64,000 nt of DNA. Origin: an uncultured Paraprevotella sp. (GTDB taxonomy: Bacteria > Bacteroidota > Bacteroidia > Bacteroidales > Bacteroidaceae). The notes below the pieces were generated by a model. That model was not told the DNA's origin and did not search any database. It saw only the letters and a list, made by a program, of their open reading frames with translations. Every line of letters starts with the position of its first letter. The stretch's first letter is position 1. Below are positions 1 to 64,000 of this stretch, piece after piece. A program made the position numbers and the translations under genes. Where the stretch lies: contig CALUKY010000002.1 in assembly GCA_944321345.1 (NCBI GenBank), positions 62,001 through 126,000 of the forward strand, read 5' to 3'.

Positions 1-1929
1 TTTGATTTCCCCATTTATAAAAGTGAAGAAGTAATCAAAAAGGAACAGGATAGTGTCATGCATCTGTTCGAACCTTATTTTGAAATAAAGCAATCTGTAG
101 AAGAAGAACAGATTGCCAGTTTCAGAAAAGACTTTGTACAAATGGAAAAATCAGGAATTCCATCCTATTACAGGGGATACATTGAACAAAAACTTCGCAC
201 CATGTATCAAAACGGAATTGTACAACCTGAAGATTATAACCATCTCATAGAAGACAGCATCAGAGCAATCCGCATTTTTACAGCCAACCAGTCGGTAATA
301 CGCCCTATTAAAGAGGTTTTCTCTCACAAAAGCGCCTACAAATTCTTTTTTGAAACAGAAGATACAGCGCGTTACAATCGGATGAAACTCCAAAAATGCA
401 ACTTAAACCGCTATATTGTATCCAATCTGCTCTTTGATCAAAAAAAGTCCGAAGAACAGAAAAAGGATTTACTCAGCTCAATCTCTTATGCCAGCGGAAT
501 GGTCATGAGTGGCCAAAAGATTATTGATCGAGGAGAAATCGTCACACAAGAAACCTATAACATATTAGCTTCCTATCTGAAGGAATCCCAGCAGCGCATT
601 GACTCTTCAAAACAAGAAGCTTATCTTCTTGTGGGACAAATATTATGTGTGGCACTGATATTCTTGTGCATGCTTCTTTACTTTTCTCTATTCCGTAGGG
701 ATTATCTGGAAAAAGGGAAAAGTGTGCTGCTACTGTTAACCATGGTAGTGGTCTTTCCCATTCTTTCTTCTATTCTCGTATCTGAGAACCTGTTCAGTGT
801 ATACATTATACCTTTTACCATGGCTCCTATTTTCATTCGGGTTTTTATGGACTCGCGCACAGCATTTGTCATGCATGCCATTATCATTCTTTTATGTGCC
901 GTTTCACTAAAATACCCTTATGAATTTGTAGCTACTCAGCTTGTTGCAGGAATGGTTGCAATATACAGCCTGAGGGAGTTGTCACAAAGAAGCCAGTTAC
1001 TCCGCACGGCCCTGATTGTCACCATCACGTCATTAGTATTCTATTTCAGCCTGGATCTGATGCACGAAAAAGAAGTGAACAATCTGGAATATAACATTTA
1101 CATCTACCTCATCATCAATGGAATATTATTGCTTTTCGCCTACCCCCTGATGTTCCTGATAGAAAAGCTCTTCGGCTTCACTTCAAATGTCACATTAGTG
1201 GAGCTGTCCAATATCAACAACGATCTGATGCGTCGTATGTCCGAAGTAGCTCCGGGCACCTTCCAACACTCTATGCAGGTAGCCAATCTGGCTACAGAGG
1301 TGGCCAACAAGATTGACGCCAAGGCTCAACTTGTACGAACAGGTGCCATGTATCACGACATTGGCAAGACCTGCAACCCGGCTTATTTTACAGAGAATCA
1401 AAACGGCGTAAACCCTCATGATCAGCTTTCATTAATCGAAAGCGCCCGTATCATCATCAACCATGTTAGTGACGGTTTAAAGCTTGCAGACAAATACAAT
1501 TTGCCCGAAGTAATCAAAGGATTTATCGCAACTCATCACGGAAAAGGGAAGACAAAATACTTCTATATCTCATACAAGAACAAATTTCCTGACGAAGAAG
1601 TCGACGAAAGTCTGTTTACTTATCCGGGACCTAACCCTCAAACAAAAGAACAGGCTATTCTGATGATGGCAGATGCCGTAGAAGCATCTTCCAGAAGTCT
1701 GAAAGATTATACCGAAGAAAGCATCAGTAATCTGGTAGACGCAATCATCGATGCCCAGATAATGGATGGCGCCTTTACCAACTGTCCGATCACCTTCCAG
1801 GATATCAGTACGGCAAAAGACGTTTTTAAGGAAAAACTTAAAACGATCTATCATACACGAATCAGTTATCCGGAGCTGAACAAAAAAGAAAAAACGAATG
1901 AATCCAACGATAAAGAAACAGCTCATTGA
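1..1929 (+). CDS. 7TM-HD family HDIG metal-dependent phosphohydrolase (5' partial)
   Basis: The reading frame is open from base 1, so the first codons lie outside the window; the first internal ATG is at 58. The visible part has an extracytoplasmic N-terminal region, a first strongly hydrophobic helix near nucleotides 630-700, then a block of several membrane helices up to about 1180, and a C-terminal cytoplasmic HD domain. The HD domain shows an early His in FQHSMQ and the metal-binding HD pair in MYHDIGK, followed by a THHGKGKTKY segment. Family members with this 7TMR-HDED plus 7TM plus HD layout (PgpH in Firmicutes) hydrolyse cyclic di-AMP. That activity is inferred here from the family and not shown. 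The gene ends 32 bases inside the next gene, so the two are probably cotranscribed. Confidence 0.88.
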   Translation, partial: FDFPIYKSEEVIKKEQDSVMHLFEPYFEIKQSVEEEQIASFRKDFVQMEKSGIPSYYRGYIEQKLRTMYQNGIVQPEDYNHLIEDSIRAIRIFTANQSVIRPIKEVFSHKSAYKFFFETEDTARYNRMKLQKCNLNRYIVSNLLFDQKKSEEQKKDLLSSISYASGMVMSGQKIIDRGEIVTQETYNILASYLKESQQRIDSSKQEAYLLVGQILCVALIFLCMLLYFSLFRRDYLEKGKSVLLLLTMVVVFPILSSILVSENLFSVYIIPFTMAPIFIRVFMDSRTAFVMHAIIILLCAVSLKYPYEFVATQLVAGMVAIYSLRELSQRSQLLRTALIVTITSLVFYFSLDLMHEKEVNNLEYNIYIYLIINGILLLFAYPLMFLIEKLFGFTSNVTLVELSNINNDLMRRMSEVAPGTFQHSMQVANLATEVANKIDAKAQLVRTGAMYHDIGKTCNPAYFTENQNGVNPHDQLSLIESARIIINHVSDGLKLADKYNLPEVIKGFIATHHGKGKTKYFYISYKNKFPDEEVDESLFTYPGPNPQTKEQAILMMADAVEASSRSLKDYTEESISNLVDAIIDAQIMDGAFTNCPITFQDISTAKDVFKEKLKTIYHTRISYPELNKKEKTNESNDKETAH

Positions 1930-2629
1930 ATGGGCCGGATTTTATGAATCGAAATCTTTTATCCTGAATGACCCTATACAGTTCCCTCACAGGTTTGACC
2001 AGCCACGAGATATAGAAATCGCAGGGCTTCTCACGGCATGGATCAGTTTTGGAAACCGGAAAATGATTTGTAAGAAGGCAAACGAACTGCTTGAACTGAT
2101 GAAAAATGCTCCCTTTGAATATGTCATGAGTAAAAAATGGACATCGGATTTTCCTTTTGACGATGAAACAAGTTTCTACCGAACTTGCCCTAAAAAACAA
2201 ATGTTCCGACTCTTTGAACATTTATACCAAGTCTATAAAAATAACAGTTCCCTCGAGGTAGTCCTGCAAAACTATGCAGGATCACCACGGGAACGTTTAT
2301 GCCAATGGCTGGGAGTAAGTACTCAAAGCCCTCAAAAAAAACTGAACATGTACCTCCGATGGATGATCCGGAAAAACTCTCCGGTTGATTTCGGTATTTG
2401 GCAACAGATGTCTCCCAAAGATCTGGTCATTCCTTTAGACACACATGTAAACAGAATGGCCTTTGAACTGAAACTGACAGACAAAACGAGTTATTCTTTA
2501 AAGCAAGCCATTAAAATTACGAACGCATTGAAAGATGTATTCCCAGAAGATCCCTGCAAGGGAGATTTTGCCTTATTCGGCTATGGTGTAGAACACAGCA
2601 GGCATCATAATGGATCAACATCAAAATAA
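1898..2629 (+). CDS. TIGR02757 (DUF2400) family protein
   Basis: A 243-residue protein with no signal peptide or membrane segment. It matches the TIGR02757/DUF2400 family of Bacteroidetes and other bacteria by its overall length, the DIEIAGLLTAWISFGNR region near the N-terminus, the IPLDTHVNRMAF motif and the C-terminal PCKGDFALFGYGVEH. The family is thought to be distantly related to HhH-type DNA glycosylases, but no activity has been established, so function is open. The ATG lies inside the end of the upstream HD phosphohydrolase gene. Its 3' end overlaps the 3' end of convergent priA by 25 bases, so no independent terminator can lie between them. Confidence 0.82.
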   Translation: MNPTIKKQLIEWAGFYESKSFILNDPIQFPHRFDQPRDIEIAGLLTAWISFGNRKMICKKANELLELMKNAPFEYVMSKKWTSDFPFDDETSFYRTCPKKQMFRLFEHLYQVYKNNSSLEVVLQNYAGSPRERLCQWLGVSTQSPQKKLNMYLRWMIRKNSPVDFGIWQQMSPKDLVIPLDTHVNRMAFELKLTDKTSYSLKQAIKITNALKDVFPEDPCKGDFALFGYGVEHSRHHNGSTSK

Positions 2630-5076
2630 ACCTGTACACTACCATAACGCCCTTTGGAGTGAATCTGTGTGCAAGCATTCCGAAGCGCCTGGCGTACCTT
2701 AGCCAAAGACACCGACAGTTCTATCTTTAGAACTATCTTACGGACATAAAGTGCCTGTATTCTGGCAATAGGAGGAGCATCCGGGCCCAACACTCTTTCA
2801 CCAAAAATTTGGCGCAAATTTCGGGCTAGTTCGGCTGCCAGACAATCTACAAGCTGTTCATGACGATATTTCAGATAAACATAGATCAAATGACAAAAAG
2901 GAGGATACTGAAACATCTTGCGCTCCTGCATCTGCCAGAGGTAATGGCTCATATAATCATGATTTACAACTTGTGAAATCACAGGCGAATCCGGTGTACG
3001 TGTCTGCAGGTACACCACTCCCCGCTTCCCCCTTCTGCCAGCCCTTCCTGCAACTTGTGCCATCATCTGAAAAGCCCGTTCATAGCTTCTGAAGTCCGGT
3101 ATATTCAACATACCGTCCGCATCTAATATGCCAACCACGCGAACGCGGTCAAAATCCAAACCTTTACTGACCATCTGGGTGCCAACCAGAATATCCGTAT
3201 TACCATTCTCAAAATCCATCAGAATATTTTCATAGGCGCGGCGCGTACGCGTCGTGTCCAGATCCATACGCGCAACTCTCGCCTCAGGAAAATGCAGATG
3301 AATCTCGTCCTCTATTTTCTCTGTACCAAATCCTCTCTGCCGTAACTCAGTACTGCCACACGAAGGACACGATGCCAGTATCGGAGTTGAAAAGCCACAA
3401 TAATGACAAGTGAGACGATTCATTCTTTTATGATAAGTCAGACTGACATCGCAATGGACGCATTTGGGAATCCAGTCACATGACTTGCATTGTACCCATG
3501 GAGCAAAACCTCTGCGATTCTGAAACAGAATGATCTGTTCCTTTACTTCCAAAGCCTCACTGATAGCTTGTAATAAATCCGGTGAAAAGGGCCCTCTCAT
3601 CAGTTTCTTTTTTGCCAGCTCTTTCGTATCGATTATTCGCACTTCGGGAAGAGCAACTTGCGCATATCTGGTGTGCAGATTAACTAAAGCATATTTTCCG
3701 GAACGGGCATGATAATAACTTTCCAAAGAAGGTGTAGCTGTACCCAACAAAGTATGCGCTCCATAATACGAGGCCAGAACCAGAGCAACGTTACGAGCAT
3801 GATAACGCGGAGCCGGATCTTGCTGCTTATAACTCGGCTCATGTTCTTCGTCTACGATGACCAAACCCAGATTCTGAAACGGAAGAAATACAGAAGAACG
3901 AACACCTACGATAACATCATATGCTTCGGAAGAGAGCTGTTTCATCCACACCTCTACCCGTTCTGCATCCGATATTCGTGAATGATAAACTCCCAAACGA
4001 TTTCCAAAGACACGACGTAAACGCTCAGTCAATTGTGCTGTCAGCAGGATCTCAGGTAACAGGAACAAGACCTGTTTCCCTTCATCCAGATAGTGCTGAA
4101 TCAAATGAATATAAATCTCCGTCTTTCCGCTGGAGGTTACCCCATGAAGCAAACAGACTCCTTTTTCCGTAAATGCATGCTGAATTTCCTCAAGTGCAGT
4201 ATTCTGCTCGCAAGAAAGAAAAGACGCCCCATGTAATTGTATCTCATCTTGCAACAAACGTCCCACTTCATCTGTATACACCTCCAAAATACCTCGTCCG
4301 ACTAATGCCTGCAAAACAGAAGAACTTACCCCTGCAGCGCGAAGCAAATCAGATCGTGACACAGAATGTATTCCTGAAACGAAGCGCTTTTCCAACATGT
4401 CAGTCCAGCCACTAAGCTCAAGAAAGGTCAACAGAAGCAGCCTTTGCTTCTCAGCACGTTTCAACACAATCAGAACCTGATGCAAAGCCTGCTCATTACG
4501 ATATTCCGCACACAGTGTAACAAAAGTATCCATACGAGGATGATAACCAGACCGAACTTCTTCCTTAATAGAAATCACCCCTTTCTCCAGCATACGACGT
4601 ACTAAGGGCAGCATGGAAGAGTAACCTAACTTCTTTTGCAAAGAAGACAGGGTCCACTCTCCCTTCTGCATCAAGAAATTCCAGATCGGCATGATTTCTT
4701 TCTGACAAAAATCTTCGGGCAACTGTTCAACCTGTCGGACAACAATAGTTTCACTCTCCAGCTTCATTCCTGAAGGAAGAGCCGCTTTAAAAACTTCACC
4801 AGTCGTACACAGATAATATTCAGCAATCCAATGCCAAAGCTTCAGCTGAACCGGCAATAACACCGGTTCTTGATCCAATTGCTCTGCTATCTCCTTAACC
4901 TCAATCCCGGAAGGCTCATTGTCGTGTAATTTGTCAACAATAGCTGTATAGTACTTCTTGGTTCCAAAAGGAACAATCACGCGTTCACCTGCCTGAAGCG
5001 TCATATTTTCCGGTATGCGATAGGTAAAAGCAGCATTTATAGGCAAAGGTAAAATCACATCAGCAAATCGACACAT
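2605..5076 (-). CDS. priA: Primosomal protein N' (PriA helicase)
   Basis: An 823-residue superfamily 2 3'-to-5' DNA helicase that restarts stalled replication forks by recognising the fork and loading DnaB. The N-terminal 3'BD and winged-helix regions come first. The helicase core follows, with Walker A motif GVTSSGKTEIY and Walker B DEEH. The PriA-specific zinc-binding insertion shows paired cysteines in CKSCDW, CVHCD, CHYCG and CPSCGS. Helicase motifs such as LVGTQMVSKGLDFD and QVAGRAGRRGKRG are intact. Length is normal for Bacteroidetes PriA. The ATG at 5076 fits the start MCRFADVILPLP, near the usual N-terminus. It converges on the TIGR02757 gene with a 25-base overlap. Confidence 0.97.
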   Translation of the reverse strand: MCRFADVILPLPINAAFTYRIPENMTLQAGERVIVPFGTKKYYTAIVDKLHDNEPSGIEVKEIAEQLDQEPVLLPVQLKLWHWIAEYYLCTTGEVFKAALPSGMKLESETIVVRQVEQLPEDFCQKEIMPIWNFLMQKGEWTLSSLQKKLGYSSMLPLVRRMLEKGVISIKEEVRSGYHPRMDTFVTLCAEYRNEQALHQVLIVLKRAEKQRLLLLTFLELSGWTDMLEKRFVSGIHSVSRSDLLRAAGVSSSVLQALVGRGILEVYTDEVGRLLQDEIQLHGASFLSCEQNTALEEIQHAFTEKGVCLLHGVTSSGKTEIYIHLIQHYLDEGKQVLFLLPEILLTAQLTERLRRVFGNRLGVYHSRISDAERVEVWMKQLSSEAYDVIVGVRSSVFLPFQNLGLVIVDEEHEPSYKQQDPAPRYHARNVALVLASYYGAHTLLGTATPSLESYYHARSGKYALVNLHTRYAQVALPEVRIIDTKELAKKKLMRGPFSPDLLQAISEALEVKEQIILFQNRRGFAPWVQCKSCDWIPKCVHCDVSLTYHKRMNRLTCHYCGFSTPILASCPSCGSTELRQRGFGTEKIEDEIHLHFPEARVARMDLDTTRTRRAYENILMDFENGNTDILVGTQMVSKGLDFDRVRVVGILDADGMLNIPDFRSYERAFQMMAQVAGRAGRRGKRGVVYLQTRTPDSPVISQVVNHDYMSHYLWQMQERKMFQYPPFCHLIYVYLKYRHEQLVDCLAAELARNLRQIFGERVLGPDAPPIARIQALYVRKIVLKIELSVSLAKVRQALRNACTQIHSKGRYGSVQVYFDVDPL

Positions 5077-5100
5077 ATAAAACGAATTAACATTAAAAGA

Positions 5101-5137
5101 AAAAATCCCGACTCTTCAAGGAAGACCCGGGACTCTT
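5101..5137 (-). terminator. Probable terminator of the outer-membrane barrel gene
   Basis: Read on the minus strand, an imperfect hairpin (GTCCCG pairing with CGGGA, extended by a second short stem around TCTTC/GAAGA) is followed by a run of six T. It lies 44-80 bases past the stop of the barrel gene. Confidence 0.55.
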
Positions 5138-5180
5138 TATCAACTCTTTCAAGAAGCCTTGCAGCTATGTATTCTGTATA

Positions 5181-5795
5181 TCAGAACATATAAGCCAAAC
5201 GTACCTGCCAAGTATTATTTTTCAGTTTGGCAGTCTTGGCTGCATCTACAATTCCGGTAATCTCACCGGTCTGACCCAAGGCTATATTGTAGGTTACGCC
5301 CACCTGAAGATGGCTTAAGGCATTAATACCCAATCCCACATTCCAGCTGAAGCTTGAAGTCTCCAATGAACCGTATTCTGTACCATTCCAGGTTAAAGAC
5401 TTTCCTCCCAGATACCAGCTATACTGCGGTCCGGTAGCCAAATAAATACCGATCAGACTGCTGAAACCTAAATTGTATTTCAAATTTATAGGAATCTCCA
5501 AATAAGGCATATTCTTGGTGAAGGTTGCATCCTGCAACGCATTCTCATCAGCATTGATTTCCATATATTTCTGAGAATATAACACGGCAGCATCAATCCC
5601 CAGACCTATAACAGGAACCGTAAACTGTGCCTTAGGACCGATAAACCATCCGGTTCGGTTTTTGGCGTCAAAGTCATCTACATTTACCTTACTTGCATTC
5701 AAACCGGCCTCTACACCGAACTTTAACTGGGCACTTGCCGGAAGCGCACAGCAAACCGCCACCAGGGCCAGAAAAAAAACTTTCAACTTTTTCAT
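5181..5795 (-). CDS. Outer-membrane beta-barrel (PorT-like porin family) protein
   Basis: A 204-residue protein with a clear Sec signal peptide (MKKLKVFFLALVAVCCALP then ASAQ). The mature part is made of alternating amphipathic strands, begins LKFGVEAGLNASKV and ends in an aromatic strand WQVRLAYMF, as in the outer membrane beta-barrel domain (OMP_b-brl_2 type). Family members include PorT of the type IX secretion system as well as many unrelated small barrels. The gene sits 70 bases downstream of gldN, which makes a link to secretion possible. I see no residues that would identify it as PorT itself, and it is a little shorter than PorT. Confidence 0.75.
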   Translation of the reverse strand: MKKLKVFFLALVAVCCALPASAQLKFGVEAGLNASKVNVDDFDAKNRTGWFIGPKAQFTVPVIGLGIDAAVLYSQKYMEINADENALQDATFTKNMPYLEIPINLKYNLGFSSLIGIYLATGPQYSWYLGGKSLTWNGTEYGSLETSSFSWNVGLGINALSHLQVGVTYNIALGQTGEITGIVDAAKTAKLKNNTWQVRLAYMF

Positions 5796-5865
5796 ATGAC
5801 AATTTCTTTATGTTAGGTTCGCAAATATAAATAAAAATTTATAATACCCATATTTTTTCCGACAA

Positions 5866-6882
5866 TTATCTTCTTTGTCGACGAACAGAAACCCGTGGAG
5901 CGGCAGAAGAAGAGGATTTCTCAACCTTTGTCGAAGACTTCTTGACCGTAGTCTTACGACGAGAACTCCGTGTAGTCTTTTTATCCTTTGATTTTTCTGC
6001 AGCTACTGCAGCCTGAATAGAATCCGTGGAATCTTTCGGCTGTTCCAGATTTCCCCAGACAAATTTCTCCACGTCAACCAGTTCCTGTTCAATCCGTTTC
6101 TGTTCCTTTACCAACGCGCTGTCCGTCTTGCAATAATTAGCCAAAGCCAATCCCTGAAGATTTGTTGTCTTATAGATCTTACCGTCGTAGCGGTTCATCG
6201 CAAAATAATCAGCGGCGGTCATATTCGAAACATTATTATAATTACTGCTCATCATGGCATGACGGGCAAAATACGAAGCGACATCGCTATATTTCACCCA
6301 AAACAACGGATAAGGTGTTGCAGCATCGCCAAACTCATCATCTCGCACCATCACCGGACAGATAGCCGTGACTTTCTTATGAAACGAAGAGGTACGCTGG
6401 TCAAAATAAACACTTTCCTTAAGATACATGCGTTTCACCTCGCGCGAAGGGATATCGCTGTTATTGACCATGATCCTATTCCCGTTCATCTCATAATAGA
6501 TCTGGTATTTCTCCAGAAAGTCTTTTGGCTCTATCTTATCTTTCTCTGCGAACGACTCATTTCCATCAAGACCATACTCATAGACGGTAATTTTACCGTC
6601 GAGCATCAGACGAAACATTAAGGTAAACAAATTTATGTCGCGCCCTTGTGGCTCCACAGGATAATAAAGCGGAGCATTCTTATCTACAGTCAAATCAAGC
6701 TGACGGTATACATCTCTCTTCCAGACCATATCGTCGGGCATATCAGTTGCGGCAGGAAACTGCAAGGAAGCCCGGTCTGTAACCTGCTTTTGCTCCGTTA
6801 CAGCCGCTCTTCTTTTTTGTGGCTGGGCATAAACATTTGTCATCAGACAAGCACCCAGCAAAAATATAAATATCCTTTTCAT
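5866..6882 (-). CDS. gldN: Gliding motility/T9SS ring protein GldN (PorN)
   Basis: A 338-residue periplasmic protein with signal peptide (MKRIFIFLLGACLMTNVYAQ). It shows the GldN/PorN core: WKRDVYRQLDLTVDKNAPLYYP, the INLFTLMFRLMLDGKITVYEYG region and the later FWVKYSDVASYFARH segment. In Porphyromonas gingivalis, PorN and PorK form a large ring attached to the inner face of the outer membrane that is needed for type IX secretion. The C-terminal 60 residues are a low-complexity basic Lys/Ser/Arg tail. It follows gldM with a 13-base gap and is the last gene of the porP-gldKLMN operon. Confidence 0.95.
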   Translation of the reverse strand: MKRIFIFLLGACLMTNVYAQPQKRRAAVTEQKQVTDRASLQFPAATDMPDDMVWKRDVYRQLDLTVDKNAPLYYPVEPQGRDINLFTLMFRLMLDGKITVYEYGLDGNESFAEKDKIEPKDFLEKYQIYYEMNGNRIMVNNSDIPSREVKRMYLKESVYFDQRTSSFHKKVTAICPVMVRDDEFGDAATPYPLFWVKYSDVASYFARHAMMSSNYNNVSNMTAADYFAMNRYDGKIYKTTNLQGLALANYCKTDSALVKEQKRIEQELVDVEKFVWGNLEQPKDSTDSIQAAVAAEKSKDKKTTRSSRRKTTVKKSSTKVEKSSSSAAPRVSVRRQRR

Positions 6883-6895
6883 CCTTATTGATTTT

Positions 6896-8458
6896 CTAAT
6901 TGATAATAACTTCCATAGATCCAGTCAGAGTTCTCTGTATACCGTCAGGTCCTACCGCACGAATCTTGGAAATATAGAAACGTCTGCCACGTCCCAGCAT
7001 TCTGAAACGATCTTTCTGGCGTGCCGTAAAGTCACTGCTGCCAGAAACTTCTGGGATCGCATTACCCATATTATCAAAGAATACGGTTTCAAAACCTGTC
7101 ACCCGGAAGCCGATGTTCAGCAATCCGTCATCAATAGCAGCCCCAATACCCGGAGCAGTCATCAGTTGCTGCTTCGAAATCTTACCTCCACGGAAACGCT
7201 CGGTTCCATCTGCTGTCTTATATTCAATAAAGGCTGTAGGATCCGGCAATTTCCGTACCCGGAAAGAAAATTTTCCCATTTCCTGAACTCTGCCTTCCAT
7301 TTGTGCACTTACAGTAATCACAGCATCCTTTCCTACTGCCGTAGGATGAGCGATAAATTTACCAGGAGCAACCGATTTCAGCTGGCCTCCGCTCATAGTT
7401 GCCACAATCTTGTTCACCGGAACTCCCGGAACAGAAATACTCATCGGATTTTCATATCCGGCATATAGCACATTCATCATGTCTGCAGAAACCGTTGCCG
7501 TAGGAGCAACTACAGAATATTTCTGCGTAAAGTCACGACGCACCTTTTCTCCGCGACCATCCGTCGTTTCAATGTAACCGTTCAGAGTAAAATCTCCGGT
7601 TCTTGAACAAACGGTCTCATATATACCTTTACTGGAAGCTATAGGCCGACCACCAATATAAATTACAGGACGGTTAGTCGTATCTACAGCCGCCATAATA
7701 ATCTGTGCGGAAAACTTACCCCCTTGCACCACAGTTTGTGACTGTGGGATCACATAGGCATTCAGTTCGTTGACACGAATATCCTTCACATCAATGTTTG
7801 AAATCAAGGAATGAAGCACTTCTCCTTCTGCATAACGGACATCGCTCTGTAATTTCGACAAAAGTGTCACAGCGGCGGCCACAGGCATACTTTCAAACAT
7901 ATATTGTTGCCAATTTTTCCTTAATGCTTTTCCTTTCTCAGGAACATCTGTACTCAAATTACCGGCGATAATCTTTTTTTGCGCCGGATCTTCAATCATT
8001 TTCAGGATTTGGGTCCGATAAGAATTAATGGCTTGAAACAGTTGCTCTCCCTGCCCCCTTTTCGGTGCAAGCATCACATGTGTAGCCGCTTCCAGATCCT
8101 CTTTATTCTGAATATCCTGAACATTTCCGTCATCTCCATCTGCCTCCTTTACAATCTCGGTCTTCAGGAATGCAGCATAATTATATAGCGAATCAGAAAT
8201 TCGTTTTACATACTGCGCTTTATCATACCATTCTTTCACTTTGGCCGGATTTGTCTTCATTTGAGCTTCAAAGTTTTCATAAATGGCCTGATTCGATAAG
8301 CTGGCACTGGAAGTGGTCCTGTTCAGACTTTGCTCCACCAAAGAAAAACCATTCAACACATCAGATGATACATTCAGCGCCAACATGGCCATCAGCACCA
8401 CATACATCAAATTGATCATCTTTTGTCTTGGTGAAGTCCGTTGTTTATTTACTCCCAT
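6896..8458 (-). CDS. gldM: T9SS motor protein GldM (PorM)
   Basis: A 520-residue protein anchored by one N-terminal transmembrane helix (around residues 14-32, MINLMYVVLMAMLALNVSSD) with a large periplasmic part. The start MGVNKQRTSPRQKMINLMYV is characteristic of GldM. It forms the energising core of the type IX secretion system with GldL in the inner membrane, coupling proton flow to the GldK/GldN ring. The rest of the chain fits the helical D1 and beta-rich D2-D4 domains described for PorM/GldM, with GLLNIGFRVTGFETVFFDNMG-like sequence near the C-terminus. Gene order between gldL and gldN is conserved. Confidence 0.96.
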   Translation of the reverse strand: MGVNKQRTSPRQKMINLMYVVLMAMLALNVSSDVLNGFSLVEQSLNRTTSSASLSNQAIYENFEAQMKTNPAKVKEWYDKAQYVKRISDSLYNYAAFLKTEIVKEADGDDGNVQDIQNKEDLEAATHVMLAPKRGQGEQLFQAINSYRTQILKMIEDPAQKKIIAGNLSTDVPEKGKALRKNWQQYMFESMPVAAAVTLLSKLQSDVRYAEGEVLHSLISNIDVKDIRVNELNAYVIPQSQTVVQGGKFSAQIIMAAVDTTNRPVIYIGGRPIASSKGIYETVCSRTGDFTLNGYIETTDGRGEKVRRDFTQKYSVVAPTATVSADMMNVLYAGYENPMSISVPGVPVNKIVATMSGGQLKSVAPGKFIAHPTAVGKDAVITVSAQMEGRVQEMGKFSFRVRKLPDPTAFIEYKTADGTERFRGGKISKQQLMTAPGIGAAIDDGLLNIGFRVTGFETVFFDNMGNAIPEVSGSSDFTARQKDRFRMLGRGRRFYISKIRAVGPDGIQRTLTGSMEVIIN

Positions 8459-8491
8459 TGATATCTATCTGATTTTAAGCTGTTCTAACTA

Positions 8492-9328
8492 CTATGGAGT
8501 AACAATCTGTCCTCCATTATTCTTTGGCATATTTACTGTAAGAGCCTGAATCATGCGCGTATACACACTGTTCAGTTCTTCTATTAACTGGGCCATACGG
8601 CGAGTCTGGTCATTAATCTGATCTATCGCTCCCACCTGAAGGCTGACGCTCTTCAACTGCATTTCATAAATCGTATTGATACTGGTCAGAGTCCGGTTCA
8701 ATTTATCCATTTCCTCGGAATCCTGAGTCAGATGACGGGCTTGCTCACCAACCTGACGTAAAATCTCTGTCAATTCCTTTAGTTCCTGTACATAATTGTC
8801 AGCTGCAACTCCGATTTCCGGGTTACAGGCCAACTTAGCCTGTTCCATCAGATCCTTATTGGCTTCCTGAACAATCTCTATCAACTTCTGGGTATCCACG
8901 GCTGCAGCGGCTGATACGGCTGCAATCGAAGCAGCCTGCATATCAGAAGCCAATCTACCGGTTGAAACCGTAGGCGATGCGGGCGCTACTGTAGAAGTTC
9001 CTTCTACAACAGGTCGAACATTTTCCAAAGACTCCTCTGCCGGAATGGATTCTGTCATACGTTCCTGGTTTTCCTCTCCACCATCCTCATCATCTTTTTT
9101 GGCATCAAAAGGACGGTCAAAGCCGGAAATAAAAAACACAAAAACCTCCGTACTCATTCCAACAAACAACATCAAGTCAGCCCCTTTAATATGAGTAAGC
9201 TTAAACAAAGCACCCAAAATTACAATGGCTGCACCCCAGCTATAAGCATAATTCAAGAAGCTCTGCCCAGGCACAGAATCCATCCAACGCTGTAAACGAG
9301 CAATTATATTATTCTTTTGTCCTGCCAT
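8492..9328 (-). CDS. gldL: T9SS motor protein GldL (PorL)
   Basis: A 278-residue inner-membrane protein. Two transmembrane helices lie near the N-terminus (NYAYSWGAAIVILGALFKL and ADLMLFVGMSTEVFVFFISG). The first carries the Tyr/Trp/Gly-rich face typical of GldL, and the second carries the conserved glutamate thought to act in proton coupling. An acidic stretch, an Ala/Ser linker and a C-terminal cytoplasmic coiled coil follow. With GldM it makes the proton-driven motor of type IX secretion. The gap to gldM is 33 bases and to gldK 15 bases, so translation is likely coupled. Confidence 0.95.
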   Translation of the reverse strand: MAGQKNNIIARLQRWMDSVPGQSFLNYAYSWGAAIVILGALFKLTHIKGADLMLFVGMSTEVFVFFISGFDRPFDAKKDDEDGGEENQERMTESIPAEESLENVRPVVEGTSTVAPASPTVSTGRLASDMQAASIAAVSAAAAVDTQKLIEIVQEANKDLMEQAKLACNPEIGVAADNYVQELKELTEILRQVGEQARHLTQDSEEMDKLNRTLTSINTIYEMQLKSVSLQVGAIDQINDQTRRMAQLIEELNSVYTRMIQALTVNMPKNNGGQIVTP

Positions 9329-9343
9329 ATTTATTAGTTTTAG

Positions 9344-10774
9344 TTATTTTCTTTTATTATTTCCAACCATGGAGCGTACACAACGGAAACCTATATATGA
9401 ACGAGGCTGGTTCTGATATTCATAAGAACGCCATGCCGAACGAATCATTGATTCTGGGTCTTTCCAGGAACCTCCACGAACTGACTTTTTCTTCAAACGG
9501 TAAGGATCTTCCTTCGCTGCCTGATATTTCAACTCCGGATTCATATCACTCATGCTTGCCACTCCAGCCTCTGTATACACCGTACTGGTCCATTCGGCAA
9601 CATTTCCGGCCATGTCATACAGACCGTTAGAATTCGGTGAATATATTCCTACCTTCGAAGTAATCAGATTACCATCCTTTGTATAATTACCCCGGTCCGG
9701 CTTGAAATTGGCATAATAACAGCCTTTATCACTTTTCACTTCTTGGGTTTCCCAAGGAAAGACATTACCTTCTTTTCCTCTGGCCGCATACTCCCACTCA
9801 ATCTCGGTCGGCAAACGGTAAGGCATAATCTGTGCTCCGGACATACCCAAACCTTTCTTCAAGAATTCTGTCCGCCACGCGCAAAAAGCATTGGCCTGTT
9901 CCCAAGTAACCCCGACTACCGGATAATCATCATAAACAGGATTACTGAAATACAACTGCATATAACGTTCGTTCTCCGAATTCCGGAAATCGTTTACCCA
10001 ACAAGTCGTATCAGGATAAATATTCACAATATAGGTATTCAGAAAATCATAAGGTCCTGATAACGGACGGGTAATGGTTTCTTGAACGATTCGTCCCTCA
10101 TCATCCAGATAAGCAGTATCCTTTGAGATCATAATATCCTGATTTTCTGGCAATTCATGATCTGTATTCAAATCACGTTCTGTAGGATTGAGCCTGTTTT
10201 TTCTCAAAGCGGCTGCCGTATAGTCATACACTTCATATTTATAGTTCATTTGTCGTGCATCAAGCATTTTCACTCCTGTAACCGGATGTACCATATAAAC
10301 ACTCTCTATGGCACGCAATTCATCTTCGTTGGGTTTTTTCCAAGGGATAGGCTTGCTCCAATTCAAATGTGGCGTTACCGGATTTCCATACTTATCTTCC
10401 TCAATCTTATAGGTTTCATCTCCCCCATAAGCAGGGTCGGCCAAACGTTCTCGGATAATGGAATCACGAACCCAAAACACAAACTGACGATATTTTGCAT
10501 TACTCACTTCCGTTTCATCCATCCAAAACCCATCTACCGACACCTCTTTTGCCGGAGCATTCTCTCCCCAAAGAGAATCCAGCTCCTGCAATCCAACCTT
10601 CAAATATCCGCTTTTCACAGCCACCATGCCATAAGGAGCCGGCTCATTGTAAGCCACTCCATGTATTCCCGTCAGCTCACCGCCAATAGCGGAAGAGGCA
10701 GAAGGCCCCAGGCATGAACTTAATGCCAGAGAAGCGCACAAGGCTGTTCCGATCCAAAGATTATTCTTGTTCAT
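9344..10774 (-). CDS. gldK: T9SS outer-membrane lipoprotein GldK (PorK)
   Basis: A 476-residue lipoprotein (lipobox LSSC, Cys21) with a formylglycine-generating-enzyme/SUMF1-like fold. Evidence for the fold is KEVSVDGFWMDETEVSNAKY at the start, YRLPTEIEWEYAARG in the middle and VRGGSWKDPESMIRSAWR plus YIGFRCVR at the end. In GldK/PorK this fold is structural and not an enzyme, and forms the T9SS ring with GldN. A distinctive insertion of about 100 residues between the first and second conserved blocks is also seen in PorK. The start codon shares one base with the porP stop (TAATG), showing tight coupling. Confidence 0.95.
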   Translation of the reverse strand: MNKNNLWIGTALCASLALSSCLGPSASSAIGGELTGIHGVAYNEPAPYGMVAVKSGYLKVGLQELDSLWGENAPAKEVSVDGFWMDETEVSNAKYRQFVFWVRDSIIRERLADPAYGGDETYKIEEDKYGNPVTPHLNWSKPIPWKKPNEDELRAIESVYMVHPVTGVKMLDARQMNYKYEVYDYTAAALRKNRLNPTERDLNTDHELPENQDIMISKDTAYLDDEGRIVQETITRPLSGPYDFLNTYIVNIYPDTTCWVNDFRNSENERYMQLYFSNPVYDDYPVVGVTWEQANAFCAWRTEFLKKGLGMSGAQIMPYRLPTEIEWEYAARGKEGNVFPWETQEVKSDKGCYYANFKPDRGNYTKDGNLITSKVGIYSPNSNGLYDMAGNVAEWTSTVYTEAGVASMSDMNPELKYQAAKEDPYRLKKKSVRGGSWKDPESMIRSAWRSYEYQNQPRSYIGFRCVRSMVGNNKRK

Positions 10775-11739
10775 TATAATATTCTTACGCTTTTATGTTT
10801 ATTCTTTCCTTTTTTAAACAGGTTCAGATCCGTCTGATAACTCAATGTAATCTCATGACTTCCATTTTTGGCTCCGATTGCCGAAGTATACATTTCATAG
10901 GAATAACCTAAAGACACTCCCATAACTTTACCTCCTAACAAAAGGCTGACAGAATTCGTCGGACTGTAAGAAAATCCGCCATACATATTTATCCGTCCTC
11001 CTTCATAGGCAAGCCTACAACTGATATCGCCACGATAAACCTGAAAATCACTCCGGAACATAGCCGAAGTATACATTTTATATAACGGATTCTTAAAAGA
11101 AATATTGTATCCGCCTAAAAAATAAAAAGTCTGTGGTACGGATACCTGATATGTCTTTTCCTCTCCATAAAAAATCTCAGGGCCCGTAAGATGCATGGCC
11201 GAAGCCCCGACATACCAGTTTTTATGCTTATAATACAGACCAAAATCCAAATCAAACCCGGCACCGGTCACATCGCTACTCGGAAAAGCCGGATCACTTG
11301 TATCTGACAAATCCAATCCGGAACCGTCAAAACCTTCACTAAGCATTCCAAAACGAATACCTCCGCTCAAACTCCCTCCCCAAAGAGGCTGGTGATAAGC
11401 ATATTGCAAATAAAATTTCTTATGGGCAAACAAACCGGCTTCGTCGTTCAAAAAACCGACACCCATTCCATGTCTCGGATTCAAAAAGAAAACGGGTAAA
11501 TCCACACCGGCATAAAGAGTTGCGGGAGCATTTTCAAATCCGACCAATTGCATGGAATAAGCCGCCTCTACATTCAACTTTCCTTCCAACCCCACTGCTG
11601 CCGGATTATAAAAAGTTTCCAGTTCCCAATATTGCGAGAATGAAGGGTCATACTGAGCCTGTGCTGATACTCCATAAAGAAACATCAGCATAAACATCAA
11701 TTTTATTTTTATATGTCTGATTCGAATTCCGGATTTCAT
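10774..11739 (-). CDS. porP: T9SS outer-membrane protein, PorP/SprF family
   Basis: A 321-residue protein with an N-terminal signal sequence (hydrophobic LMFMLMFLYGVSAQAQ) followed by YDPSFSQYWELETFYNPAAVGL, the diagnostic N-terminal motif of the PorP/SprF family. The rest is a predicted outer-membrane beta barrel. PorP is the first gene of the PorPKLMN operon in P. gingivalis, where it is required for type IX secretion. Other PorP/SprF paralogs are paired with individual secreted cargo, but this copy belongs to the core operon. Its stop overlaps the gldK start. A terminator hairpin just upstream separates it from the DUF2795 gene, so the operon probably starts here. Confidence 0.93.
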   Translation of the reverse strand: MKSGIRIRHIKIKLMFMLMFLYGVSAQAQYDPSFSQYWELETFYNPAAVGLEGKLNVEAAYSMQLVGFENAPATLYAGVDLPVFFLNPRHGMGVGFLNDEAGLFAHKKFYLQYAYHQPLWGGSLSGGIRFGMLSEGFDGSGLDLSDTSDPAFPSSDVTGAGFDLDFGLYYKHKNWYVGASAMHLTGPEIFYGEEKTYQVSVPQTFYFLGGYNISFKNPLYKMYTSAMFRSDFQVYRGDISCRLAYEGGRINMYGGFSYSPTNSVSLLLGGKVMGVSLGYSYEMYTSAIGAKNGSHEITLSYQTDLNLFKKGKNKHKSVRIL

Positions 11740-11764
11740 TCTTGCCTCCTCAGCATTATCCTTG

Positions 11765-11795
11765 TCATAGAAAAAACGGACGCCATAAGCGTCCG
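11765..11795 (-). terminator. Intrinsic terminator between the DUF2795 gene and porP
   Basis: On the minus strand CGGACGC, a five-base loop and GCGTCCG are followed directly by six T. The perfect seven-base GC-rich stem sits 20 bases past the stop of the DUF2795 gene and 38 bases before the porP start, so it ends the small gene and insulates the T9SS operon. Confidence 0.8.
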
Positions 11796-11814
11796 CTGAA
11801 TTTCGTTGATGTCT

Positions 11815-12036
11815 TTAGTACTCATCTTCGTTGAACAGGAAATCCTCCTTTGTAGGATAATCAGGCCAAACATCTTCAATTGTCTCATATATTTCGCCTT
11901 CATCCTCCATCTCCTGAAGATTTTCAATCACTTCCATAGGAGCACCTGAACGCATCGCATAGTCAATCAACTCATCTTTCGTTGCGGGCCATGGCGCGTC
12001 CTCCAATTTTGATGCCAATTCCAATGTCCAATACAT
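11815..12036 (-). CDS. DUF2795 domain-containing small acidic protein
   Basis: A 73-residue, strongly acidic soluble protein that covers the whole DUF2795 family (WTLELASKLEDAPWPATKDE, then the DYAMRSGAP segment and the C-terminal IWPDYP-like and EDFLFNEDEY motifs). It is highly conserved in Bacteroidetes, but its function is unknown. The family is typically a stand-alone small gene in this phylum. Here it has its own terminator, so any link to the adjacent T9SS operon is positional only. Confidence 0.88.
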   Translation of the reverse strand: MYWTLELASKLEDAPWPATKDELIDYAMRSGAPMEVIENLQEMEDEGEIYETIEDVWPDYPTKEDFLFNEDEY

Positions 12037-12105
12037 ACGTTTATCTTTTAAAAGTTTCCAGTCAGTTTTTGTTCACAAAATATTATATCGGACGCAAAAA
12101 TAATA

Positions 12106-12678
12106 CTATTTTTCAAATCCACAACGTTTCTGCCAAAGATTTTCCTTCTTCCCTGCAATATAATTGAGTTTAAGCGACAAGACAAACAAATAATCAGATA
12201 AACGATTAATATAGGAAAAACATTCGGGAACAATACCTCCCTCATCCAACAAACGGCAAAGAAGACGCTCAGTCCGCCTACAAGTAGCCCTAGCCATATG
12301 CCCCCACGCTGCAGAAACAGTCCCTCCGGGAAGAACAAATCCTCCCGGCCGAGGAAAATCCTGCTGTATTGTATCTATTGCATGTTCCAATTCCTTCAAT
12401 CCTTTCTTGAAGAAACTGCATTCCGAAACTCTCTCTCCATCTGCAAAAAGTATTCTTCCCAGTTCAAAAAGGAGATTCTGTGCTTCCTTTAAAAGCGAAA
12501 CATCTGTTTCCGGAATTTTTTGGGTAAGAAGGCATCCTATACATGCATTTAATTCATCCAACGCTCCGTACACCTCTATACGGAAGTCGCTTTTCTTCAC
12601 CCTCTCTCCACTTACCGTTGAAGTCATTCCAGCATCTCCAGTTCGCGTATATATCTTATTCGGACTCATTCCATTCAT
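12106..12678 (-). CDS. Cob(I)yrinic acid a,c-diamide adenosyltransferase (PduO type)
   Basis: A 190-residue ATP:corrinoid adenosyltransferase of the PduO/MMAB family, which transfers the adenosyl group of ATP to reduced cobalamin to make coenzyme B12. The N-terminal ATP-binding motif KIYTRTGDAGMTSTVSGERV, the VYGALDELNACIGCL helix and the C-terminal RATCRRTERLLCRL and YINRLSDYLFVLSL motifs are all present. Cytosolic, no signal peptide. It is directly downstream of the methyltransferase-like gene, with one base between that gene's stop and this ATG. A second in-frame ATG three codons on is also possible. Confidence 0.93.
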   Translation of the reverse strand: MNGMSPNKIYTRTGDAGMTSTVSGERVKKSDFRIEVYGALDELNACIGCLLTQKIPETDVSLLKEAQNLLFELGRILFADGERVSECSFFKKGLKELEHAIDTIQQDFPRPGGFVLPGGTVSAAWGHMARATCRRTERLLCRLLDEGGIVPECFSYINRLSDYLFVLSLKLNYIAGKKENLWQKRCGFEK

Positions 12679-12679
12679 T

Positions 12680-13276
12680 TTAATCTAAAAAATTCACCAC
12701 ATAATGCTGTTTTATTAAGTTACGGTCAAAAAACACAATTATATAATGATAAAGATCAAACGTAACTCCACATTTCGGATTGCGCTTTACTGATTCTACA
12801 CATTTTTTTCGTTCCCGTGTAGAAGAAACTTTTATCAAAAGGGCAGAGTCCGGATGAATATTATTCCCCAATCTGTCCAACAGCACACTCAAATCTGATT
12901 TTTGGGCACTAACACACAATAGAACGGGCAATTGAGGCAGTGCATCTTCCATCTTAATATGTTTCAAACATGCATTCTTGCTTCCGGCACTTAAATACGC
13001 CTCTTCTGCAGGTGTTATACTATGATCACATAATATTAAATGAGGATGTACAAAATTTGCCAGCCTAAATAAAAAGTGCAGGCATTTACGTACATGCGAA
13101 AAACGCCACCATATACCGGTAGCATAGACTCTGTCTAAAGTCTGGAATGCATAATAGCGTCCATTTTCAAATACAACTCCAGTAATAAAATTAAAAGCAA
13201 ACGGTGAATGAACCCCGTAACCGCAACGTTTCCGGAAACGCCTTAACCATATCCCAAAATATCTGATGGAAATCAT
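12680..13276 (-). CDS. Methyltransferase-like protein lacking a recognisable SAM loop
   Basis: A 198-residue cytosolic protein, counted from the ATG at 13276; an upstream TTG at 13294 would add six residues but is a weaker start. The N-terminal region GYGVHSPFAFNFITGVV followed by YYAFQTL resembles the start of a Bacteroidetes group annotated as class I SAM-dependent methyltransferases. The C-terminal FDLYHYIIVFFDRNLIKQHY resembles their end. The glycine-rich SAM-binding motif expected in the middle is not visible, and the protein is shorter than I would expect for the group. It may be a degenerate or divergent member. It is arranged as an operon with the adenosyltransferase downstream. Confidence 0.55.
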   Translation of the reverse strand: MISIRYFGIWLRRFRKRCGYGVHSPFAFNFITGVVFENGRYYAFQTLDRVYATGIWWRFSHVRKCLHFLFRLANFVHPHLILCDHSITPAEEAYLSAGSKNACLKHIKMEDALPQLPVLLCVSAQKSDLSVLLDRLGNNIHPDSALLIKVSSTRERKKCVESVKRNPKCGVTFDLYHYIIVFFDRNLIKQHYVVNFLD

Positions 13277-13367
13277 ATGTTGTTTATTTTTCAAAAGTAC
13301 AAAAATAACTCAAAGCAACCGTATCATGAAAAGAAATGTAGATTTTTTAGGCTAGGCCTGTTAATCT

Positions 13368-13381
13368 ATGTTATATAACAT
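13368..13381. promoter_or_regulatory. 14-base perfect palindrome upstream of a promoter
   Basis: ATGTTATATAACAT is a perfect inverted repeat centred about 27 bases upstream of the -33 element at 13401. Position and symmetry suit a dimeric regulator operator. No regulator gene lies next to it. Confidence 0.35.
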
Positions 13382-13400
13382 GTTTTTATCGATGATAAGC

Positions 13401-13431
13401 TTGCATTCTAAAAAATACGGAATTATCTTTG
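13401..13431 (+). promoter_or_regulatory. Bacteroidetes-type promoter upstream of a short leader transcript
   Basis: TTG at 13401-13403 and TATCTTTG at 13424-13431 match the -33 TTG and -7 TANNTTTG consensus with a 20-base spacer. Transcription would begin near 13438 and meet a strong terminator at 13476-13499. Confidence 0.6.
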
Positions 13432-13437
13432 CACTGT

Positions 13438-13499
13438 GTTTTTCATGGTATTAGATTTAATGTTAACAAAAGATTGGAGTACAGCGGTACTCCTTTTTT
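13438..13499 (+). ncRNA. Candidate short RNA or attenuated leader
   Basis: The stretch between the predicted start site near 13438 and the terminator T-run at 13494-13499 would make a transcript of about 60 nucleotides with no convincing reading frame. The only plus-strand gene nearby starts 190 bases downstream, and the genes upstream are on the opposite strand. The terminator therefore serves either a small RNA or a leader controlling the 1194-residue protein gene. The 5' end is inferred from promoter position only. Confidence 0.4.
13476..13499 (+). terminator. Strong hairpin terminator in the upstream leader
   Basis: GGAGTAC, loop AGCG, GTACTCC and six T: a perfect seven-base stem with a tetraloop and a T-run. 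It lies 45 bases after the -7 element at 13424. Confidence 0.75.
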
Positions 13500-13606
13500 C
13501 ATTTTTATCCATTAACCTTTTTATTGCTATAATCTAATAAATACAACAATACAGGGTTTCATTTTGTTAATTGTAGTTAACGCCCTCAAAGATTTAACAC
13601 CCAGAT

Positions 13607-13614
13607 TATTTTTG
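13607..13614 (+). promoter_or_regulatory. -7 element for the 1194-residue protein gene
   Basis: TATTTTTG matches TANNTTTG and lies 75 bases before the ATG at 13689. No good -33 TTG is found at the usual distance, so this promoter may need an activator. It would bypass the terminator at 13476-13499. Confidence 0.4.
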
Positions 13615-13688
13615 TAATCAATTTAATGCCTATCTTTATCCCGAAATACCTAAAAACAAAAATTATTAACCCTTAATTAACACGCAAA

Positions 13689-16600
13689 ATGAAGAAAATT
13701 TACTGGATTTTCTCGTTGCTTCTCATGATCATGGGAATCAACACGGCTTATGCCGGCGTTGCTTGGGGCGGTGCTATCACAGACCCAGGTACATTGAAGG
13801 ATGGTAGTAAAATCATCATCCATACAAACGGCTATCAAAATGAGGCAAATGGAACTTACAGATTCCTGAGCGCTGTAAAAGACAGCACAATCTTTGCTGT
13901 GGCTACAGAAAAGGCATTGGAACGTTATGTTGCCTTTACATTGGAAAGCGCAGCCGGTAAAACGGTAAACGGAACAGCAGCTTTTTATCTGAAGAATGAT
14001 TACAATGGTAAGTATGTAACTTATGTATACGACCCAGAGACCAGTGAAGTAGACGGTCATTTGGAAATGTACATGAAGTACACTGATCAAGTCGATCAGG
14101 CAACACCGGTAATTATCATGACAGTTGCTGACGGTGCTCCCCTCTTAGGTTACGAACTGAAAGACGGAGACAATGTTACAGACGCTATGATGATCCTTGC
14201 TGAGTGCAAAGAAAAAGACAACACCCTCATTGGAATCAACTGCAATTTGGGTGGTCCTGGATTCGCAACTTACGGTGACTGGGCCGCATGGTGGAAAGTC
14301 GGAGTCGCAAATGTTAGCGACGACTACTTTGAGGATCTTGGAGCTTTGTTAGCTAAGGTTGCAGAACTGAATTTCATCGGTGGAACAGACCCAGGTCAGT
14401 ATGACAAAGCTTTGGTAGATGCATACGATGCAGCCAAGAAAGCAGCTAACACAGCTTATGGTGGTACAGACAATGAAGCTGCCAAAGCAGCATTCCTGGC
14501 ATTAGAAGAAGCTTACCTCAATTTGACATTGGGTGAACCGGCACCTGTTACAGCAGGCTACTATCGTATTGAGTCAGCTTTTGCCAACTTTATCACAGAG
14601 CAGGGCGAGCAGGCTATCAAGACGATTTATGCTGACAACGACAGCAAAATGAAGTGGAAAGATCTTGAAGAAGATAATGCCAGCATGGTATGGGAGTTCA
14701 TCGACCGTAAAGATGGAACTTGGTTGCTTTACAACTTGGGGACTGCACAGTACGTTGACGCTGCCAAGTCTACTGCTCAGAGTGCAGTTTATACCATGAC
14801 TGACGATTCTACTGATTGTGGTGTCACTATCAAAGCTTTGGGACAAAGTGCATTTAACTTGATTCCGGACGTATATGCCATACATACAGGAGGCCATAGT
14901 GCCGGTGCCGGAAAGTCTGGTGACATCGTAGCTTGGAATGGCGGTTTGAACGGTGGTTCTGCGTGGTATATCACAAGTGTTCCGGAAGATCAGATTGATG
15001 GTTTCATTGCTATCGGCAAACAGAACAAATTGAACCGCGAATTGACCAACTTGTATAAAGAGGCACAGGCTAAATACCTGATTGGTTCAGCATTTACTTT
15101 TGGTGAAGATACTTTGGTAACACTTGCTGATTATGAAAAAGACCCTATGGTCGTATACTCTAATGCAGACCATAATACTTTGAATGCAGGCAAGGACGGT
15201 TCTGGATATGTAGGTCTTTTGGATAACGATACCGTTATGGAACCAAATGGTCAGGAAAAGACATACTGGCATTCTAGTTGGGGCGTAGCTGTAGAAAATC
15301 CGTACTTGCAGTTCAAACTGAACAAGCCTGTCAGTGGATTTGCTGTTTACATCTATCGTAGAAGCAATATAAACCAGGCTACAGAAATCAATTTCCAGGT
15401 AACTAATGATACAGTTAACGGAGAATGGATTGATGCAGGTAGCATTACAGGACTGCCAGCTAACACAACTGGTCAGACAGATCTGGGTTACCAGTCTAGC
15501 GGTTTCGAACTTGACGGTGAATATCAGTACGTGCGCGTAACATGGAAATCTGCAAACAAGTTTACTCACTTTGCCGGATTCCACTTCCATGAGGCAACAT
15601 TGAGTCCAAATTGTCAGAATGCTCAAATGGGTAAACCTGCAACAGACATGAAGGCCGCTCTCGCAAAAGCTGCTGGCATTATCGCCAAAGGCAATGCTAC
15701 AGAACAGGACATCAAAGATTTGCAGGCTGCTTACGATGCATACGTTGTAGAATTGGCAGACCCTACAGAATTGAAGAACGAGTTGAATGCCGCAATTAGC
15801 TTGTACGACAAGGCTGCAACTCCATCTATGACAAAGAAGAACAGCGAAGAACTTGTTGGATTCAAGGCTGGTGAACCGGGTGTTTACACAGATGAGGCTA
15901 AGACTGCATTCAAGGCTGTAGTTGATGAAGTGAAAGGCTATGTTGACGAAAACGACGTTAACGGAACATTTGAAAAGAACGGTATCAAGACCAACCTTGA
16001 GAAATTAACCGCTGCTGTCAAGACATTCTTGGAAAGTGCTCCGAAACTTACGATAGCAGATGAAAAATCAGAAGGACGTTGGTACTTCATTTCTTACAGC
16101 CAGCATTACTTTGATTACAGTGGAACAGAACCAGACAAAAGAACTAATGAGGCAGGCGAAGTTACCAATATCCGTAAAGGAAAACTTTATGTTGCCGCAA
16201 ATGCAAAAGATGATATCCTGAACAATGCAGACATCAAGGTTACCGGTAATGAAACATTAGAAACTTTGAAAGTTGATGAAGCTTATGCTAAATGGCGCTT
16301 TGTAAATCTGGGTGACACAGCATACGCAATCCAAAACAAGGCAACAGGTTTGTATATTGGTCAGAAAACCGGTAATAAAAACGCAGGTTTGAGTATGACT
16401 CCGGCTGCGTTTAAAATAAGTGATTTGGGTTATGCAACCTTCCTGATTGAGGGTTCTCGTCTGAACGGAGAAAGCATCAATCCATTACATATCCAGACAG
16501 AAGGTCAGAAGCTCGTTTATTGGGCCAACAAGGACCTGGGTGGTGGTTCATGCTTCGATATCGAATCTACTACAGATGCAGCTAAACTGTCTCCGTTGAC

Positions 16601-17273
16601 CTATCAGGCAGAAGAAATCATCAAGGGACGTTTGTATGCGAAGAGCTATCCGATCACTTTAGGTGTAGTTGCAGATCTGTCAAATTCACAGGCATATCCA
16701 TTCATGATCAGTACTATTGACATGAGCAAGAAAGAATTGACTTTGGATATCATTGAAGACTCTGAAATTGAAGCAGGCCGTCCGTTCTTCTACATCGGTG
16801 GCGGTGAAGCTTTAGGAGTATCTCAGACTCCGACAGCAGCAGACACAACGAGATTGACTGTTGAGTTGATCGGTGACCGAGTTATTACAGCTACTCCTGG
16901 AAGAGATAATGGTTTGATCGGAAACTTCTATGGAGATACTGAAGTTGCAGCAGGTATGGGTGTTGTAAAAGATACCAAGGGAGTTCAGTCTATCGGTGTT
17001 ACATCTAAAAACCAGCAGATGGGATGGAACAGCGCATACATTGACGCAGGTCTCATCAAGAACGCAGAAAATCCTGGTAGCATTGTAGTCAAGATTGACG
17101 GTGACTTGGAAACTTCTATCAAGGACGCAATCATCAATGCTCAGTCTGGACCGGTTAATGTTTATAGCATTGACGGTGTTCTGATCAAGAAGAACGTAAA
17201 AGCATCAGAAGCTACTAAGGGATTGGCTAAGGGTATCTACATTGTAGGTAACAAGAAGGTAGCAGTTCAGTAA
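13689..17273 (+). CDS. Large secreted multidomain protein with T9SS-like C-terminal tail
   Basis: A 1194-residue exported protein with signal peptide (MKKIYWIFSLLLMIMGINTAYA). Visible modules are: an N-terminal beta-rich region; a FIVAR-like helical segment near residue 240 (KALVDAYDAAKKAANTAYGG); a ricin-like beta-trefoil region around 290-430; a discoidin-like beta-sandwich around 530-640; a second helical segment to about 790 (LQAAYDAYVVELADPTELKN); another trefoil-like block (AYAIQNKATGLYIGQK); and a tail with VNVYSIDGVLIKK and GLAKGIYIVGNKKVAVQ that resembles type IX sorting domains. No catalytic motif was recognised, so it is probably a glycan-binding or surface protein. It has its own terminator 20 bases downstream and a complex leader. 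Confidence 0.72.
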   Translation: MKKIYWIFSLLLMIMGINTAYAGVAWGGAITDPGTLKDGSKIIIHTNGYQNEANGTYRFLSAVKDSTIFAVATEKALERYVAFTLESAAGKTVNGTAAFYLKNDYNGKYVTYVYDPETSEVDGHLEMYMKYTDQVDQATPVIIMTVADGAPLLGYELKDGDNVTDAMMILAECKEKDNTLIGINCNLGGPGFATYGDWAAWWKVGVANVSDDYFEDLGALLAKVAELNFIGGTDPGQYDKALVDAYDAAKKAANTAYGGTDNEAAKAAFLALEEAYLNLTLGEPAPVTAGYYRIESAFANFITEQGEQAIKTIYADNDSKMKWKDLEEDNASMVWEFIDRKDGTWLLYNLGTAQYVDAAKSTAQSAVYTMTDDSTDCGVTIKALGQSAFNLIPDVYAIHTGGHSAGAGKSGDIVAWNGGLNGGSAWYITSVPEDQIDGFIAIGKQNKLNRELTNLYKEAQAKYLIGSAFTFGEDTLVTLADYEKDPMVVYSNADHNTLNAGKDGSGYVGLLDNDTVMEPNGQEKTYWHSSWGVAVENPYLQFKLNKPVSGFAVYIYRRSNINQATEINFQVTNDTVNGEWIDAGSITGLPANTTGQTDLGYQSSGFELDGEYQYVRVTWKSANKFTHFAGFHFHEATLSPNCQNAQMGKPATDMKAALAKAAGIIAKGNATEQDIKDLQAAYDAYVVELADPTELKNELNAAISLYDKAATPSMTKKNSEELVGFKAGEPGVYTDEAKTAFKAVVDEVKGYVDENDVNGTFEKNGIKTNLEKLTAAVKTFLESAPKLTIADEKSEGRWYFISYSQHYFDYSGTEPDKRTNEAGEVTNIRKGKLYVAANAKDDILNNADIKVTGNETLETLKVDEAYAKWRFVNLGDTAYAIQNKATGLYIGQKTGNKNAGLSMTPAAFKISDLGYATFLIEGSRLNGESINPLHIQTEGQKLVYWANKDLGGGSCFDIESTTDAAKLSPLTYQAEEIIKGRLYAKSYPITLGVVADLSNSQAYPFMISTIDMSKKELTLDIIEDSEIEAGRPFFYIGGGEALGVSQTPTAADTTRLTVELIGDRVITATPGRDNGLIGNFYGDTEVAAGMGVVKDTKGVQSIGVTSKNQQMGWNSAYIDAGLIKNAENPGSIVVKIDGDLETSIKDAIINAQSGPVNVYSIDGVLIKKNVKASEATKGLAKGIYIVGNKKVAVQ

Positions 17274-17292
17274 TTAGTTTTCTGAATTAAAT

Positions 17293-17332
17293 AAAAAGAG
17301 GAAGGTTTATGACCTTCCTCTTTTTATTTTTT
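17293..17332 (+). terminator. Terminator of the 1194-residue protein gene
   Basis: AAAAAGAGGAAGGT, loop TTATG, ACCTTCCTCTTTTT: a perfect 14-base stem with a T-rich 3' side continuing into more T. It lies 20 bases after the stop codon. Confidence 0.9.
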
Positions 17333-17335
17333 TAT

Positions 17336-17343
17336 TATTTTTG
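17336..17343 (+). promoter_or_regulatory. -7 element for the DUF6057 gene
   Basis: TATTTTTG, immediately after the terminator T-run and 27 bases before the ATG at 17370. The -33 position falls inside the hairpin and has no clear TTG, so this is tentative. Confidence 0.35.
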
Positions 17344-17369
17344 CAACAGAATCATAAAACATAAAACAC

Positions 17370-18920
17370 ATGAAACAGAACAGTTTTATCCAGATACTAA
17401 AAAAAACCAGCAATCACCTGCTGTTTTTTCTAAGTATATGGGCACTGCTAAGCATCTATTATGGAGACACCTTGTATATAGCTCAACAAAATAGCTTTTT
17501 CAGCACCCAATCACCACTAATGGATTTCATCACTTCACATCGCCCATACGGCTACCTGTGGTGGTTAGGAAGAGCCATGCTTCAACTTTTCTATTATCCG
17601 TTATTAGGAGGCGCAGTCACAGCTATGATGTTAACCGTGATAGCAGCACTCATTGGCTATGTATTCCGGCTGAACGGTAAGCTATCTATTTTACAGTTCC
17701 TCCCGTCAGTCATTTGGCTCATACATCTGCTTTACAACGGCTTTGACAACTATTACCAAACAGAAACCGGAAAGATCTTAGGTATTCCACTTTGCATCCT
17801 GATTATTCTTATTCTGCAAAGTATTTTTATACGTACGTTCAGCAAAAAGAAAATCATTATGGCATTTACCTGTCCCTCTCGTTCTACAAAACGAGTTCTA
17901 CTGGAAAGTGCGTTCCTGATTCTCGTACCAGTTTTATTGATTATAGGAAACGAACAATTTCGGCCATATGTTCGTCCCACAACCCATATGCAACGAGCCC
18001 TACAGAGCGAAGATTGGGAAGAAATGAAGAAAACGGCAAAAGAATGTGGCGTTTCAGCACGCACCATTGCGGCATACTATGCCATAGCACTTATACAAAC
18101 CGGAGAAATCACACAATCACTATTTGATATTGAATACAACTATTCTGATCTCCATTTACATGACAGAAACGGAGATGCTGATTACGGAACCGCATATTAT
18201 GAGGCAGACGGGAATCTTCATGCAGGTTTGGTTAACTCCGCATACCGTAACGCGATGGAACGTCTTAGCATGGAAGGTCCCAGTGCTTTAATATTAAAGA
18301 TTCTGGCTGAAGCATCCCTGCTAAACGGAGAAAAAGACTTATGCAACAAATACATAAAAATACTGAAAAGCATGCCTTTCGAACAAGGCTTCGCTAACAG
18401 AATAGATGAATTGAACAGAAATCACAAACTCGTTGCACAAAATATCCGTTATCAACGAATCATGGAACTGTATCCCAGTAATGATGATTTTGAAACATTA
18501 TACAGAGAACCTCTGTTTTTAGGCTATAACATCGCTCTATTACAAGGAAGATCCATGAATGCGCTACAAGCGTCGCTGGCTGCATGCCTATACAGCAAAA
18601 TGATACCGAGTTTTCTGATAAGGACAGAGCCTCTGGTAAACAGTCCACTGCCTAAAAATGTACACGATGCGCTCCTTATGGAAAGTTTCAAGAATCCAAA
18701 TGTAAGCCACTATTTTCAATTTGATGAAATTTCGAAACAAAAATACAATCTGTTTATGAATCTCTCGGCAACATATTACGGTAAAAGAGAAGAAGGAGCA
18801 AAAGAATTAAAAGAACAATTCCTGGGTTTCTATCCGTATTATTACTATTATGGAAACCTGAATGCAGAGAAAAAAACAGAAAAAGCAACAGAAAACAAGA
18901 AAGAAAGCAACGTAAACTAA
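17370..18920 (+). CDS. DUF6057 family membrane protein
   Basis: A 516-residue protein with about five membrane helices in the first 200 residues (for example LLFFLSIWALLSIYYGD, LGGAVTAMMLTVIAALIGYVF, LGIPLCILIILILQSIFI and LLESAFLILVPVLLIIG). A long soluble helical, TPR-like C-terminal part follows (WEEMKKTAKECGVSARTIAAYYAIALIQTG). This matches the Bacteroidetes-specific DUF6057 family, which has no known function; the assignment is from memory of the family's layout. It ends six bases before the next gene, a heme-motif lipoprotein, and the two form an operon. A role in cell-envelope metabolism is possible but unproven. Confidence 0.6.
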   Translation: MKQNSFIQILKKTSNHLLFFLSIWALLSIYYGDTLYIAQQNSFFSTQSPLMDFITSHRPYGYLWWLGRAMLQLFYYPLLGGAVTAMMLTVIAALIGYVFRLNGKLSILQFLPSVIWLIHLLYNGFDNYYQTETGKILGIPLCILIILILQSIFIRTFSKKKIIMAFTCPSRSTKRVLLESAFLILVPVLLIIGNEQFRPYVRPTTHMQRALQSEDWEEMKKTAKECGVSARTIAAYYAIALIQTGEITQSLFDIEYNYSDLHLHDRNGDADYGTAYYEADGNLHAGLVNSAYRNAMERLSMEGPSALILKILAEASLLNGEKDLCNKYIKILKSMPFEQGFANRIDELNRNHKLVAQNIRYQRIMELYPSNDDFETLYREPLFLGYNIALLQGRSMNALQASLAACLYSKMIPSFLIRTEPLVNSPLPKNVHDALLMESFKNPNVSHYFQFDEISKQKYNLFMNLSATYYGKREEGAKELKEQFLGFYPYYYYYGNLNAEKKTEKATENKKESNVN

Positions 18921-18926
18921 TTTGTT

Positions 18927-20441
18927 ATGCATCACAAGATATTTCTAACCGCAGTCTTTGCAATAATACTGTCAGGTTGCCAAAGAAAAAGCCATGCTCC
19001 GGAAACTTACGAATACTCCAAAGACTCACTTATCATTTTTCCTGATTACCAGAACATCATCATTCCAGCGAACATTGCACCGCTGAATTTTCAGGTGAAG
19101 AACGATGCTAAAAACATTATAGCAGAGATATGTGCCGGACAAGAAACTCTTATCATTGAAGGGAATTCCGAACAGGAAATCATATTTGAAGAAAAAAGCT
19201 GGAAGGAACTGATCAAGCAAGAACACGGCAAAGGCATCAATATTCACATTTTTGCGGAAACAGATAAAGGATGGAAGCGCTACCCTGATTTTCAAATGCA
19301 AATAGCCCGAGATACTATAGATCGCTTTGTTTCCTACCGACTGATAGAACCTGGATATGAACTCTATCGACAAATGGGTTTATATCAAAGAGATCTCAGC
19401 ACATTTGAGGTGCAAACAATCTATGAAAACAATCGGGTACATGATTTGGAAGACAATCATTGCGTTAATTGTCATAATTACCAGAACTACTCTTCAGGAA
19501 ACATGCTTTTCCATGTCAGAAGCGCACACGGCGGGACAATTATTGCAAATACAGAAGGAATCAGGAAATATGACTTGAAAAACGATTCCATATTGGGTCC
19601 ATCGGTTTATCCATCCTGGCATCCTCAAATGAATCGTATTGCTTTCTCATCCAATATGACGGGACAAAGTTTTCACCTCCTTGACAAAGAAAAGGTCGAA
19701 GTGGTAGACAGTGAAAGTGATTTGATTTATTATAATGCAAACAATAATAGTATTCGGAATATCCTGAAAACCAAAAATGACCTCGAAACCTTCCCTTGTT
19801 GGAATGCAGAAGGCAACAAATTATATTACTGTGTTGCTCACCTACCCCAATTGGATTCAATTTCCGATAATGACCGGTATCTGTTCTTTCTGAAAAACTA
19901 TAAGGATATAAAATACAACATCATGTCACTGGATTTTGACCCTCAGAAAGAAACCTTCAGCAAGCCCAATCTGGTTGTCAACTGTCAGGCAGAAGGGAAA
20001 AGTGCTTCCGTGCCCCGAATAAGTCCAGACGGCAAATACTTACTTTATACAAAAGGAGATTACGGACAGTTTCATATCTGGCACAAAAGCTCCGACCTTT
20101 GGGTCATGAACCTCCAGGACAGTACAAACTACCCGTTAATAGCAGCAAACAGCAATGAAGCAGACAGCTATCACTCCTGGAGTAGTAATGGTCGTTGGAT
20201 TGTCTTCAGCAGCCGGCGTGATGACGGTAATTTTACTCGTCTTTATCTGGCATATTTTGACCGGAAAGGGAAAGCGCACAAAGCTTTTATGTTACCACAA
20301 AAAAGCCCGTTACAGAACATTTTTCTGCTTAAGAGCTACAATGTTCCGGAACTGACAAAAGACGCGCTTAAATTCGATGCAAACAGCTTTAAAGAAACAA
20401 TCTATAAAACAAAAGCGAAACGCGTTGACTATAAACCGTGA
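18927..20441 (+). CDS. PD40/TolB-like beta-propeller lipoprotein with one CXXCH motif
   Basis: A 504-residue lipoprotein (MHHKIFLTAVFAIILSGC, lipid-modified Cys18). A CVNCH sequence at residues 179-183 is a c-type heme attachment motif, in the context of NHCVNCHNY. The C-terminal half shows PD40/TolB propeller repeats (YPSWHPQMNRIAFSSN, FPCWNAEGNKLYYC, VPRISPDGKYLLYTKG and YHSWSSNGRWIVFSSRRDDG). Family members are often labelled cytochrome c biosynthesis proteins without experimental support. The adjacency to the DUF6057 gene suggests a two-protein envelope unit. Whether heme is really attached needs a cytochrome c maturation system elsewhere in the genome. Confidence 0.65.
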   Translation: MHHKIFLTAVFAIILSGCQRKSHAPETYEYSKDSLIIFPDYQNIIIPANIAPLNFQVKNDAKNIIAEICAGQETLIIEGNSEQEIIFEEKSWKELIKQEHGKGINIHIFAETDKGWKRYPDFQMQIARDTIDRFVSYRLIEPGYELYRQMGLYQRDLSTFEVQTIYENNRVHDLEDNHCVNCHNYQNYSSGNMLFHVRSAHGGTIIANTEGIRKYDLKNDSILGPSVYPSWHPQMNRIAFSSNMTGQSFHLLDKEKVEVVDSESDLIYYNANNNSIRNILKTKNDLETFPCWNAEGNKLYYCVAHLPQLDSISDNDRYLFFLKNYKDIKYNIMSLDFDPQKETFSKPNLVVNCQAEGKSASVPRISPDGKYLLYTKGDYGQFHIWHKSSDLWVMNLQDSTNYPLIAANSNEADSYHSWSSNGRWIVFSSRRDDGNFTRLYLAYFDRKGKAHKAFMLPQKSPLQNIFLLKSYNVPELTKDALKFDANSFKETIYKTKAKRVDYKP

Positions 20442-20475
20442 TACGGTAAACATAAATATTGATTCACGGAAAATC

Positions 20476-20523
20476 AAAAAAAGCTTGCGCAAAGTTTATC
20501 TTTACTTTACGCAAGCTTTTTTT
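20476..20523. terminator. Bidirectional terminator
   Basis: AAAAAAAGCTTGCG at 20476-20489 pairs perfectly with CGCAAGCTTTTTTT at 20510-20523. A-run and T-run flank the stem on both strands, so it serves both the plus-strand lipoprotein gene and the minus-strand thioredoxin-like gene. Confidence 0.9.
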
Positions 20524-20543
20524 GACCCAGTTTACATTTCCAA

Positions 20544-21731
20544 TTACATCATCGCCCCCATGCTCACGGACGCAGGTGAATGAACCGTTTTTTCACAAGG
20601 CTTACCCTCCAGAAGTTCCAGCAAGGTTTCCTTGATTTGCTTACCTCGAACATTCTTTCGATAAATACGTCCTTCTTTATCTAAAATAACAATAAAAGGA
20701 ATACCACTAAACTGCATGGAATCCATGACAGCTTTTCCGGAATCTTTCACCCAAGCCTGGCTCCAAGGCATTTGCTCTGCCTTGAGAGCTTTGATCCAGT
20801 CAGTTTTTTTCCCATCAATCGAAACGCTAAGAAAAGCAACTCCTTTATCCTTAAACTCATCATATACCGCCTTTAGGTTTGGAATCTCCTTTCGGCAAGG
20901 GCCACACCAGCTAGCCCAAAAATCCAGCACTAAAGCCTTGCCTTTAAAGTCAGAAATGCGTATTGGAACTTCTTGCTCGGAAAGGCACTCGAAAGCAGGC
21001 AATACATTGCCCGGCTCCATACGTTTTTTTAAAGCCAAAGCTTCACGGTTTTCCTTCATATAAGCCTCTATAAGCACAGCAGCTCCATGGTTTGCCTTTT
21101 TCAGTGTATTCAACGCCTGCTTGATCAAAACGGAATCCTCCTCAAAGTTCAACTCACGTATAGCAGCCATCACTGACGTACGGTCCGCATAATGTTTCAC
21201 CAGAAAACGGAGATGCTCTTTATAGTTTTCATTGCCGTGGTCATACAGCTTCATAGATAAAGCCTGGCGTTCATGTTCAGAAGTAAACTGAGCACGATAG
21301 GCAGCCTGAGATACAGCTATCATCTGCTGATAATTACGATAAGCTTCAAAGTTAATCCAATTCATCAATTCATTGTTTTTTCCTCCCTTAATGTAAACAA
21401 AAGGAGGATTCTTGATTTTGATGCGTGCCGTATCCTTACCACGGAAATCCACATCAAGATCCTCATCTTCCATCCACACATTTACCGATTGCCAGTTTGC
21501 GCAGTTTAAAGCAACAACTCCCGGATGGTCCACCGGAATTTTCATCTCGTAAGACAGATCCGGACTTGCCTCACAGATGGCAAGAGTGTCTTTTCGAAAT
21601 CCCTCGTAACGATAAGCGATAATCTTAAAACCGGGGTCGGCAAATTGAACCTTTCCGCAAACCTTGATTTCGTTATCTGCAAAAACGGTAGAGACACAAG
21701 CCAAAACAGCTAATAACAGGAATGATTTCAT
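20544..21731 (-). CDS. TlpA-family thioredoxin-like thiol-disulfide protein
   Basis: A 395-residue exported protein; the start at 21731 gives a proper signal peptide (MKSFLLLAVLACVSTVFA), unlike the ATG 39 bases upstream. The N-terminal 230 residues are a beta-rich domain and a helical linker, as in Bacteroidetes TlpA-like proteins with DUF4369-type regions. The C-terminal part is a thioredoxin fold with active site WASWCGPC and the cis-Pro region FSGIPFIVILD. The likely role is reduction of periplasmic disulfides or cytochrome maturation. It is separated from the M60 gene upstream by a terminator, so it is not part of that operon. Confidence 0.85.
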   Translation of the reverse strand: MKSFLLLAVLACVSTVFADNEIKVCGKVQFADPGFKIIAYRYEGFRKDTLAICEASPDLSYEMKIPVDHPGVVALNCANWQSVNVWMEDEDLDVDFRGKDTARIKIKNPPFVYIKGGKNNELMNWINFEAYRNYQQMIAVSQAAYRAQFTSEHERQALSMKLYDHGNENYKEHLRFLVKHYADRTSVMAAIRELNFEEDSVLIKQALNTLKKANHGAAVLIEAYMKENREALALKKRMEPGNVLPAFECLSEQEVPIRISDFKGKALVLDFWASWCGPCRKEIPNLKAVYDEFKDKGVAFLSVSIDGKKTDWIKALKAEQMPWSQAWVKDSGKAVMDSMQFSGIPFIVILDKEGRIYRKNVRGKQIKETLLELLEGKPCEKTVHSPASVSMGAMM

Positions 21732-21751
21732 CGTATAGCGTTTTAATGACA

Positions 21752-21792
21752 ATAAAAAGAAACGATACAAGGAAAAACCTTGTACCGTTTCT
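21752..21792 (-). terminator. Terminator of the sulfatase-LRR-M60 operon
   Basis: On the minus strand AGAAACGGTACAAGG, loop TTTTT, CCTTGTATCGTTTCT (one mismatch) is followed by TTTTATT. It lies 22 bases past the M60 peptidase stop. Confidence 0.8.
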
Positions 21793-21813
21793 TAAAATCA
21801 AATAATGATCTTT

Positions 21814-24522
21814 TTACTTCTCCACAGGTTCATTTGGAACATTTGGAGTTTCGTAAACCGGCAGTGGAGAATGTGCCATCTTTTGCATCATGTCAGCATC
21901 CACTTCCTTTAAGCCCAAAGCATCCATATCCGCCTTAAACTCATCCTTCATATCTTGCATCATGGCATAACCCTTATTACCATAGTCACCGATCATCATG
22001 ACAACAGTACGCATGAATCCATAATTATCAAAGAAGTCAAAGAGGTTATATCCGCTGATCAAGGAAGCCTTTCTGATGTAGTTGAAAATAAACGGCACAC
22101 TGTTCTGCCAGCAGTTGGAGTTTTCATTGATGTATTTCAACCAGCAAGTGTTCGGATAAAGCTCTTTCAATTTATCCAATTTACCCTCCACTCCATTCTG
22201 TGCACCTGCAATCAACTCATACTTGTCCACCTCGGATTTGCGCTGCCCGTTCGGCATTATCTCTACAGAAGAACCGTTCTCATTGTCGTTCTGACGCAGT
22301 GACTCATACAGATCCAATTGGAAGTCCTTCTTGGACTTGTCCTCGGAAACATAGCTGAAATAGTTATGCAACATGTAGAATGGAGCGGTATTCTGCTCTA
22401 CATTTACTTCATTTGTTGAAACCGCATGCTCGCGGTCTTCCTTCAAGGACGGAATCGCCCAACGGCCATTTTCATAACATTTAGCGTACTGCGCACGGAT
22501 CTCGTCCTGAACGGCCGGACACCAGCTGAAAGAATTAATCTGCTGATAAGCCGCCAGACGCCACTGAGAGGTCAGTGTGTCTTCCACATTGACAAAGAAG
22601 GTATTATAGGCACCTTCCCAAGCCCCTTCAATTCGTCCAGCTCCCTGATCTTTTTTGTTTCCAGCCCAATCTAGAATATAATCACCATTCTCATCTTTCG
22701 CATATCCTTGGTATCCCATACGCAACACATTCTCACAAGAATTCATATTATTGGAACTTTCACCCAAACCGGCCCAACAGAAATAAGGCTGCATTTGATG
22801 CTGGTGTCCCCACTCATGGCTCAAGCCCCAAATGGCATCACCATCATTCGTCATGATTGTTTTACAATTCAAAACTCGGCTTTCCTGATCATACATGAAA
22901 GATACTCCGTAATACCCCTGGAACATATAGTAAGTATAGTTCACATAAGCCATTGTACGGTTATCTGGAACACGGTTGTATTTTTTCAATCCCAACAAAT
23001 GGTGTTCCCAATCAACCAAAGTATCCAATACATTCATAAACTGAACATAACCTTTGGAATTACCATCTATGGCCTTACAGTAATTTCTCATACCTGAAAC
23101 CTGCCATATAGAGTGCACCTTACTACCTACCAAGTCGATACAACGGTTCTTGGCATTTTGCAAAACCACATCCAGCTCATCATTCGTCCGATCCGGAGAA
23201 AGATAACCATTCACAATTCCATTGATAAAGTGGACTTTCACATTCGGATATTTGTTATGGTCTACCGGACTCTCATCTGAATAGTATGCAATATATGCCA
23301 ATCCATCATAGTCAGAAGTATACTCAATCGTGTTGATTCCATTATGCAAGGTATATGAATATTCTGCCGGGCCAGCACCCACACCTTCAGAATCCAATTC
23401 CTTAGAGAACCAGGCAACTACCTTAAGATTCAGAGATTCACCATCCGGTAGTCCCGAAACAGCAATTCCATGAGTACCCTTATTAATATTGATACCAGTC
23501 ACACCCTGAAGATGATCATAATATTTTCCTGGCGCCTTCAACAAATCAGACTGTGCCTCCGGAGAAAGACGACAAGTATATTCCTGAATTCTTCCTTTGG
23601 TAAATTCAGCACTATTGTCAAGCAACTGCTGAGCCACAAATTTAGCATAGGGGTTAGTCAAAGCATTGATATCATCCTGAGTAGTTCCCGGTTTTAAAGA
23701 GCTCCACAGATCATCAGCAAAGATCGCAGTATTAGGATCATCCGCAACTTTCTTATAAAACTCCATTTCGGCACATGATGCGAAATTGTTGGCACCTGAT
23801 TTAACAACAAATTTAATGGAAACCGGATTTTTCAGTGGTTCATCAAAAACAACATCACGTGACAGACTCTTTCCTCCCCATTTATTTGTATATACTTCTC
23901 TATAATCTGTATCTCCGGCACATTTTACAGAAATAACCACTTCGTCAAAGTTTCCATTGTTTCCACCTGCTGTACGCGGACAATATCTCAAATAGTCAAT
24001 TTGATCAACATCCTTAAAATTATAGATAAGCGTAAATGGAAACTCTCCATTCTGGTAAGGAGAATGCCACAGAGTGTTCATATTTCCATCATAGGTTCTA
24101 TCAATACCTTCCCCAGGCTGAGAAGCACTGGCAGAAGCAGAAGCCACATTTACTTTCAAATCCTTAGGAGCATACGAAGCCAGATTTTCTCGATCTTGAT
24201 CTACAACAAATGTACGTTTCATAACTCCATTCTTTGTAGCCAAAGTAATCTGAGCAGTTCTTTCTTCCGGATTAAAATTCTGATTCACGACAACTTTCAA
24301 ACGTTTCTTATCCATTGAAGCTTTTGCCCAATCCACAGAAGAAGCGATCTCGAGTTCTTCCTGATTAGATAACACCGGAACATAAAAGACAGTATCAGCA
24401 CTACCTACCGTCATTCTCTGAGCTCCCAACAGCAGCATATTCTTCTCTGCCGTGCTCTGCGCAAAAGTAGCTGTAGCGGAAAGGAGCATCAAAGCTCCTG
24501 AAAATAATATATTTTTGTTCAT
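21814..24522 (-). CDS. M60-like (enhancin/mucinase) metallopeptidase with BACON and discoidin-like domains
   Basis: A 902-residue exported zinc peptidase. After the signal peptide (ATATFAQ) comes a BACON-like domain (about residues 28-115). An F5/8 type C/CBM32-like domain follows (about 120-260, with GIDRTYDGNMNTLWHSPY), then the M60 domain with the zinc motif HEWGHQHQ at about 569-576. BT4244 of Bacteroides thetaiotaomicron has the same type of architecture and cleaves O-glycosylated mucin. By analogy this enzyme attacks mucin glycoproteins. Unlike BT4244 it has no lipobox, and its C-terminus (PVYETPNVPNEPVEK) is not an obvious T9SS tail, so its final location is unclear. It is the last gene of an operon with a sulfatase and an LRR protein. 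Confidence 0.9.
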   Translation of the reverse strand: MNKNILFSGALMLLSATATFAQSTAEKNMLLLGAQRMTVGSADTVFYVPVLSNQEELEIASSVDWAKASMDKKRLKVVVNQNFNPEERTAQITLATKNGVMKRTFVVDQDRENLASYAPKDLKVNVASASASASQPGEGIDRTYDGNMNTLWHSPYQNGEFPFTLIYNFKDVDQIDYLRYCPRTAGGNNGNFDEVVISVKCAGDTDYREVYTNKWGGKSLSRDVVFDEPLKNPVSIKFVVKSGANNFASCAEMEFYKKVADDPNTAIFADDLWSSLKPGTTQDDINALTNPYAKFVAQQLLDNSAEFTKGRIQEYTCRLSPEAQSDLLKAPGKYYDHLQGVTGININKGTHGIAVSGLPDGESLNLKVVAWFSKELDSEGVGAGPAEYSYTLHNGINTIEYTSDYDGLAYIAYYSDESPVDHNKYPNVKVHFINGIVNGYLSPDRTNDELDVVLQNAKNRCIDLVGSKVHSIWQVSGMRNYCKAIDGNSKGYVQFMNVLDTLVDWEHHLLGLKKYNRVPDNRTMAYVNYTYYMFQGYYGVSFMYDQESRVLNCKTIMTNDGDAIWGLSHEWGHQHQMQPYFCWAGLGESSNNMNSCENVLRMGYQGYAKDENGDYILDWAGNKKDQGAGRIEGAWEGAYNTFFVNVEDTLTSQWRLAAYQQINSFSWCPAVQDEIRAQYAKCYENGRWAIPSLKEDREHAVSTNEVNVEQNTAPFYMLHNYFSYVSEDKSKKDFQLDLYESLRQNDNENGSSVEIMPNGQRKSEVDKYELIAGAQNGVEGKLDKLKELYPNTCWLKYINENSNCWQNSVPFIFNYIRKASLISGYNLFDFFDNYGFMRTVVMMIGDYGNKGYAMMQDMKDEFKADMDALGLKEVDADMMQKMAHSPLPVYETPNVPNEPVEK

Positions 24523-24550
24523 CGTATTTCTTTTTTATATCATGAATTAT

Positions 24551-25951
24551 TTAGAGAGAAACCTTTACTCCGTTCACCAGGAAAATTCCGTGTCCTAAAG
24601 AAACACGTTCCTCGCCAGTAACGATTCCAGTCCATACCTGCTTACCATCAACCGTGTGAATATTAACTCGATATGGCTTATCTGATTTCATATTAATTGT
24701 ACCGTTATTCGTAACATAAGAGAAACCATAAGATGCCATCACATCTTCTATACCAGTTTCTTCTGTTACAACATTCAAAGGTTCGCTAGTCAATGTAATG
24801 CCCGGATAATAGTCTGTTGTAACCTCACAATAAATAGCATTGAACGGTTTATTGAACTTAAACAAGCCATTGCGCTCGGTATAATCATCTTTTGAACCCT
24901 TTACCAGTTCTGCATCACCATTCTTCCAAACATAATCTGCATAAAGTTTTTCTCCGTCCAGATTCTCCTCAAAACCATCCAAAACAATTTGCTCCCCTAC
25001 CAGAATCTGGCTCTCAGGAAGTGCAAACTTATTCTGCGGACCAAACAAGGCCTCATATTGAACATTTTCCATAGAATGCATGGAAGAGAAGGTCAGATTA
25101 TTTCCATCGCAATAAAAAGCCAAGGTTTTATTGGTTGAGGTTGCCACCGGAATATTCAATTGGGATAGCAAATTGTTTGAACAAGACAAAGTCTGCAAAC
25201 CTACACTTTTCTGAATATCCAAAGTTTTCAACTGGTTATTATCACACCAAAAGTCTACAAGTGCGGTACAGTTTGCAGCACTTACAGTAGAAACTTTGTT
25301 ATTATCGAAAACCAATGACTGCAATTTTGAATTGGAATTCAAATTCAGGCTTGTCAACTCGTTATCCTGACACCACAAGGTTTCCAGATTGGACAAAGAA
25401 GAAGTACCCAATGAAGTCAGCGAATTGCCAGAACAAATCAATGTTTTCAGACTTTCCTGACTAGACAATGACAAGGCAGACAATTTATTGTTCGCACAAT
25501 TCAAGGACTTCAGATTACGCAATAAAGTCATTCCCAATGAAGACAATTCATTTTCAGAACAATCCAGATCTTCCAGATTACGCACAGCACTCAATGTCAT
25601 TGAGGTTAACTGGTTATCAGAGCAATACAATGCTTTCAAGTTCAAAGCATCAGCAAACTCCAGCCCAGTCAATTCATTGGAACTACAGTCAAAAAGCCAA
25701 AGATTGTCACAAGAGACAGTCACAGTTTGTCCCTTCAGGGTACCCTTTACGGGCTCGCCGTTCGTTGAAACTTCCACGACCTTTCCGTCACCCCAGTCAA
25801 TCGACAGGTTACCCGGATTGGTTGCGAAACTCATTTCCGCACCAACAGCCTTACCGGTTGTCAGTGTTACCTTGGTCTGAGCATTGGCCAAAGACGGGCT
25901 CAAAGCCACTCCGGCAACTAATGCCAAGGAAAATAAAGTACTTTTTTTCAT
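24551..25951 (-). CDS. Secreted leucine-rich-repeat protein with T9SS-like tail
   Basis: A 466-residue exported protein with signal peptide ending SLANAQ. About ten LRR units of roughly 21 residues follow, each ending in forms such as LKALYCSDNQLTSM, LEDLDCSENELSSL and LETLWCQDNELTSL. The Cys at a fixed position and the Asn in the turn are typical of Bacteroidetes secreted LRR proteins. After the repeats there is an Ig-like region and a C-terminal segment with ETGIEDVM, YRVNIHTVDGKQVW and LGHGIFLVNGVKVSL that looks like a type IX sorting tail. The likely role is surface adhesion or substrate recognition. It lies between a sulfatase and the M60 peptidase with gaps of 28-29 bases. Confidence 0.8.
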   Translation of the reverse strand: MKKSTLFSLALVAGVALSPSLANAQTKVTLTTGKAVGAEMSFATNPGNLSIDWGDGKVVEVSTNGEPVKGTLKGQTVTVSCDNLWLFDCSSNELTGLEFADALNLKALYCSDNQLTSMTLSAVRNLEDLDCSENELSSLGMTLLRNLKSLNCANNKLSALSLSSQESLKTLICSGNSLTSLGTSSLSNLETLWCQDNELTSLNLNSNSKLQSLVFDNNKVSTVSAANCTALVDFWCDNNQLKTLDIQKSVGLQTLSCSNNLLSQLNIPVATSTNKTLAFYCDGNNLTFSSMHSMENVQYEALFGPQNKFALPESQILVGEQIVLDGFEENLDGEKLYADYVWKNGDAELVKGSKDDYTERNGLFKFNKPFNAIYCEVTTDYYPGITLTSEPLNVVTEETGIEDVMASYGFSYVTNNGTINMKSDKPYRVNIHTVDGKQVWTGIVTGEERVSLGHGIFLVNGVKVSL

Positions 25952-25980
25952 TATATAGGTAATTAAGTTAATAATATGAT

Positions 25981-27522
25981 TTATTTAGGTAATATAATCG
26001 GGAATAGCGGACTGTCCACATGCTCCTTTCGAACAATGTCACACAGTTCAGCTACTATTTCAGGATGCTTGTCTGCTATATTATGATCTTCATGTACATC
26101 CGCTGCCAAATCATAAAGTTCACATTTGCCCGACTTCACAATCAGTTTCCAATCGCCTTTACGTACGGCAATCTGTTGGGTTTCATTAAACTCCCAATAG
26201 AGATAAGGATGTTTTTTCTGCTTCTTATCTTGTCCTAATAAGGTCGGAGCAAAAGATATTCCATCAAAATAATCCTCCTTTTTCTCTTTATTCACATACT
26301 TCTTGGTATAATCTTTTATTCCGGCTAACTCACAAAAAGTTGGCATAATATCATAAAAAGCCAACTGATGGTCATTCACCACACCAGCCGGTATCTTGCC
26401 CGGCCACTTGGCAATAAAAGGCACACGGATTCCTCCTTCATGGCAAGAACGCTTCAAACCGCGCAACTTACCGTCTCGACCGAAAAAGGCAGGATCAGCT
26501 CCTCCTTCTTCATGAGGTCCATTATCCGAAGAAAAAATAACCAATGTATTTTCAGCCAAGCCCTTTTCCTCCAGTTTCTGCATGATCTCACCGACATAAT
26601 CATCCAGACGGGTAATCATTGCAGCAAACTGTGCGTGAACATTAGCAACAGCATTATACCGGGATCCGTTATCTCCTTTAAAATTCTTGTCGTTCTTGAA
26701 TTTTTCCAGATAATAATCCAAAATGGAATCACCAGGTTGCACCAGCTCGGCATGAGGCAACGTATAAGTAAAGAATCCGTAAAATGGCTGATCAGCCGTT
26801 TGCCGGTCCAGCCATTCCATAGCCTTATCGTGAATCATACGAGCTGAATACTGCGGGCGGCGTCCATACTCCGATCCCTGCATCGGATATTTGATATTTT
26901 CATCCATAACCACGCGCACCACTCCTGTATCACCAAGAGTTTTACTATATCGGTTCAAAAAGTTCGGATAATAAAGATGTGCCTGAAACTGACAAATAAA
27001 ACCATAATATTCATCTATTCCACGCTTGTCAGGTGTAGATACAGAGCCTTCATAACCTCCGGCCCACTTACCGAACATACCCGTAGTGTATCCCTGATCT
27101 TTCAAAATCTCAGGAAGAATTACATGTTCCGGATCGTACGGATGTTGACCGGCTACAGCATAATCCGTATTGCGGCCATATTGAACCTGTCCGGACCAAT
27201 ACTCCTTATTACCCCGAACTTCCGTATGTCCGGTATGCTGTCCGGTCATCAATGTAGCACGCGACGGAGCACTGACAGGACTTCCGGCATAGGCCTGGGT
27301 AAACAGCATTCCTTCTGAAGCCATTTTATCCAGATTCGGAGTTTTAATATATTTCTGACCATAACAGGCCAAATCCCCATACCCCATATCATCACACAGA
27401 ATAAAAATGATATTGGGAGCATTATTCTGCCTTGCCTGCAATCCTACCGAGAGCAACAAACCTCCAAACAGACCAACTTTCCGAATCCTATTTATTTTTT
27501 CAGCAAACATGACTTCATTCAT
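25981..27522 (-). CDS. S1-family sulfatase (serine type)
   Basis: A 513-residue exported sulfatase of the alkaline-phosphatase superfamily. Metal-binding FILCDDMGYGDLACYG is near the N-terminus. The active-site motif is SAPSR (residues 84-88), in which Ser84 must be converted to formylglycine; this serine form is handled by anaerobic sulfatase-maturating enzymes. FSSDNGPHEEGGADP supplies further metal ligands. It closely resembles the sulfatase at 39941-41488 over its whole length. The exact sulfate ester cannot be told, but the neighbours point to mucin or glycosaminoglycan sulfate. It is the first gene of an operon with the LRR protein and M60 peptidase. A second ATG four codons in is possible. 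Confidence 0.93.
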   Translation of the reverse strand: MNEVMFAEKINRIRKVGLFGGLLLSVGLQARQNNAPNIIFILCDDMGYGDLACYGQKYIKTPNLDKMASEGMLFTQAYAGSPVSAPSRATLMTGQHTGHTEVRGNKEYWSGQVQYGRNTDYAVAGQHPYDPEHVILPEILKDQGYTTGMFGKWAGGYEGSVSTPDKRGIDEYYGFICQFQAHLYYPNFLNRYSKTLGDTGVVRVVMDENIKYPMQGSEYGRRPQYSARMIHDKAMEWLDRQTADQPFYGFFTYTLPHAELVQPGDSILDYYLEKFKNDKNFKGDNGSRYNAVANVHAQFAAMITRLDDYVGEIMQKLEEKGLAENTLVIFSSDNGPHEEGGADPAFFGRDGKLRGLKRSCHEGGIRVPFIAKWPGKIPAGVVNDHQLAFYDIMPTFCELAGIKDYTKKYVNKEKKEDYFDGISFAPTLLGQDKKQKKHPYLYWEFNETQQIAVRKGDWKLIVKSGKCELYDLAADVHEDHNIADKHPEIVAELCDIVRKEHVDSPLFPIILPK

Positions 27523-27676
27523 TTATTGTATTCAGTATAACACTGCAAATTAAAATAAAATACCAAGAAAATCCAACTTTCTAATGTTAAAGTTTTAAAT
27601 AGAACGTAGATAAAGAAAAACAGAAAATCGTGAAAGAAATTCAGAAAAAAAATTTCTTTATGTCTTTTACTATTAT

Positions 27677-27684
27677 TATCTTTG
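27677..27684 (+). promoter_or_regulatory. -7 element for nagB
   Basis: TATCTTTG matches TANNTTTG and lies 36 bases before the nagB ATG. The -33 region is AT-rich without a good TTG. Confidence 0.45.
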
Positions 27685-27720
27685 TAACAGCATTGTACAT
27701 TAATTAAAATAGAATAAATT

Positions 27721-28512
27721 ATGAGAGTTATTATCGAACCGAACTACGACCAATTGTCACAATGGGCCGCAAATTATGTAATCAATAAAATTAATGCAGC
27801 ACAGCCAACTGCAGAGAAGCCTTTCGTTTTGGGATTGCCGACAGGATCATCTCCAATTGGTATGTATAAAGCCCTCGTTGAAGCATACAAAGCCGGCAAA
27901 GTAAGTTTCAAGAATGTAGTTACTTTCAACATGGACGAGTATGTCGGTCTGCCGGAATCTCATCCGGAAAGCTACCATTCTTTCATGGCGAACAATTTGT
28001 TCAACCATATTGATTGCCCAAAAGAGAATATTCATATCCTGAACGGCAATGCCGACAATCTGGAAGCTGAATGTGCAAATTATGAGAAAATGATCGAGGA
28101 AGCCGGTGGTATTGACCTGTTCATCGGAGGTATCGGTCCTGACGGCCATATCGCATTCAACGAACCGGGTTCTTCTCTGACTTCACGCACTCGTGTAAAG
28201 ACCCTGACTACAGACACCCGTATTGCCAACTCCCGCTTCTTCGGCGGTGACCCGAACAATGTACCTTTGCACGCTCTGACTGTAGGTGTAGGTACTGTTA
28301 TGTCTGCTAAAGAAGTATTGATCCTCTGCAACGGCCACAACAAGGCAAAAGCATTGTATCACGCAGTAGAAGGCGGCATTACTCAGATGTGGACGATTAG
28401 CGCATTGCAGTTGCACCAGCATGGAATCATCGTTTGCGATGAAGCTGCAACAGACGAATTGAAGGTCGGTACTTACAAGTACTTCAAAGACATCGAGAAA
28501 GATGCCCTTTAA
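27721..28512 (+). CDS. nagB: Glucosamine-6-phosphate deaminase
   Basis: A 263-residue cytosolic enzyme that converts glucosamine-6-phosphate to fructose-6-phosphate and ammonia, the last dedicated step of GlcNAc catabolism. The phosphate-binding [15 protein letters not shown], the active-site region [20 protein letters not shown] and the catalytic [17 protein letters not shown] are intact. Length is normal. It works with NagA at 35557-36717 in the same locus. A hairpin with a T-rich end follows 35 bases after the stop and separates it from the sulfatase maturase gene. Confidence 0.97.
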
Positions 28513-28547
28513 TCTTGTCTCGGATTATATCTGATCATAACAATCAT

Positions 28548-28607
28548 CATCCTGAATACAAGCAGACGGCCGCAACAGACCCATCTTGTATTCAGGATGT
28601 CTATTTT
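28548..28607 (+). terminator. Hairpin between nagB and the sulfatase maturase gene
   Basis: CATCCTGAATACAAG at 28548-28562 pairs perfectly with CTTGTATTCAGGATG at 28585-28599 around a 22-base loop, followed by TCTATTTT. The T-tract is short, so it may be a partial terminator or a processing site controlling the ratio of NagB to the maturase. It covers the ATG at 28597, which argues for the later start at 28618. Confidence 0.6.
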
Positions 28608-28617
28608 AAAGGCATTT

Positions 28618-29859
28618 ATGGAAAAAACTACCTATACCCTTAGCAAGCCGCTCTATATCATGACCAAGCCGGCTGGCTCTCTTTGTAATCTGGCCTGTGA
28701 TTACTGCTATTATACAGAAAAATCAAAGCTCTATCAGCATACTCCCAAACAGATTATGAGCGATGAGTTGCTGGAGAGATTTATCAAAGAATACATCAAC
28801 AGTCAAACCACACCCGAAATTTACTTTACCTGGCATGGCGGAGAAACCATGATGCGCCCGCTTGAATTCTATAAAAAGGCTGTAAAATTTCAGAAAATGT
28901 ATGGCCAGGGACGCAGAATCGCCAACTCGATCCAAACCAACGGTACTCTAATTACCGAAGAATGGTGCCGTTTCTTCCATGAGGAAAACTGGTTGGTCGG
29001 AGTTTCCATCGATGGTCCCCAGGAATTTCACGACGAGTACAGAAAGTCAAAAAGAGGCAAACCATCTTTCGTTCAAGTCATGAACGGCATCAAACTGCTG
29101 AACAAATTTCAGGTAGAATGGAACGCGATGGCCGTAGTAAACGATTATAACGCGGACTATCCGCTTGAATTCTATCATTTCTTCAAGGAAATCGGTTGCC
29201 ATTACATTCAGTTTACGCCTGTTGTCGAACGCATATTCAAGCATCCGGACGGCAGAATCTTAGCGACCCCTACCGAAGGAGCAGAGGCCAAGCTGGCTGA
29301 CTTTTCCGTGACCCCAGAACAATGGGGCAAGTTTTTATGCACGATCTTCGACGAGTGGGTCCGGAATGATGTCGGTGACTATTACATTCAGATATTTGAC
29401 GCCACATTGGCCAATTGGGTAGGAGTGCTCCCGGGACTTTGCAGCATGGCCGAGACCTGCGGACATGCCGGCATCATGGAGTTTAATGGCGATGTATACA
29501 GTTGCGACCATTTTGTTTTTCCGGAATATAAACTGGGCAATATCTATCAGAAAAATCTGATTGAGATGATGTTCTGCGAAAAGCAGCTCAAGTTTGGCGA
29601 GGCCAAGAAATCTACATTAACCCAACAGTGTAAAAACTGTGATTTTCTGTTTGCATGCCATGGCGAATGCCCAAAGAACAGATTTGCCCTTTCTAAAGAT
29701 GGAGAAAACGGCCAGAACTATCTGTGCGCCGGTTACCACCAATTCTTCAAACATGTGGCTCCCTATATGGACTTTATGAAAGAAGAGCTCAAGAACGAAA
29801 GACCACCTGCCAATGTCATGCAATGGATTAAGGACGGCGGACTGGAGCGAGAATTATAA
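28618..29859 (+). CDS. Anaerobic sulfatase-maturating enzyme (radical SAM, SPASM)
   Basis: A 413-residue cytosolic radical-SAM enzyme that oxidises the active-site Ser (or Cys) of sulfatases to formylglycine. The radical-SAM cluster motif CNLACDYC (Cys23, Cys27, Cys30) lies in KPAGSLCNLACDYCYY, as in characterised anSMEs. The C-terminal SPASM cysteines are visible in GLCSMAETCGHAG, VYSCDH, CKNCDFLFACHGECPKNRF and LCAGYH. All three sulfatases in this locus are of the Ser type and would depend on it. An in-frame ATG at 28597 lies inside a hairpin and would add seven residues; 28618 is preferred. Confidence 0.95.
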   Translation: MEKTTYTLSKPLYIMTKPAGSLCNLACDYCYYTEKSKLYQHTPKQIMSDELLERFIKEYINSQTTPEIYFTWHGGETMMRPLEFYKKAVKFQKMYGQGRRIANSIQTNGTLITEEWCRFFHEENWLVGVSIDGPQEFHDEYRKSKRGKPSFVQVMNGIKLLNKFQVEWNAMAVVNDYNADYPLEFYHFFKEIGCHYIQFTPVVERIFKHPDGRILATPTEGAEAKLADFSVTPEQWGKFLCTIFDEWVRNDVGDYYIQIFDATLANWVGVLPGLCSMAETCGHAGIMEFNGDVYSCDHFVFPEYKLGNIYQKNLIEMMFCEKQLKFGEAKKSTLTQQCKNCDFLFACHGECPKNRFALSKDGENGQNYLCAGYHQFFKHVAPYMDFMKEELKNERPPANVMQWIKDGGLEREL

Positions 29860-29915
29860 TTCAACGAAAACATCCAGTAAAAAATCAGCTATTCAAGCAG
29901 CACTTATGGTAAAAC

Positions 29916-29961
29916 AAAAACAGCACCGCAAGTTTTATTTCACTTTGCGGTGCTGTTTTTT
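29916..29961. terminator. Bidirectional terminator between maturase and GH20 genes
   Basis: AAAAACAGCACCGCAA at 29916-29931 pairs perfectly with TTGCGGTGCTGTTTTT at 29945-29960. It lies between two convergent genes and has A/T runs on both sides. Confidence 0.9.
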
Positions 29962-29988
29962 ATAGCTTTCTTTCAGCTTAGGAGCCGA

Positions 29989-32900
29989 TTATTTGACTAC
30001 TTTCTGGCCATTTTCAATATAAATACCTTTTACTGTAGCCTTATCCAACTTACGGCCATTCAGATCGTAAAGACCGCTATTGGCTTCAGTCTCAGACTCT
30101 ACACTGTCAATCCCTGTACTTATCGGTTTGTATACCACCTGAATATCCAGATTCGCACTTACCGCAGCCAACTGTTCTGCAGAAACACTCACTGTCGGTT
30201 TCTCATATCCTTCCAACTCAGGAGCATTAAGGGTGTAAGAGTCGCCAGCCTTGACAATTGTTACGGTGGCAGAAATGCTTGTGATTGCGTTGCCGCTATC
30301 ATCAACATAGTTACATTTCACCTCAAAGTAAGGAACCGGAACAAATGTATAAACCTTGTAAGGGTGAGCATCAGACCAACCAGTCATGCTTCCTACATTA
30401 CCATTCCAATATGATCCGTTGGAGCCTTTAATCTTCCAGGTTTCATTATCTGCATTCAAAGTAAAGGTAAATGAATCTCCCTTATCAGAAACTTTCACAT
30501 TCTGACCGTTCGGCAGTGAAGGAATATACTTCTTGTTACTATTCATTACCTTGAACTGATTATTTCCAGAAGCAGCTTCCAAAGTCCATACATATGCAGG
30601 GGCACCCTCTGTTGCATTGTTTGTCAGAACAACGCCATTGTCAGAAACATTGATAAATCCGCTTCGTCCTGAAGCTGTAGTTGCATCAAAGAACAAATAC
30701 TGCTTTCCGCCTTCTAATTCTGTAACTACCTCGTCTACAGCTTTGAATCCCAAATACATAGCCTCTGTAGAATATACGGCTGAGATCACTTCGTCCTTAG
30801 TCGGCGTATAAGACCCTGGCGCTACACTTCCCTCTTTAAAGGTGTAATATGCAATTTCCGGATAAACAATTTCAGTGCTCTCGCCTACCTTAACAGTATC
30901 ATTCTTAGATTCCAATAAATTGCCATTTTCATCACGACAATCAATAGTCAAGGCATAAGCAGTTCTCTTATAAACCACCTTCACGGTCTGATTCTGACTG
31001 ATATTCTCCACAACAGGAGCCTCTGTCTGGCCCTCACCATAGTTCATTACTTCGAAATTCAGAATTTCCGGAGCATTGCAAGTCACGTCAGCGCCATCAG
31101 TTGCGGCCTCAAAATAAGAGCCCAATGCATTACCATCAGTATCTACACATTCATACTTCACCTGCCATACCTTATCCAGCTTCCAGGCTGCTCCCTGTGG
31201 ACGTACGCCATCTACATAAATACAGCCCGGATTAGTTGAATAGTCTACAGATACCGGGAACAGAGCCTTGTTCTCGGCAGTAGCCAGAGTAAAGTCCTGA
31301 TAAGACGGGTTGAAGCTATATTTATAGGCAGTCTGTTCCGCGCCTAATGTCAGCGGATTGGCATTACCATTAATATACTTACCGGAAACCAGATTTTTCA
31401 AAGCGAAACTGTTGTCGGCACTGTTTTCAACAACCCAGATATCCGAACTCCATTTTGAATCGGAAGTTTTGAGCAAACCATCTTTTTCTGAGATAGACAA
31501 GCCTTTATAATTTCCATCCACAGCATTGGTGATACGAATCTGATCACCATTCTGCGGAACACCCAAAGTGGCTTCCATTGCCTGAATAGCAGTCTGAATC
31601 TCCTCGGCAGTAGCATCTTCCCTATCGATCACAGATTTCAGTTCATCAGTCTTGGCCTGATCGTATTTACCGATTTGCGGATTTCCGGTTTCATAGCAAA
31701 CGGCATTATTCAAAAGTGATTTAGCTTCGTTGATCAGCCCTTCCAAGTCAACAGTCTGACTTCTGTCCAAAGGCTGGAATTCCCATAATCCACCCTTACC
31801 ATCAGCAGGATCGCCATAAAGGTTTACAGCATAGCCTTGTCCACCGGCACCCATATTAAAGTAATTATTGGTATGCTTATCACTCTTGATGGCATAATAG
31901 TAATTATCACCATTCTGTCCATAATAAGATCCGGTTATTATAGTAAAGTTATAGTGCATAGCCTCTTTATCATAAGTCCAACGACCAGTATTATTATCAG
32001 CTGTAGCCGTCGGATTTACAGAGCCATTTGGAAACGCTTTGCATACCAAAGCATACTTACCCTTATTCTGCGGATCCTCAACCAAAGCCCACCACTGATA
32101 ATCGTAGGCTTCGTTTCCTTCAGCCACCATGGCACCACTCCAAAGGCGTCCGGCCTGAGCACCTTTACCTGAATATTGTGCGATCTGTGATGCTCCTTCG
32201 CGCAACAATTCCAAACACTTGTCATTTCGATCAGCATCACTAGCCATCGTTACCAGGCGGTACCACACCTTTTTCTCTAAGGTAGAAGAAACCGGAAGAA
32301 CTACTTTGCTAGTGTTCAAATCCTTAATATAATAAGGTGCGTACTGATAATTATTATAATTCAACAGCACCGTATCCTGCTTCATACGATTGCAGAAGTC
32401 ATCAAAGTTCTTCTTTTCAGTTGGTGACCATCCGGTTTCGGCAATAGCCATCAAACGTGGGAAGGTAAGATATTCCACATGACCAGCTTCTGAAACATGC
32501 TCTGTCCAGAATGTACCCTGCACACCAGTGTAGTATTTCTGCAAATTGGCAGCTACTCCATTGCTTGGATTGTAGCCATATACCTGCTGCAAGGTAGCAT
32601 CATTACCGCCTCCAACAGCATGTGGTTCACTCGGGTCGGTTCCCGCCTTACGGTTAATGTATAAGGTAGGTTGAGGAGTCAACACATTATTCAAGCCCAG
32701 CTCGGCAGCCTTCTTTGCAGCGGCATCAGCACCGGTCCAGCACATTACGGTAGCACCGGCTTTTTTAATCATTTCTACATCGGCTCCTCCTGCGGTAATA
32801 GCCTCATTCCAAACATACAGTTTCTTACCATGCTCGGCTGCATGATCAGCCAATTCATGAATGAAATGACTCTGCAACTGACGATAGCTGGTATAACCAT

Positions 32901-33987
32901 ACTCCTTCATCATTTCCTGACATTGCTTGTTATTTTCCCAAGCAGAAGTCGGACACTCGTCACCACCGATATGGAAATAAGGATAGGGGAACAACGCCAT
33001 CAGTTCGGTCATAATATCTTTGGCAAACTGAACAGCCTCGGGATTAGCCACATTCAGCACATCAGATGAAATACCACCATCACACCATATGTAGTGTGAA
33101 CCCTGAGGATTACAGCTATATTCCGGATAAGCAGTCATCGCCGCAGCAAAATGTCCAGGCATATCCACCTCAGGGATGATATCAATATGGCGTTCCTGCG
33201 CATATTTCACCACATCCTTGATCTCTTCCTGAGTGTAGAAATAAGGACCGTATGGTTCATAGGTCCGGTAACGTTGGCCTCCCGGTATATATTCCGTATT
33301 CCAAGAAAATTCACGTACACTACCCACACTGGTAAGTTTTGGGTATTTCTTGATCTCAACACGCCATCCCTGGTCTTCTGTCAGATGCCAGTGGAACTTG
33401 TTCATCTTATAATAAGACATCACGTCAAGTATGCGTTTGATTTCGTCTACCGTGAAGAAATGACGGCATACATCAAGCATATATCCACGATACTGGAATT
33501 TTGGCGCGTCATTAATGTCTACTACCGGCAAAATAAAGGTGGTAACATTCGGATCCTTCACTCCAGCCATAACGCAAGGAGGCAACAGTTTCTTCAAGCT
33601 CTGGAAAGCATAATAAAAACCTCTGGTGGTTTCTGCCTCAATACTGATATTCTGCTCCGTGATCTTCAACTTATAAGCTTCAGGACCCAGATTATTGGCT
33701 CCCGTATTCAGGTTCAAGTTGATGATAGAAGAAGCATCACCCTGATCAACAATAGTAACTTCGGCACCGGAAACCTCAGTATAAACTTCAACAAACTTCT
33801 CGGCTTCTGCTTTTACAGAATCAGCCAATCCATTCAAATTAACGGTAAATTTCTGGGGTAGAGTCAGCATACCCTGCCCCACTTGAATTTCCTTAGGTAA
33901 TGGAGTCAGATTTACAGACTCCTGAGCCCAAACATTTCCTGCGGACAGGAGTGCTAAGGCAGCAGCAAAAAAAGTAACATTTTTCAT
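29989..33987 (-). CDS. GH20 beta-N-acetylhexosaminidase with mucin-binding-like repeats and T9SS-like tail
   Basis: A 1332-residue exported enzyme with signal peptide (SAGNVWAQ). The GH20b N-terminal domain is followed by the catalytic barrel with FHWHLTEDQGWRVEIKKYP and the catalytic Asp-Glu pair in HIGGDECPTSAWENN (about residues 343-344). GH20 enzymes remove terminal GlcNAc or GalNAc by substrate-assisted catalysis. After the barrel come trefoil-like regions and a FIVAR-like helical segment (KYDQAKTDELKSVIDRED). About three MucBP-like repeats follow (VKYECVDTDGNALGSYF, LTIDCRDENGNLLESKN and VKCNYVDDSGNAITSIS). The end has SGLYDLNGRKLDKA and KGIYIENGQKVVK, a sorting-tail-like sequence. It starts 29 bases after the nhaA stop, which suggests cotranscription. 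Confidence 0.93.
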   Translation of the reverse strand: MKNVTFFAAALALLSAGNVWAQESVNLTPLPKEIQVGQGMLTLPQKFTVNLNGLADSVKAEAEKFVEVYTEVSGAEVTIVDQGDASSIINLNLNTGANNLGPEAYKLKITEQNISIEAETTRGFYYAFQSLKKLLPPCVMAGVKDPNVTTFILPVVDINDAPKFQYRGYMLDVCRHFFTVDEIKRILDVMSYYKMNKFHWHLTEDQGWRVEIKKYPKLTSVGSVREFSWNTEYIPGGQRYRTYEPYGPYFYTQEEIKDVVKYAQERHIDIIPEVDMPGHFAAAMTAYPEYSCNPQGSHYIWCDGGISSDVLNVANPEAVQFAKDIMTELMALFPYPYFHIGGDECPTSAWENNKQCQEMMKEYGYTSYRQLQSHFIHELADHAAEHGKKLYVWNEAITAGGADVEMIKKAGATVMCWTGADAAAKKAAELGLNNVLTPQPTLYINRKAGTDPSEPHAVGGGNDATLQQVYGYNPSNGVAANLQKYYTGVQGTFWTEHVSEAGHVEYLTFPRLMAIAETGWSPTEKKNFDDFCNRMKQDTVLLNYNNYQYAPYYIKDLNTSKVVLPVSSTLEKKVWYRLVTMASDADRNDKCLELLREGASQIAQYSGKGAQAGRLWSGAMVAEGNEAYDYQWWALVEDPQNKGKYALVCKAFPNGSVNPTATADNNTGRWTYDKEAMHYNFTIITGSYYGQNGDNYYYAIKSDKHTNNYFNMGAGGQGYAVNLYGDPADGKGGLWEFQPLDRSQTVDLEGLINEAKSLLNNAVCYETGNPQIGKYDQAKTDELKSVIDREDATAEEIQTAIQAMEATLGVPQNGDQIRITNAVDGNYKGLSISEKDGLLKTSDSKWSSDIWVVENSADNSFALKNLVSGKYINGNANPLTLGAEQTAYKYSFNPSYQDFTLATAENKALFPVSVDYSTNPGCIYVDGVRPQGAAWKLDKVWQVKYECVDTDGNALGSYFEAATDGADVTCNAPEILNFEVMNYGEGQTEAPVVENISQNQTVKVVYKRTAYALTIDCRDENGNLLESKNDTVKVGESTEIVYPEIAYYTFKEGSVAPGSYTPTKDEVISAVYSTEAMYLGFKAVDEVVTELEGGKQYLFFDATTASGRSGFINVSDNGVVLTNNATEGAPAYVWTLEAASGNNQFKVMNSNKKYIPSLPNGQNVKVSDKGDSFTFTLNADNETWKIKGSNGSYWNGNVGSMTGWSDAHPYKVYTFVPVPYFEVKCNYVDDSGNAITSISATVTIVKAGDSYTLNAPELEGYEKPTVSVSAEQLAAVSANLDIQVVYKPISTGIDSVESETEANSGLYDLNGRKLDKATVKGIYIENGQKVVK

Positions 33988-34016
33988 TCTTTTGTTTTTA
34001 AGGATTATATAATTGT

Positions 34017-35381
34017 TTAGTCTTTACAATCTTGGGATTCTATTGCATGTCGGGGAAGATTATGATTCAGGAGTAGCCAACTGATAATACCAGAAAGCAA
34101 CGAACCACATAAAATTCCTATTTTGGCATCACTAAGCAATATAGCTGTTTGTGGTAAAGTACTATCGTATGACAAATCGGCGATAAACATAGCGACCGTA
34201 AATCCAATTCCGCTCAACGCACAAACACTGGCAAAGGATTTGAGGTTACTGCCCGAAGGCATTTTCACAAGGCCCAGCTTAATAGCGATCCAGGAGAAAG
34301 AAAATACACCGATAAATTTACCGATCACCAGGCCTAAAAATACAGCCAGACCAACTCCGGAAAACAGATTTGCCAAAGACATACCCTCTAATACGATTCC
34401 AGCATTGGCAAAAGCAAACACCGGTATCACAATATAATTGATCGGAGTATGCAAAGAATCTTCCATATCCTGCAACGGACTGATAATGTGATCTGAAGCA
34501 TTTTCTATACTTTTCAATATACCTATCTGGTTATCAGTCAATATCGGAGCTTTACATCCCTTCTCTATATTAGTCACCGGAAACTGGTTTATTCTTCTGC
34601 GGATACGTTCTATAAAAAACGTTGGTGTCCGCTTCAAGGTTGCCGGTATACAGAAAGCCACCACAACACCTGCTATCGTGGCATGTATTCCTGAATTCAG
34701 GAAACAATACCAAACAAACACACCTACAAAGATATAAAAAAACTTTGAGCGCACACCTTTTATATTGCCGAATATCAGAATGGCAATAAGGATCAGAGCA
34801 TAAAGCAGAAAATTCAAATGAATTTCAGTAGTATAGAACAGCGCGATAATCAGAATGCCTCCCAGATCATCCGCCACCGCCAAGGCCGCCAGAAAGACTT
34901 TCAACGACAAAGGAGCCCGACGGCCAAAGGTTGAAAGGACTCCCAAAGAAAAGGCTATATCCGTGGCCATCGGAATGGCTGCTCCCCGCAACATTGTCGG
35001 ATCATCTGGACTCACTAACCAAAAAACCAACACGGGCATAAGCATACCACCTATAGCTCCAATCACAGGCAACAATGCCTTTTTCACAGAAGAAAGTTCT
35101 CCAACCAGGATTTCACGTTTAATTTCCAAACCGACAGAAAAGAAAAACACCACCATCAAAAAGTCGTTGATAAACTCCATGACAGTAAGTGTAGCCCCCC
35201 CATGACTGAAAAGATTAAAATTACCTATTGACAATGACATCGGAAGATTCCAAAAGTTGGTATAAGTATGGCCCAAACTGGAATTCGCAATAATCAATGC
35301 AAGAATAGTAGCCAGAATCAACATCACACTGGAGGTGACATATTTCCGGAACATTTTCAAGAAACTATAGCTACGCATCAT
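34017..35381 (-). CDS. nhaA: Na+/H+ antiporter NhaA
   Basis: A 454-residue inner-membrane antiporter with about twelve membrane helices that exports sodium in exchange for protons. Recognisable NhaA features are the VMEFINDFLMVVFFFSVGLEIKRE segment region, the ATDIAFSLGVLS helix and the ALAVADDLGGILIIALF helix with the paired essential aspartates. The start at 35381 (MMRSYSFLKMF) is chosen because the in-frame upstream start at 35417 is TTG and falls inside a likely -7 box. It sits within the GlcNAc locus, 29 bases upstream of GH20, possibly supplying ion gradients or simply a neighbour. Confidence 0.93.
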   Translation of the reverse strand: MMRSYSFLKMFRKYVTSSVMLILATILALIIANSSLGHTYTNFWNLPMSLSIGNFNLFSHGGATLTVMEFINDFLMVVFFFSVGLEIKREILVGELSSVKKALLPVIGAIGGMLMPVLVFWLVSPDDPTMLRGAAIPMATDIAFSLGVLSTFGRRAPLSLKVFLAALAVADDLGGILIIALFYTTEIHLNFLLYALILIAILIFGNIKGVRSKFFYIFVGVFVWYCFLNSGIHATIAGVVVAFCIPATLKRTPTFFIERIRRRINQFPVTNIEKGCKAPILTDNQIGILKSIENASDHIISPLQDMEDSLHTPINYIVIPVFAFANAGIVLEGMSLANLFSGVGLAVFLGLVIGKFIGVFSFSWIAIKLGLVKMPSGSNLKSFASVCALSGIGFTVAMFIADLSYDSTLPQTAILLSDAKIGILCGSLLSGIISWLLLNHNLPRHAIESQDCKD

Positions 35382-35414
35382 AGGAAGTTCTGGTTTAGAT
35401 TTCAAACATTTTTT

Positions 35415-35422
35415 CAAAGATA
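35415..35422 (-). promoter_or_regulatory. -7 element for nhaA
   Basis: TATCTTTG on the minus strand, 34 bases upstream of the ATG at 35381. The -33 region is T-rich without a clear TTG. Confidence 0.4.
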
Positions 35423-35505
35423 AAGAATCTTATGCGTATCTTAAAATAAAAAAAGTTTTTTCTTTAAAAGAACCCTTTTTTCCTCCCGAAACAGACAAAT
35501 ACAAA

Positions 35506-35538
35506 TAAAAAAGCTGTGTCCTTTAACAGAACACAGCT
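35506..35538 (-). terminator. Terminator of nagA
   Basis: On the minus strand AGCTGTGT, an eleven-base loop and ACACAGCT are followed by six T. It lies about 20 bases past the nagA stop. Confidence 0.8.
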
Positions 35539-35556
35539 GAAATTTTCAAGATAGGA

Positions 35557-36717
35557 TCAAAATAAAGTATTTTCAATAATCTTACCCATCTGCCAGATGC
35601 AACGAATATTCAAAGCCTCATCCAGAATCAGGATATCGGCATCCTTACCCTTGGCCAAAGAACCCTTGCGGTCGTAAACGTTCATGATCTTAGAAGGAGT
35701 CTCAGAAACCATTCTGATAGCGTCTTCCAAAGGAACCTCTACCTGCTCAACCATAGTGCGGATCAAACGGTCGGTAGTAGCGATACTTCCTGCCAAAGCA
35801 GAACGGTCAGAAAGCTTGCACACACCGTCCTCGATGATGACGCGTGGGTCGAAAGCCTTGTCGCTGTCGCTGGCAGCACAAGCCAAAGCGTCGGTAATCA
35901 AAGCCATACGCTCCACACCCTTGATCTTGTAAACCATACGCAAGATAGTTGGAGGTACGTGGATTCCGTCAGCAACACACTCTACGGTCATGTCATCCAA
36001 CAGATAAACGCTCTCTACAGTACCCTCGTACTTGTACTCACGTTTGTTATGAAATCCAGGCATTGCGTTATAGAAGTGGGTCACGTGTGTAAAACCAGCT
36101 TCATAAGCAGCCTTCACATCCTTGAACTCAGCCTGTGTATGTGCAATAGAAGGCAAAATACCCTTGGCTGCACAATACTTGCCGAACTGGATAGCTCCCG
36201 GAAGTTCTGGCGCAGCATCCCAACGTGCCAGACAAGGAGAATTCTCTACAATTGGAATATACTCATTAGGATCCGGATCTTTAATATTCTCAGGAAGCTG
36301 ACCACCAGCTTTCTTGATATTCAAATAGTGACCTTCCAAGTGAAGACCCAAAATAGGGCTGTCTTTCTCTGCCATCAACTTGTTACAGGTTTCAACAGCT
36401 TTCTCGATCATAGGAACTGTTGAAGAAGACAAAGTCGGGAAGATTGAGGTCATACCATGCTTTGCATGAGCTGCAACAGCCTCACGGAACGCATCTTCAG
36501 TACCTTCCATGAAATCGCGACCACCGCCACCATGTACGTGCATTTCCACACCACCCGGCACTACATACATACCTTTGGCATCAATCACATCTGCACCAAT
36601 GACAGCCAGATCACAATTGGTGACCTCCAGAATTTTATTGTCACGTATAATTACAGAACCATCCTTCAACCATCCCTGTGGAGTAAGGATCTTTGCATTG
36701 ATAATTTGAGTAAGCAT
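35557..36717 (-). CDS. nagA: N-acetylglucosamine-6-phosphate deacetylase
   Basis: A 386-residue cytosolic amidohydrolase that removes acetate from GlcNAc-6-phosphate, yielding the NagB substrate. The N-terminal metal/active-site motif HVHGGGGRDF (His60, His62) is present, as are GLHLEGHYLN, SIAHTQAEF and FTHVTHFYNAMPGF with its metal-binding histidines, and the catalytic-Asp region LITDALACA. Length is normal. It has its own -7 element upstream and a terminator downstream, so it is probably a single-gene unit. Substrate would come from GH20/GH84 action followed by phosphorylation. Confidence 0.96.
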   Translation of the reverse strand: MLTQIINAKILTPQGWLKDGSVIIRDNKILEVTNCDLAVIGADVIDAKGMYVVPGGVEMHVHGGGGRDFMEGTEDAFREAVAAHAKHGMTSIFPTLSSSTVPMIEKAVETCNKLMAEKDSPILGLHLEGHYLNIKKAGGQLPENIKDPDPNEYIPIVENSPCLARWDAAPELPGAIQFGKYCAAKGILPSIAHTQAEFKDVKAAYEAGFTHVTHFYNAMPGFHNKREYKYEGTVESVYLLDDMTVECVADGIHVPPTILRMVYKIKGVERMALITDALACAASDSDKAFDPRVIIEDGVCKLSDRSALAGSIATTDRLIRTMVEQVEVPLEDAIRMVSETPSKIMNVYDRKGSLAKGKDADILILDEALNIRCIWQMGKIIENTLF

Positions 36718-36738
36718 ATTATATATTTTTTAGAACTT

Positions 36739-36746
36739 CAAAGTTA
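36739..36746 (-). promoter_or_regulatory. -7 element for nagA
   Basis: TAACTTTG on the minus strand, 22 bases before the nagA ATG. No good -33 TTG was found. Confidence 0.4.
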
Positions 36747-36822
36747 CCAAATTGATTTGACAGTTAAATGGATACAATTGTTTTTTTTACAAAAATTAAA
36801 CAAGGAAATCCGAAAGAATTCT

Positions 36823-38388
36823 TTACTTATTCAATGGATACTTGTTACGGATAGGATCGTCATACTGAATCTGCAAATCCCAAAGCTGCTTTTTCAGCTC
36901 TTTCGTAATCTTTTCCGTGCCTTTCTTTCCGTAAATATTATTCATCTCCATCGGGTCGTTCTTCAAATCATAAAGTTCCCACTCGTCAATATCATTATAG
37001 AAATGAATCAGCTTGTAACGCTCCGTGCGAATTCCGTAGTGACGCTTCACCATGTGCTCGGCCGGATATTCATAGAAATGATAATACAGACTGTTTCTCC
37101 AGTTTTTCGGATGCTCACCCCTCAGCAAAGGCAACAGGGACTCTCCCTGAATATCATCAGGAATCGGCGCTCCTGCCAGATCCAGGAACGTAGGCGCATA
37201 ATCGATGTTCTGCACCATTTCCTTAATCTCGCCACGGGCTTTCAGGCCGTCGGGCAAGCGCATGACCAACGGAGTGCTGAACGACTCCTCATACATAAAG
37301 CGCTTGTCAAACCATCCGTGCTCGCCCATATAGAATCCCTGATCAGAGGTGTACACGACCAAGGTGTTATCCAGCAAACCGGATTCCTTGAGATAATCAA
37401 GCACACGGCCTACATTGTCATCGAGCGATTTCAACACCTTGGCGTAATCACGCATGTAACGCTGGTACTTATACTCCGCCAAATCCTTGCCCTGAGGATT
37501 CTTTTTCTCAAAATCAGCGGTAATGGTATTATAAAGACTGTCATAACGTACCCGATCCTGCGAATCCAGACGGTTGATCATATACTCATAAGTTGAAGAC
37601 AATCTTGTCTTCTGTCCGGGCTTGTAAATCTTTGTATCATAGACAATATCCATGTGATCATTGTTGCCGATCTCCATTTCCTGAACAGCAGCGGCCTTAC
37701 GACCGGCATAATCATCATAGAAATTCTCCGGCAGTGTAAAGGTCTTGTCCTCATATTCATTCAAGTATTTCATCTCCGGCAACCAGTTCCGGTGACATGC
37801 CTTGTGATGAATAAACAGGATAAACGGTTTACTCTTGTCTCTCTGATTCTCCATCCAGTCGATACTCTTATCGGTAATAATATTGGTCAGGTAGCCTTTT
37901 TCTACCACGGTATCGTTCTGCATCGTGATGAATCGGGGATTATAATAGTCTCCTTGTCCCGGCAAAATGTTCCAATAATCAAATCCGGTCGGCAGACTCA
38001 CCAGATGCCACTTTCCGATAATAGCCGTCTGGTATCCGGCTTTTTGAAGCAACTTGGGCATTGTCTGCTGACTACCGTCAAAGATTCCGTTCTCATTATG
38101 TGTAAAACCGTTCTTATGGCTATGCTTTCCGGTAAACATACAGGCACGGCTCGGTCCGGAAAGAGAGTTGGCCACAAAGCTATTTACAAATTTGACTCCG
38201 TCGTTGGCGATACGGTCCAGATTAGGAGTCTCCACATAACGCTGGTCATAACAGCTCATCATCTGTGCTGTATGATCGTCAGTCATAATGTATACAATAT
38301 TATAAGGCTTATGAGCAGCTTCCTGCTGGGCCAGTACGGAACACAAAGGCAGCCCCAACAAAGTCATTGAAAGAAGTTTTCTTGTCAT
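36823..38388 (-). CDS. S1-family sulfatase resembling GlcNAc-6-O-sulfatases (S1_11 type)
   Basis: A 521-residue exported sulfatase with signal peptide (SVLAQ). The formylglycine motif is SGPSR with Ser77, followed by ACMFTGKHSHKNGFTHN. FITMQNDTVVEKGYLTNIIT and YTSDQGFYMGEHGWFDKRFMYEES are typical of the N-acetylglucosamine-6-O-sulfatase branch that includes BT4656 and the mucin-desulfating sulfatase MdsA of Prevotella RS2. It is clearly different from the other two sulfatases of the locus. By homology it removes the 6-sulfate from GlcNAc-6-sulfate in mucin or heparan-type chains. It is preceded by the glmM terminator and followed after 105 bases by nagA. Confidence 0.9.
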   Translation of the reverse strand: MTRKLLSMTLLGLPLCSVLAQQEAAHKPYNIVYIMTDDHTAQMMSCYDQRYVETPNLDRIANDGVKFVNSFVANSLSGPSRACMFTGKHSHKNGFTHNENGIFDGSQQTMPKLLQKAGYQTAIIGKWHLVSLPTGFDYWNILPGQGDYYNPRFITMQNDTVVEKGYLTNIITDKSIDWMENQRDKSKPFILFIHHKACHRNWLPEMKYLNEYEDKTFTLPENFYDDYAGRKAAAVQEMEIGNNDHMDIVYDTKIYKPGQKTRLSSTYEYMINRLDSQDRVRYDSLYNTITADFEKKNPQGKDLAEYKYQRYMRDYAKVLKSLDDNVGRVLDYLKESGLLDNTLVVYTSDQGFYMGEHGWFDKRFMYEESFSTPLVMRLPDGLKARGEIKEMVQNIDYAPTFLDLAGAPIPDDIQGESLLPLLRGEHPKNWRNSLYYHFYEYPAEHMVKRHYGIRTERYKLIHFYNDIDEWELYDLKNDPMEMNNIYGKKGTEKITKELKKQLWDLQIQYDDPIRNKYPLNK

Positions 38389-38405
38389 AGGGATATTATT
38401 TTAAT

Positions 38406-38451
38406 TAAAAAGAACGGCTGAACGAAAGCCAAAGACTTTTGATCAGCCGTT
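38406..38451 (-). terminator. Terminator of glmM
   Basis: On the minus strand AACGGCTGA and TCAGCCGTT (perfect nine-base arms, 21-base loop) are followed by CTTTTTAATT. It lies about 20 bases after the glmM stop and upstream of the sulfatase start. Confidence 0.75.
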
Positions 38452-38472
38452 GTTATATTGTCTGTTTACTTA

Positions 38473-39861
38473 TTATTTTGCAAACTTGTAAACGACATCC
38501 ATGATTTCCTTACCGATCTGATCTGCAGCTTCCATAGTGGCAGCCTCAGAATAAACACGGATGATCGGTTCGGTGTTGCTTTTACGCAAGTGTACCCACT
38601 TGTCAGCGAAATCAATCTTCACACCGTCAATGTCGTTGATTTCCTCATTCTTATACAGTTCCTTAACCTTAGCCAACAGCGCATCAACATCTGTATCAGG
38701 AGTCAGATCGATACGGTTCTTTGCAATAAAGTAAGGAGGATAAGTGGCACGCAGTTCGCTGGTCTTCATACCCTTCTTTGCCAGATAAGTCAGAATCAAA
38801 GCGATGCCAACCAAAGCATCACGACCGTAGTGAGCTTCCGGATAAATAACTCCACCGTTACCTTCACCACCGATCACGGCATTGGTTTCCTTCATCAAAG
38901 TAACAACGTTAACCTCTCCTACAGCAGAAGCATTGTATTCGCAGCCATATTTACGGGTCACGTCACGCAAGGCTCTGGTTGAGCTCAGATTTGATACGGT
39001 GTTACCCGGAGTATTCTGCAGAATATAATCGGCAACGGTTACCAGAGTATACTCCTCGCCATACATAGTTCCGTCTTCGCAGAACAAAGCCAAACGGTCA
39101 ACGTCTGGGTCTACTACGAAAGCGATATCATGCTCACCCTTCTGCATCAAGGTCTTGATATCTTGCAGGTTCTTCTCCAGCGGTTCCGGGTTATGCTGGA
39201 AATCACCGGTAGCCTCGGTATACAAGCCTGTAACCTTCTCTACTCCCAGCTGCTCCAACAACTTCGGCAGAATGATACCGCCCACTGAGTTTACTGTATC
39301 GATAGCCACCTTGAAATGCGCGTTCTTGATAGCCTCAACGTCTACCAGCTTCAGGTTCTTTACCAGATCAATATGCTTCTGGTCGTAAGAATTATCCTCA
39401 CGATAAGATCCCAAGTGATCTACATCTGCATATTCAAACTCTTCAGCCTCAGCGATACGCAAGACTTCATTTCCCTCTTCTTTATTCAGGAATTCTCCTT
39501 TCTCATTCAGGAGCTTCAAAGCGTTCCACTGACGTGGATTGTGTGACGCAGTCAGAATGATACCACCACAGGCGCCCTCCATTGTTACGGCAAGCTCGGT
39601 AGTAGGAGTACTGGCCAATCCGATGTTTACCACATCAAAGCCCATACCCATCAGAGTTCCACACACTACGTTCTTTACCATCTCGCCAGAAAGACGGGCG
39701 TCACGACCTACAACGATCTTGTTGCTGTTCACCTTGGTAGTCTTACGGATCAGGGTTGCATAAGCAGAGGTAAACTTTACAATATCCAACGGATTTAAAG
39801 TATCACCGGCCTGACCGCCGATGGTTCCACGAATACCGGAAATTGATTTAATAAGAGTCAT
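38473..39861 (-). CDS. glmM: Phosphoglucosamine mutase
   Basis: A 462-residue cytosolic alpha-D-phosphohexomutase that interconverts glucosamine-6-phosphate and glucosamine-1-phosphate on the way to UDP-GlcNAc. The phosphoserine loop GGIILTASHNPRQWNALK (Ser106), the metal loop DPDVDRLALF, the sugar loop GGEGNGGVIYPEAHYGRDAL and the phosphate loop RKSNTEPIIRVYSE are all present. The length is that of GlmM. Its place between GlcNAc-6-sulfatase and another sulfatase gives a direct route from scavenged GlcNAc to peptidoglycan and LPS precursors. It has a perfect Bacteroidetes promoter and its own terminator. Confidence 0.92.
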   Translation of the reverse strand: MTLIKSISGIRGTIGGQAGDTLNPLDIVKFTSAYATLIRKTTKVNSNKIVVGRDARLSGEMVKNVVCGTLMGMGFDVVNIGLASTPTTELAVTMEGACGGIILTASHNPRQWNALKLLNEKGEFLNKEEGNEVLRIAEAEEFEYADVDHLGSYREDNSYDQKHIDLVKNLKLVDVEAIKNAHFKVAIDTVNSVGGIILPKLLEQLGVEKVTGLYTEATGDFQHNPEPLEKNLQDIKTLMQKGEHDIAFVVDPDVDRLALFCEDGTMYGEEYTLVTVADYILQNTPGNTVSNLSSTRALRDVTRKYGCEYNASAVGEVNVVTLMKETNAVIGGEGNGGVIYPEAHYGRDALVGIALILTYLAKKGMKTSELRATYPPYFIAKNRIDLTPDTDVDALLAKVKELYKNEEINDIDGVKIDFADKWVHLRKSNTEPIIRVYSEAATMEAADQIGKEIMDVVYKFAK

Positions 39862-39896
39862 ATTGTATTAATTATTTGGTTGTTTAATCTTTCTTG

Positions 39897-39927
39897 CAAA
39901 ATTACTTAAAAACAAGATAATCGCAAA
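39897..39927 (-). promoter_or_regulatory. Promoter of glmM
   Basis: On the minus strand TTTG (39924-39927), a 19-base spacer and TAATTTTG (39897-39904) match the -33/-7 consensus. The -7 box lies 35 bases from the ATG. Confidence 0.7.
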
Positions 39928-39940
39928 GGAATCATCCACT

Positions 39941-41488
39941 TTATTTAGCAGGAAGTGTCACCTTGAACAACGGGCTGTCTGTATGCTCCTCAAAGATAAT
40001 CGCCTTGAGTTCTTTCACAACTTCCGGGTATTTTGCGGCCACATTGTTATCTTCATGCAAATCGTTCGCCAAATCATAGAGCTCACAAATTCCTGCATTT
40101 ACACGAAGCTTCCAATTACCTTTTCTCACAGCAATCTGATTGGTTTCATGAAACTCCCAGTAAAGGAAATCATGTTTCTCCTGTTTTTCATCATTTCCGA
40201 GCAAAGTAGGCAAGAAAGAAATACCGTCAAAATAATCCTCCTTTCCAGCTGCCGCATACTTCGGATTCGTATATTCCTCAACATAATTCTCCACACCGAC
40301 CAGATCACAGAAAGTAGGCATTACATCATAAAATGCCAACTGATGATCATTCACACTTCCCGGAGCAATCTTACCCGGCCAACGCACAATAAAGGGCACA
40401 CGAATACCACCCTCGAAGCAAGAACGCTTAGTTCCCTTGAGCAGACCGTCACGGTTGAAGAAAGTCGGATCGGCTCCACCCTCTTCATGAGGTCCGTTAT
40501 CAGAAGAGAAAATAACAATCGTATTTTCATCCATGCCCTTTTCTTTCAATTTTGCGAAGATTTCCCCAACATAGGCATCCAAACGAGTAATCATAGCCGC
40601 AAACTGCGCATGTACGTTCTCGGAAGGATTATACCAGGATCCGGCAGACCCGCCATAGTTTTTATCATTACAGAAACGGTTATTATAAGCCTGCAAAATA
40701 GAATCATTAGGCTGATAAAGCTCAGCGTGAGGCAGAGTGTAGGTAAAAAATCCATAGAACGGCTGATCTGCAGTCTGCTTGTCCAACCATTTAAGGGCCT
40801 CCTGATGAATCAGGTCTGCAGAATACTGCGAACGATCCACATAGTCAGCACCATTGCCATACATGGCATGCTTAGTATTTTCTGTCAGTTCCTCGCGCAC
40901 AATTGAAGCGTTTCCATTCTCATCACGTACCAAACGGTTCATAAAGTTAGGATAATAATGATGGGCTTGGAACTGGCAGATATAACCATAAAATTCATCA
41001 ACACCTCGTTTCTCAGGAGTTGACACTGAGCCTTCATAGCCTCCAGCCCATTTGCCAAACATACCTGTATTGTAACCATTCTCCTTCATGATTTCCGGAA
41101 CAATGATGTGGTCAGCATCATAAGGTTCCTGTCCCACGACTTTATAATCCGCATTTTGACCGTAATAAACGGTACCGCTGTTTGGCCAATACTCTTTATT
41201 TCCACGTACTTTTGTATGTCCCGTATGCTGACCGGTCATCAAAGAAGCTCGTGAAGGGGCACTTACCGGACTGCCAGCATAAGCCTGTGTAAAGCGCATT
41301 CCTTCCGCTGCCATACGGTCCAGGTTCGGTGTGCTGATATACTGCTGACCATAGCATCCCAAATCGCCATATCCCATATCATCACACAGGATAAAAATTA
41401 TATTGGGCTTTTCACTGCTTGTCTGCGCAGAAGCCGCGCCAGTCAGCATGAATAAGGAACTGAAAAGGATAATATTTTTATTTTTCAT
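39941..41488 (-). CDS. S1-family sulfatase (serine type), paralog of the 25981-27522 enzyme
   Basis: A 515-residue exported sulfatase; signal peptide ends at ASAQ. Metal site FILCDDMGYGDLGCYG, formylglycine motif SAPSR with Ser76, and FSSDNGPHEEGGADP are all present. Long stretches are nearly identical to the other sulfatase (TGQHTGHTEVRGNKEYW there, TGQHTGHTKVRGNKEYW here; YGFFTYTLPHAEL in both), so one arose by duplication and they probably share or divide a substrate. It lies 65 bases downstream of the 803-residue T9SS-tailed protein gene, with which it probably forms an operon. Confidence 0.93.
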   Translation of the reverse strand: MKNKNIILFSSLFMLTGAASAQTSSEKPNIIFILCDDMGYGDLGCYGQQYISTPNLDRMAAEGMRFTQAYAGSPVSAPSRASLMTGQHTGHTKVRGNKEYWPNSGTVYYGQNADYKVVGQEPYDADHIIVPEIMKENGYNTGMFGKWAGGYEGSVSTPEKRGVDEFYGYICQFQAHHYYPNFMNRLVRDENGNASIVREELTENTKHAMYGNGADYVDRSQYSADLIHQEALKWLDKQTADQPFYGFFTYTLPHAELYQPNDSILQAYNNRFCNDKNYGGSAGSWYNPSENVHAQFAAMITRLDAYVGEIFAKLKEKGMDENTIVIFSSDNGPHEEGGADPTFFNRDGLLKGTKRSCFEGGIRVPFIVRWPGKIAPGSVNDHQLAFYDVMPTFCDLVGVENYVEEYTNPKYAAAGKEDYFDGISFLPTLLGNDEKQEKHDFLYWEFHETNQIAVRKGNWKLRVNAGICELYDLANDLHEDNNVAAKYPEVVKELKAIIFEEHTDSPLFKVTLPAK

Positions 41489-41553
41489 AATAATCTGTTC
41501 TAAAATTTATGTTATAAGTTTGTTTGAGAGACATTTGTTTTCTACGCCTCATT

Positions 41554-43965
41554 TTATTTCAAAGAAACCTTCTTGCTTCCGTCACCTGCAGCGGTAACTA
41601 CTTTCACGATATAAGTTCCCTGAGGCAATCCTGCTACAGAGACCTTTTTTCCAGCAGCCTTACGCACCTGAGTACCGTCTACGGCAAAGATATAAATCAT
41701 CTTGACTTCTGCATCAGTAATCACCTGAATGTTCTGGTCTCCCTGCTGTATTTCATATACAAAGTTACTCTGGTCTACATTTGCGTCCTGAATGTCTGTG
41801 GCTATAGTACTGTTCGGAGAGAAACAAGCCACCAAATCAGCATTCTCAGTTACCGTAAAGTTATATTCCTTTTCTGTAGAAACAACGGTTCTATTATCCT
41901 TCCAAGCAATGAACTCCAGGTTGTTATTTGGAGTGGCTACTACGGTCAGTTCCTGGCCATAATCACAAGTATAGGACAGTACTGTTTCCTCTCCTATCTG
42001 AATTTCTGCCACACCACGCTCCGGGTCATTAGGTGCCACCGTTACGGTACGCTGTGCCTGTGACTCCGCGATATTGACAATAAAGTCATAAATAGAACCT
42101 ACAGCATCGTCTTCTGCATCGGCCAAAGCATTATTGGTGATACGGACACGCATTCTGGATTTGCCCACCACGGCATCTTCTGGAACAGAAATCTCTTCTG
42201 CCACATCGGCACTATTATAAGTATACATGGTTTCAAACATACCGTCGCGATTCCAGTCGAAATAAACATACATGGTTACGTTTTCGTCCATCTGAGCCAC
42301 GGTTGCAGACAAATTAAATTTCTGTCCGACACTTACTGTAGCTTTTTCTGTAGTATAAAGTGTATAGTAATTGGTCGGTTTGGCTGTTGCCGCATAATTC
42401 AATTCTTTCAGAACCTGCTCACCGGTAATATTCAGTGCTGTGAGATATCCGTTATCCAACACACCGCAAGGCAATGTATAAACCTGAGCCATCAAGCTAA
42501 AAGTACTGCGATAATTACCTAAAACAAAATCAGAAGCATCACCCACGGTCAAATAAGACGCATCAGTTTCATCTTTTTGATCAAAAGGAACAAACACCAA
42601 GCGAGGAACGCCATTGATATCATTCTCAGCAACAAACCAACGAATAGCGTTTTCCGGTTCTGCGAAAGAATAATTGCCTTCCGCATCCACTGTCAAAGCT
42701 TTTGTCGGCTCATCCATATTAACCAGATAAATTCCCTCTGTCTTATTGCTTGTACCAACAAATACCCATGCGTATTTATTCTCAGAACCTCTTTCTGCCA
42801 GTACGACGGTTCCGTTCTCGGCAGCAATCCATTGTCCGTCAGGAGCGACCAAAGCGGACTTGCCGGCCGCATCGACTTCGTCGAAGCTTTCTACCATCGG
42901 AAGTATTTGCGGTTCATAAGTATATTCAGTTTCCGAAACAGTCCAATAAGAGTTCTGGTTGCCACTTGATGCAGACCATGCAACTACATTCGCTCCAGCC
43001 TTACTTCCGTTCAAGTTCAAGCCCAAAGCGCCGCTCGGAATATTTGTCTGATCTGTACTGCAGAAATAATAGAAAGAAGCGCCATTTGTGGAAGCTCCGC
43101 TCTGGGTATCCTTTCCGATCTTAATTTCCACAGGATTGCTACCCATTGGGATTTGTGCACTTAAATTCTGTTTTGTGCTCTGCACATAGCGTCCTGTCGT
43201 CGCATTCTGCACATAATAACAATTCTCATTACCTGTCGGTATCAGTTTCCAGAACACACGCTCCTTATTCTGGAAAGTTGTGGTATAAAGCAGTCCGGCA
43301 TTATTCTCGACCATAAAAGCACCATCCATATTCATTCTGTTGATGGCATAATACTTATCCTCTGAGAACACACCGTCTGTAACAGGTTTCAAAGGACTTT
43401 CCGGCTCCGGCTCCACGGCGTCCCAGTCTACATCAGTTACATCATAAACATACATGATAGACCATCCTCCGGCACCAACAGCGTATATAGCCTTAGCAGA
43501 AGCTCCTTGGGTATTAATCTTCATATTCGTACCCTTACTGGTAAAACGAGTCAACAGACTATGATCTTTTGCCGGATCCAACCAATTCATGTCCCCCTCA
43601 TCATTGAATGTTGGATTGGTAATTTCAAAGACACCGGCAGAAGCCTTATTTTCCGTTGAACCGATTGCAGTAGAACCTTCCTGATAAGCTGTCAGATACA
43701 GGCCAGTACTTTCATTTTTCAAATAAAAACCGCCATCGGCTTTCTCAACTACAAAAACAGAAGCCTTTGTCGGAGTCATGGAATTGTTTTGCAGAATATT
43801 AATCCATGGATTATTATTCTTCAAGCCACGCAAAACAATCTTTTTTCCATCTACTATTTGATCTGCCGTCAAAATCTGCTCTAAAGAAAGCGAAACGGCA
43901 TGCATTTCACTAAAGCCCGCTAACAGTAGGAAAAACAAGCCTAGTAAGGAATAAATTTTTCTCAT
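41554..43965 (-). CDS. Secreted protein with trefoil-like, GEVED and InlB-like domains and T9SS-like tail
   Basis: An 803-residue exported protein (signal MRKIYSLLGLFFLLLAGFSEMHA). Residues about 200-480 contain beta-trefoil-like blocks (YYAINRMNMDGAFMVENNAG and CYYVQNATTGRYVQSTKQN), often glycan-binding. A GEVED-type domain follows around 520-640 (VYFDWNRDGMFETMYTYN). A divergent InlB B-repeat-like domain comes next, around 650-720 (PERGVAEIQIGEETVLSY and FIAWKDNRTVVSTEKEYNF). The tail KMIYIFAVDGTQVRKA plus GLPQGTYIVKVVTAAGDGSK fits a type IX sorting domain. No catalytic site was recognised. It is the first gene of a likely operon with the downstream sulfatase, so it may present or bind the sulfated glycan. 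Confidence 0.75.
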   Translation of the reverse strand: MRKIYSLLGLFFLLLAGFSEMHAVSLSLEQILTADQIVDGKKIVLRGLKNNNPWINILQNNSMTPTKASVFVVEKADGGFYLKNESTGLYLTAYQEGSTAIGSTENKASAGVFEITNPTFNDEGDMNWLDPAKDHSLLTRFTSKGTNMKINTQGASAKAIYAVGAGGWSIMYVYDVTDVDWDAVEPEPESPLKPVTDGVFSEDKYYAINRMNMDGAFMVENNAGLLYTTTFQNKERVFWKLIPTGNENCYYVQNATTGRYVQSTKQNLSAQIPMGSNPVEIKIGKDTQSGASTNGASFYYFCSTDQTNIPSGALGLNLNGSKAGANVVAWSASSGNQNSYWTVSETEYTYEPQILPMVESFDEVDAAGKSALVAPDGQWIAAENGTVVLAERGSENKYAWVFVGTSNKTEGIYLVNMDEPTKALTVDAEGNYSFAEPENAIRWFVAENDINGVPRLVFVPFDQKDETDASYLTVGDASDFVLGNYRSTFSLMAQVYTLPCGVLDNGYLTALNITGEQVLKELNYAATAKPTNYYTLYTTEKATVSVGQKFNLSATVAQMDENVTMYVYFDWNRDGMFETMYTYNSADVAEEISVPEDAVVGKSRMRVRITNNALADAEDDAVGSIYDFIVNIAESQAQRTVTVAPNDPERGVAEIQIGEETVLSYTCDYGQELTVVATPNNNLEFIAWKDNRTVVSTEKEYNFTVTENADLVACFSPNSTIATDIQDANVDQSNFVYEIQQGDQNIQVITDAEVKMIYIFAVDGTQVRKAAGKKVSVAGLPQGTYIVKVVTAAGDGSKKVSLK

Positions 43966-44201
43966 AGGATTTTTGATGTTTAATTAGAGTAAATCAATAT
44001 AAGGGTATATTTTGAAGTAAATTTAGTAAAACTATTTAATCAGCAATCCATTTTCAGATATTTTTAAATATTATTTACGATTGCTAGAAAAAAGTAGATT
44101 AACAGGATAAAAACATTCAACAAAAAGCCAAAGATACGGCTAAAAACTTATCGCATTCAAAAAATATGAACCGAAACGCAGGTGATTCAACAAAAAAGAA
44201 T

Positions 44202-44209
44202 TATATTTG
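44202..44209 (+). promoter_or_regulatory. -7 element for the N-acetylhexosamine kinase-like gene
   Basis: TATATTTG matches TANNTTTG and lies 29 bases before the ATG at 44239. The -33 region lacks a clear TTG. Confidence 0.4.
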
Positions 44210-44238
44210 TAACAATCTACAAATAAATCTCTCTAATT

Positions 44239-45333
44239 ATGGAACAAACAGAATTAAAAGAAATTGTATCAAAATTTGCCATTAAAGGCACTGTTGCTGA
44301 AATCAAGCCTTTAGGTGCCGGTTTGATCAACGACACTTTTATGGTAACTACCAGTGAAGCTGATCAGCCTAATTATGTTTTACAGCGTATCAACAACGCT
44401 ATTTTCCCGGATGTTGAGATGTTGGCTGACAACATCCAGGCCGTAACTTCTCATATCCGCAAGAAACTGGAGGAAAAAGGCGAGAGCGACATCGACCGCA
44501 AGGTGCTGACATTCGTTCCTCTGGTTGACGGAAGCAAATATTTCTATTTCAACGGCGAAAGCTACTGGCGTATCATGGTGTTCATTCCAAACGCCATCAC
44601 CAAGCAGGCCGTTAATCCGGAATCTTCATATGCTGCCGGAGAAGCCTTCGGTAATTTCCAGGCTATGCTGGCTGACATCCCGGTACAGTTGGGCGAAACC
44701 ATCAAGGATTTCCACAACATGGAGTTCCGTCTGCAGCAGTTGCGCGATGCCGTTAAGGAAGATAAGGCAGGACGTGTAGCTGAGGTAAAATACTATATCG
44801 ACGAGATTGAAAAGCGTGCAGACGAGATGTGCAAGGCTGAGCGTTTAGGACGTGAGGGCAAGTTGCCGAAACGTATCTGCCACTGCGATACCAAAGTGAA
44901 CAACATGATGTTCGACGAGAACGATCAGGTATTGTGCGTTATCGACCTGGATACCGTAATGCCTAACTTCATTTTCTCTGACTACGGTGACTTCCTGCGT
45001 ACAGGTGCCAACACTGCAGAAGAGGACGAGGCAGACTTGAGCAAGGTAAGCTTCAACATGGACATCTTCAAGGCCTTTACCAAGGGTTATCTGAAGTCTG
45101 CCCAGAGCTTCCTGACTCCTGTTGAGATCGAGAATCTGCCATACGCAGCCGCTCTGTTCCCTTACATGCAGTGCGTACGCTTCCTGGCCGACTACATCAA
45201 CGGAGATACCTATTATAAGATCAAATATCCGGAGCACAACCTGGTGCGCACCAAGAACCAGTTCCAGCTTTTGCTGAGCGTTGAGGAGCACACTCCGGAA
45301 ATGAAGCAGTTCATTCAGGAATGCCTGAAGTAA
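44239..45333 (+). CDS. Aminoglycoside-phosphotransferase-fold kinase, N-acetylhexosamine kinase-like (MdsC-like)
   Basis: A 364-residue cytosolic protein of the APH/choline-kinase fold. The N-terminal lobe carries the GAGLINDTFMV nucleotide loop. The C-terminal lobe has a catalytic loop in ICHCDTKVNNMMFD and the metal-binding VIDLDTVMPNFIFSDYGDFLR. This matches NahK-type N-acetylhexosamine 1-kinases and the group named MdsC in the Prevotella RS2 mucin-desulfation cluster. The likely reaction is ATP-dependent phosphorylation of GlcNAc or GalNAc released by the neighbouring hexosaminidases; 1- versus 6-phosphorylation cannot be decided here. No ROK-type GlcNAc kinase is in the window, so this could be the link to NagA or feed a 1-phosphate route instead. 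A terminator follows. Confidence 0.8.
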   Translation: MEQTELKEIVSKFAIKGTVAEIKPLGAGLINDTFMVTTSEADQPNYVLQRINNAIFPDVEMLADNIQAVTSHIRKKLEEKGESDIDRKVLTFVPLVDGSKYFYFNGESYWRIMVFIPNAITKQAVNPESSYAAGEAFGNFQAMLADIPVQLGETIKDFHNMEFRLQQLRDAVKEDKAGRVAEVKYYIDEIEKRADEMCKAERLGREGKLPKRICHCDTKVNNMMFDENDQVLCVIDLDTVMPNFIFSDYGDFLRTGANTAEEDEADLSKVSFNMDIFKAFTKGYLKSAQSFLTPVEIENLPYAAALFPYMQCVRFLADYINGDTYYKIKYPEHNLVRTKNQFQLLLSVEEHTPEMKQFIQECLK

Positions 45334-45357
45334 ATCAGACTTTTTTATTCAATATTC

Positions 45358-45388
45358 AAGCTCATTCTTTATAGAATGGGCTTTTTTT
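45358..45388 (+). terminator. Terminator of the kinase-like gene
   Basis: AAGCTCATTC and GAATGGGCTT pair (one G-T wobble) around a six-base loop, followed by TTTTT. It lies 24 bases after the stop and 69 bases before the GH84 start. Confidence 0.85.
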
Positions 45389-45456
45389 GTAGACTCTCTT
45401 GTGAAAATGCTCTAATTTACGTATGTTTGTATCATGAAATTCAAAAACAAAACCTC

Positions 45457-47664
45457 ATGAAACATTACTTTCTCCCTTTATTCTGCCTGATGTTAGGCGG
45501 AGCCTCCCTGCAGGCACAAACCAACAAAGATCTGCTCCAACCGAAAGTTCAGGAGTTTCAGCTAACGGAAAGTTCAGAAACCCTTGCTCTTCCGGAATCC
45601 TATAAGCTGGTCGCTACAGAAGGCAGTTGCCCTCATGCCATTGACGCTTTAAAACAGATTATGCCCAACAAAGAGGGCAAAGCCAAGTTTCAGGTAATCG
45701 TAGGTAAAAAAGGCGACAAGGCTGTAAAGAAATACGACAAGAAAATTCCACAGAAAAAAGAAGGATACTATCTGGAAATCCAGAAAAACCGCATCGTGAT
45801 TGCCGGTGCAGACCAGCGCGGTACCTTCTACGGTGTGCAGACATTAGGTCAGATGATCCGTCAGGGTGAACTGAGCCTTTGCTCCATCGAAGACTATCCG
45901 GACATTGAATTCCGCGGTGTGGTAGAAGGTTTCTACGGCACTCCATGGAGCCACGAGGCCCGTATGCGCCAGCTGGAGTTCTACGGAAAGAACAAGATGA
46001 ACACCTATATTTATGGTCCGAAAGACGACCCTTACCACTCTTCACCAAACTGGCGCAAGCCTTATCCTGAAAAGGAAGCCGCACAGATACACGAACTGGT
46101 GGAACAGGCCGCACGCCATGAGGTAGACTTTGTGTGGGCCATCCATCCGGGAAAGGACATCAAATGGACAAACGAAGACCGCGACGCACTGATTCAGAAA
46201 TTTGAAGCGATGTATCAGTTGGGCGTCCGCTCATTCGCCGTATTTTTTGACGATATCTGGGGCGAGGGAACCAACCCAAACAAACAGGCCGAACTGCTGA
46301 ACTACATCGACAACGAATTTATCCAGAAGAAACCGGATGTAACTCCGCTTGTGATGTGTCCGACAGAATACAATAAGAGCTGGTCGAACGTAAAAGGCGG
46401 TTATCTGACTACTTTGGGCGAGAAACTTAACCCAAGTATCCACATCATGTGGACCGGCGATCGCGTCATTGCCTGCATCGACAAACCTACTCTGGACTGG
46501 ATCAATCCGCTCATCAAGCGTAAAGCCTACATCTGGTGGAACTTCCCGGTAAGCGACTATGTGCGCGACCATCTGCTTCTCGGCCCGACTTACGGCAACG
46601 CAACAAATATCAAGGACGATATGTCCGGCTTTGTATCCAACCCTATGGAGCGTGCCGAAGCCTCAAAGATTTCACTCTACAGTGTGGCCGACTACACCTG
46701 GAACATGGATACTTATGACAGTCTTCGTTCCTGGAAAAATGCCATCAAGGACCTGTTGCCACAGAATTGCTCACATCTGGAAACCTTCGCATCACACAGT
46801 TCCGACCTCGGTCCGAACGGACACGGATTCCGCCGCGACGAGAGTGTTGACTTGCAGCCTACACTGAAAGCGATGATAGCCGGCGACCAGAAAGCAATGG
46901 AAAGCGTACTGATAGAATGCAAGCGACTGGAAACTGCCTGCGATATTCTGTTGGCCGATACAGAAAACCCGTATCTGATCGAGGAAATACGTCCTTGGCT
47001 GAAACAAGGCAAGCTGTTGGGTGAGTACGGACAGTGCGTGCTTCAGATGATTCAGGCTATACAGCAGAAAGACGACGCCTTCATGACTTATTATAACCGG
47101 GCACGTTCACTGCAAACCCAGATGTATGAACTAGACATGACCGAGAACCAGAACCCTTACCAGCCGGGGGTCAAAGTAGGAAGTCTGGTTCTGTTGCCAA
47201 GTCTGAACGAAATGTTCACCAAAGCGATTACCGAGTACAACACCAAGAACAACACGTCTCTGGACGCCAAGGCAGAATACAATCCTTACACACTGACCAG
47301 CGATGTTCCTCAGCTAAAAATACAGCCAGTACGTGCCCGTCATCAGGATGTCAACGTATCACCGTCGAACGAGGTCATCAAATGGCCGGCCAACGGCTAT
47401 GTACAGATTGTCTCAGACAAGGCTGTCGACATGGAACAGATTTATATTGACTTGGGAACCAAAGACATTGCCGGAAGCTTCCGTGTAGAAGTCAGTGCCG
47501 ACGGACAGAACTGGACCGCCATTCCGCTGACCCAGGAGGCCGAGAAAACTGAGATCGTCGGAAATATCAAGACTCCGGGATTAAGCTATATCCGTCTGGT
47601 CAACAACTCCGGCAAGGAGCTTCAGGTTTACTTTAAGAAGTTTACCTTTAGAGTTCAGAAATAA
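45457..47664 (+). CDS. GH84 beta-N-acetylglucosaminidase
   Basis: A 735-residue exported enzyme; the ATG at 45457 gives a signal peptide (MKHYFLPLFCLMLGGASLQAQ), unlike the earlier in-frame ATG at 45376. The N-terminal domain is followed by the GH84 barrel beginning FRGVVEGFYGTPWSHEARM. The catalytic Asp pair is in VFFDDIWGEG (Asp265-Asp266), as in BtGH84 (BT4395). A helical region and a C-terminal beta-sandwich follow (VDMEQIYIDLGTKDIAGSFRV). GH84 cleaves beta-linked GlcNAc by substrate-assisted catalysis. It has no T9SS tail, so it probably acts in the periplasm, finishing what the surface GH20 starts. A strong terminator follows. Confidence 0.95.
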   Translation: MKHYFLPLFCLMLGGASLQAQTNKDLLQPKVQEFQLTESSETLALPESYKLVATEGSCPHAIDALKQIMPNKEGKAKFQVIVGKKGDKAVKKYDKKIPQKKEGYYLEIQKNRIVIAGADQRGTFYGVQTLGQMIRQGELSLCSIEDYPDIEFRGVVEGFYGTPWSHEARMRQLEFYGKNKMNTYIYGPKDDPYHSSPNWRKPYPEKEAAQIHELVEQAARHEVDFVWAIHPGKDIKWTNEDRDALIQKFEAMYQLGVRSFAVFFDDIWGEGTNPNKQAELLNYIDNEFIQKKPDVTPLVMCPTEYNKSWSNVKGGYLTTLGEKLNPSIHIMWTGDRVIACIDKPTLDWINPLIKRKAYIWWNFPVSDYVRDHLLLGPTYGNATNIKDDMSGFVSNPMERAEASKISLYSVADYTWNMDTYDSLRSWKNAIKDLLPQNCSHLETFASHSSDLGPNGHGFRRDESVDLQPTLKAMIAGDQKAMESVLIECKRLETACDILLADTENPYLIEEIRPWLKQGKLLGEYGQCVLQMIQAIQQKDDAFMTYYNRARSLQTQMYELDMTENQNPYQPGVKVGSLVLLPSLNEMFTKAITEYNTKNNTSLDAKAEYNPYTLTSDVPQLKIQPVRARHQDVNVSPSNEVIKWPANGYVQIVSDKAVDMEQIYIDLGTKDIAGSFRVEVSADGQNWTAIPLTQEAEKTEIVGNIKTPGLSYIRLVNNSGKELQVYFKKFTFRVQK

Positions 47665-47689
47665 GATAACGACTCATTCAGACCTATTC

Positions 47690-47725
47690 AAGCTGTGCTG
47701 TCTGCGGACAGCACAGCTTTCTTTT
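47690..47725 (+). terminator. Terminator of the GH84 gene
   Basis: AAGCTGTGCTGTC, loop TGCG, GACAGCACAGCTT and TCTTTT: a perfect 13-base stem 26 bases after the stop codon. Confidence 0.92.
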
Positions 47726-48314
47726 ACCGACATCAGTAACTGCCTGATATTCTGATTCCTTCATGTCCATTTATATAATTGCTCGTATATAAACAGAACA
47801 CCTTCTGGAAGGAAAAATGAATAAATATGCAAAATATCCAACAGATATTCCTATTAATATACAGTATTTATTCATAAATAATGAAAGAAAACCAGAAATG
47901 AGGAACGTAATCAGAAAAAAAACTTCCCGTTGTTTTTTTCCTAACTTCAAGGAGTTCTTCAAAAAACATCATGAAGTCTTTGGATAAAGCGCGAAGAAAG
48001 CAGAAATTTCACTCACCTTTTCTCTAATCCGGTATTACACGAGACATTAAAAAGTAGCTTCATAAAACTAGGAAACAATAAGTTATACAGAAAAACATGT
48101 TCTGAGACTCTCATTTTTTCCATGTCCTTCAAATAAAGATGCATAAATGCAAATCTCAAGAAATAAGAAATACATAATGTCAATAACAAGTGCTGAAATA
48201 TCATATAGGATTTGCATAAGCCTCTAAAGTCAACAGAGAGTTTCTAAAAACACACCCAAAGAATAAAGAACGTTAAAATACGAACAAAAAAGAAAAGAAA
48301 AATCACCCGTAAAT
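47726..48314. other. AT-rich gene-free stretch
   Basis: No convincing gene on either strand. The few short open frames have no recognisable protein features. It borders a decayed arsenic operon, so it may contain further eroded sequence, such as a lost arsR, but no remnant could be identified by eye. Confidence 0.5.
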
Positions 48315-48351
48315 TTTGTCATACCGATACATGTTTGTAATTTTGCAAACA
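48315..48351 (+). promoter_or_regulatory. Promoter with overlapping inverted repeat upstream of the ars remnant
   Basis: TTTG at 48315-48318 and TAATTTTG at 48338-48345 match the consensus with a 19-base spacer. The -7 box lies exactly between inverted arms TGTTTG (48332-48337) and CAAACA (48346-48351), a position expected for an ArsR/SmtB-type operator. No regulator gene is nearby. Confidence 0.6.
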
Positions 48352-48394
48352 ACAGATAAAACTTGCACGGTCAGTGCATCTTTTTTTCTTCTTT

Positions 48395-48623
48395 ATGTTC
48401 GTAATTGCCTCTTCTACACAGCAGCCTGAAAGCCCAATCGGAGGTTGAGGTTCTGTATTTCCACGGAAAACAACGATGCGCCACTTGTATGGCCATTGAA
48501 AAGAACGCACACAATGCCGTAAACACTCAGTTGGCATCAGAGTTGAAAAACGGTAAAGAGGTTTTCAAAACCATCGACATTTCCCCAAAAGAGAACCAGA
48601 AGTTGACGGAGAAGTGCGTCTGA
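48395..48623 (+). pseudogene. Truncated ArsF-like thioredoxin-fold protein gene
   Basis: The frame from 48405 encodes AQSEVEVLYFHGKQRCATCM followed by AIEKNAHNAV, the N-terminal part of the thioredoxin-like ArsF/nitroreductase-subunit family with its CATC motif, and stops after about 70 residues at 48623. The signal-peptide-coding part also looks broken: the ATG at 48395 is in another frame, and a stop at 48402 precedes the frame that encodes the conserved part. The 3' part of the gene is missing. At the break it runs straight into the end of a second thioredoxin-like gene, which indicates a deletion. Confidence 0.75.
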
Positions 48624-48673
48624 AGGGCCAGGTGCCAAGCGAAAGCGACGTGAAGAAAATCTTAGGCATCTAA
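48602..48673 (+). pseudogene. C-terminal remnant of a small thioredoxin-like (TIGR00412-type) gene
   Basis: In a frame different from the ArsF-like remnant, bases 48602-48673 encode VDGEVRLKGQVPSESDVKKI and three more residues before TAA. This is the usual C-terminal end of small redox-active disulfide proteins that accompany permeases in arsenic operons. The N-terminal part with the active-site cysteines is absent. It ends 11 bases before the permease remnant, the normal operon spacing. Confidence 0.7.
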
Positions 48674-48684
48674 ACAGCAGGAAT

Positions 48685-48937
48685 ATGATTCAGAACTTTG
48701 CCGGCTGGCTAGTCTACGACATTTTCGGACTATCATCATCCACCGCCTTAGGCACAGCCGTGAACTTCTTTTTTTACGACTCGATAAAGATCATCATCCT
48801 GCTGTTCTTCATCAGTATTCTGATGGGCATCATCAACGCCTATTTCCCGATAGAGCGTTTGCGTAACTATCTGATCACGCATAAGATGTACGGCCTTCAG
48901 TATCCTTTCGGGTTATCTGTTTAACTATATCCTTTAA
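48685..48937 (+). pseudogene. Internally deleted ArsP-like permease gene
   Basis: The start is intact: MIQNFAGWLVYDIFGL, a membrane helix (IKIIILLFFISILMGIINAY) and LRNYLITHKMYGLQY, as in permeases of the ArsP/SO_0444 type, which are usually above 300 residues. After about 73 residues the frame runs into a stop at 48922-48924. In the next frame, bases 48911-48937 encode GYLFNYIL and a stop, which looks like the normal end of such a permease. Most transmembrane segments are therefore deleted, with a frameshift at the join near 48900-48911. Confidence 0.72.
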
Positions 48938-48955
48938 GTAAAAACCAACACAACA

Positions 48956-49411
48956 ATGAAAATATTGATTCTTTGCACCGGAAACAGTTGCCGTAGCCAA
49001 ATGGCACACGGCTTTCTGCAGTCGTTCGACGCCTCTTTGGAGGTTTACTCCGGAGGAACCGATCCGGCTCCACAAGTAAACGCCAAGGCTATTGAGGTCA
49101 TGAAAGAGGCCGGTATTGACATCAGCACTCACGTTCCCACTCATGTCAACACCTACCTGAACGAATCTTGGGACTATGTGATTACCGTTTGCGGCGGTGC
49201 CAATGAAAGCTGTCCGGCCTTTACCGGCAAAGTGAGCCAACGCCTGCACATCGGCTTCGACGACCCGTCGCACGCCAACGGAACACCGGAATTTATCGAT
49301 TCGGAATTCCGCCGTGTACGTGATGAAATCAAAAATGCTTTTGCCCGTTTTTACATCACGGAAATCAAGAAGCAGGAACTCCCCAAATGCTCCTGCGGAG
49401 GAAAATGCTGA
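48956..49411 (+). CDS. arsC: Arsenate reductase (thioredoxin-coupled, LMW-phosphatase fold)
   Basis: A 151-residue cytosolic enzyme reducing arsenate to arsenite. The phosphatase-type loop CTGNSCR (Cys7 to Arg13) is intact, as are the two redox cysteines in CGGANESCP (Cys79, Cys86) and the DDPSHANG loop with the catalytic Asp. The C-terminus CSCGGKC adds further cysteines. It follows the broken permease remnant by 18 bases, and no arsenite exporter (Acr3/ArsB) gene follows; the next gene is on the opposite strand. Alone it would produce arsenite without visible efflux in this window. Confidence 0.93.
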   Translation: MKILILCTGNSCRSQMAHGFLQSFDASLEVYSGGTDPAPQVNAKAIEVMKEAGIDISTHVPTHVNTYLNESWDYVITVCGGANESCPAFTGKVSQRLHIGFDDPSHANGTPEFIDSEFRRVRDEIKNAFARFYITEIKKQELPKCSCGGKC

Positions 49412-49481
49412 TACAGCGAGGGTGTGTCAAAACTAAAATGACTACTCCCCGAAGTTATAGATCCTCTTTTCCATCTCTCTC

Positions 49482-50366
49482 TTAAAGATAAATCTTTGTC
49501 ATCCAGCGCACACATTCCGCCACCCGCTGACGAAAAGAATCCGGGGCAAGCACCTCAACATCAGACCCGTAGGACAACACTTCCTGGAAGAAATCAAACG
49601 TGGGCCTCAGACGATATTCAAAAACCATATAATCGCGATCCATCGAAAGCAGGTTCTGGGAATGATGCAATGGCTTTGTCTTGATATACATTCCCTGTTC
49701 GGCAATAAACCGCAGGCGTATGCTCTCCACCGGAATATTGTCCTGTTGCATAATACCAAAGCTATTAAAGAAGAAAGACTCCACATTCATTCCTTCGGGC
49801 ATGGAAAAAGTCTGCTTCATCATCTCTATCTTTTTCATTCGGTCGAGCGCAAAGATTCTTATTTCACGGTGTTTATGTGAAAAGCCAATCAAATACCACC
49901 GTTGTCTGAACAGACGGATAAAATAAGGTTCCAGAACAAGCTGGTAAGGCTCTTCATACCAAAACGGTTTATACAGAAGTTGCAGGCAGCGGTTCACAGA
50001 CATGGCCTCGGTTATCAGAGAGAGGAAACTCTCGCCCCCGTAAGTTGCCTCCAGCATAATACGGTCAGACAATGTTTTGCACCGCTCTATCGTAGTCACC
50101 GCAGACATGGAAGACAACAGCCAACTTTTCAGCGGATCAGATTTCAACACCCTTGGATCCTTGATATAATATTTATTCGTCCTGCGGTCACAAATGATAT
50201 CTATGCCAAAAAAGTCCTCTGTTTTTCCTCTGTAAATATGAAAGAGCGACCGCGACACCGCCTTATCATACAATGAGCTCCGGCTCCACGCTTCATTGAT
50301 CTCCTTCAGTGTCGCACTATTATCCATAAGATAATTAACCAGCCATATCGAAAAATCAAGTTTCAT
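49482..50366 (-). CDS. WYL-domain transcriptional regulator
   Basis: A 294-residue cytosolic protein; the ATG at 50366 is preceded by AAAGGAATAACT and matches the usual family start. The N-terminal region is helical and probably DNA-binding (DFSIWLVNYLMDNSATLKEI). The central WYL domain has LLYKPFWYEEPYQLVLEPYFIRLF followed by QRWYLIGFSHKHREIRIFALDRM, and the C-terminal WCX-like part ends EVLAPDSFRQRVAECVRWM. WYL proteins bind nucleic-acid or nucleotide ligands, and many control stress or phage-defence genes. It diverges from the TerB-like/DUF4230 module, with 413 bases between them holding a promoter and a long hairpin, so it is a candidate regulator of that module. Confidence 0.85.
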   Translation of the reverse strand: MKLDFSIWLVNYLMDNSATLKEINEAWSRSSLYDKAVSRSLFHIYRGKTEDFFGIDIICDRRTNKYYIKDPRVLKSDPLKSWLLSSMSAVTTIERCKTLSDRIMLEATYGGESFLSLITEAMSVNRCLQLLYKPFWYEEPYQLVLEPYFIRLFRQRWYLIGFSHKHREIRIFALDRMKKIEMMKQTFSMPEGMNVESFFFNSFGIMQQDNIPVESIRLRFIAEQGMYIKTKPLHHSQNLLSMDRDYMVFEYRLRPTFDFFQEVLSYGSDVEVLAPDSFRQRVAECVRWMTKIYL

Positions 50367-50485
50367 AGTTATTCCTTTTTTAAATTGTACTGCAAAAATA
50401 AATATAGCTTGCCCAAAATTCTTAGACAAGCTCCCCCTATTTTTGCGATACAAAAGCAGTCCGAATATTTATGTTCTCTATTTTG

Positions 50486-50516
50486 TTGGATTATTGCTTC
50501 GTTTTTTTTAGTTTTG
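50486..50516 (+). promoter_or_regulatory. Promoter of the TerB-like/DUF4230 module
   Basis: TTG at 50486-50488, a 20-base spacer and TAGTTTTG at 50509-50516 match the Bacteroidetes consensus. A start near 50523 gives a leader of roughly 257 bases that contains the hairpin at 50585-50744. Confidence 0.5.
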
Positions 50517-50584
50517 TGAATGAAACAAAAAAAATAACAAGTATGATATAACGTAAAAAGAAACATATTATTTAGAACGTCATC

Positions 50585-50744
50585 GGCTTTTATTAGGTTA
50601 AGAGATAAGTCTGGTAAATTTATTTTAGTAATCACGAATAATAAGCTGAAAGTGATGTTCACACCCTCTAAGGGCGTGGACTGCTTTTGCTTATTCTTGA
50701 TTACGGGTTTACCAGAGCCTTCTCTAACGGATAAGTATAAAGCC
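50585..50744 (+). repeat. Long nested imperfect inverted repeat in the module's leader
   Basis: Five pairs of complementary blocks are nested around a centre near 50670: GGCTTT/AAAGCC at the ends; GTTAAGAGA/TCTCTAAC; TCTGGTAAA (50610-50618)/TTTACCAGA (50708-50716), which is perfect; GTAATCACGAATAATAAGC (50628-50646)/GCTTATTCTTGATTAC (50689-50704) with small bulges; and GTTCAC..CCC/GGG.GTGGAC at the tip. The whole is about 160 bases and lies 36 bases before the ATG at 50780. It could be a structured leader RNA or a miniature inverted-repeat element. A run of seven T follows about 10 bases later. Confidence 0.65.
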
Positions 50745-50779
50745 AGTTTGCGCTCTTTTTTTATCTTAATCACACAATC

Positions 50780-52051
50780 ATGGAAAAGAAAATTTTTGAA
50801 AATCTTTTGATTGCTGTTTTTTACATCAGATATAGTGAAAAAAGAAAGCAATTGAAAGAGCAACAGTTTCCCAAATTCTTCGGGAAAATCGAAAAAGAAA
50901 TCAATCGTCTGGATGAAAGCCTGCTCGTGCAAGACCGGGAAGAAAGTTGTAACCTAATCAAAGAAAAACTGCTAACCGCCCTAAAATCAAATGAAAAGAT
51001 CTCTGATACTACATTTTACTCTTTACTGCATGAAGACGTAGACTGGAATACAACGATCGGATTTCTGGAAAAGATTATCAAACACGACGGCATTGTCTCA
51101 AAACAGGAAAAAGAAATCATATTAAAACTGGCCCATCTTCATCATATAGATGTAGAAATCACCAAAAAGAATCTAAAAACCCAATATACCAGAAAACAAA
51201 AAATCTCTATATGGATTGCCTCGCTGATAGCTTTGCTGATCGTTGCATTCGGAATCGGCCTTTGGATGGTCAATTCGATCGAAAAGAAAAAAATGGCAGC
51301 ATTCAATATTGAAAAATACATCACACAAAATCCCAAACTGGTTTTCAAAACCATAAAATTCAACAAACTGGTCGTTCATGGAAAGCCAAACGGCACAAAT
51401 GAGCATTTAGACAAACTGAATATCTATCATTTGACGGGAGATGCAGACTTATATATCGATATGAACTGCTTAAGTATGGATTCAGCCCAAACAGACTACG
51501 TACAAAAGAAATTATACCTCGTCTTTAACAGTCCGTCAAAAATACCGATCTCGGTAGATGTCAATATTCCAAGCAGCAACTATACATTGATAGAAGAAAT
51601 AGAACCGGAACCTATCAGCGAAGAAGAAGCCAAGGTTGCCGCAACATCTGTCAGCATCATTACCGGAGGTATCGGAGCGTTAATCGGAGGAAAACTGGGC
51701 GGCTCCATCGGTACTACATTCGGCAAGCTCGGCAAATACATAGGAGCCGGCATAGGAAGCGCAAGTGGAGGTGTAGCGGCAGGCTCCGCCGGATATATCG
51801 CTACCAAGAACTTCGTCATGGGAATGGACCTGACAGATAACGATCTGGAAGACAAAGAAAATATCCTGCAAACCTCAAAAGCACTTATAGCTCTGGAAGT
51901 CATGGGCGGAAACGTACTATCAGAACCGGATTATGATTCCCGCTTGCAGAAATATTATCAGTCAGAATGCGAACGCCAGCTGAAAGAGATTATGAAAATC
52001 TTCGGTTGGCAGGAAGTTTATATTCAGTTTAATTATAAATCATCATTGTAA
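50780..52051 (+). CDS. Uncharacterised membrane protein with TerB-like and glycine-zipper regions
   Basis: A 423-residue protein of unknown function. The cytoplasmic N-terminal 140 residues are helical and charged, with a TerB-like segment at about 85-125 (LEKIIKHDGIVSKQEKEIIL). One transmembrane helix is at about 143-164 (SIWIASLIALLIVAFGIGLW). A beta-rich domain at 175-275 (KLVVHGKPNG, LYLVFNSPSKIPISVDVNIP) faintly resembles the domain of the partner gene. A Gly/Ala-rich glycine-zipper region lies at 284-345 (GGIGALIGGKLGGSIGTTFG), and the C-terminus is charged. The next gene starts four bases after the stop codon. Glycine zippers insert in or span membranes, so a membrane-active role is possible but unproven. 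Confidence 0.6.
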   Translation: MEKKIFENLLIAVFYIRYSEKRKQLKEQQFPKFFGKIEKEINRLDESLLVQDREESCNLIKEKLLTALKSNEKISDTTFYSLLHEDVDWNTTIGFLEKIIKHDGIVSKQEKEIILKLAHLHHIDVEITKKNLKTQYTRKQKISIWIASLIALLIVAFGIGLWMVNSIEKKKMAAFNIEKYITQNPKLVFKTIKFNKLVVHGKPNGTNEHLDKLNIYHLTGDADLYIDMNCLSMDSAQTDYVQKKLYLVFNSPSKIPISVDVNIPSSNYTLIEEIEPEPISEEEAKVAATSVSIITGGIGALIGGKLGGSIGTTFGKLGKYIGAGIGSASGGVAAGSAGYIATKNFVMGMDLTDNDLEDKENILQTSKALIALEVMGGNVLSEPDYDSRLQKYYQSECERQLKEIMKIFGWQEVYIQFNYKSSL

Positions 52052-52054
52052 GCC

Positions 52055-54082
52055 ATGAAAATCATTAAGTTTTTTACGATACTGATCACCCCGCTGATCG
52101 TAGGGATCGCCTGCTGTTTCATCCTTCTGAAGATATGCAACATTCATGTCGGCTCCGTTACTAATTTTCTTCTGGCTAAAATCCCATTAGTCAATCAGTT
52201 TGTAGAAACCACCAGTAATACAGGATTATATGCCATCAAACAAATAGACAAAAAGGAACTGGTAACTTCTTCATATAATGTAGACTTTCTCGTCTCGTTT
52301 TATCAGTCGGGAAAGAAAACCATCATTCTTTATCCTTATGTGGTCGAGGCCGGTATTAATCTGGAATATGCAGAACAAAAAAAACAGGATTCTCTGACAG
52401 TAATCACACTGCCTAATGCTCAAATAACAAAAGCCACTATAAGTAACGAGCAAAAGGACTACATAATCCGAGAACAAGTAGATATTGCCTCTGAATACAA
52501 TAAACTTATCACTCCTCTGAAAATAGCGTTAGAGCGGCGTGCAAAGGACCTAGCTATTTCTGCTGGCATATTGTCTGACGCCAATAAAAATGCAGAAGAA
52601 TATCTATTAGAATTATTTAATAATAAAAACATTCATATAAAAAAGGAAGAAGCTCCATTTGATAGCCTAAAAACTATCTCGGCCTCCCATTTACCTATTA
52701 CGTTCACATACCAAGATGAAAACCTGACAGATGGCAAGTTAAATTACCAAAAAGACAGTATTTTCAGCAGAATTGATCTAAATCTCAATAATATTAAACT
52801 TACCTACGGTGGTTTCACCACATTTGATTTTCAAGAACAAGATCAATCACAGCTAAATTCAGATTATCTATATTTAAGACTTATCGATCCGTTAAACCCA
52901 CAATCCCAAAGAACCTATATACAGGGAGAATATGAATGGGGCGCCATACATTTTTTTAATGGTTTGTATTGCTTTCTTGAAGGTTCTTCTGAAAGTAAAG
53001 AAGAGCTGCAACAAAAAATAGCTCCAGATATGCTCTATCTTATAATGGGAGCTTCTCTAAAACCAGGAGACATTGATCCTAGTTATTTGAAATGGGCAAA
53101 AAAATATCTTAATTGTATTGAGTGCATTGAAGACAAATTATATTTAGAAGCAGCTACTCATCTCAAAGAAATGGCAAATTTACGCGGCAATATGCCGATT
53201 TCTTCTGAAGAAAAGATTCTGTCTGCCTTTATTCAGCTAAAGAATGGAATACCTCCCACACAATGCAATGAACAGGATTTTGATCTATGGTTCAAGACTC
53301 TTTATGCATTTGATCATCAAAAAATAAATAACAAGGAACTTCAAAACAGCATATTAGCTCTTAAAAACAAAGATTCTTTCATAGAGAACAATTACACTCG
53401 CCTACTTCAGCTTTTCTATTGCTCAAATGTAGATATTGAAACTAAAAAAAGATATAAAGATGAAATTATACAAAGGGCTGACAAGTATGATCAAGGCATT
53501 GCTTCTACCTTAAAAGGCGAGGACTACTGTGACTATATTTGCAGAATCCTTTTAAAGGACCCTCAATTCTGTCTCTATCAGACTCAGCCAAGTAATGCAC
53601 CTAAAACAAAAGTAATACTACATAAATACAAGAATCAAGAAATAAATGAAGAATTCAAAGATGCAAACTGGATTGTCCAAAAGCTCAAACAAGAAAAAGT
53701 CTTTGACGAACACAACGAACAAGTTGTCATTGCATTTGTTGAAGAGGGAACAATTTTTGATGATCACAATCTTTTGATTATACGTAAAAACAGTTGTTCC
53801 ATTTGTTCCAACGTTACAGGCAAACTTTTTTATGGTAAAAATATTACAACAAGCTATAACAATATAACAGCCTCCATTGAAAACAACCATGTACGATTCA
53901 AAATAGGAAAATATGAATATGAAGATTCAAATGGTAAAGAAGCAACAATAGTTAAACTATTAAAAGACATAAAAGAAGAATACCATAATAATGCAGTTCA
54001 AAAACAACAAATGCTCTTTAAGGACATTGCCAATGGAATGACAGATCATGTTTCTGAGCTTATAATCAATCGATGTTTCTAA
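52055..54082 (+). CDS. Uncharacterised DUF4230-like membrane-anchored protein
   Basis: A 675-residue protein with one N-terminal membrane helix (ILITPLIVGIACCFILLKI) and a large exported part. Residues about 65-170 (KKELVTSSYNVDFLVSFYQ, YPYVVEAGINLEYA, DSLTVITLPNAQITKA) have the layout of DUF4230, a domain of unknown function. The remaining 500 residues are not recognised; they contain TPR-like helical stretches. From about 52,600 on the gene is visibly more AT-rich than its neighbours, which may reflect transfer or weak selection. It is cotranscribed with the preceding TerB-like gene and followed by a hairpin terminator. Confidence 0.55.
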   Translation: MKIIKFFTILITPLIVGIACCFILLKICNIHVGSVTNFLLAKIPLVNQFVETTSNTGLYAIKQIDKKELVTSSYNVDFLVSFYQSGKKTIILYPYVVEAGINLEYAEQKKQDSLTVITLPNAQITKATISNEQKDYIIREQVDIASEYNKLITPLKIALERRAKDLAISAGILSDANKNAEEYLLELFNNKNIHIKKEEAPFDSLKTISASHLPITFTYQDENLTDGKLNYQKDSIFSRIDLNLNNIKLTYGGFTTFDFQEQDQSQLNSDYLYLRLIDPLNPQSQRTYIQGEYEWGAIHFFNGLYCFLEGSSESKEELQQKIAPDMLYLIMGASLKPGDIDPSYLKWAKKYLNCIECIEDKLYLEAATHLKEMANLRGNMPISSEEKILSAFIQLKNGIPPTQCNEQDFDLWFKTLYAFDHQKINNKELQNSILALKNKDSFIENNYTRLLQLFYCSNVDIETKKRYKDEIIQRADKYDQGIASTLKGEDYCDYICRILLKDPQFCLYQTQPSNAPKTKVILHKYKNQEINEEFKDANWIVQKLKQEKVFDEHNEQVVIAFVEEGTIFDDHNLLIIRKNSCSICSNVTGKLFYGKNITTSYNNITASIENNHVRFKIGKYEYEDSNGKEATIVKLLKDIKEEYHNNAVQKQQMLFKDIANGMTDHVSELIINRCF

Positions 54083-54125
54083 TAGAAAACTTAAGCTATA
54101 TTAGTTTATTTTTCTTGGAAAATAG

Positions 54126-54168
54126 CAGGAGCTTGTATAAAAAAACAATACAAGCTCCTGTTACTTTT
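54126..54168 (+). terminator. Terminator of the module
   Basis: CAGGAGCTTGTAT (54126-54138) pairs perfectly with ATACAAGCTCCTG (54148-54160), followed by TTACTTTT. It lies 44 bases after the stop of the DUF4230 gene. Confidence 0.75.
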
Positions 54169-54214
54169 GCCTCATCATAAAGAAACAAATTATTCACTTT
54201 TAAAAAACAAGAGT

Positions 54215-54571
54215 ATGAAAACATTTTTATGTTGGGGCATTTCCAAACTGGAAGGATTGGCAGCCCTATTAGCGTGCCTCACTATGGCGGTTTTGGCCGC
54301 TAATGAAACAAGGATTCTTCATGAAGAACAACTGAATGCAAACGGATGGATACTGTTGCTTACTGCATTGGCAGGAGCTGCCATTCCGGCTATCATTACG
54401 GCAATCTATGCGATCAGGAACTTTGATGAGGTAACGTCCTACTCCATGCTTTTCCATTTTAGCAGAAGCACGATGCTGGACTCAAAAATCAGATATTTCT
54501 TCCGCACCATGTTCATGGCGGGCTTTTGCTGGGCTATGGTTATCTTCTCTATCGGAATATTCTTTACTTAA
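54215..54571 (+). CDS. Small hypothetical membrane protein
   Basis: A 118-residue protein with about three membrane helices (LEGLAALLACLTMAVLAA, GWILLLTALAGAAIPAIITA, MFMAGFCWAMVIFSIGIFF). The ATG at 54215 is chosen because the segment before it has no conserved features and lies next to a terminator. No family was recognised. The downstream membrane half has a DSKIRYFFRT basic loop. It is probably a single-gene unit. Confidence 0.5.
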   Translation: MKTFLCWGISKLEGLAALLACLTMAVLAANETRILHEEQLNANGWILLLTALAGAAIPAIITAIYAIRNFDEVTSYSMLFHFSRSTMLDSKIRYFFRTMFMAGFCWAMVIFSIGIFFT

Positions 54572-54682
54572 AGCCAAAGTCTTATGGATGTCAACAAAAG
54601 GGCTGTTAAGCGAGTATTATAACTTTTTTAAAGAAAAACATTTCCATATATTCCCATACCTGTAACAGCTAAAAAATCAAAC

Positions 54683-54755
54683 TTTTACGAGAGTAAAAGA
54701 AGTATTCTGATTCATAGAGGGAGTTATTGCTCAGAGAACTCCCTCTATTTTTATA
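54683..54755 (+). terminator. Hairpins and terminator upstream of lrgA
   Basis: A small hairpin (TTTTAC, loop GAGA, GTAAAA at 54683-54698) is followed by a strong one: ATAGAGGGAGTT (54714-54725) and AACTCCCTCTAT (54737-54748) with TTTTATATTT. The second is a likely terminator of the small membrane protein transcript, although it lies over 140 bases from the stop. The rest of the 54572-54849 gap shows nothing gene-like. Confidence 0.6.
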
Positions 54756-54761
54756 TTTGAT

Positions 54762-54837
54762 TTTTTAGGATTTTATTTCTGTATTTAAAAGATATGCTAT
54801 ACTTTTGCACCCCGAAAAATATGTTTTTAGGATTTTA
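54762..54837. repeat. 14-base direct repeat flanking the lrgA promoter
   Basis: TTTTTAGGATTTTA occurs at 54762-54775 and again at 54824-54837, on either side of a candidate -7 box TACTTTTG at 54800-54807. It could be paired regulator sites or chance in AT-rich DNA. Confidence 0.4.
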
Positions 54838-54849
54838 ATAAGTTTAGGT

Positions 54850-55200
54850 ATGGTTAAGCAATGTACAATCCTTTTTGGATGCCTTGCTGTCGGCGACTTT
54901 CTGGTGTGGATCACAGGAATAAAACTTCCGGGAAGCATTATCGGAATGCTGCTGCTCACTGCTCTGCTCCAAATGGGATGGATCAAATTGGAATGGATCA
55001 AAGGAATCTCTGATTTCTTAGTCAGCAACCTAGGTTTCTTTTTCGTACCACCTGGAGTTGCATTGATGCTTTATTTTGACGTAATTGCTGCAGAATTCTG
55101 GCCTATCGTTATCGCCACTATTGTCAGCACCGTATTAGTTTTAGTAATCACAGGACACGTACATCAATGGATTAGAAAACATGGAATTCCTAAACGATAA
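54850..55200 (+). CDS. lrgA: CidA/LrgA-family holin-like membrane protein
   Basis: A 116-residue protein with four membrane helices and the LrgA/CidA signature KLPGSIIGMLLLTALL plus FLVSNLGFFFVPPGVALM. The start at 54850 is chosen because the earlier ATG at 54805 overlaps a likely -7 box. Members act with LrgB in control of autolysis, or as pyruvate or glycolate carriers in some species. The 3' end overlaps lrgB by 20 bases, a conserved arrangement. Confidence 0.85.
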   Translation: MVKQCTILFGCLAVGDFLVWITGIKLPGSIIGMLLLTALLQMGWIKLEWIKGISDFLVSNLGFFFVPPGVALMLYFDVIAAEFWPIVIATIVSTVLVLVITGHVHQWIRKHGIPKR

Positions 55201-55876
55201 CTTTTTTATAATCGCACTGACTTTCGGGGTGTATTATGCTGCAAAAAAATTACAGGCATACACCGGTTGGGTGATTCTGAATCCGATTCTGGTGGCCATT
55301 CTGGTATTAATCATTTTCTTAAAGGTCACCGGTATCTCTTATGAAAGTTACGCCAAGAGCGCTTCAATCATTGACTTCTGGCTCAAACCCGCCATTGTAG
55401 CCTTGGGAGTACCTTTATACCTGCAACTTAAAAGTATCAAACGGCAACTGATTCCGCTATTGGTTTCACAATTAGCCGGTTGCATCGTAGGTATCGTATC
55501 GGTAGTACTTACCGCAAAATGGTTGGGAGCTTCCAAGGAGATCATCATATCACTCGCTCCCAAATCTGTAACAACTCCCATTGCCATGGAGGTAACTCAG
55601 TCGCTTGGAGGCATCCCATCACTTACTGCAGCCATTGTGGTTATTGTCGGACTGTTTGGTGCCGTATGCGGTTTCAAACTCTTACAGGTAGGACGCATAA
55701 AAAGCCCCATTGCCCAAGGTTTAAGTATGGGCACAGCCTCACATGCTGTAGGAACTTCTAAAGCAATGGAATATGGAAGAAAATACGGAGCCTTTGCCAG
55801 TCTGGGATTAATCCTGAACGGTCTGCTCACAGCCTTGCTGGCTCCTCTGATCTTGCATCTTATGGGAATTGTATAA
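55181..55876 (+). CDS. lrgB: LrgB family membrane protein
   Basis: A 231-residue protein with about seven membrane helices and the LrgB motifs FWLKPAIVALGVPLYLQLK, LAPKSVTTPIAMEV and GLSMGTASHAVGTSKAMEYG. It pairs with LrgA, whose gene overlaps this start. The two probably act as one membrane system affecting murein hydrolase activity or export of small metabolites. A very stable hairpin follows 13 bases after the stop. Confidence 0.93.
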   Translation: MEFLNDNFFIIALTFGVYYAAKKLQAYTGWVILNPILVAILVLIIFLKVTGISYESYAKSASIIDFWLKPAIVALGVPLYLQLKSIKRQLIPLLVSQLAGCIVGIVSVVLTAKWLGASKEIIISLAPKSVTTPIAMEVTQSLGGIPSLTAAIVVIVGLFGAVCGFKLLQVGRIKSPIAQGLSMGTASHAVGTSKAMEYGRKYGAFASLGLILNGLLTALLAPLILHLMGIV

Positions 55877-55888
55877 ATTCATCAAACG

Positions 55889-55931
55889 AAACGACATGGG
55901 GTCGGGCAAATTGCCCGACCCCATGTCGTTT
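55889..55931. terminator. 43-base near-perfect palindrome between convergent genes
   Basis: A 21-base arm (55889-55909, beginning AAACGACATGGGG) pairs perfectly with 55911-55931 around a single unpaired A. It lies between the lrgB stop and the convergent 194-residue protein gene. It is A/T-flanked on both sides and serves as a bidirectional terminator. Confidence 0.8.
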
Positions 55932-55944
55932 AAAATATAAGTAT

Positions 55945-56529
55945 TTATCTGATACTGATCTTCTTTCCATTAATTACATAAATACCCGGAGGCAACATTT
56001 TAATTTCATCAGGCTTCATCAATGTTCGGAATAAGGTTCCATTCAGATGATACACAGAAACGGATTCAGGTTCGACCATGGTTCTATCCTTATCTATTCC
56101 TGTTGTCTCAGGATAAGCCTTCAAAATAAAACATTGACTGGGAAAACCCTTTACCGAATTCTCTTCGAAAAGCACTGTTGTAAAGAGCTGCTGTTCTTGA
56201 CCAGAGTTCCGGTTATAACATTTAAATACAATCTGCTCACCTTGAATCTTATTACTACGGATCCGCAGATAATAGTAAGTATTCCCGTTTGAGGAAACTG
56301 TCTGTACACTGGCAACTCCTCTACATTCATCCCCATAAAATGCGGCGATCTCATAATCAGAAGAAGCCAAAGGAACTGCATCCTCGCTTAACTGGAGTGA
56401 AGCATACACAGCCATATCATATCGATAAGCATGAATATTGCAGTCCCAATGAGTATCCTGTGCCCGAAGACTGCTAAACACTCCCAGAAACCCCAAAATC
56501 AAAAACATAAAATTTAAATGATGTACCAT
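55945..56529 (-). CDS. Small secreted protein with T9SS-like tail
   Basis: A 194-residue exported protein (signal ending SSLRAQ). A beta-rich domain with the motif YEIAAFYGDECRGVASVQ, then ITFKCYNR-like sequence (EQIVFKCYNRNSGQEQQLF), matches a domain near the end of the 2386-residue neighbour (AVGAFAGTECRGIAQVV). The tail TTGIDKDRTMVEPESVSVYHLNG and LPPGIYVINGKKISIR fits a type IX sorting domain. It starts 62 bases after that large gene's stop and is probably cotranscribed, so it may be a small partner of the surface protein. Confidence 0.65.
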   Translation of the reverse strand: MVHHLNFMFLILGFLGVFSSLRAQDTHWDCNIHAYRYDMAVYASLQLSEDAVPLASSDYEIAAFYGDECRGVASVQTVSSNGNTYYYLRIRSNKIQGEQIVFKCYNRNSGQEQQLFTTVLFEENSVKGFPSQCFILKAYPETTGIDKDRTMVEPESVSVYHLNGTLFRTLMKPDEIKMLPPGIYVINGKKISIR

Positions 56530-56591
56530 ATATTCTATTATTTGGAAAACGCAGTCCTATCTTCCAGACAAGACAGGACTGCGCAGTTCAA

Positions 56592-59500
56592 TTATCGGGA
56601 GACTTTAACGATCTTCTTATAATAAACCTCATTTCCAGCAACAGCTGTCACAATATAAACTCCATCCGGAAGATGAGAAATATCAATACTCTCATTATCC
56701 TTCAGATTTCTATTTAATACAGCCACTGTACCGTAAGCATCAGTAAGAGTCACCTTATCCACCTCCTGACCATCATAAGATATATATAATCGAGATGAAA
56801 CGAGGGTAGGATAAACCTTCCAATGTTTCTCCTGATTAGAAATATCGGTGGTCTTAGAAATATTCAGTTTATAAGGAGTCTTTACAGAACCCAACAAGGT
56901 TACTTCGAACGGTACTGTTTCCTGAATAGAAAACAGTTCTTCAGAACTATATTTCATAGCCTTGAAGGTTATCTCCTCACCACCTTCACCATAAATATTC
57001 ATCATCAGCTTGCCATCGACAACCTGGGCAATACCACGACATTCCGTTCCTGCGAAAGCGCCAACGGCATAAGCATCTGCGGCAACAGAAGCTCCCTGAT
57101 CATACAAGTCTGCGATAAGACACATGATATTCGGATACTTATACTTATCAACGGTCCAAGATGATTCATTCTTAATACCTTGAGCATACAAAGACTGCGC
57201 TTTTGACACAATATTGGCATTGTAAGAGAACTTTTTGTCGCTCTTTGAGCAGAACAAATATCCTTTACCCGGAGCCAAAGTCTTCAAAGTACCGGTCCAC
57301 GCTCCCTCAGCATACTGCGCAAAACCATCCTGCCCCACCAGAAGATCTTCTTCCTCCAGTTCTGCAAGAGCGAAAGCCTCATCGAGACTCATAACCTGAT
57401 TCATAGGGTAACCAAGCCAGTTCCATCCCTGCTCCAAAGTCAATGCAGTTGCCGGATTGAACGCAAAGCCTGTCAGAATATTCTGTCCATCATTTACGGC
57501 TTGAACTTTATAAGTTTCCAAAGGACTCAGGCCCTTCAAGTTGCCCTCAAATCCTAATTGAGGATCCTGGATCACTTCTGACTCCTGACCAACGATACGC
57601 ACGGCATCTTCTTGCAACTGAGCAACAGGAACTTCTGTTTCCAGATTATGAGAGATCCAGTTCCAACCTGTGTGCAGATTCAGGCCCAATGTAGCAGTCT
57701 TTATGGTATAAGTGAACTCAGCCACTTCACTGTCTTCATATTTCTCTACATGCGCCATAGCCTTAATGGTCATATCCTTGGAAACGACTATCGGCTCTTT
57801 ATATACCTGACGAGTACCGTTCTCATCACATGGACAAGAACCATCTACGGTATAATAGATCACGGCATTCTCAGTCTCGCAACTCAACTCTATAGCCGTA
57901 TTGCGGTATACAGCAGTTCCTGAGACACGAGAAGCAACTGGAGTTGCCGTCTGCATCTGCACATCCGTACTAACCTTAACTGCCGTTGACGCTGAAACAG
58001 CAACATCCTCAATCAGGAAGGAAAGTACGGCACTTCCCGGCAAGTTACCGTTTACAACCACCGAAGCCTGTCCATTTTCATCCAGTCTAAAACTATTCTC
58101 ATCCACAGAAACAATCATTGGTGAAGATGACTTGACTGCCAAAGTCTTACCGATAGCCGCATCAAATGGAGTCGCACTGATTCGAATCGTTTTAGTTCCG
58201 CCATAAGGTACGGCAACTTCTGAGTCAACAACCAACTCTTTCACCTCACGCTCCACGTCAAAGCTCTGAGTAAAGTCTGTTTCCATAGATATTCCGGCAT
58301 AGCTCTTCACTTTCCGACTTACCGTCAGAACAATTTCATCGGTAGTAAGGAACGGAGTTTCCGGAACAAAACGCACCTTAGAAACATAAGTTGCCGGATT
58401 GTCAGTATAGGCCTGTTCTGCATTCAGCAAGGTGATTTCGCCACTCACATCCTGACCATTCTTCGTTACGAAAATGTTTTCACCGGTCATAGATTCCGGC
58501 TGCATGTACTTGTCAAACTGGATTTCTATACCATCCTCATAGACATGAGCGTCAATCACTTCCGGCTGACGATTCTGCACCATCGGAATATTCACCTCTA
58601 ACTGTGGAGGAGGTACCGGAAGCCACTCACTATAAGTAGTTTCGTAACCTTCTTTCTCAAATTTCACCTGCCACAGTCCTTGTGGAACATCCCAACGATA
58701 CATTCCGTTCTCATCAGTAAAGAGAGGATTCTCCTGAGCATACTCAGCGGCATTCCACAAAACGACATTCTCATGCAAGTCACCATACATATCCTCAACG
58801 ACTTCCTTGTAGTAACAAGTGGCAGTAACACCCTCCAGACGATTGCTTGATACAGCCTCGTAAACATATCCGGCCGGATCAATAATCGGATCTGCATCGG
58901 GTGTACCTGAATGATGTTCACCACCTTCTGAACCTTTTGGATCATCCGGTATATTCGGATTTTGCGGGTCCTCCGGTTCCTCGGGATCTTCTTTCTGGCA
59001 AGCCAAGCCATTAATGTCTTTCTCAAGTTGCTTGAAAGCAAAATCTTTAGCAAAATCAAGAGCAAACGAACCGACCTTTACCAAAACTTTCTGCACCAAA
59101 CCCCATGCAGTAACACTTAATGAGGTTCCAGCTGTCGCAACCGAAGCTAAGGCTCCTCCTACGATTTCAGTATCAGCTGTAAAGTTTCCAAGCACCTCTG
59201 CAATCGCAAAGGCTCCTACAGCTGTTAACAATGATCCGCAACTGAATTTACAAGCGTTGGCTGTAGCCTGATCTTCTTCACACGGATCAGGAATAGAGTT
59301 ATACAACTCATTAATCTTTTCTGCCCTGGTATAACAATCCTGTAATGTTGCCAAATAATCCAGAACAGGTATACATTTCAATAATTTACCCAGCAATGGT
59401 TTCACTACCCGCTTAGCCAACTGGACAGATCCCAAAGCCTTCTGCAATCTAAATTCCTGAATATTCCAATGAATCTGGGTTGGGTTACTCAGATACTTTT

Positions 59501-62500
59501 TATAGTCATTTTTAAATCTACGTACAATCTTGATTTCTTGCTCTAAACGACTGATCTCCTTGTCCAAATCCTCTATAGGCTTTCCGGCCAGCTCTGTTAT
59601 GTCATCAAAATACTCATTGACCTTATCAATCGCATCCTTAATCTTGGCATAAGTATCTGCCAGTTTTTGATGCCATGGATCATCAGATGAAGCTCTAGCC
59701 ATACGGACTACAGATGAATTATCCAGATAATTTCTTATGGTAACCGACACCTGTTGATCCAGATTAACATAAACCAGCGAATCTTCAGTTGTAAGCAAAT
59801 AAACATGAGAATGGTTCGTTGCATCATATTGTTTAAATCCTTTTTTCAGAAGAGACTCCTCAGTTTCAGTACATTTTGAGGCGACACTCATAGAGAGGTC
59901 GTTTTCAAATATCTGAGTCAGATCTTTTTTCAGAGTAAGATATTGGCCAATTAATTCGCTACTATCACACAAAAGAGTAACTCTTTTCTCCAGTTCATTA
60001 TATTTCTGCTCGAAGTAACTGATTTTATCTGCTTCACTCCATTGTTCAAATCCGTCTGGAAGAACCACATCAGCTCCCTCATCAGTAGTTACGAATTTAA
60101 TTCCTAAAATATTTCCATACTCTAAAAGCTGTTCATCTGTAACATCCTGTGTATCACCAAACAAAGAATTCAAGGTAGCCAAATCTTTAGCATAGGTATT
60201 AGCCAGTTCCTCAATCTCCATAGCTTCATCAAGGGCATGATCAGCATCCACTGCAGAGTTTATCATTGCATCAAAATCAACACTGACATTTACCGGAATA
60301 TCATTGCTGGCCTGTGTACCAAATCTGCCACTGGCAACCCACAAAGATTTAGCCTTATCAAAAGTAGCTCTCAAAGGAACCTGATGCCCTCCCCCTGTTT
60401 TCACATACAGAACCACATGATCCACCTTTGTAGTATCATTGTCCGTGAAATCAATTGTAAACGTAAAGAGATCTTGAGAAGGAACAAAAGTATATTGCTG
60501 TACAGCAGTTGTTGGCTTCAAGAAATCAAACTCTACTTTGTACGATGAATAATACATAGTCACCTTGGAAACCTGCACAGCACTCATATCATAAATGCAA
60601 TTTTTTGTTTCACTCTGCATTTCCAGACCGTCCTTAGTAGTCACCTTTGCATAAATCTCATGACGAGACAAATTATAAGCCTCGTTGAGTTCACAGGACG
60701 TATTCCAAACTCCATTTGCTAAAGATGCTGTTTCACCAATAAGAACGCCATTATCAAAGATCTGCACCTGAGACTGACCTACTGCAACTCCATTAACAGA
60801 TATTGATTTTTTAGACGCGACAGAAGGTACATTAATCGTCAAGTTCTTCACTTCGTAACCAGCACTTCCGATAGGCTGTAAAACTTCTTTGTCAGCCAAC
60901 CGGAAATGAACAAACGCACTAGGCGCATAGTTACCTCCAAGTTGAGGAATGACGCAAAAACGCACAGCATCATTATAATCAGACAGAGGAATAGTAAGAC
61001 GCGATCCATTCAACACATAGGAAGAAATAGAAGAACCAACCATTACTGAGTTCTCCACAAAAGAACAGGATTCCGGCAAATCAACAACTAAACTTACATC
61101 CTCAACCTGACTGGAAAATGCAGACTTAAAGTCAATCTTACTTTTCAAAGTCAAATAATTACCAGCCATGATCTGGCTCTTATTTACAGTAAAAGAGGTA
61201 TTGGATCCGGTATAATAAAGTTTGCTTTCATCCAGTTTCGGAATCAGTTCATTGGAAACCGTTGTAATCGCCCCGCTCTTAACATTCAGAACATTCAAAA
61301 CATAGTCCTTCCCTTCAATCAAACCCGACGCAGAGAACTGCGACAAATTAAGAATCGAATTGAACAGATTGCTTTGAGCCATAGAAACTAAGGTATACAC
61401 CCCATCCTCCAATCCTGAAACAGAAAGTGTAGCTTGTCCATAATTATACTTCTGTATCAACTGTCCGTTATTATCGTAAAGAATACCCACGACAGAAGCA
61501 TTGTCTGAAGAAACAAACGAAGCACGAATACCTCCCAACTCCAAAATGGGGACTGTTACTTCAGCACGGTTATCTTTTCCTACAGTCGTTTTCACAACCA
61601 CAGGTTGAAAATCTCCATTCCGATGAGACGCAGTAAGGCGCAAACGGTCACCTTCAGCCACTTCCTCCAGTAGAACAATGTTCGGATATTGCACACTAAA
61701 CTGCGTAATCTCCTTTCCGGATGTTTCATTGAAAATTGCATAAGAAATATTGGCATAATCGGCATACCAGTTTCCTATCTCCGCGGTTTCTCCTTCTGCA
61801 ACACTATTCGTATAAGTGTAGTTCGTTTTAATGGTAGTACCGGAAATACCTTTCAAGGTTATCTTCCCCAAATCAGCAATATCCTCAAAATTCTGTCGTT
61901 CCAGAATAGAACTGATATAGTCTGATGCTGATACAGAAATAGTGGTCTGAGCCTGATAAATCTCTAAAGAGAAATTTCCCTTAACATCAGTCTTTGTCGT
62001 AAAGGACTTGGAATATAAACCATTTAGTTTCTGTGAGATAGAAACGATTGCCTGAGATAAGGCTTCACCGCTCTGTACATCTACCACCTGTCCTTTCAAG
62101 ACAACCTTCTCTAAGGGAAGCAAAGTAACTTCTATCTGATTATCAGCGCTCTTAACCAGATAAGGGATATCTTCAGGCAGCTGATACTGCATACCTAAAT
62201 CCTGAGAAAGACTTATACGACAAAGCACATTTTTATCTGGTAACAAGCCTGACACACTATTTCCCTGTTGCAAATATTTCTCCGCAGAATCCATCCATAC
62301 AATATGAGCCTGTTGCGTAACGTCCTCTCCCGATGGAGTTTTCAGACAAAGTGAAACTGTTTGAGGCTGCAACAAGGATTCAAAAGCCACAGAAACATTT
62401 TCCTCAAGAATAGAAACTTTATCCAACTGACCTAATACATCACCCGAAGTATTTAAAACAGATACCTTAAAATCGGAGTTCTTCAATAAGCCATTAAATG

Positions 62501-63752
62501 TGTAGGTCAAACGATCTGAAATGATAAAACGATTTCGTGTTCCAGTCTGCATATTCAGCAATTCCAGAGTCATATTCTTATAACGACCATCCGCGCCATC
62601 TGCAGGAAGAGACACTTCTAAAGAACGAACCTCCTCAGACAAAGGAAGAATCGTAAAGTCCTTCCATCCTTCGGCCTCAGCATACAAGGACACAGAAGAA
62701 GACAGAACATGCAATACTGCTCCTTCGGCAATACCTTTAAAGGCATCGGACGATGCTTCCGGTGGTACTACTGCATAACAACTGATGCTTGATAAATTCT
62801 GACAATCATAAAACGCATTATAACCAATTCTTTCAATACAAGATGGTAAAATCACAGACTGGAGATTAGTCCCATCAAAGCCATAACTAGGAATCTCGGT
62901 ATAACCATAAGTTCGGCTCAAATCAAGCAAAGTACAGTTACTGTAATTATTTGTGATTCCCAAATCAGAAGTAGACATTTTTCCGGAAACAACCATCATC
63001 GTTACCTGAGATGCATTCCCATAACCACCGATAGCATCATCTACAGCTGAATAAAGACCTCCTGCTTCAAAATCATCCACAATGATTTCACCTGTAGCAG
63101 AATTCCAAGAGTTTTTACCTGGATTAGAGGGATTTCTAGGGTTATATTCAAATAAGCCCGTGATATCCGTATCTTTTTCTCCCATAGTATAAATATAATA
63201 AGAGTCTTCTGAAAGCAAAGAATCTCCTTTCATCCATCCCTTAAAAACAAAGCCATCATTCGGATAAGCAGATAAATCTATTTCTCCACCCTCCTTTACA
63301 TTTTGAGATGAGAAATTAAAGCTACCCCCCTGTTTGGGACTAGCCTCAAGTCTGAGCCGATGCATTAAAACTGGGGTCTGAGGATCATCCACATTATCAG
63401 GATTGTATTCAAACAAACCGATAATTTTCACATCCTGATCTTTCATCGTATACGTATAATAGCGCTCCGTAGATAAAAGAGTCTCCCCCAACATCCATCC
63501 TTTAAATACAAATCCTGTTTCAGAATAAGCATACAAACTGACGGAGCTTCCTTCTGCAACCCTCTTAGTGGTCATATTAAAAGAACCACCATTTTTGGGG
63601 CTGGCTTCCAGCGTCACCTGATGCATGAGAACTGGCAGTTGAGGATCTCCAGGATTCTCGGGATTGTATATCCCGTCATCCCCGAGCCTCGCCTGTCCCC
63701 AAATAGGAAGCTGGCAAAGCATTAATAAACAAAATATGATTATATGTCTCAT
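56592..63752 (-). CDS. Giant surface protein (InlB-like repeats, LRR, Ig-like and T9SS tail)
   Basis: A 2386-residue exported protein (signal MRHIIIFCLLMLCQLPIWGQ). Domains in order: two InlB-type repeats of about 85 residues (41-212); a BspA-like LRR block near 250-350 (ITNNYSNCTLLDLSRT, CIERIGYNAFYDCQNL); many Ig/carboxypeptidase-regulatory-like beta domains; a long helical part around 1200-1500; and a hydrophobic Ala/Gly stretch near 1530-1610 (LLTAVGAFAIAEVLGNFTAD). More beta domains follow, with a SbsA-like segment and a chitobiase-like YYTVDGSCP near 1970. Two GWNWIS/GWNWLGYP modules, an ECRG domain and the tail DISHLPDGVYIVTAVAGNEV complete it. No catalytic motif was recognised. It is likely a long adhesin. 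Confidence 0.75.
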   Translation of the reverse strand: MRHIIIFCLLMLCQLPIWGQARLGDDGIYNPENPGDPQLPVLMHQVTLEASPKNGGSFNMTTKRVAEGSSVSLYAYSETGFVFKGWMLGETLLSTERYYTYTMKDQDVKIIGLFEYNPDNVDDPQTPVLMHRLRLEASPKQGGSFNFSSQNVKEGGEIDLSAYPNDGFVFKGWMKGDSLLSEDSYYIYTMGEKDTDITGLFEYNPRNPSNPGKNSWNSATGEIIVDDFEAGGLYSAVDDAIGGYGNASQVTMMVVSGKMSTSDLGITNNYSNCTLLDLSRTYGYTEIPSYGFDGTNLQSVILPSCIERIGYNAFYDCQNLSSISCYAVVPPEASSDAFKGIAEGAVLHVLSSSVSLYAEAEGWKDFTILPLSEEVRSLEVSLPADGADGRYKNMTLELLNMQTGTRNRFIISDRLTYTFNGLLKNSDFKVSVLNTSGDVLGQLDKVSILEENVSVAFESLLQPQTVSLCLKTPSGEDVTQQAHIVWMDSAEKYLQQGNSVSGLLPDKNVLCRISLSQDLGMQYQLPEDIPYLVKSADNQIEVTLLPLEKVVLKGQVVDVQSGEALSQAIVSISQKLNGLYSKSFTTKTDVKGNFSLEIYQAQTTISVSASDYISSILERQNFEDIADLGKITLKGISGTTIKTNYTYTNSVAEGETAEIGNWYADYANISYAIFNETSGKEITQFSVQYPNIVLLEEVAEGDRLRLTASHRNGDFQPVVVKTTVGKDNRAEVTVPILELGGIRASFVSSDNASVVGILYDNNGQLIQKYNYGQATLSVSGLEDGVYTLVSMAQSNLFNSILNLSQFSASGLIEGKDYVLNVLNVKSGAITTVSNELIPKLDESKLYYTGSNTSFTVNKSQIMAGNYLTLKSKIDFKSAFSSQVEDVSLVVDLPESCSFVENSVMVGSSISSYVLNGSRLTIPLSDYNDAVRFCVIPQLGGNYAPSAFVHFRLADKEVLQPIGSAGYEVKNLTINVPSVASKKSISVNGVAVGQSQVQIFDNGVLIGETASLANGVWNTSCELNEAYNLSRHEIYAKVTTKDGLEMQSETKNCIYDMSAVQVSKVTMYYSSYKVEFDFLKPTTAVQQYTFVPSQDLFTFTIDFTDNDTTKVDHVVLYVKTGGGHQVPLRATFDKAKSLWVASGRFGTQASNDIPVNVSVDFDAMINSAVDADHALDEAMEIEELANTYAKDLATLNSLFGDTQDVTDEQLLEYGNILGIKFVTTDEGADVVLPDGFEQWSEADKISYFEQKYNELEKRVTLLCDSSELIGQYLTLKKDLTQIFENDLSMSVASKCTETEESLLKKGFKQYDATNHSHVYLLTTEDSLVYVNLDQQVSVTIRNYLDNSSVVRMARASSDDPWHQKLADTYAKIKDAIDKVNEYFDDITELAGKPIEDLDKEISRLEQEIKIVRRFKNDYKKYLSNPTQIHWNIQEFRLQKALGSVQLAKRVVKPLLGKLLKCIPVLDYLATLQDCYTRAEKINELYNSIPDPCEEDQATANACKFSCGSLLTAVGAFAIAEVLGNFTADTEIVGGALASVATAGTSLSVTAWGLVQKVLVKVGSFALDFAKDFAFKQLEKDINGLACQKEDPEEPEDPQNPNIPDDPKGSEGGEHHSGTPDADPIIDPAGYVYEAVSSNRLEGVTATCYYKEVVEDMYGDLHENVVLWNAAEYAQENPLFTDENGMYRWDVPQGLWQVKFEKEGYETTYSEWLPVPPPQLEVNIPMVQNRQPEVIDAHVYEDGIEIQFDKYMQPESMTGENIFVTKNGQDVSGEITLLNAEQAYTDNPATYVSKVRFVPETPFLTTDEIVLTVSRKVKSYAGISMETDFTQSFDVEREVKELVVDSEVAVPYGGTKTIRISATPFDAAIGKTLAVKSSSPMIVSVDENSFRLDENGQASVVVNGNLPGSAVLSFLIEDVAVSASTAVKVSTDVQMQTATPVASRVSGTAVYRNTAIELSCETENAVIYYTVDGSCPCDENGTRQVYKEPIVVSKDMTIKAMAHVEKYEDSEVAEFTYTIKTATLGLNLHTGWNWISHNLETEVPVAQLQEDAVRIVGQESEVIQDPQLGFEGNLKGLSPLETYKVQAVNDGQNILTGFAFNPATALTLEQGWNWLGYPMNQVMSLDEAFALAELEEEDLLVGQDGFAQYAEGAWTGTLKTLAPGKGYLFCSKSDKKFSYNANIVSKAQSLYAQGIKNESSWTVDKYKYPNIMCLIADLYDQGASVAADAYAVGAFAGTECRGIAQVVDGKLMMNIYGEGGEEITFKAMKYSSEELFSIQETVPFEVTLLGSVKTPYKLNISKTTDISNQEKHWKVYPTLVSSRLYISYDGQEVDKVTLTDAYGTVAVLNRNLKDNESIDISHLPDGVYIVTAVAGNEVYYKKIVKVSR
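63117..63632 (-). repeat. Tandem InlB-type repeat within the giant surface protein
   Basis: Two consecutive units, each starting at VLMH(Q/R) and containing LEASPK, GGSFN, GFVFKGWM, LLS and GLFEYNP (residues 41-127 and 128-about 212). They are clearly homologous but diverged in sequence between those blocks. A possible third unit begins after the second but lacks the core. Confidence 0.75.
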
Positions 63753-63773
63753 TGTTCTTTATTTTTGGTTGAG

Positions 63774-64000
63774 TTATTCAGTCACAGTCACTTTATAAGA
63801 TGTTCCATTGATAATCACAACATAAACACCCGGACGAACACTAAAGGAAGCTTCTGTACCCTGGCTCTTGCCAATGATCTTACCATCAGTTGCGTAAACG
63901 GCAACATCGGCTGACTGTGGAGTCTGTACCAGAATCTGTCCTGAAACTGCAGTAACCTTGGCAACTGACATGTTGCTTTCCAAACCTGTTGTGGTTCCCT
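63774..64000 (-). CDS. C-terminal end of a secreted protein with T9SS-like tail (5' partial)
   Basis: The minus-strand frame is open to the end of the window, so only the last 75 residues are visible. They contain TTTGLESNMSVAKV, then VAVYATDGKIIGKSQG and SVRPGVYVVIINGTSYKVTV, the layout of a type IX sorting domain of about 70 residues. The rest of the protein and its function are outside the window. The gap to the giant surface protein gene downstream is 21 bases, so the two are probably in one transcript. Confidence 0.65.
   Translation of the reverse strand, partial: GTTTGLESNMSVAKVTAVSGQILVQTPQSADVAVYATDGKIIGKSQGTEASFSVRPGVYVVIINGTSYKVTVTE

Follow-up and report, generated by a model that had tools for sequence, protein, structure and literature searches.

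A probable island for the desulfation of mucin O-glycans and amino-sugar use, with a co-inherited core and no adjoining SusC/SusD pair, in the gldNMLK–porP…glmM neighbourhood of Paraprevotella

The use of mucin by gut Bacteroidales is generally explained through PULs with SusC/SusD (SusCD) pairs. The mds cluster of Prevotella sp. RS2 has an anaerobic sulfatase maturase and a kinase of the HexNAc type near MdsA, and such genes are also found near the MdsA-type sulfatase of the island described here. According to excerpts of the literature, the BT4240–50 locus of Bacteroides thetaiotaomicron has SusC/SusD, SGBP, GH2, GH109 and sigma/anti-sigma genes (PMC11992087), and the mucin sulfatases of this species are distributed across at least four PULs (PMC10154612). 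The DNA analyzed in this study (the window) is a 64,000-nucleotide stretch of an uncultured Paraprevotella sp., and positions 21814–47664 probably constitute an island for mucin O-glycan desulfation and amino-sugar use, with a co-inherited core whose distribution requires as little as one gain or loss, in the gldNMLK–porP…glmM neighbourhood of this genus. Gene families, sulfatase subtypes and T9SS-type tails were assigned by similarity, the families by Pfam and NCBIfam profiles over 39 scanned ORFs of the window, and the profile matches bore out the gene set that an earlier note had proposed for this range.

Three sulfatases are encoded in the island, all of them on the minus strand, and their proposed Ser type was corroborated by an S-x-P-S-R motif seen by eye in each. 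The product of 25981..27522, a predicted exo-acting 3-O-sulfo-galactose sulfatase, and that of 39941..41488 are BT1636-like enzymes of the S1_20 type, both with 7an1 as the best PDB match (874.8 and 800 bits, respectively). The galactose-contact residues (His for axial O4, Glu/Arg for O2) are conserved in the alignments of both S1_20 genes, at positions which we take to be those of sugar contact. The roles of these residues follow an excerpt of PMC10154612, and the 7an1 sequence is common to 9thu, 9thv and 9thw, where it is called BT1636 in the excerpted text of PMC13383068. The third sulfatase (36823..38388) is of the S1_11 type, MdsA/BT3177-like and predicted to act on GlcNAc-6-sulfate; it best matches 7p24, entitled 'Mucin-desulfating sulfatase' (803.9 bits), followed by 5g2v (583.6 bits). 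The proposed focus on sulfated GlcNAc thus fits one sulfatase and not the two S1_20 enzymes. Close by, a radical-SAM sulfatase maturase that converts Ser into formylglycine (AnSME; 28597..29859, plus strand) scores above the cut-offs of both NF010308 (774 bits) and TIGR03942 (484 bits), so that an S1_11 sulfatase and an anaerobic maturase occur together as in mds-type clusters; the suggested likeness to mds holds in this respect, with the two S1_20 sulfatases being additional. A plasmid link of 36823–41488 was looked for in 'near' mode among the records of 72,556 plasmids, with no match.

The M60 (enhancin-like) peptidase with an F5/8C domain (21814..24522, minus strand) matches PF13402 partially (47 bits; profile positions 14–160 of 275) and PF00754 (39 bits), and inspection by eye found an HEWGH motif and a signal peptide without a lipobox. 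Next to it, on the same strand, lies a leucine-rich-repeat (LRR) protein gene (24551..25951; PF12799), the product of which has a T9SS-type tail of 11.1 bits; the tails of its orthologues score 13.2, 15.2, 5.5 and 3.4 bits, one being clipped by the stretch end. The GH20 beta-N-acetylhexosaminidase (29989..33987, minus strand; 1332 aa; PF00728, 366 bits), with a MucBP match (PF06458, 41 bits), has a tail of 10.9 bits, and that of the G132 orthologue scores 14.3 bits. The LRR and GH20 tail scores are weak, yet they exceed those of all 1,850 shuffled tails, the best of which reached 8.1 bits. The tail of a GEVED/lectin-like protein (41554..43965, minus strand; PF20009, PF18998, and PF14200 slightly below cut-off) scores 26.0 bits (TIGR04183, 22.5 against a cut-off of 23) and is also found in three of three orthologues. 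This protein is a possible glycan binder; an AlphaFold2 model based on three sequences was too poor to be used (mean pLDDT 41.5). The GH84 beta-N-acetylglucosaminidase (45376..47664, plus strand; NF041654, 1153 bits; PF07555, 420 bits) probably starts at an internal Met near 45457, and a signal peptide was recognized by eye.

The tail search of the island proteins detected no T9SS-type tail on M60, the three sulfatases or GH84, nor on four M60 orthologues or the orthologues of GH84. For mucin desulfation as the role of the island, these enzymes would have to reach intact mucin, and the missing tails count against it. BT1636, which likewise carries a type I signal peptide, is extracellular to about 10% according to an excerpt of PMC13383068, and by analogy surface access of the island sulfatases would be possible.

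Three amino-sugar genes accompany the hydrolases: those for glucosamine-6-phosphate deaminase NagB (27721..28512, plus strand; TIGR00502, 430 bits, cut-off 237), GlcNAc-6-phosphate deacetylase NagA (35557..36717, minus strand; TIGR00221, 260 bits, cut-off 226) and an APH-type N-acetylhexosamine 1-kinase (44239..45333, plus strand; best PDB match, NahK 4wh1, 251 bits). The kinase is 78% identical to that of Bacteroides locus L079, which has the gene order M60-GH109-YitT-GH2-kinase. Since L079 resembles BT4240–50, GalNAc is the likelier substrate of the island kinase, as judged from sequence. The complete route to amino-sugar phosphates once claimed for the locus did not stand, as none of the 39 ORFs matched a GlcNAc 6-kinase or a sugar permease. 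NagA/NagB and the 1-kinase would be joined into one pathway only by a mutase or by a 6-kinase, an observation that also weighs against the favoured role of the island.

GlmM (38473..39861, minus strand; TIGR03990, 515 bits) had been counted as a member of the locus. The genome contains two PGM-domain genes, the other being a 599-aa frame, so that this is the sole GlmM found, and it is kept in 18 of 18 genus genomes; therefore, it is a housekeeping gene embedded in the island. On the same grounds, GlmM was rejected as a dedicated GlcNAc-phosphate mutase. The NhaA Na+/H+ antiporter gene (34017..35417, minus strand; PF06965, 446 bits) is probably an old neighbour, because it stands near glmM in 6 of 12 island-less genomes (L190–L193, L196, L199).

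The profile scan placed gldKLMN and porP near the island. In 4 of the 12 core-less genomes, a single contig carries gldK and glmM at a distance of 5–9 kb, and no island gene separates them; the T9SS genes are old neighbours of glmM, and the T9SS core was rejected as a part of the island. Of the proposed centring on T9SS, the three tailed members are supported. A TlpA/AhpC-type thioredoxin gene (20544..21770, minus strand; PF00578, PF13905), 43 nt downstream of M60, is of uncertain membership. Outside the range, 1.8 kb beyond the island, a regulator-like gene with WYL/WCX domains (49482..50453, minus strand; PF13280, PF25583) is found, also at the same place in G132 (94% identity); other regulator families had no match in the general profile scan of the window ORFs. 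Based on gene sizes, 13689–20441 could have been an overlooked SusC/SusD/SusE set; it was dismissed, as its products are a T9SS-tailed protein with F5/8C and lectin-like domains, DUF6057 and PD40. When pairing of the FopS sRNA with gene starts was scored for 42 genes (37 from the window and five SusC), it beat all 200 shuffled seeds in two cases, one SusC and DUF4230, and the pairings of GH84 (3/200 as low) and one S1_20 sulfatase (5/200) were not notable among 42 tests.

The reported absence of SusC/SusD was confirmed. The profile scan found neither among the 39 window ORFs, a PF07980 search detected no SusD on the 219-kb contig of the island in the 91% complete assembly, and BLAST with the five SusC/SusD pairs of this genome yielded none in the 40 kb that flank the window at each end. 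A related check had been proposed for the relatives, and BLAST found no SusCD in their stretches L044–L055 either. Of the features expected of a PUL, clustered CAZymes and sulfatases are present (GH20, GH84, three sulfatases, along with M60), which may share a single target glycan, and the local SusC/SusD pair is missing. In G146, a gene for a 626-aa TonB-dependent receptor stands beside glmM, which also counts against the proposed nature of the island.

Among 18 genus genomes, the kinase, NagA (at least 89% identity), NagB (at least 90%; a further 72% copy elsewhere in G216) and the S1_11 sulfatase (at least 72%) occur in the identical six. This co-occurrence rests on four genes, and the counts of GH20, M60, GH84 and AnSME refer to the stretches of the island genomes. 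There, AnSME and LRR are found near NagB in all six and M60 in five, the G132 stretch stopping short of M60; core gene order is conserved between species. Only G000 and G132 yielded GH20 (G146 has a 32% partial match), and the G160, G174 and G254 stretches are without it; GH84 occurs in G000, G132 and G254. Both S1_20 genes are present in G000, G132 and G160 and one in G174, whereas the G146 and G254 stretches contain neither; in the latter two genomes the kinase is on a different contig. The core (S1_11 sulfatase, maturase, NagA, NagB, kinase) is probably present or absent as a set, while S1_20, GH20 and GH84 vary; their patchiness weighs against the main reading. In the glmM tree, the 12 core-less genomes form one side of a branch (support 99/99). 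A single change of state suffices to explain the core distribution. The six core-bearing genomes are not rejected as a clade either (p-AU 0.288), and this tree of one gene with a long outgroup does not fix the direction, gain or loss.

From these assignments, we infer the following substrates, cellular locations and order of steps. AnSME would turn the active-site Ser of the sulfatases into formylglycine; the two S1_20 enzymes would then strip 3-O-sulfate from terminal galactose, and the S1_11 enzyme 6-O-sulfate from terminal GlcNAc. M60 would cleave the mucin backbone, and GlcNAc/GalNAc would be freed by GH20, at the surface via T9SS, and by GH84, probably in the periplasm, with the substrate perhaps held by the LRR and GEVED/lectin-like T9SS proteins. 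Because no SusCD serves the island locally, the products may enter as small sugars following surface digestion, or via an unlinked SusCD. In the cytoplasm, the 1-kinase would phosphorylate HexNAc, GalNAc first, and NagA with NagB would convert GlcNAc-6-phosphate to fructose-6-phosphate; the 6-kinase and permease would necessarily be encoded elsewhere.

There is nearly an even chance that this is an ordinary mucin locus with import in trans by one of the few SusCD pairs of the genome, the missing local pair being a matter of gene order only. All five PF07980 matches of the assembly lie on other contigs, and GH2 and GH95 genes are found about 4 kb from the pair on contig C40, on the opposite strand. 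The spread of B. thetaiotaomicron sulfatases over several PULs cited above is in line with such an arrangement, as are Bacteroides loci with SusC, SusD and a distant sulfatase (26–27% identity; L085, L087) or SusC and a sulfatase (L082) within 10 kb of the kinase, and island-less G069, in which about 5 kb separate glmM from a SusCD pair. Against it, the remaining pairs, which adjoin fasciclin proteins (two, C16), a Met-zincin (C3) and DUF4843/PKD-like proteins (C38), are none of them clearly for mucin glycans. That mucin is instead digested to single sugars by T9SS-displayed GH20 and binders, with entry by porins and inner-membrane permeases, appears rather doubtful. The three tailed proteins, the nearby gldKLMN and porP and the T9SS-dependent capture of host trypsin demonstrated in P. 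clara (excerpt of PMC9477747) speak for this; the tail-less M60, sulfatases and GH84 and the three GH20-less stretches speak against it. The three fullest-island genomes have few SusD matches (5, 4 and 5, versus 7–22 in the 12 lacking genomes), but core-bearing G146 and G174 have 10 each, and the difference is weak (Mann–Whitney p 0.042 for 18 genomes, 0.065 for the 13 with at least 85% completeness; kinship ignored).

A more far-reaching version, in which sulfated mucin is eaten without SusCD by T9SS-displayed hexosaminidase and binders with partly surface-exposed sulfatases, the SusCD repertoire having been pared down in the fullest-island lineage and the core having been acquired or lost as a single block in the T9SS–glmM neighbourhood, is improbable, the lower odds reflecting the presence of GH20 in the stretches of only two of six genomes. 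If housekeeping genes of amino-sugar metabolism (glmM, nagA, nagB) and scattered hydrolases had come together by chance and shared no function, this would agree with housekeeping GlmM, the old neighbour NhaA and the variable hydrolases. Such a chance gathering is nevertheless highly improbable: the grouping exceeds chance because four genes coincide in 6 of 18 genomes, NagA and NagB, missing at this level in 12 genomes, are not housekeeping here, and the core order is conserved. Read as a desulfation and amino-sugar island without an adjoining pair, the locus would mark Paraprevotella lineages likely to feed on mucus. With T9SS genes nearby and close relatives that lack the core, it lends itself to a comparison of whether T9SS can replace SusCD in glycan use.

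Like RS2 mds, whose MdsA is described in PMC5066984, the island has an MdsA-type GlcNAc-6-sulfatase (S1_11); it differs by two BT1636-like S1_20 enzymes, M60, GH20, GH84, NagA, NagB and T9SS-tailed proteins. Both S1_20 genes match the structures of BT1636 best by far and keep its sugar-contact residues; in contrast, they have no surrounding SusCD PUL, one adjoining glmM and the other the LRR gene. With BT4240–50, the island shares a peptidase of the M60 type and a HexNAc 1-kinase for the use of mucin, whereas the BT4240–50 SusC/SusD, SGBP, GH2, GH109 and sigma/anti-sigma genes had no match among the 39 ORFs; the 78% kinase identity refers to L079, not to BT4240, and the membrane protein of L079 is YitT-like, while BT4242 is called an MFS transporter in the excerpted PMC11992087. 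Like the GlcNAc-6-sulfatase clusters of gut Bacteroidetes (nagKP/hexosaminidases; as excerpted from PMC5583593), the island links such a sulfatase to amino-sugar catabolic genes and hexosaminidases; it differs in having no NagP-like permease match, in its T9SS-type tails and in a core that is present or absent together within a genus. Within Paraprevotella itself, the trypsin-capture proteins 00502/00509 provide, in the excerpted text of PMC9477747, a case of T9SS-exported surface proteins that capture a host protein.

Pfam and NCBIfam searches of the window bore out the identities that the earlier note had given to the enzymes of the mucin desulfation and amino-sugar island (21814–47664), and revealed a LRR protein, a GEVED/lectin-like protein and a NhaA antiporter interspersed among them. 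Judged by strand and spacing (gaps of 28 to 139 nt), the genes fall into four putative transcription units: GEVED-sulfatase-glmM-sulfatase-nagA-nhaA-GH20 (−), sulfatase-LRR-M60, perhaps with a thioredoxin gene (−), nagB-AnSME, AnSME being the sulfatase maturase (+), and kinase-GH84 (+). Overall, this is a real mucin island without a local SusC/SusD pair: its parts are known, their arrangement is new, and its core (kinase, NagA, NagB and the S1_11 sulfatase) is co-inherited. Passages of PMC5583593 report that more than half of the GlcNAc-6-sulfatase genes of gut Bacteroidetes are clustered with nagKP or hexosaminidases, and a full-text search found no literature joining type IX secretion (T9SS), SusC, mucin and sulfatase. 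The stretch 48400–48900, flanked by GH84 and a low-molecular-weight phosphatase gene, reads by eye like remnants of thioredoxin-like and permease-like genes.

Among the 18 genomes of the genus group, strong matches to the kinase, S1_11, NagA and NagB were found in an identical set of six (the window's own genome G000, G132, G146, G160, G174 and G254). Exceptions occur among the lacking genomes, which number 12: a single short, weak match to the sulfatase in G202 (E-value, 7e-15), a 72% NagB copy elsewhere in G216, and weak NagA matches in six (E-values, 3e-6 to 5e-4). The S1_11 probe had no match in 11 of the 12; in G000, where PF00884 has ten matches, it also catches other sulfatases, and judged by this probe rather than by PF00884 those 11 genomes are probably poor in S1 sulfatases. 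GlmM is present in all 18. Five assemblies are less than 80% complete, among them core-bearing G254 and lacking G266, G216 and G242, so the absence of the core is less sure in the latter three; the remaining lacking genomes are 82 to 100% complete. On the glmM DNA tree, a single change of state is enough to explain the distribution of the core, and the 12 lacking genomes form one side of a branch (99/99). With outgroup rooting they are nested within the others, and the topology test did not reject a clade of the six core-bearing genomes (p-AU 0.288).

In four lacking genomes (G022, G216, G188 and G087), the order gldN-M-L-K-porP-pduO ... glmM is found, with gldK to glmM spanning 5 to 9 kb, no island genes between these two, and NhaA close to glmM in three of the four. 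Because these core-lacking genomes keep gld-porP ... glmM without the island, glmM and the T9SS core have long been neighbours, and it is the mucin genes that vary. The gldK-glmM distance is 35 kb on one contig in G069, the two genes lie on separate contigs in six other lacking genomes, and no gldK match was found in G048. The island and the T9SS core share one contig in G160 and G174, and are on separate contigs in G132 and G146.

Gene content was counted in fetched stretches of the six core-bearing genomes, not in entire genomes. NagB, NagA, S1_11, AnSME, LRR and the kinase occur in all six, and M60 in five, the G132 stretch stopping short of it. GEVED is found in four (G000, G132, G160, G174), both S1_20 sulfatases in three (G000, G132, G160) and one of them in G174, GH84 in three (G000, G132, G254), and GH20 in two (G000, G132); G146 has a partial GH20 match at 32%. 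The kinase and NagA are on different contigs in G146 and G254.

The claim that the locus has no SusC/SusD held: a PF07980 search of the source assembly (2.90 Mb, 78 contigs, 91% complete) gave five matches, four of them above the curated cut-off, and none on the contig of the window (C2). Two lie in fasciclin loci on C16, one in a Met-zincin locus on C3 and one in a DUF4843/PKD locus on C38; the C40 locus has a PKD-like gene (under cut-off), with GH2 and GH95 on the opposite strand three genes beyond. PF07980 counts are 5, 4, 5, 10, 10 and 3 in the core-bearing genomes and 22, 7, 8, 10, 14, 8, 9, 12, 10, 9, 8 and 22 in the lacking ones (Mann-Whitney test, kinship ignored: p 0.042 for 18 genomes; 0.065 for the 13 at least 85% complete). 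In island-bearing G146, a gene for a 626-aa TonB-dependent receptor lies directly upstream of glmM (L202:8185–10062); no gene of this kind was matched in the window. In G069, roughly 5 kb separate glmM from a SusCD pair, and in three Bacteroides stretches (L082, L085, L087) SusC and a distant sulfatase lie within 10 kb of the kinase.

The T9SS tail profile was built from ten seed tails (five from the same genome outside the reported range and five from relatives), and the highest score among 1,850 shuffled tails was 8.1 bits. GEVED, LRR and GH20 of the window scored 26.0, 11.1 and 10.9 bits. Tails were also found in all three GEVED orthologues (13.0 to 25.0 bits) and in the one GH20 orthologue (14.3 bits); the LRR orthologues scored 13.2, 15.2, 5.5 and 3.4 bits, with one cut off. 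Orthologues of M60 (four), S1_11 (five), S1_20 (five) and GH84 (two) gave at most 0.3 bits or no score, and lipobox-like N-termini were seen in two S1_11 orthologues (clear in G160, doubtful in G254). TIGR04183 matched GEVED at 22.5 bits, just under its cut-off of 23, and no other curated tail model matched island proteins. It is possible that mucin is used without SusCD by way of T9SS, which, if true, is what would make the island striking.

Several other T9SS-tailed proteins are encoded in the window. The 1194-aa protein at 13689–17273 (+) has weak F5/8C and ricin-type lectin matches and two tandem homologues near T9SS genes in G160 (L054). About 185 nt upstream of this lectin-like gene lies a FopS sRNA (13436–13503, +; RF04319, 74.4 bits, gathering score 56), with two further genome copies on C25 and C8; in B. 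theta, this sRNA represses the translation of SusC, according to passages of PMC11697453. After the same lectin-like gene come DUF6057 and PD40-propeller genes (17370–20441, +); in G160, G188, G087 and G254, one or both have relatives in the vicinity of glmM, M60 or T9SS genes. The 2386-aa protein at 56592–63752 (−), with LRR, InlB-repeat and carboxypeptidase-regulatory-like matches, is adjoined by a 194-aa protein (55945–56529, −) with the same kind of tail; both tails are among the profile seeds.

PDB 7an1 is the top structure for the sulfatases at 25981–27522 (875 bits) and 39941–41488 (800 bits), the runner-up 7ana being far lower (363 and 378 bits), and its sequence is common to 7oqd, 9thu, 9thv and 9thw. 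At the presumed galactose-contact positions of the S1_20 alignments, both genes retain the O4 His and the O2 Glu/Arg. In galactose recognition His reads O4, and Glu/Arg serve O2 (passages of PMC10154612); excerpts of PMC13383068 identify 9THU, 9THV and 9THW as BT1636, described there as the 3S-Gal sulfatase of B. theta that is essential and extracellular. The sulfatase at 36823–38388 matches 7p24, ‘Mucin-desulfating sulfatase’, at 804 bits and the GlcNAc-6-sulfatase 5g2v at 584 bits. Since the structure matches make two sulfatases BT1636-like and one MdsA/5g2v-like, the cluster is predicted to target 3-O-sulfo-galactose as much as GlcNAc-6-sulfate; the description of a sulfated-GlcNAc locus suits 36823–38388 and does not suit the other two.

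The HexNAc 1-kinase (44239–45333, +) matches NahK structures at 251 bits. NagA and NagB require GlcNAc-6-phosphate, and no match to a GlcNAc 6-kinase or a sugar permease was found in the window, so the complete route to amino-sugar phosphates proposed in the earlier note is not supported. The kinase of Ca. Paraprevotella stercoravium (L076) is 99% identical, and further relatives occur in the Paraprevotella records L078 and L094. An 89% identical kinase lies on public contig JAMPGY010000016.1 (L077), whose title, ‘Clostridium sp. isolate NALB_7961_31’, looks wrong. Small clusters in other Bacteroidales combine the kinase with GlmM and S1_11 (L127), S1_11 and AnSME (L101), S1_11 (L108), or GH20, AnSME and S1_11 (L133). 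The Bacteroides L079 kinase (78% identity over 359 residues) is the last gene of the order M60-GH109-YitT-GH2-kinase; in Bacteroides L080, YitT is the sole member of the M60-GH109-YitT-GH2 set identified beside the kinase. Passages of PMC11992087 give BT4244 as M60, BT4243 as GH109, BT4242 as a putative transporter (called MFS) and BT4241 as GH2, and report that the BT4240 kinase phosphorylates O1 and prefers GalNAc over GlcNAc about 275-fold. Because its 78% relative sits in a BT4240-like gene order, GalNAc would by analogy be the likelier substrate of the window kinase; L079 has the same order as BT4240–BT4244, except that its membrane protein is YitT-like.
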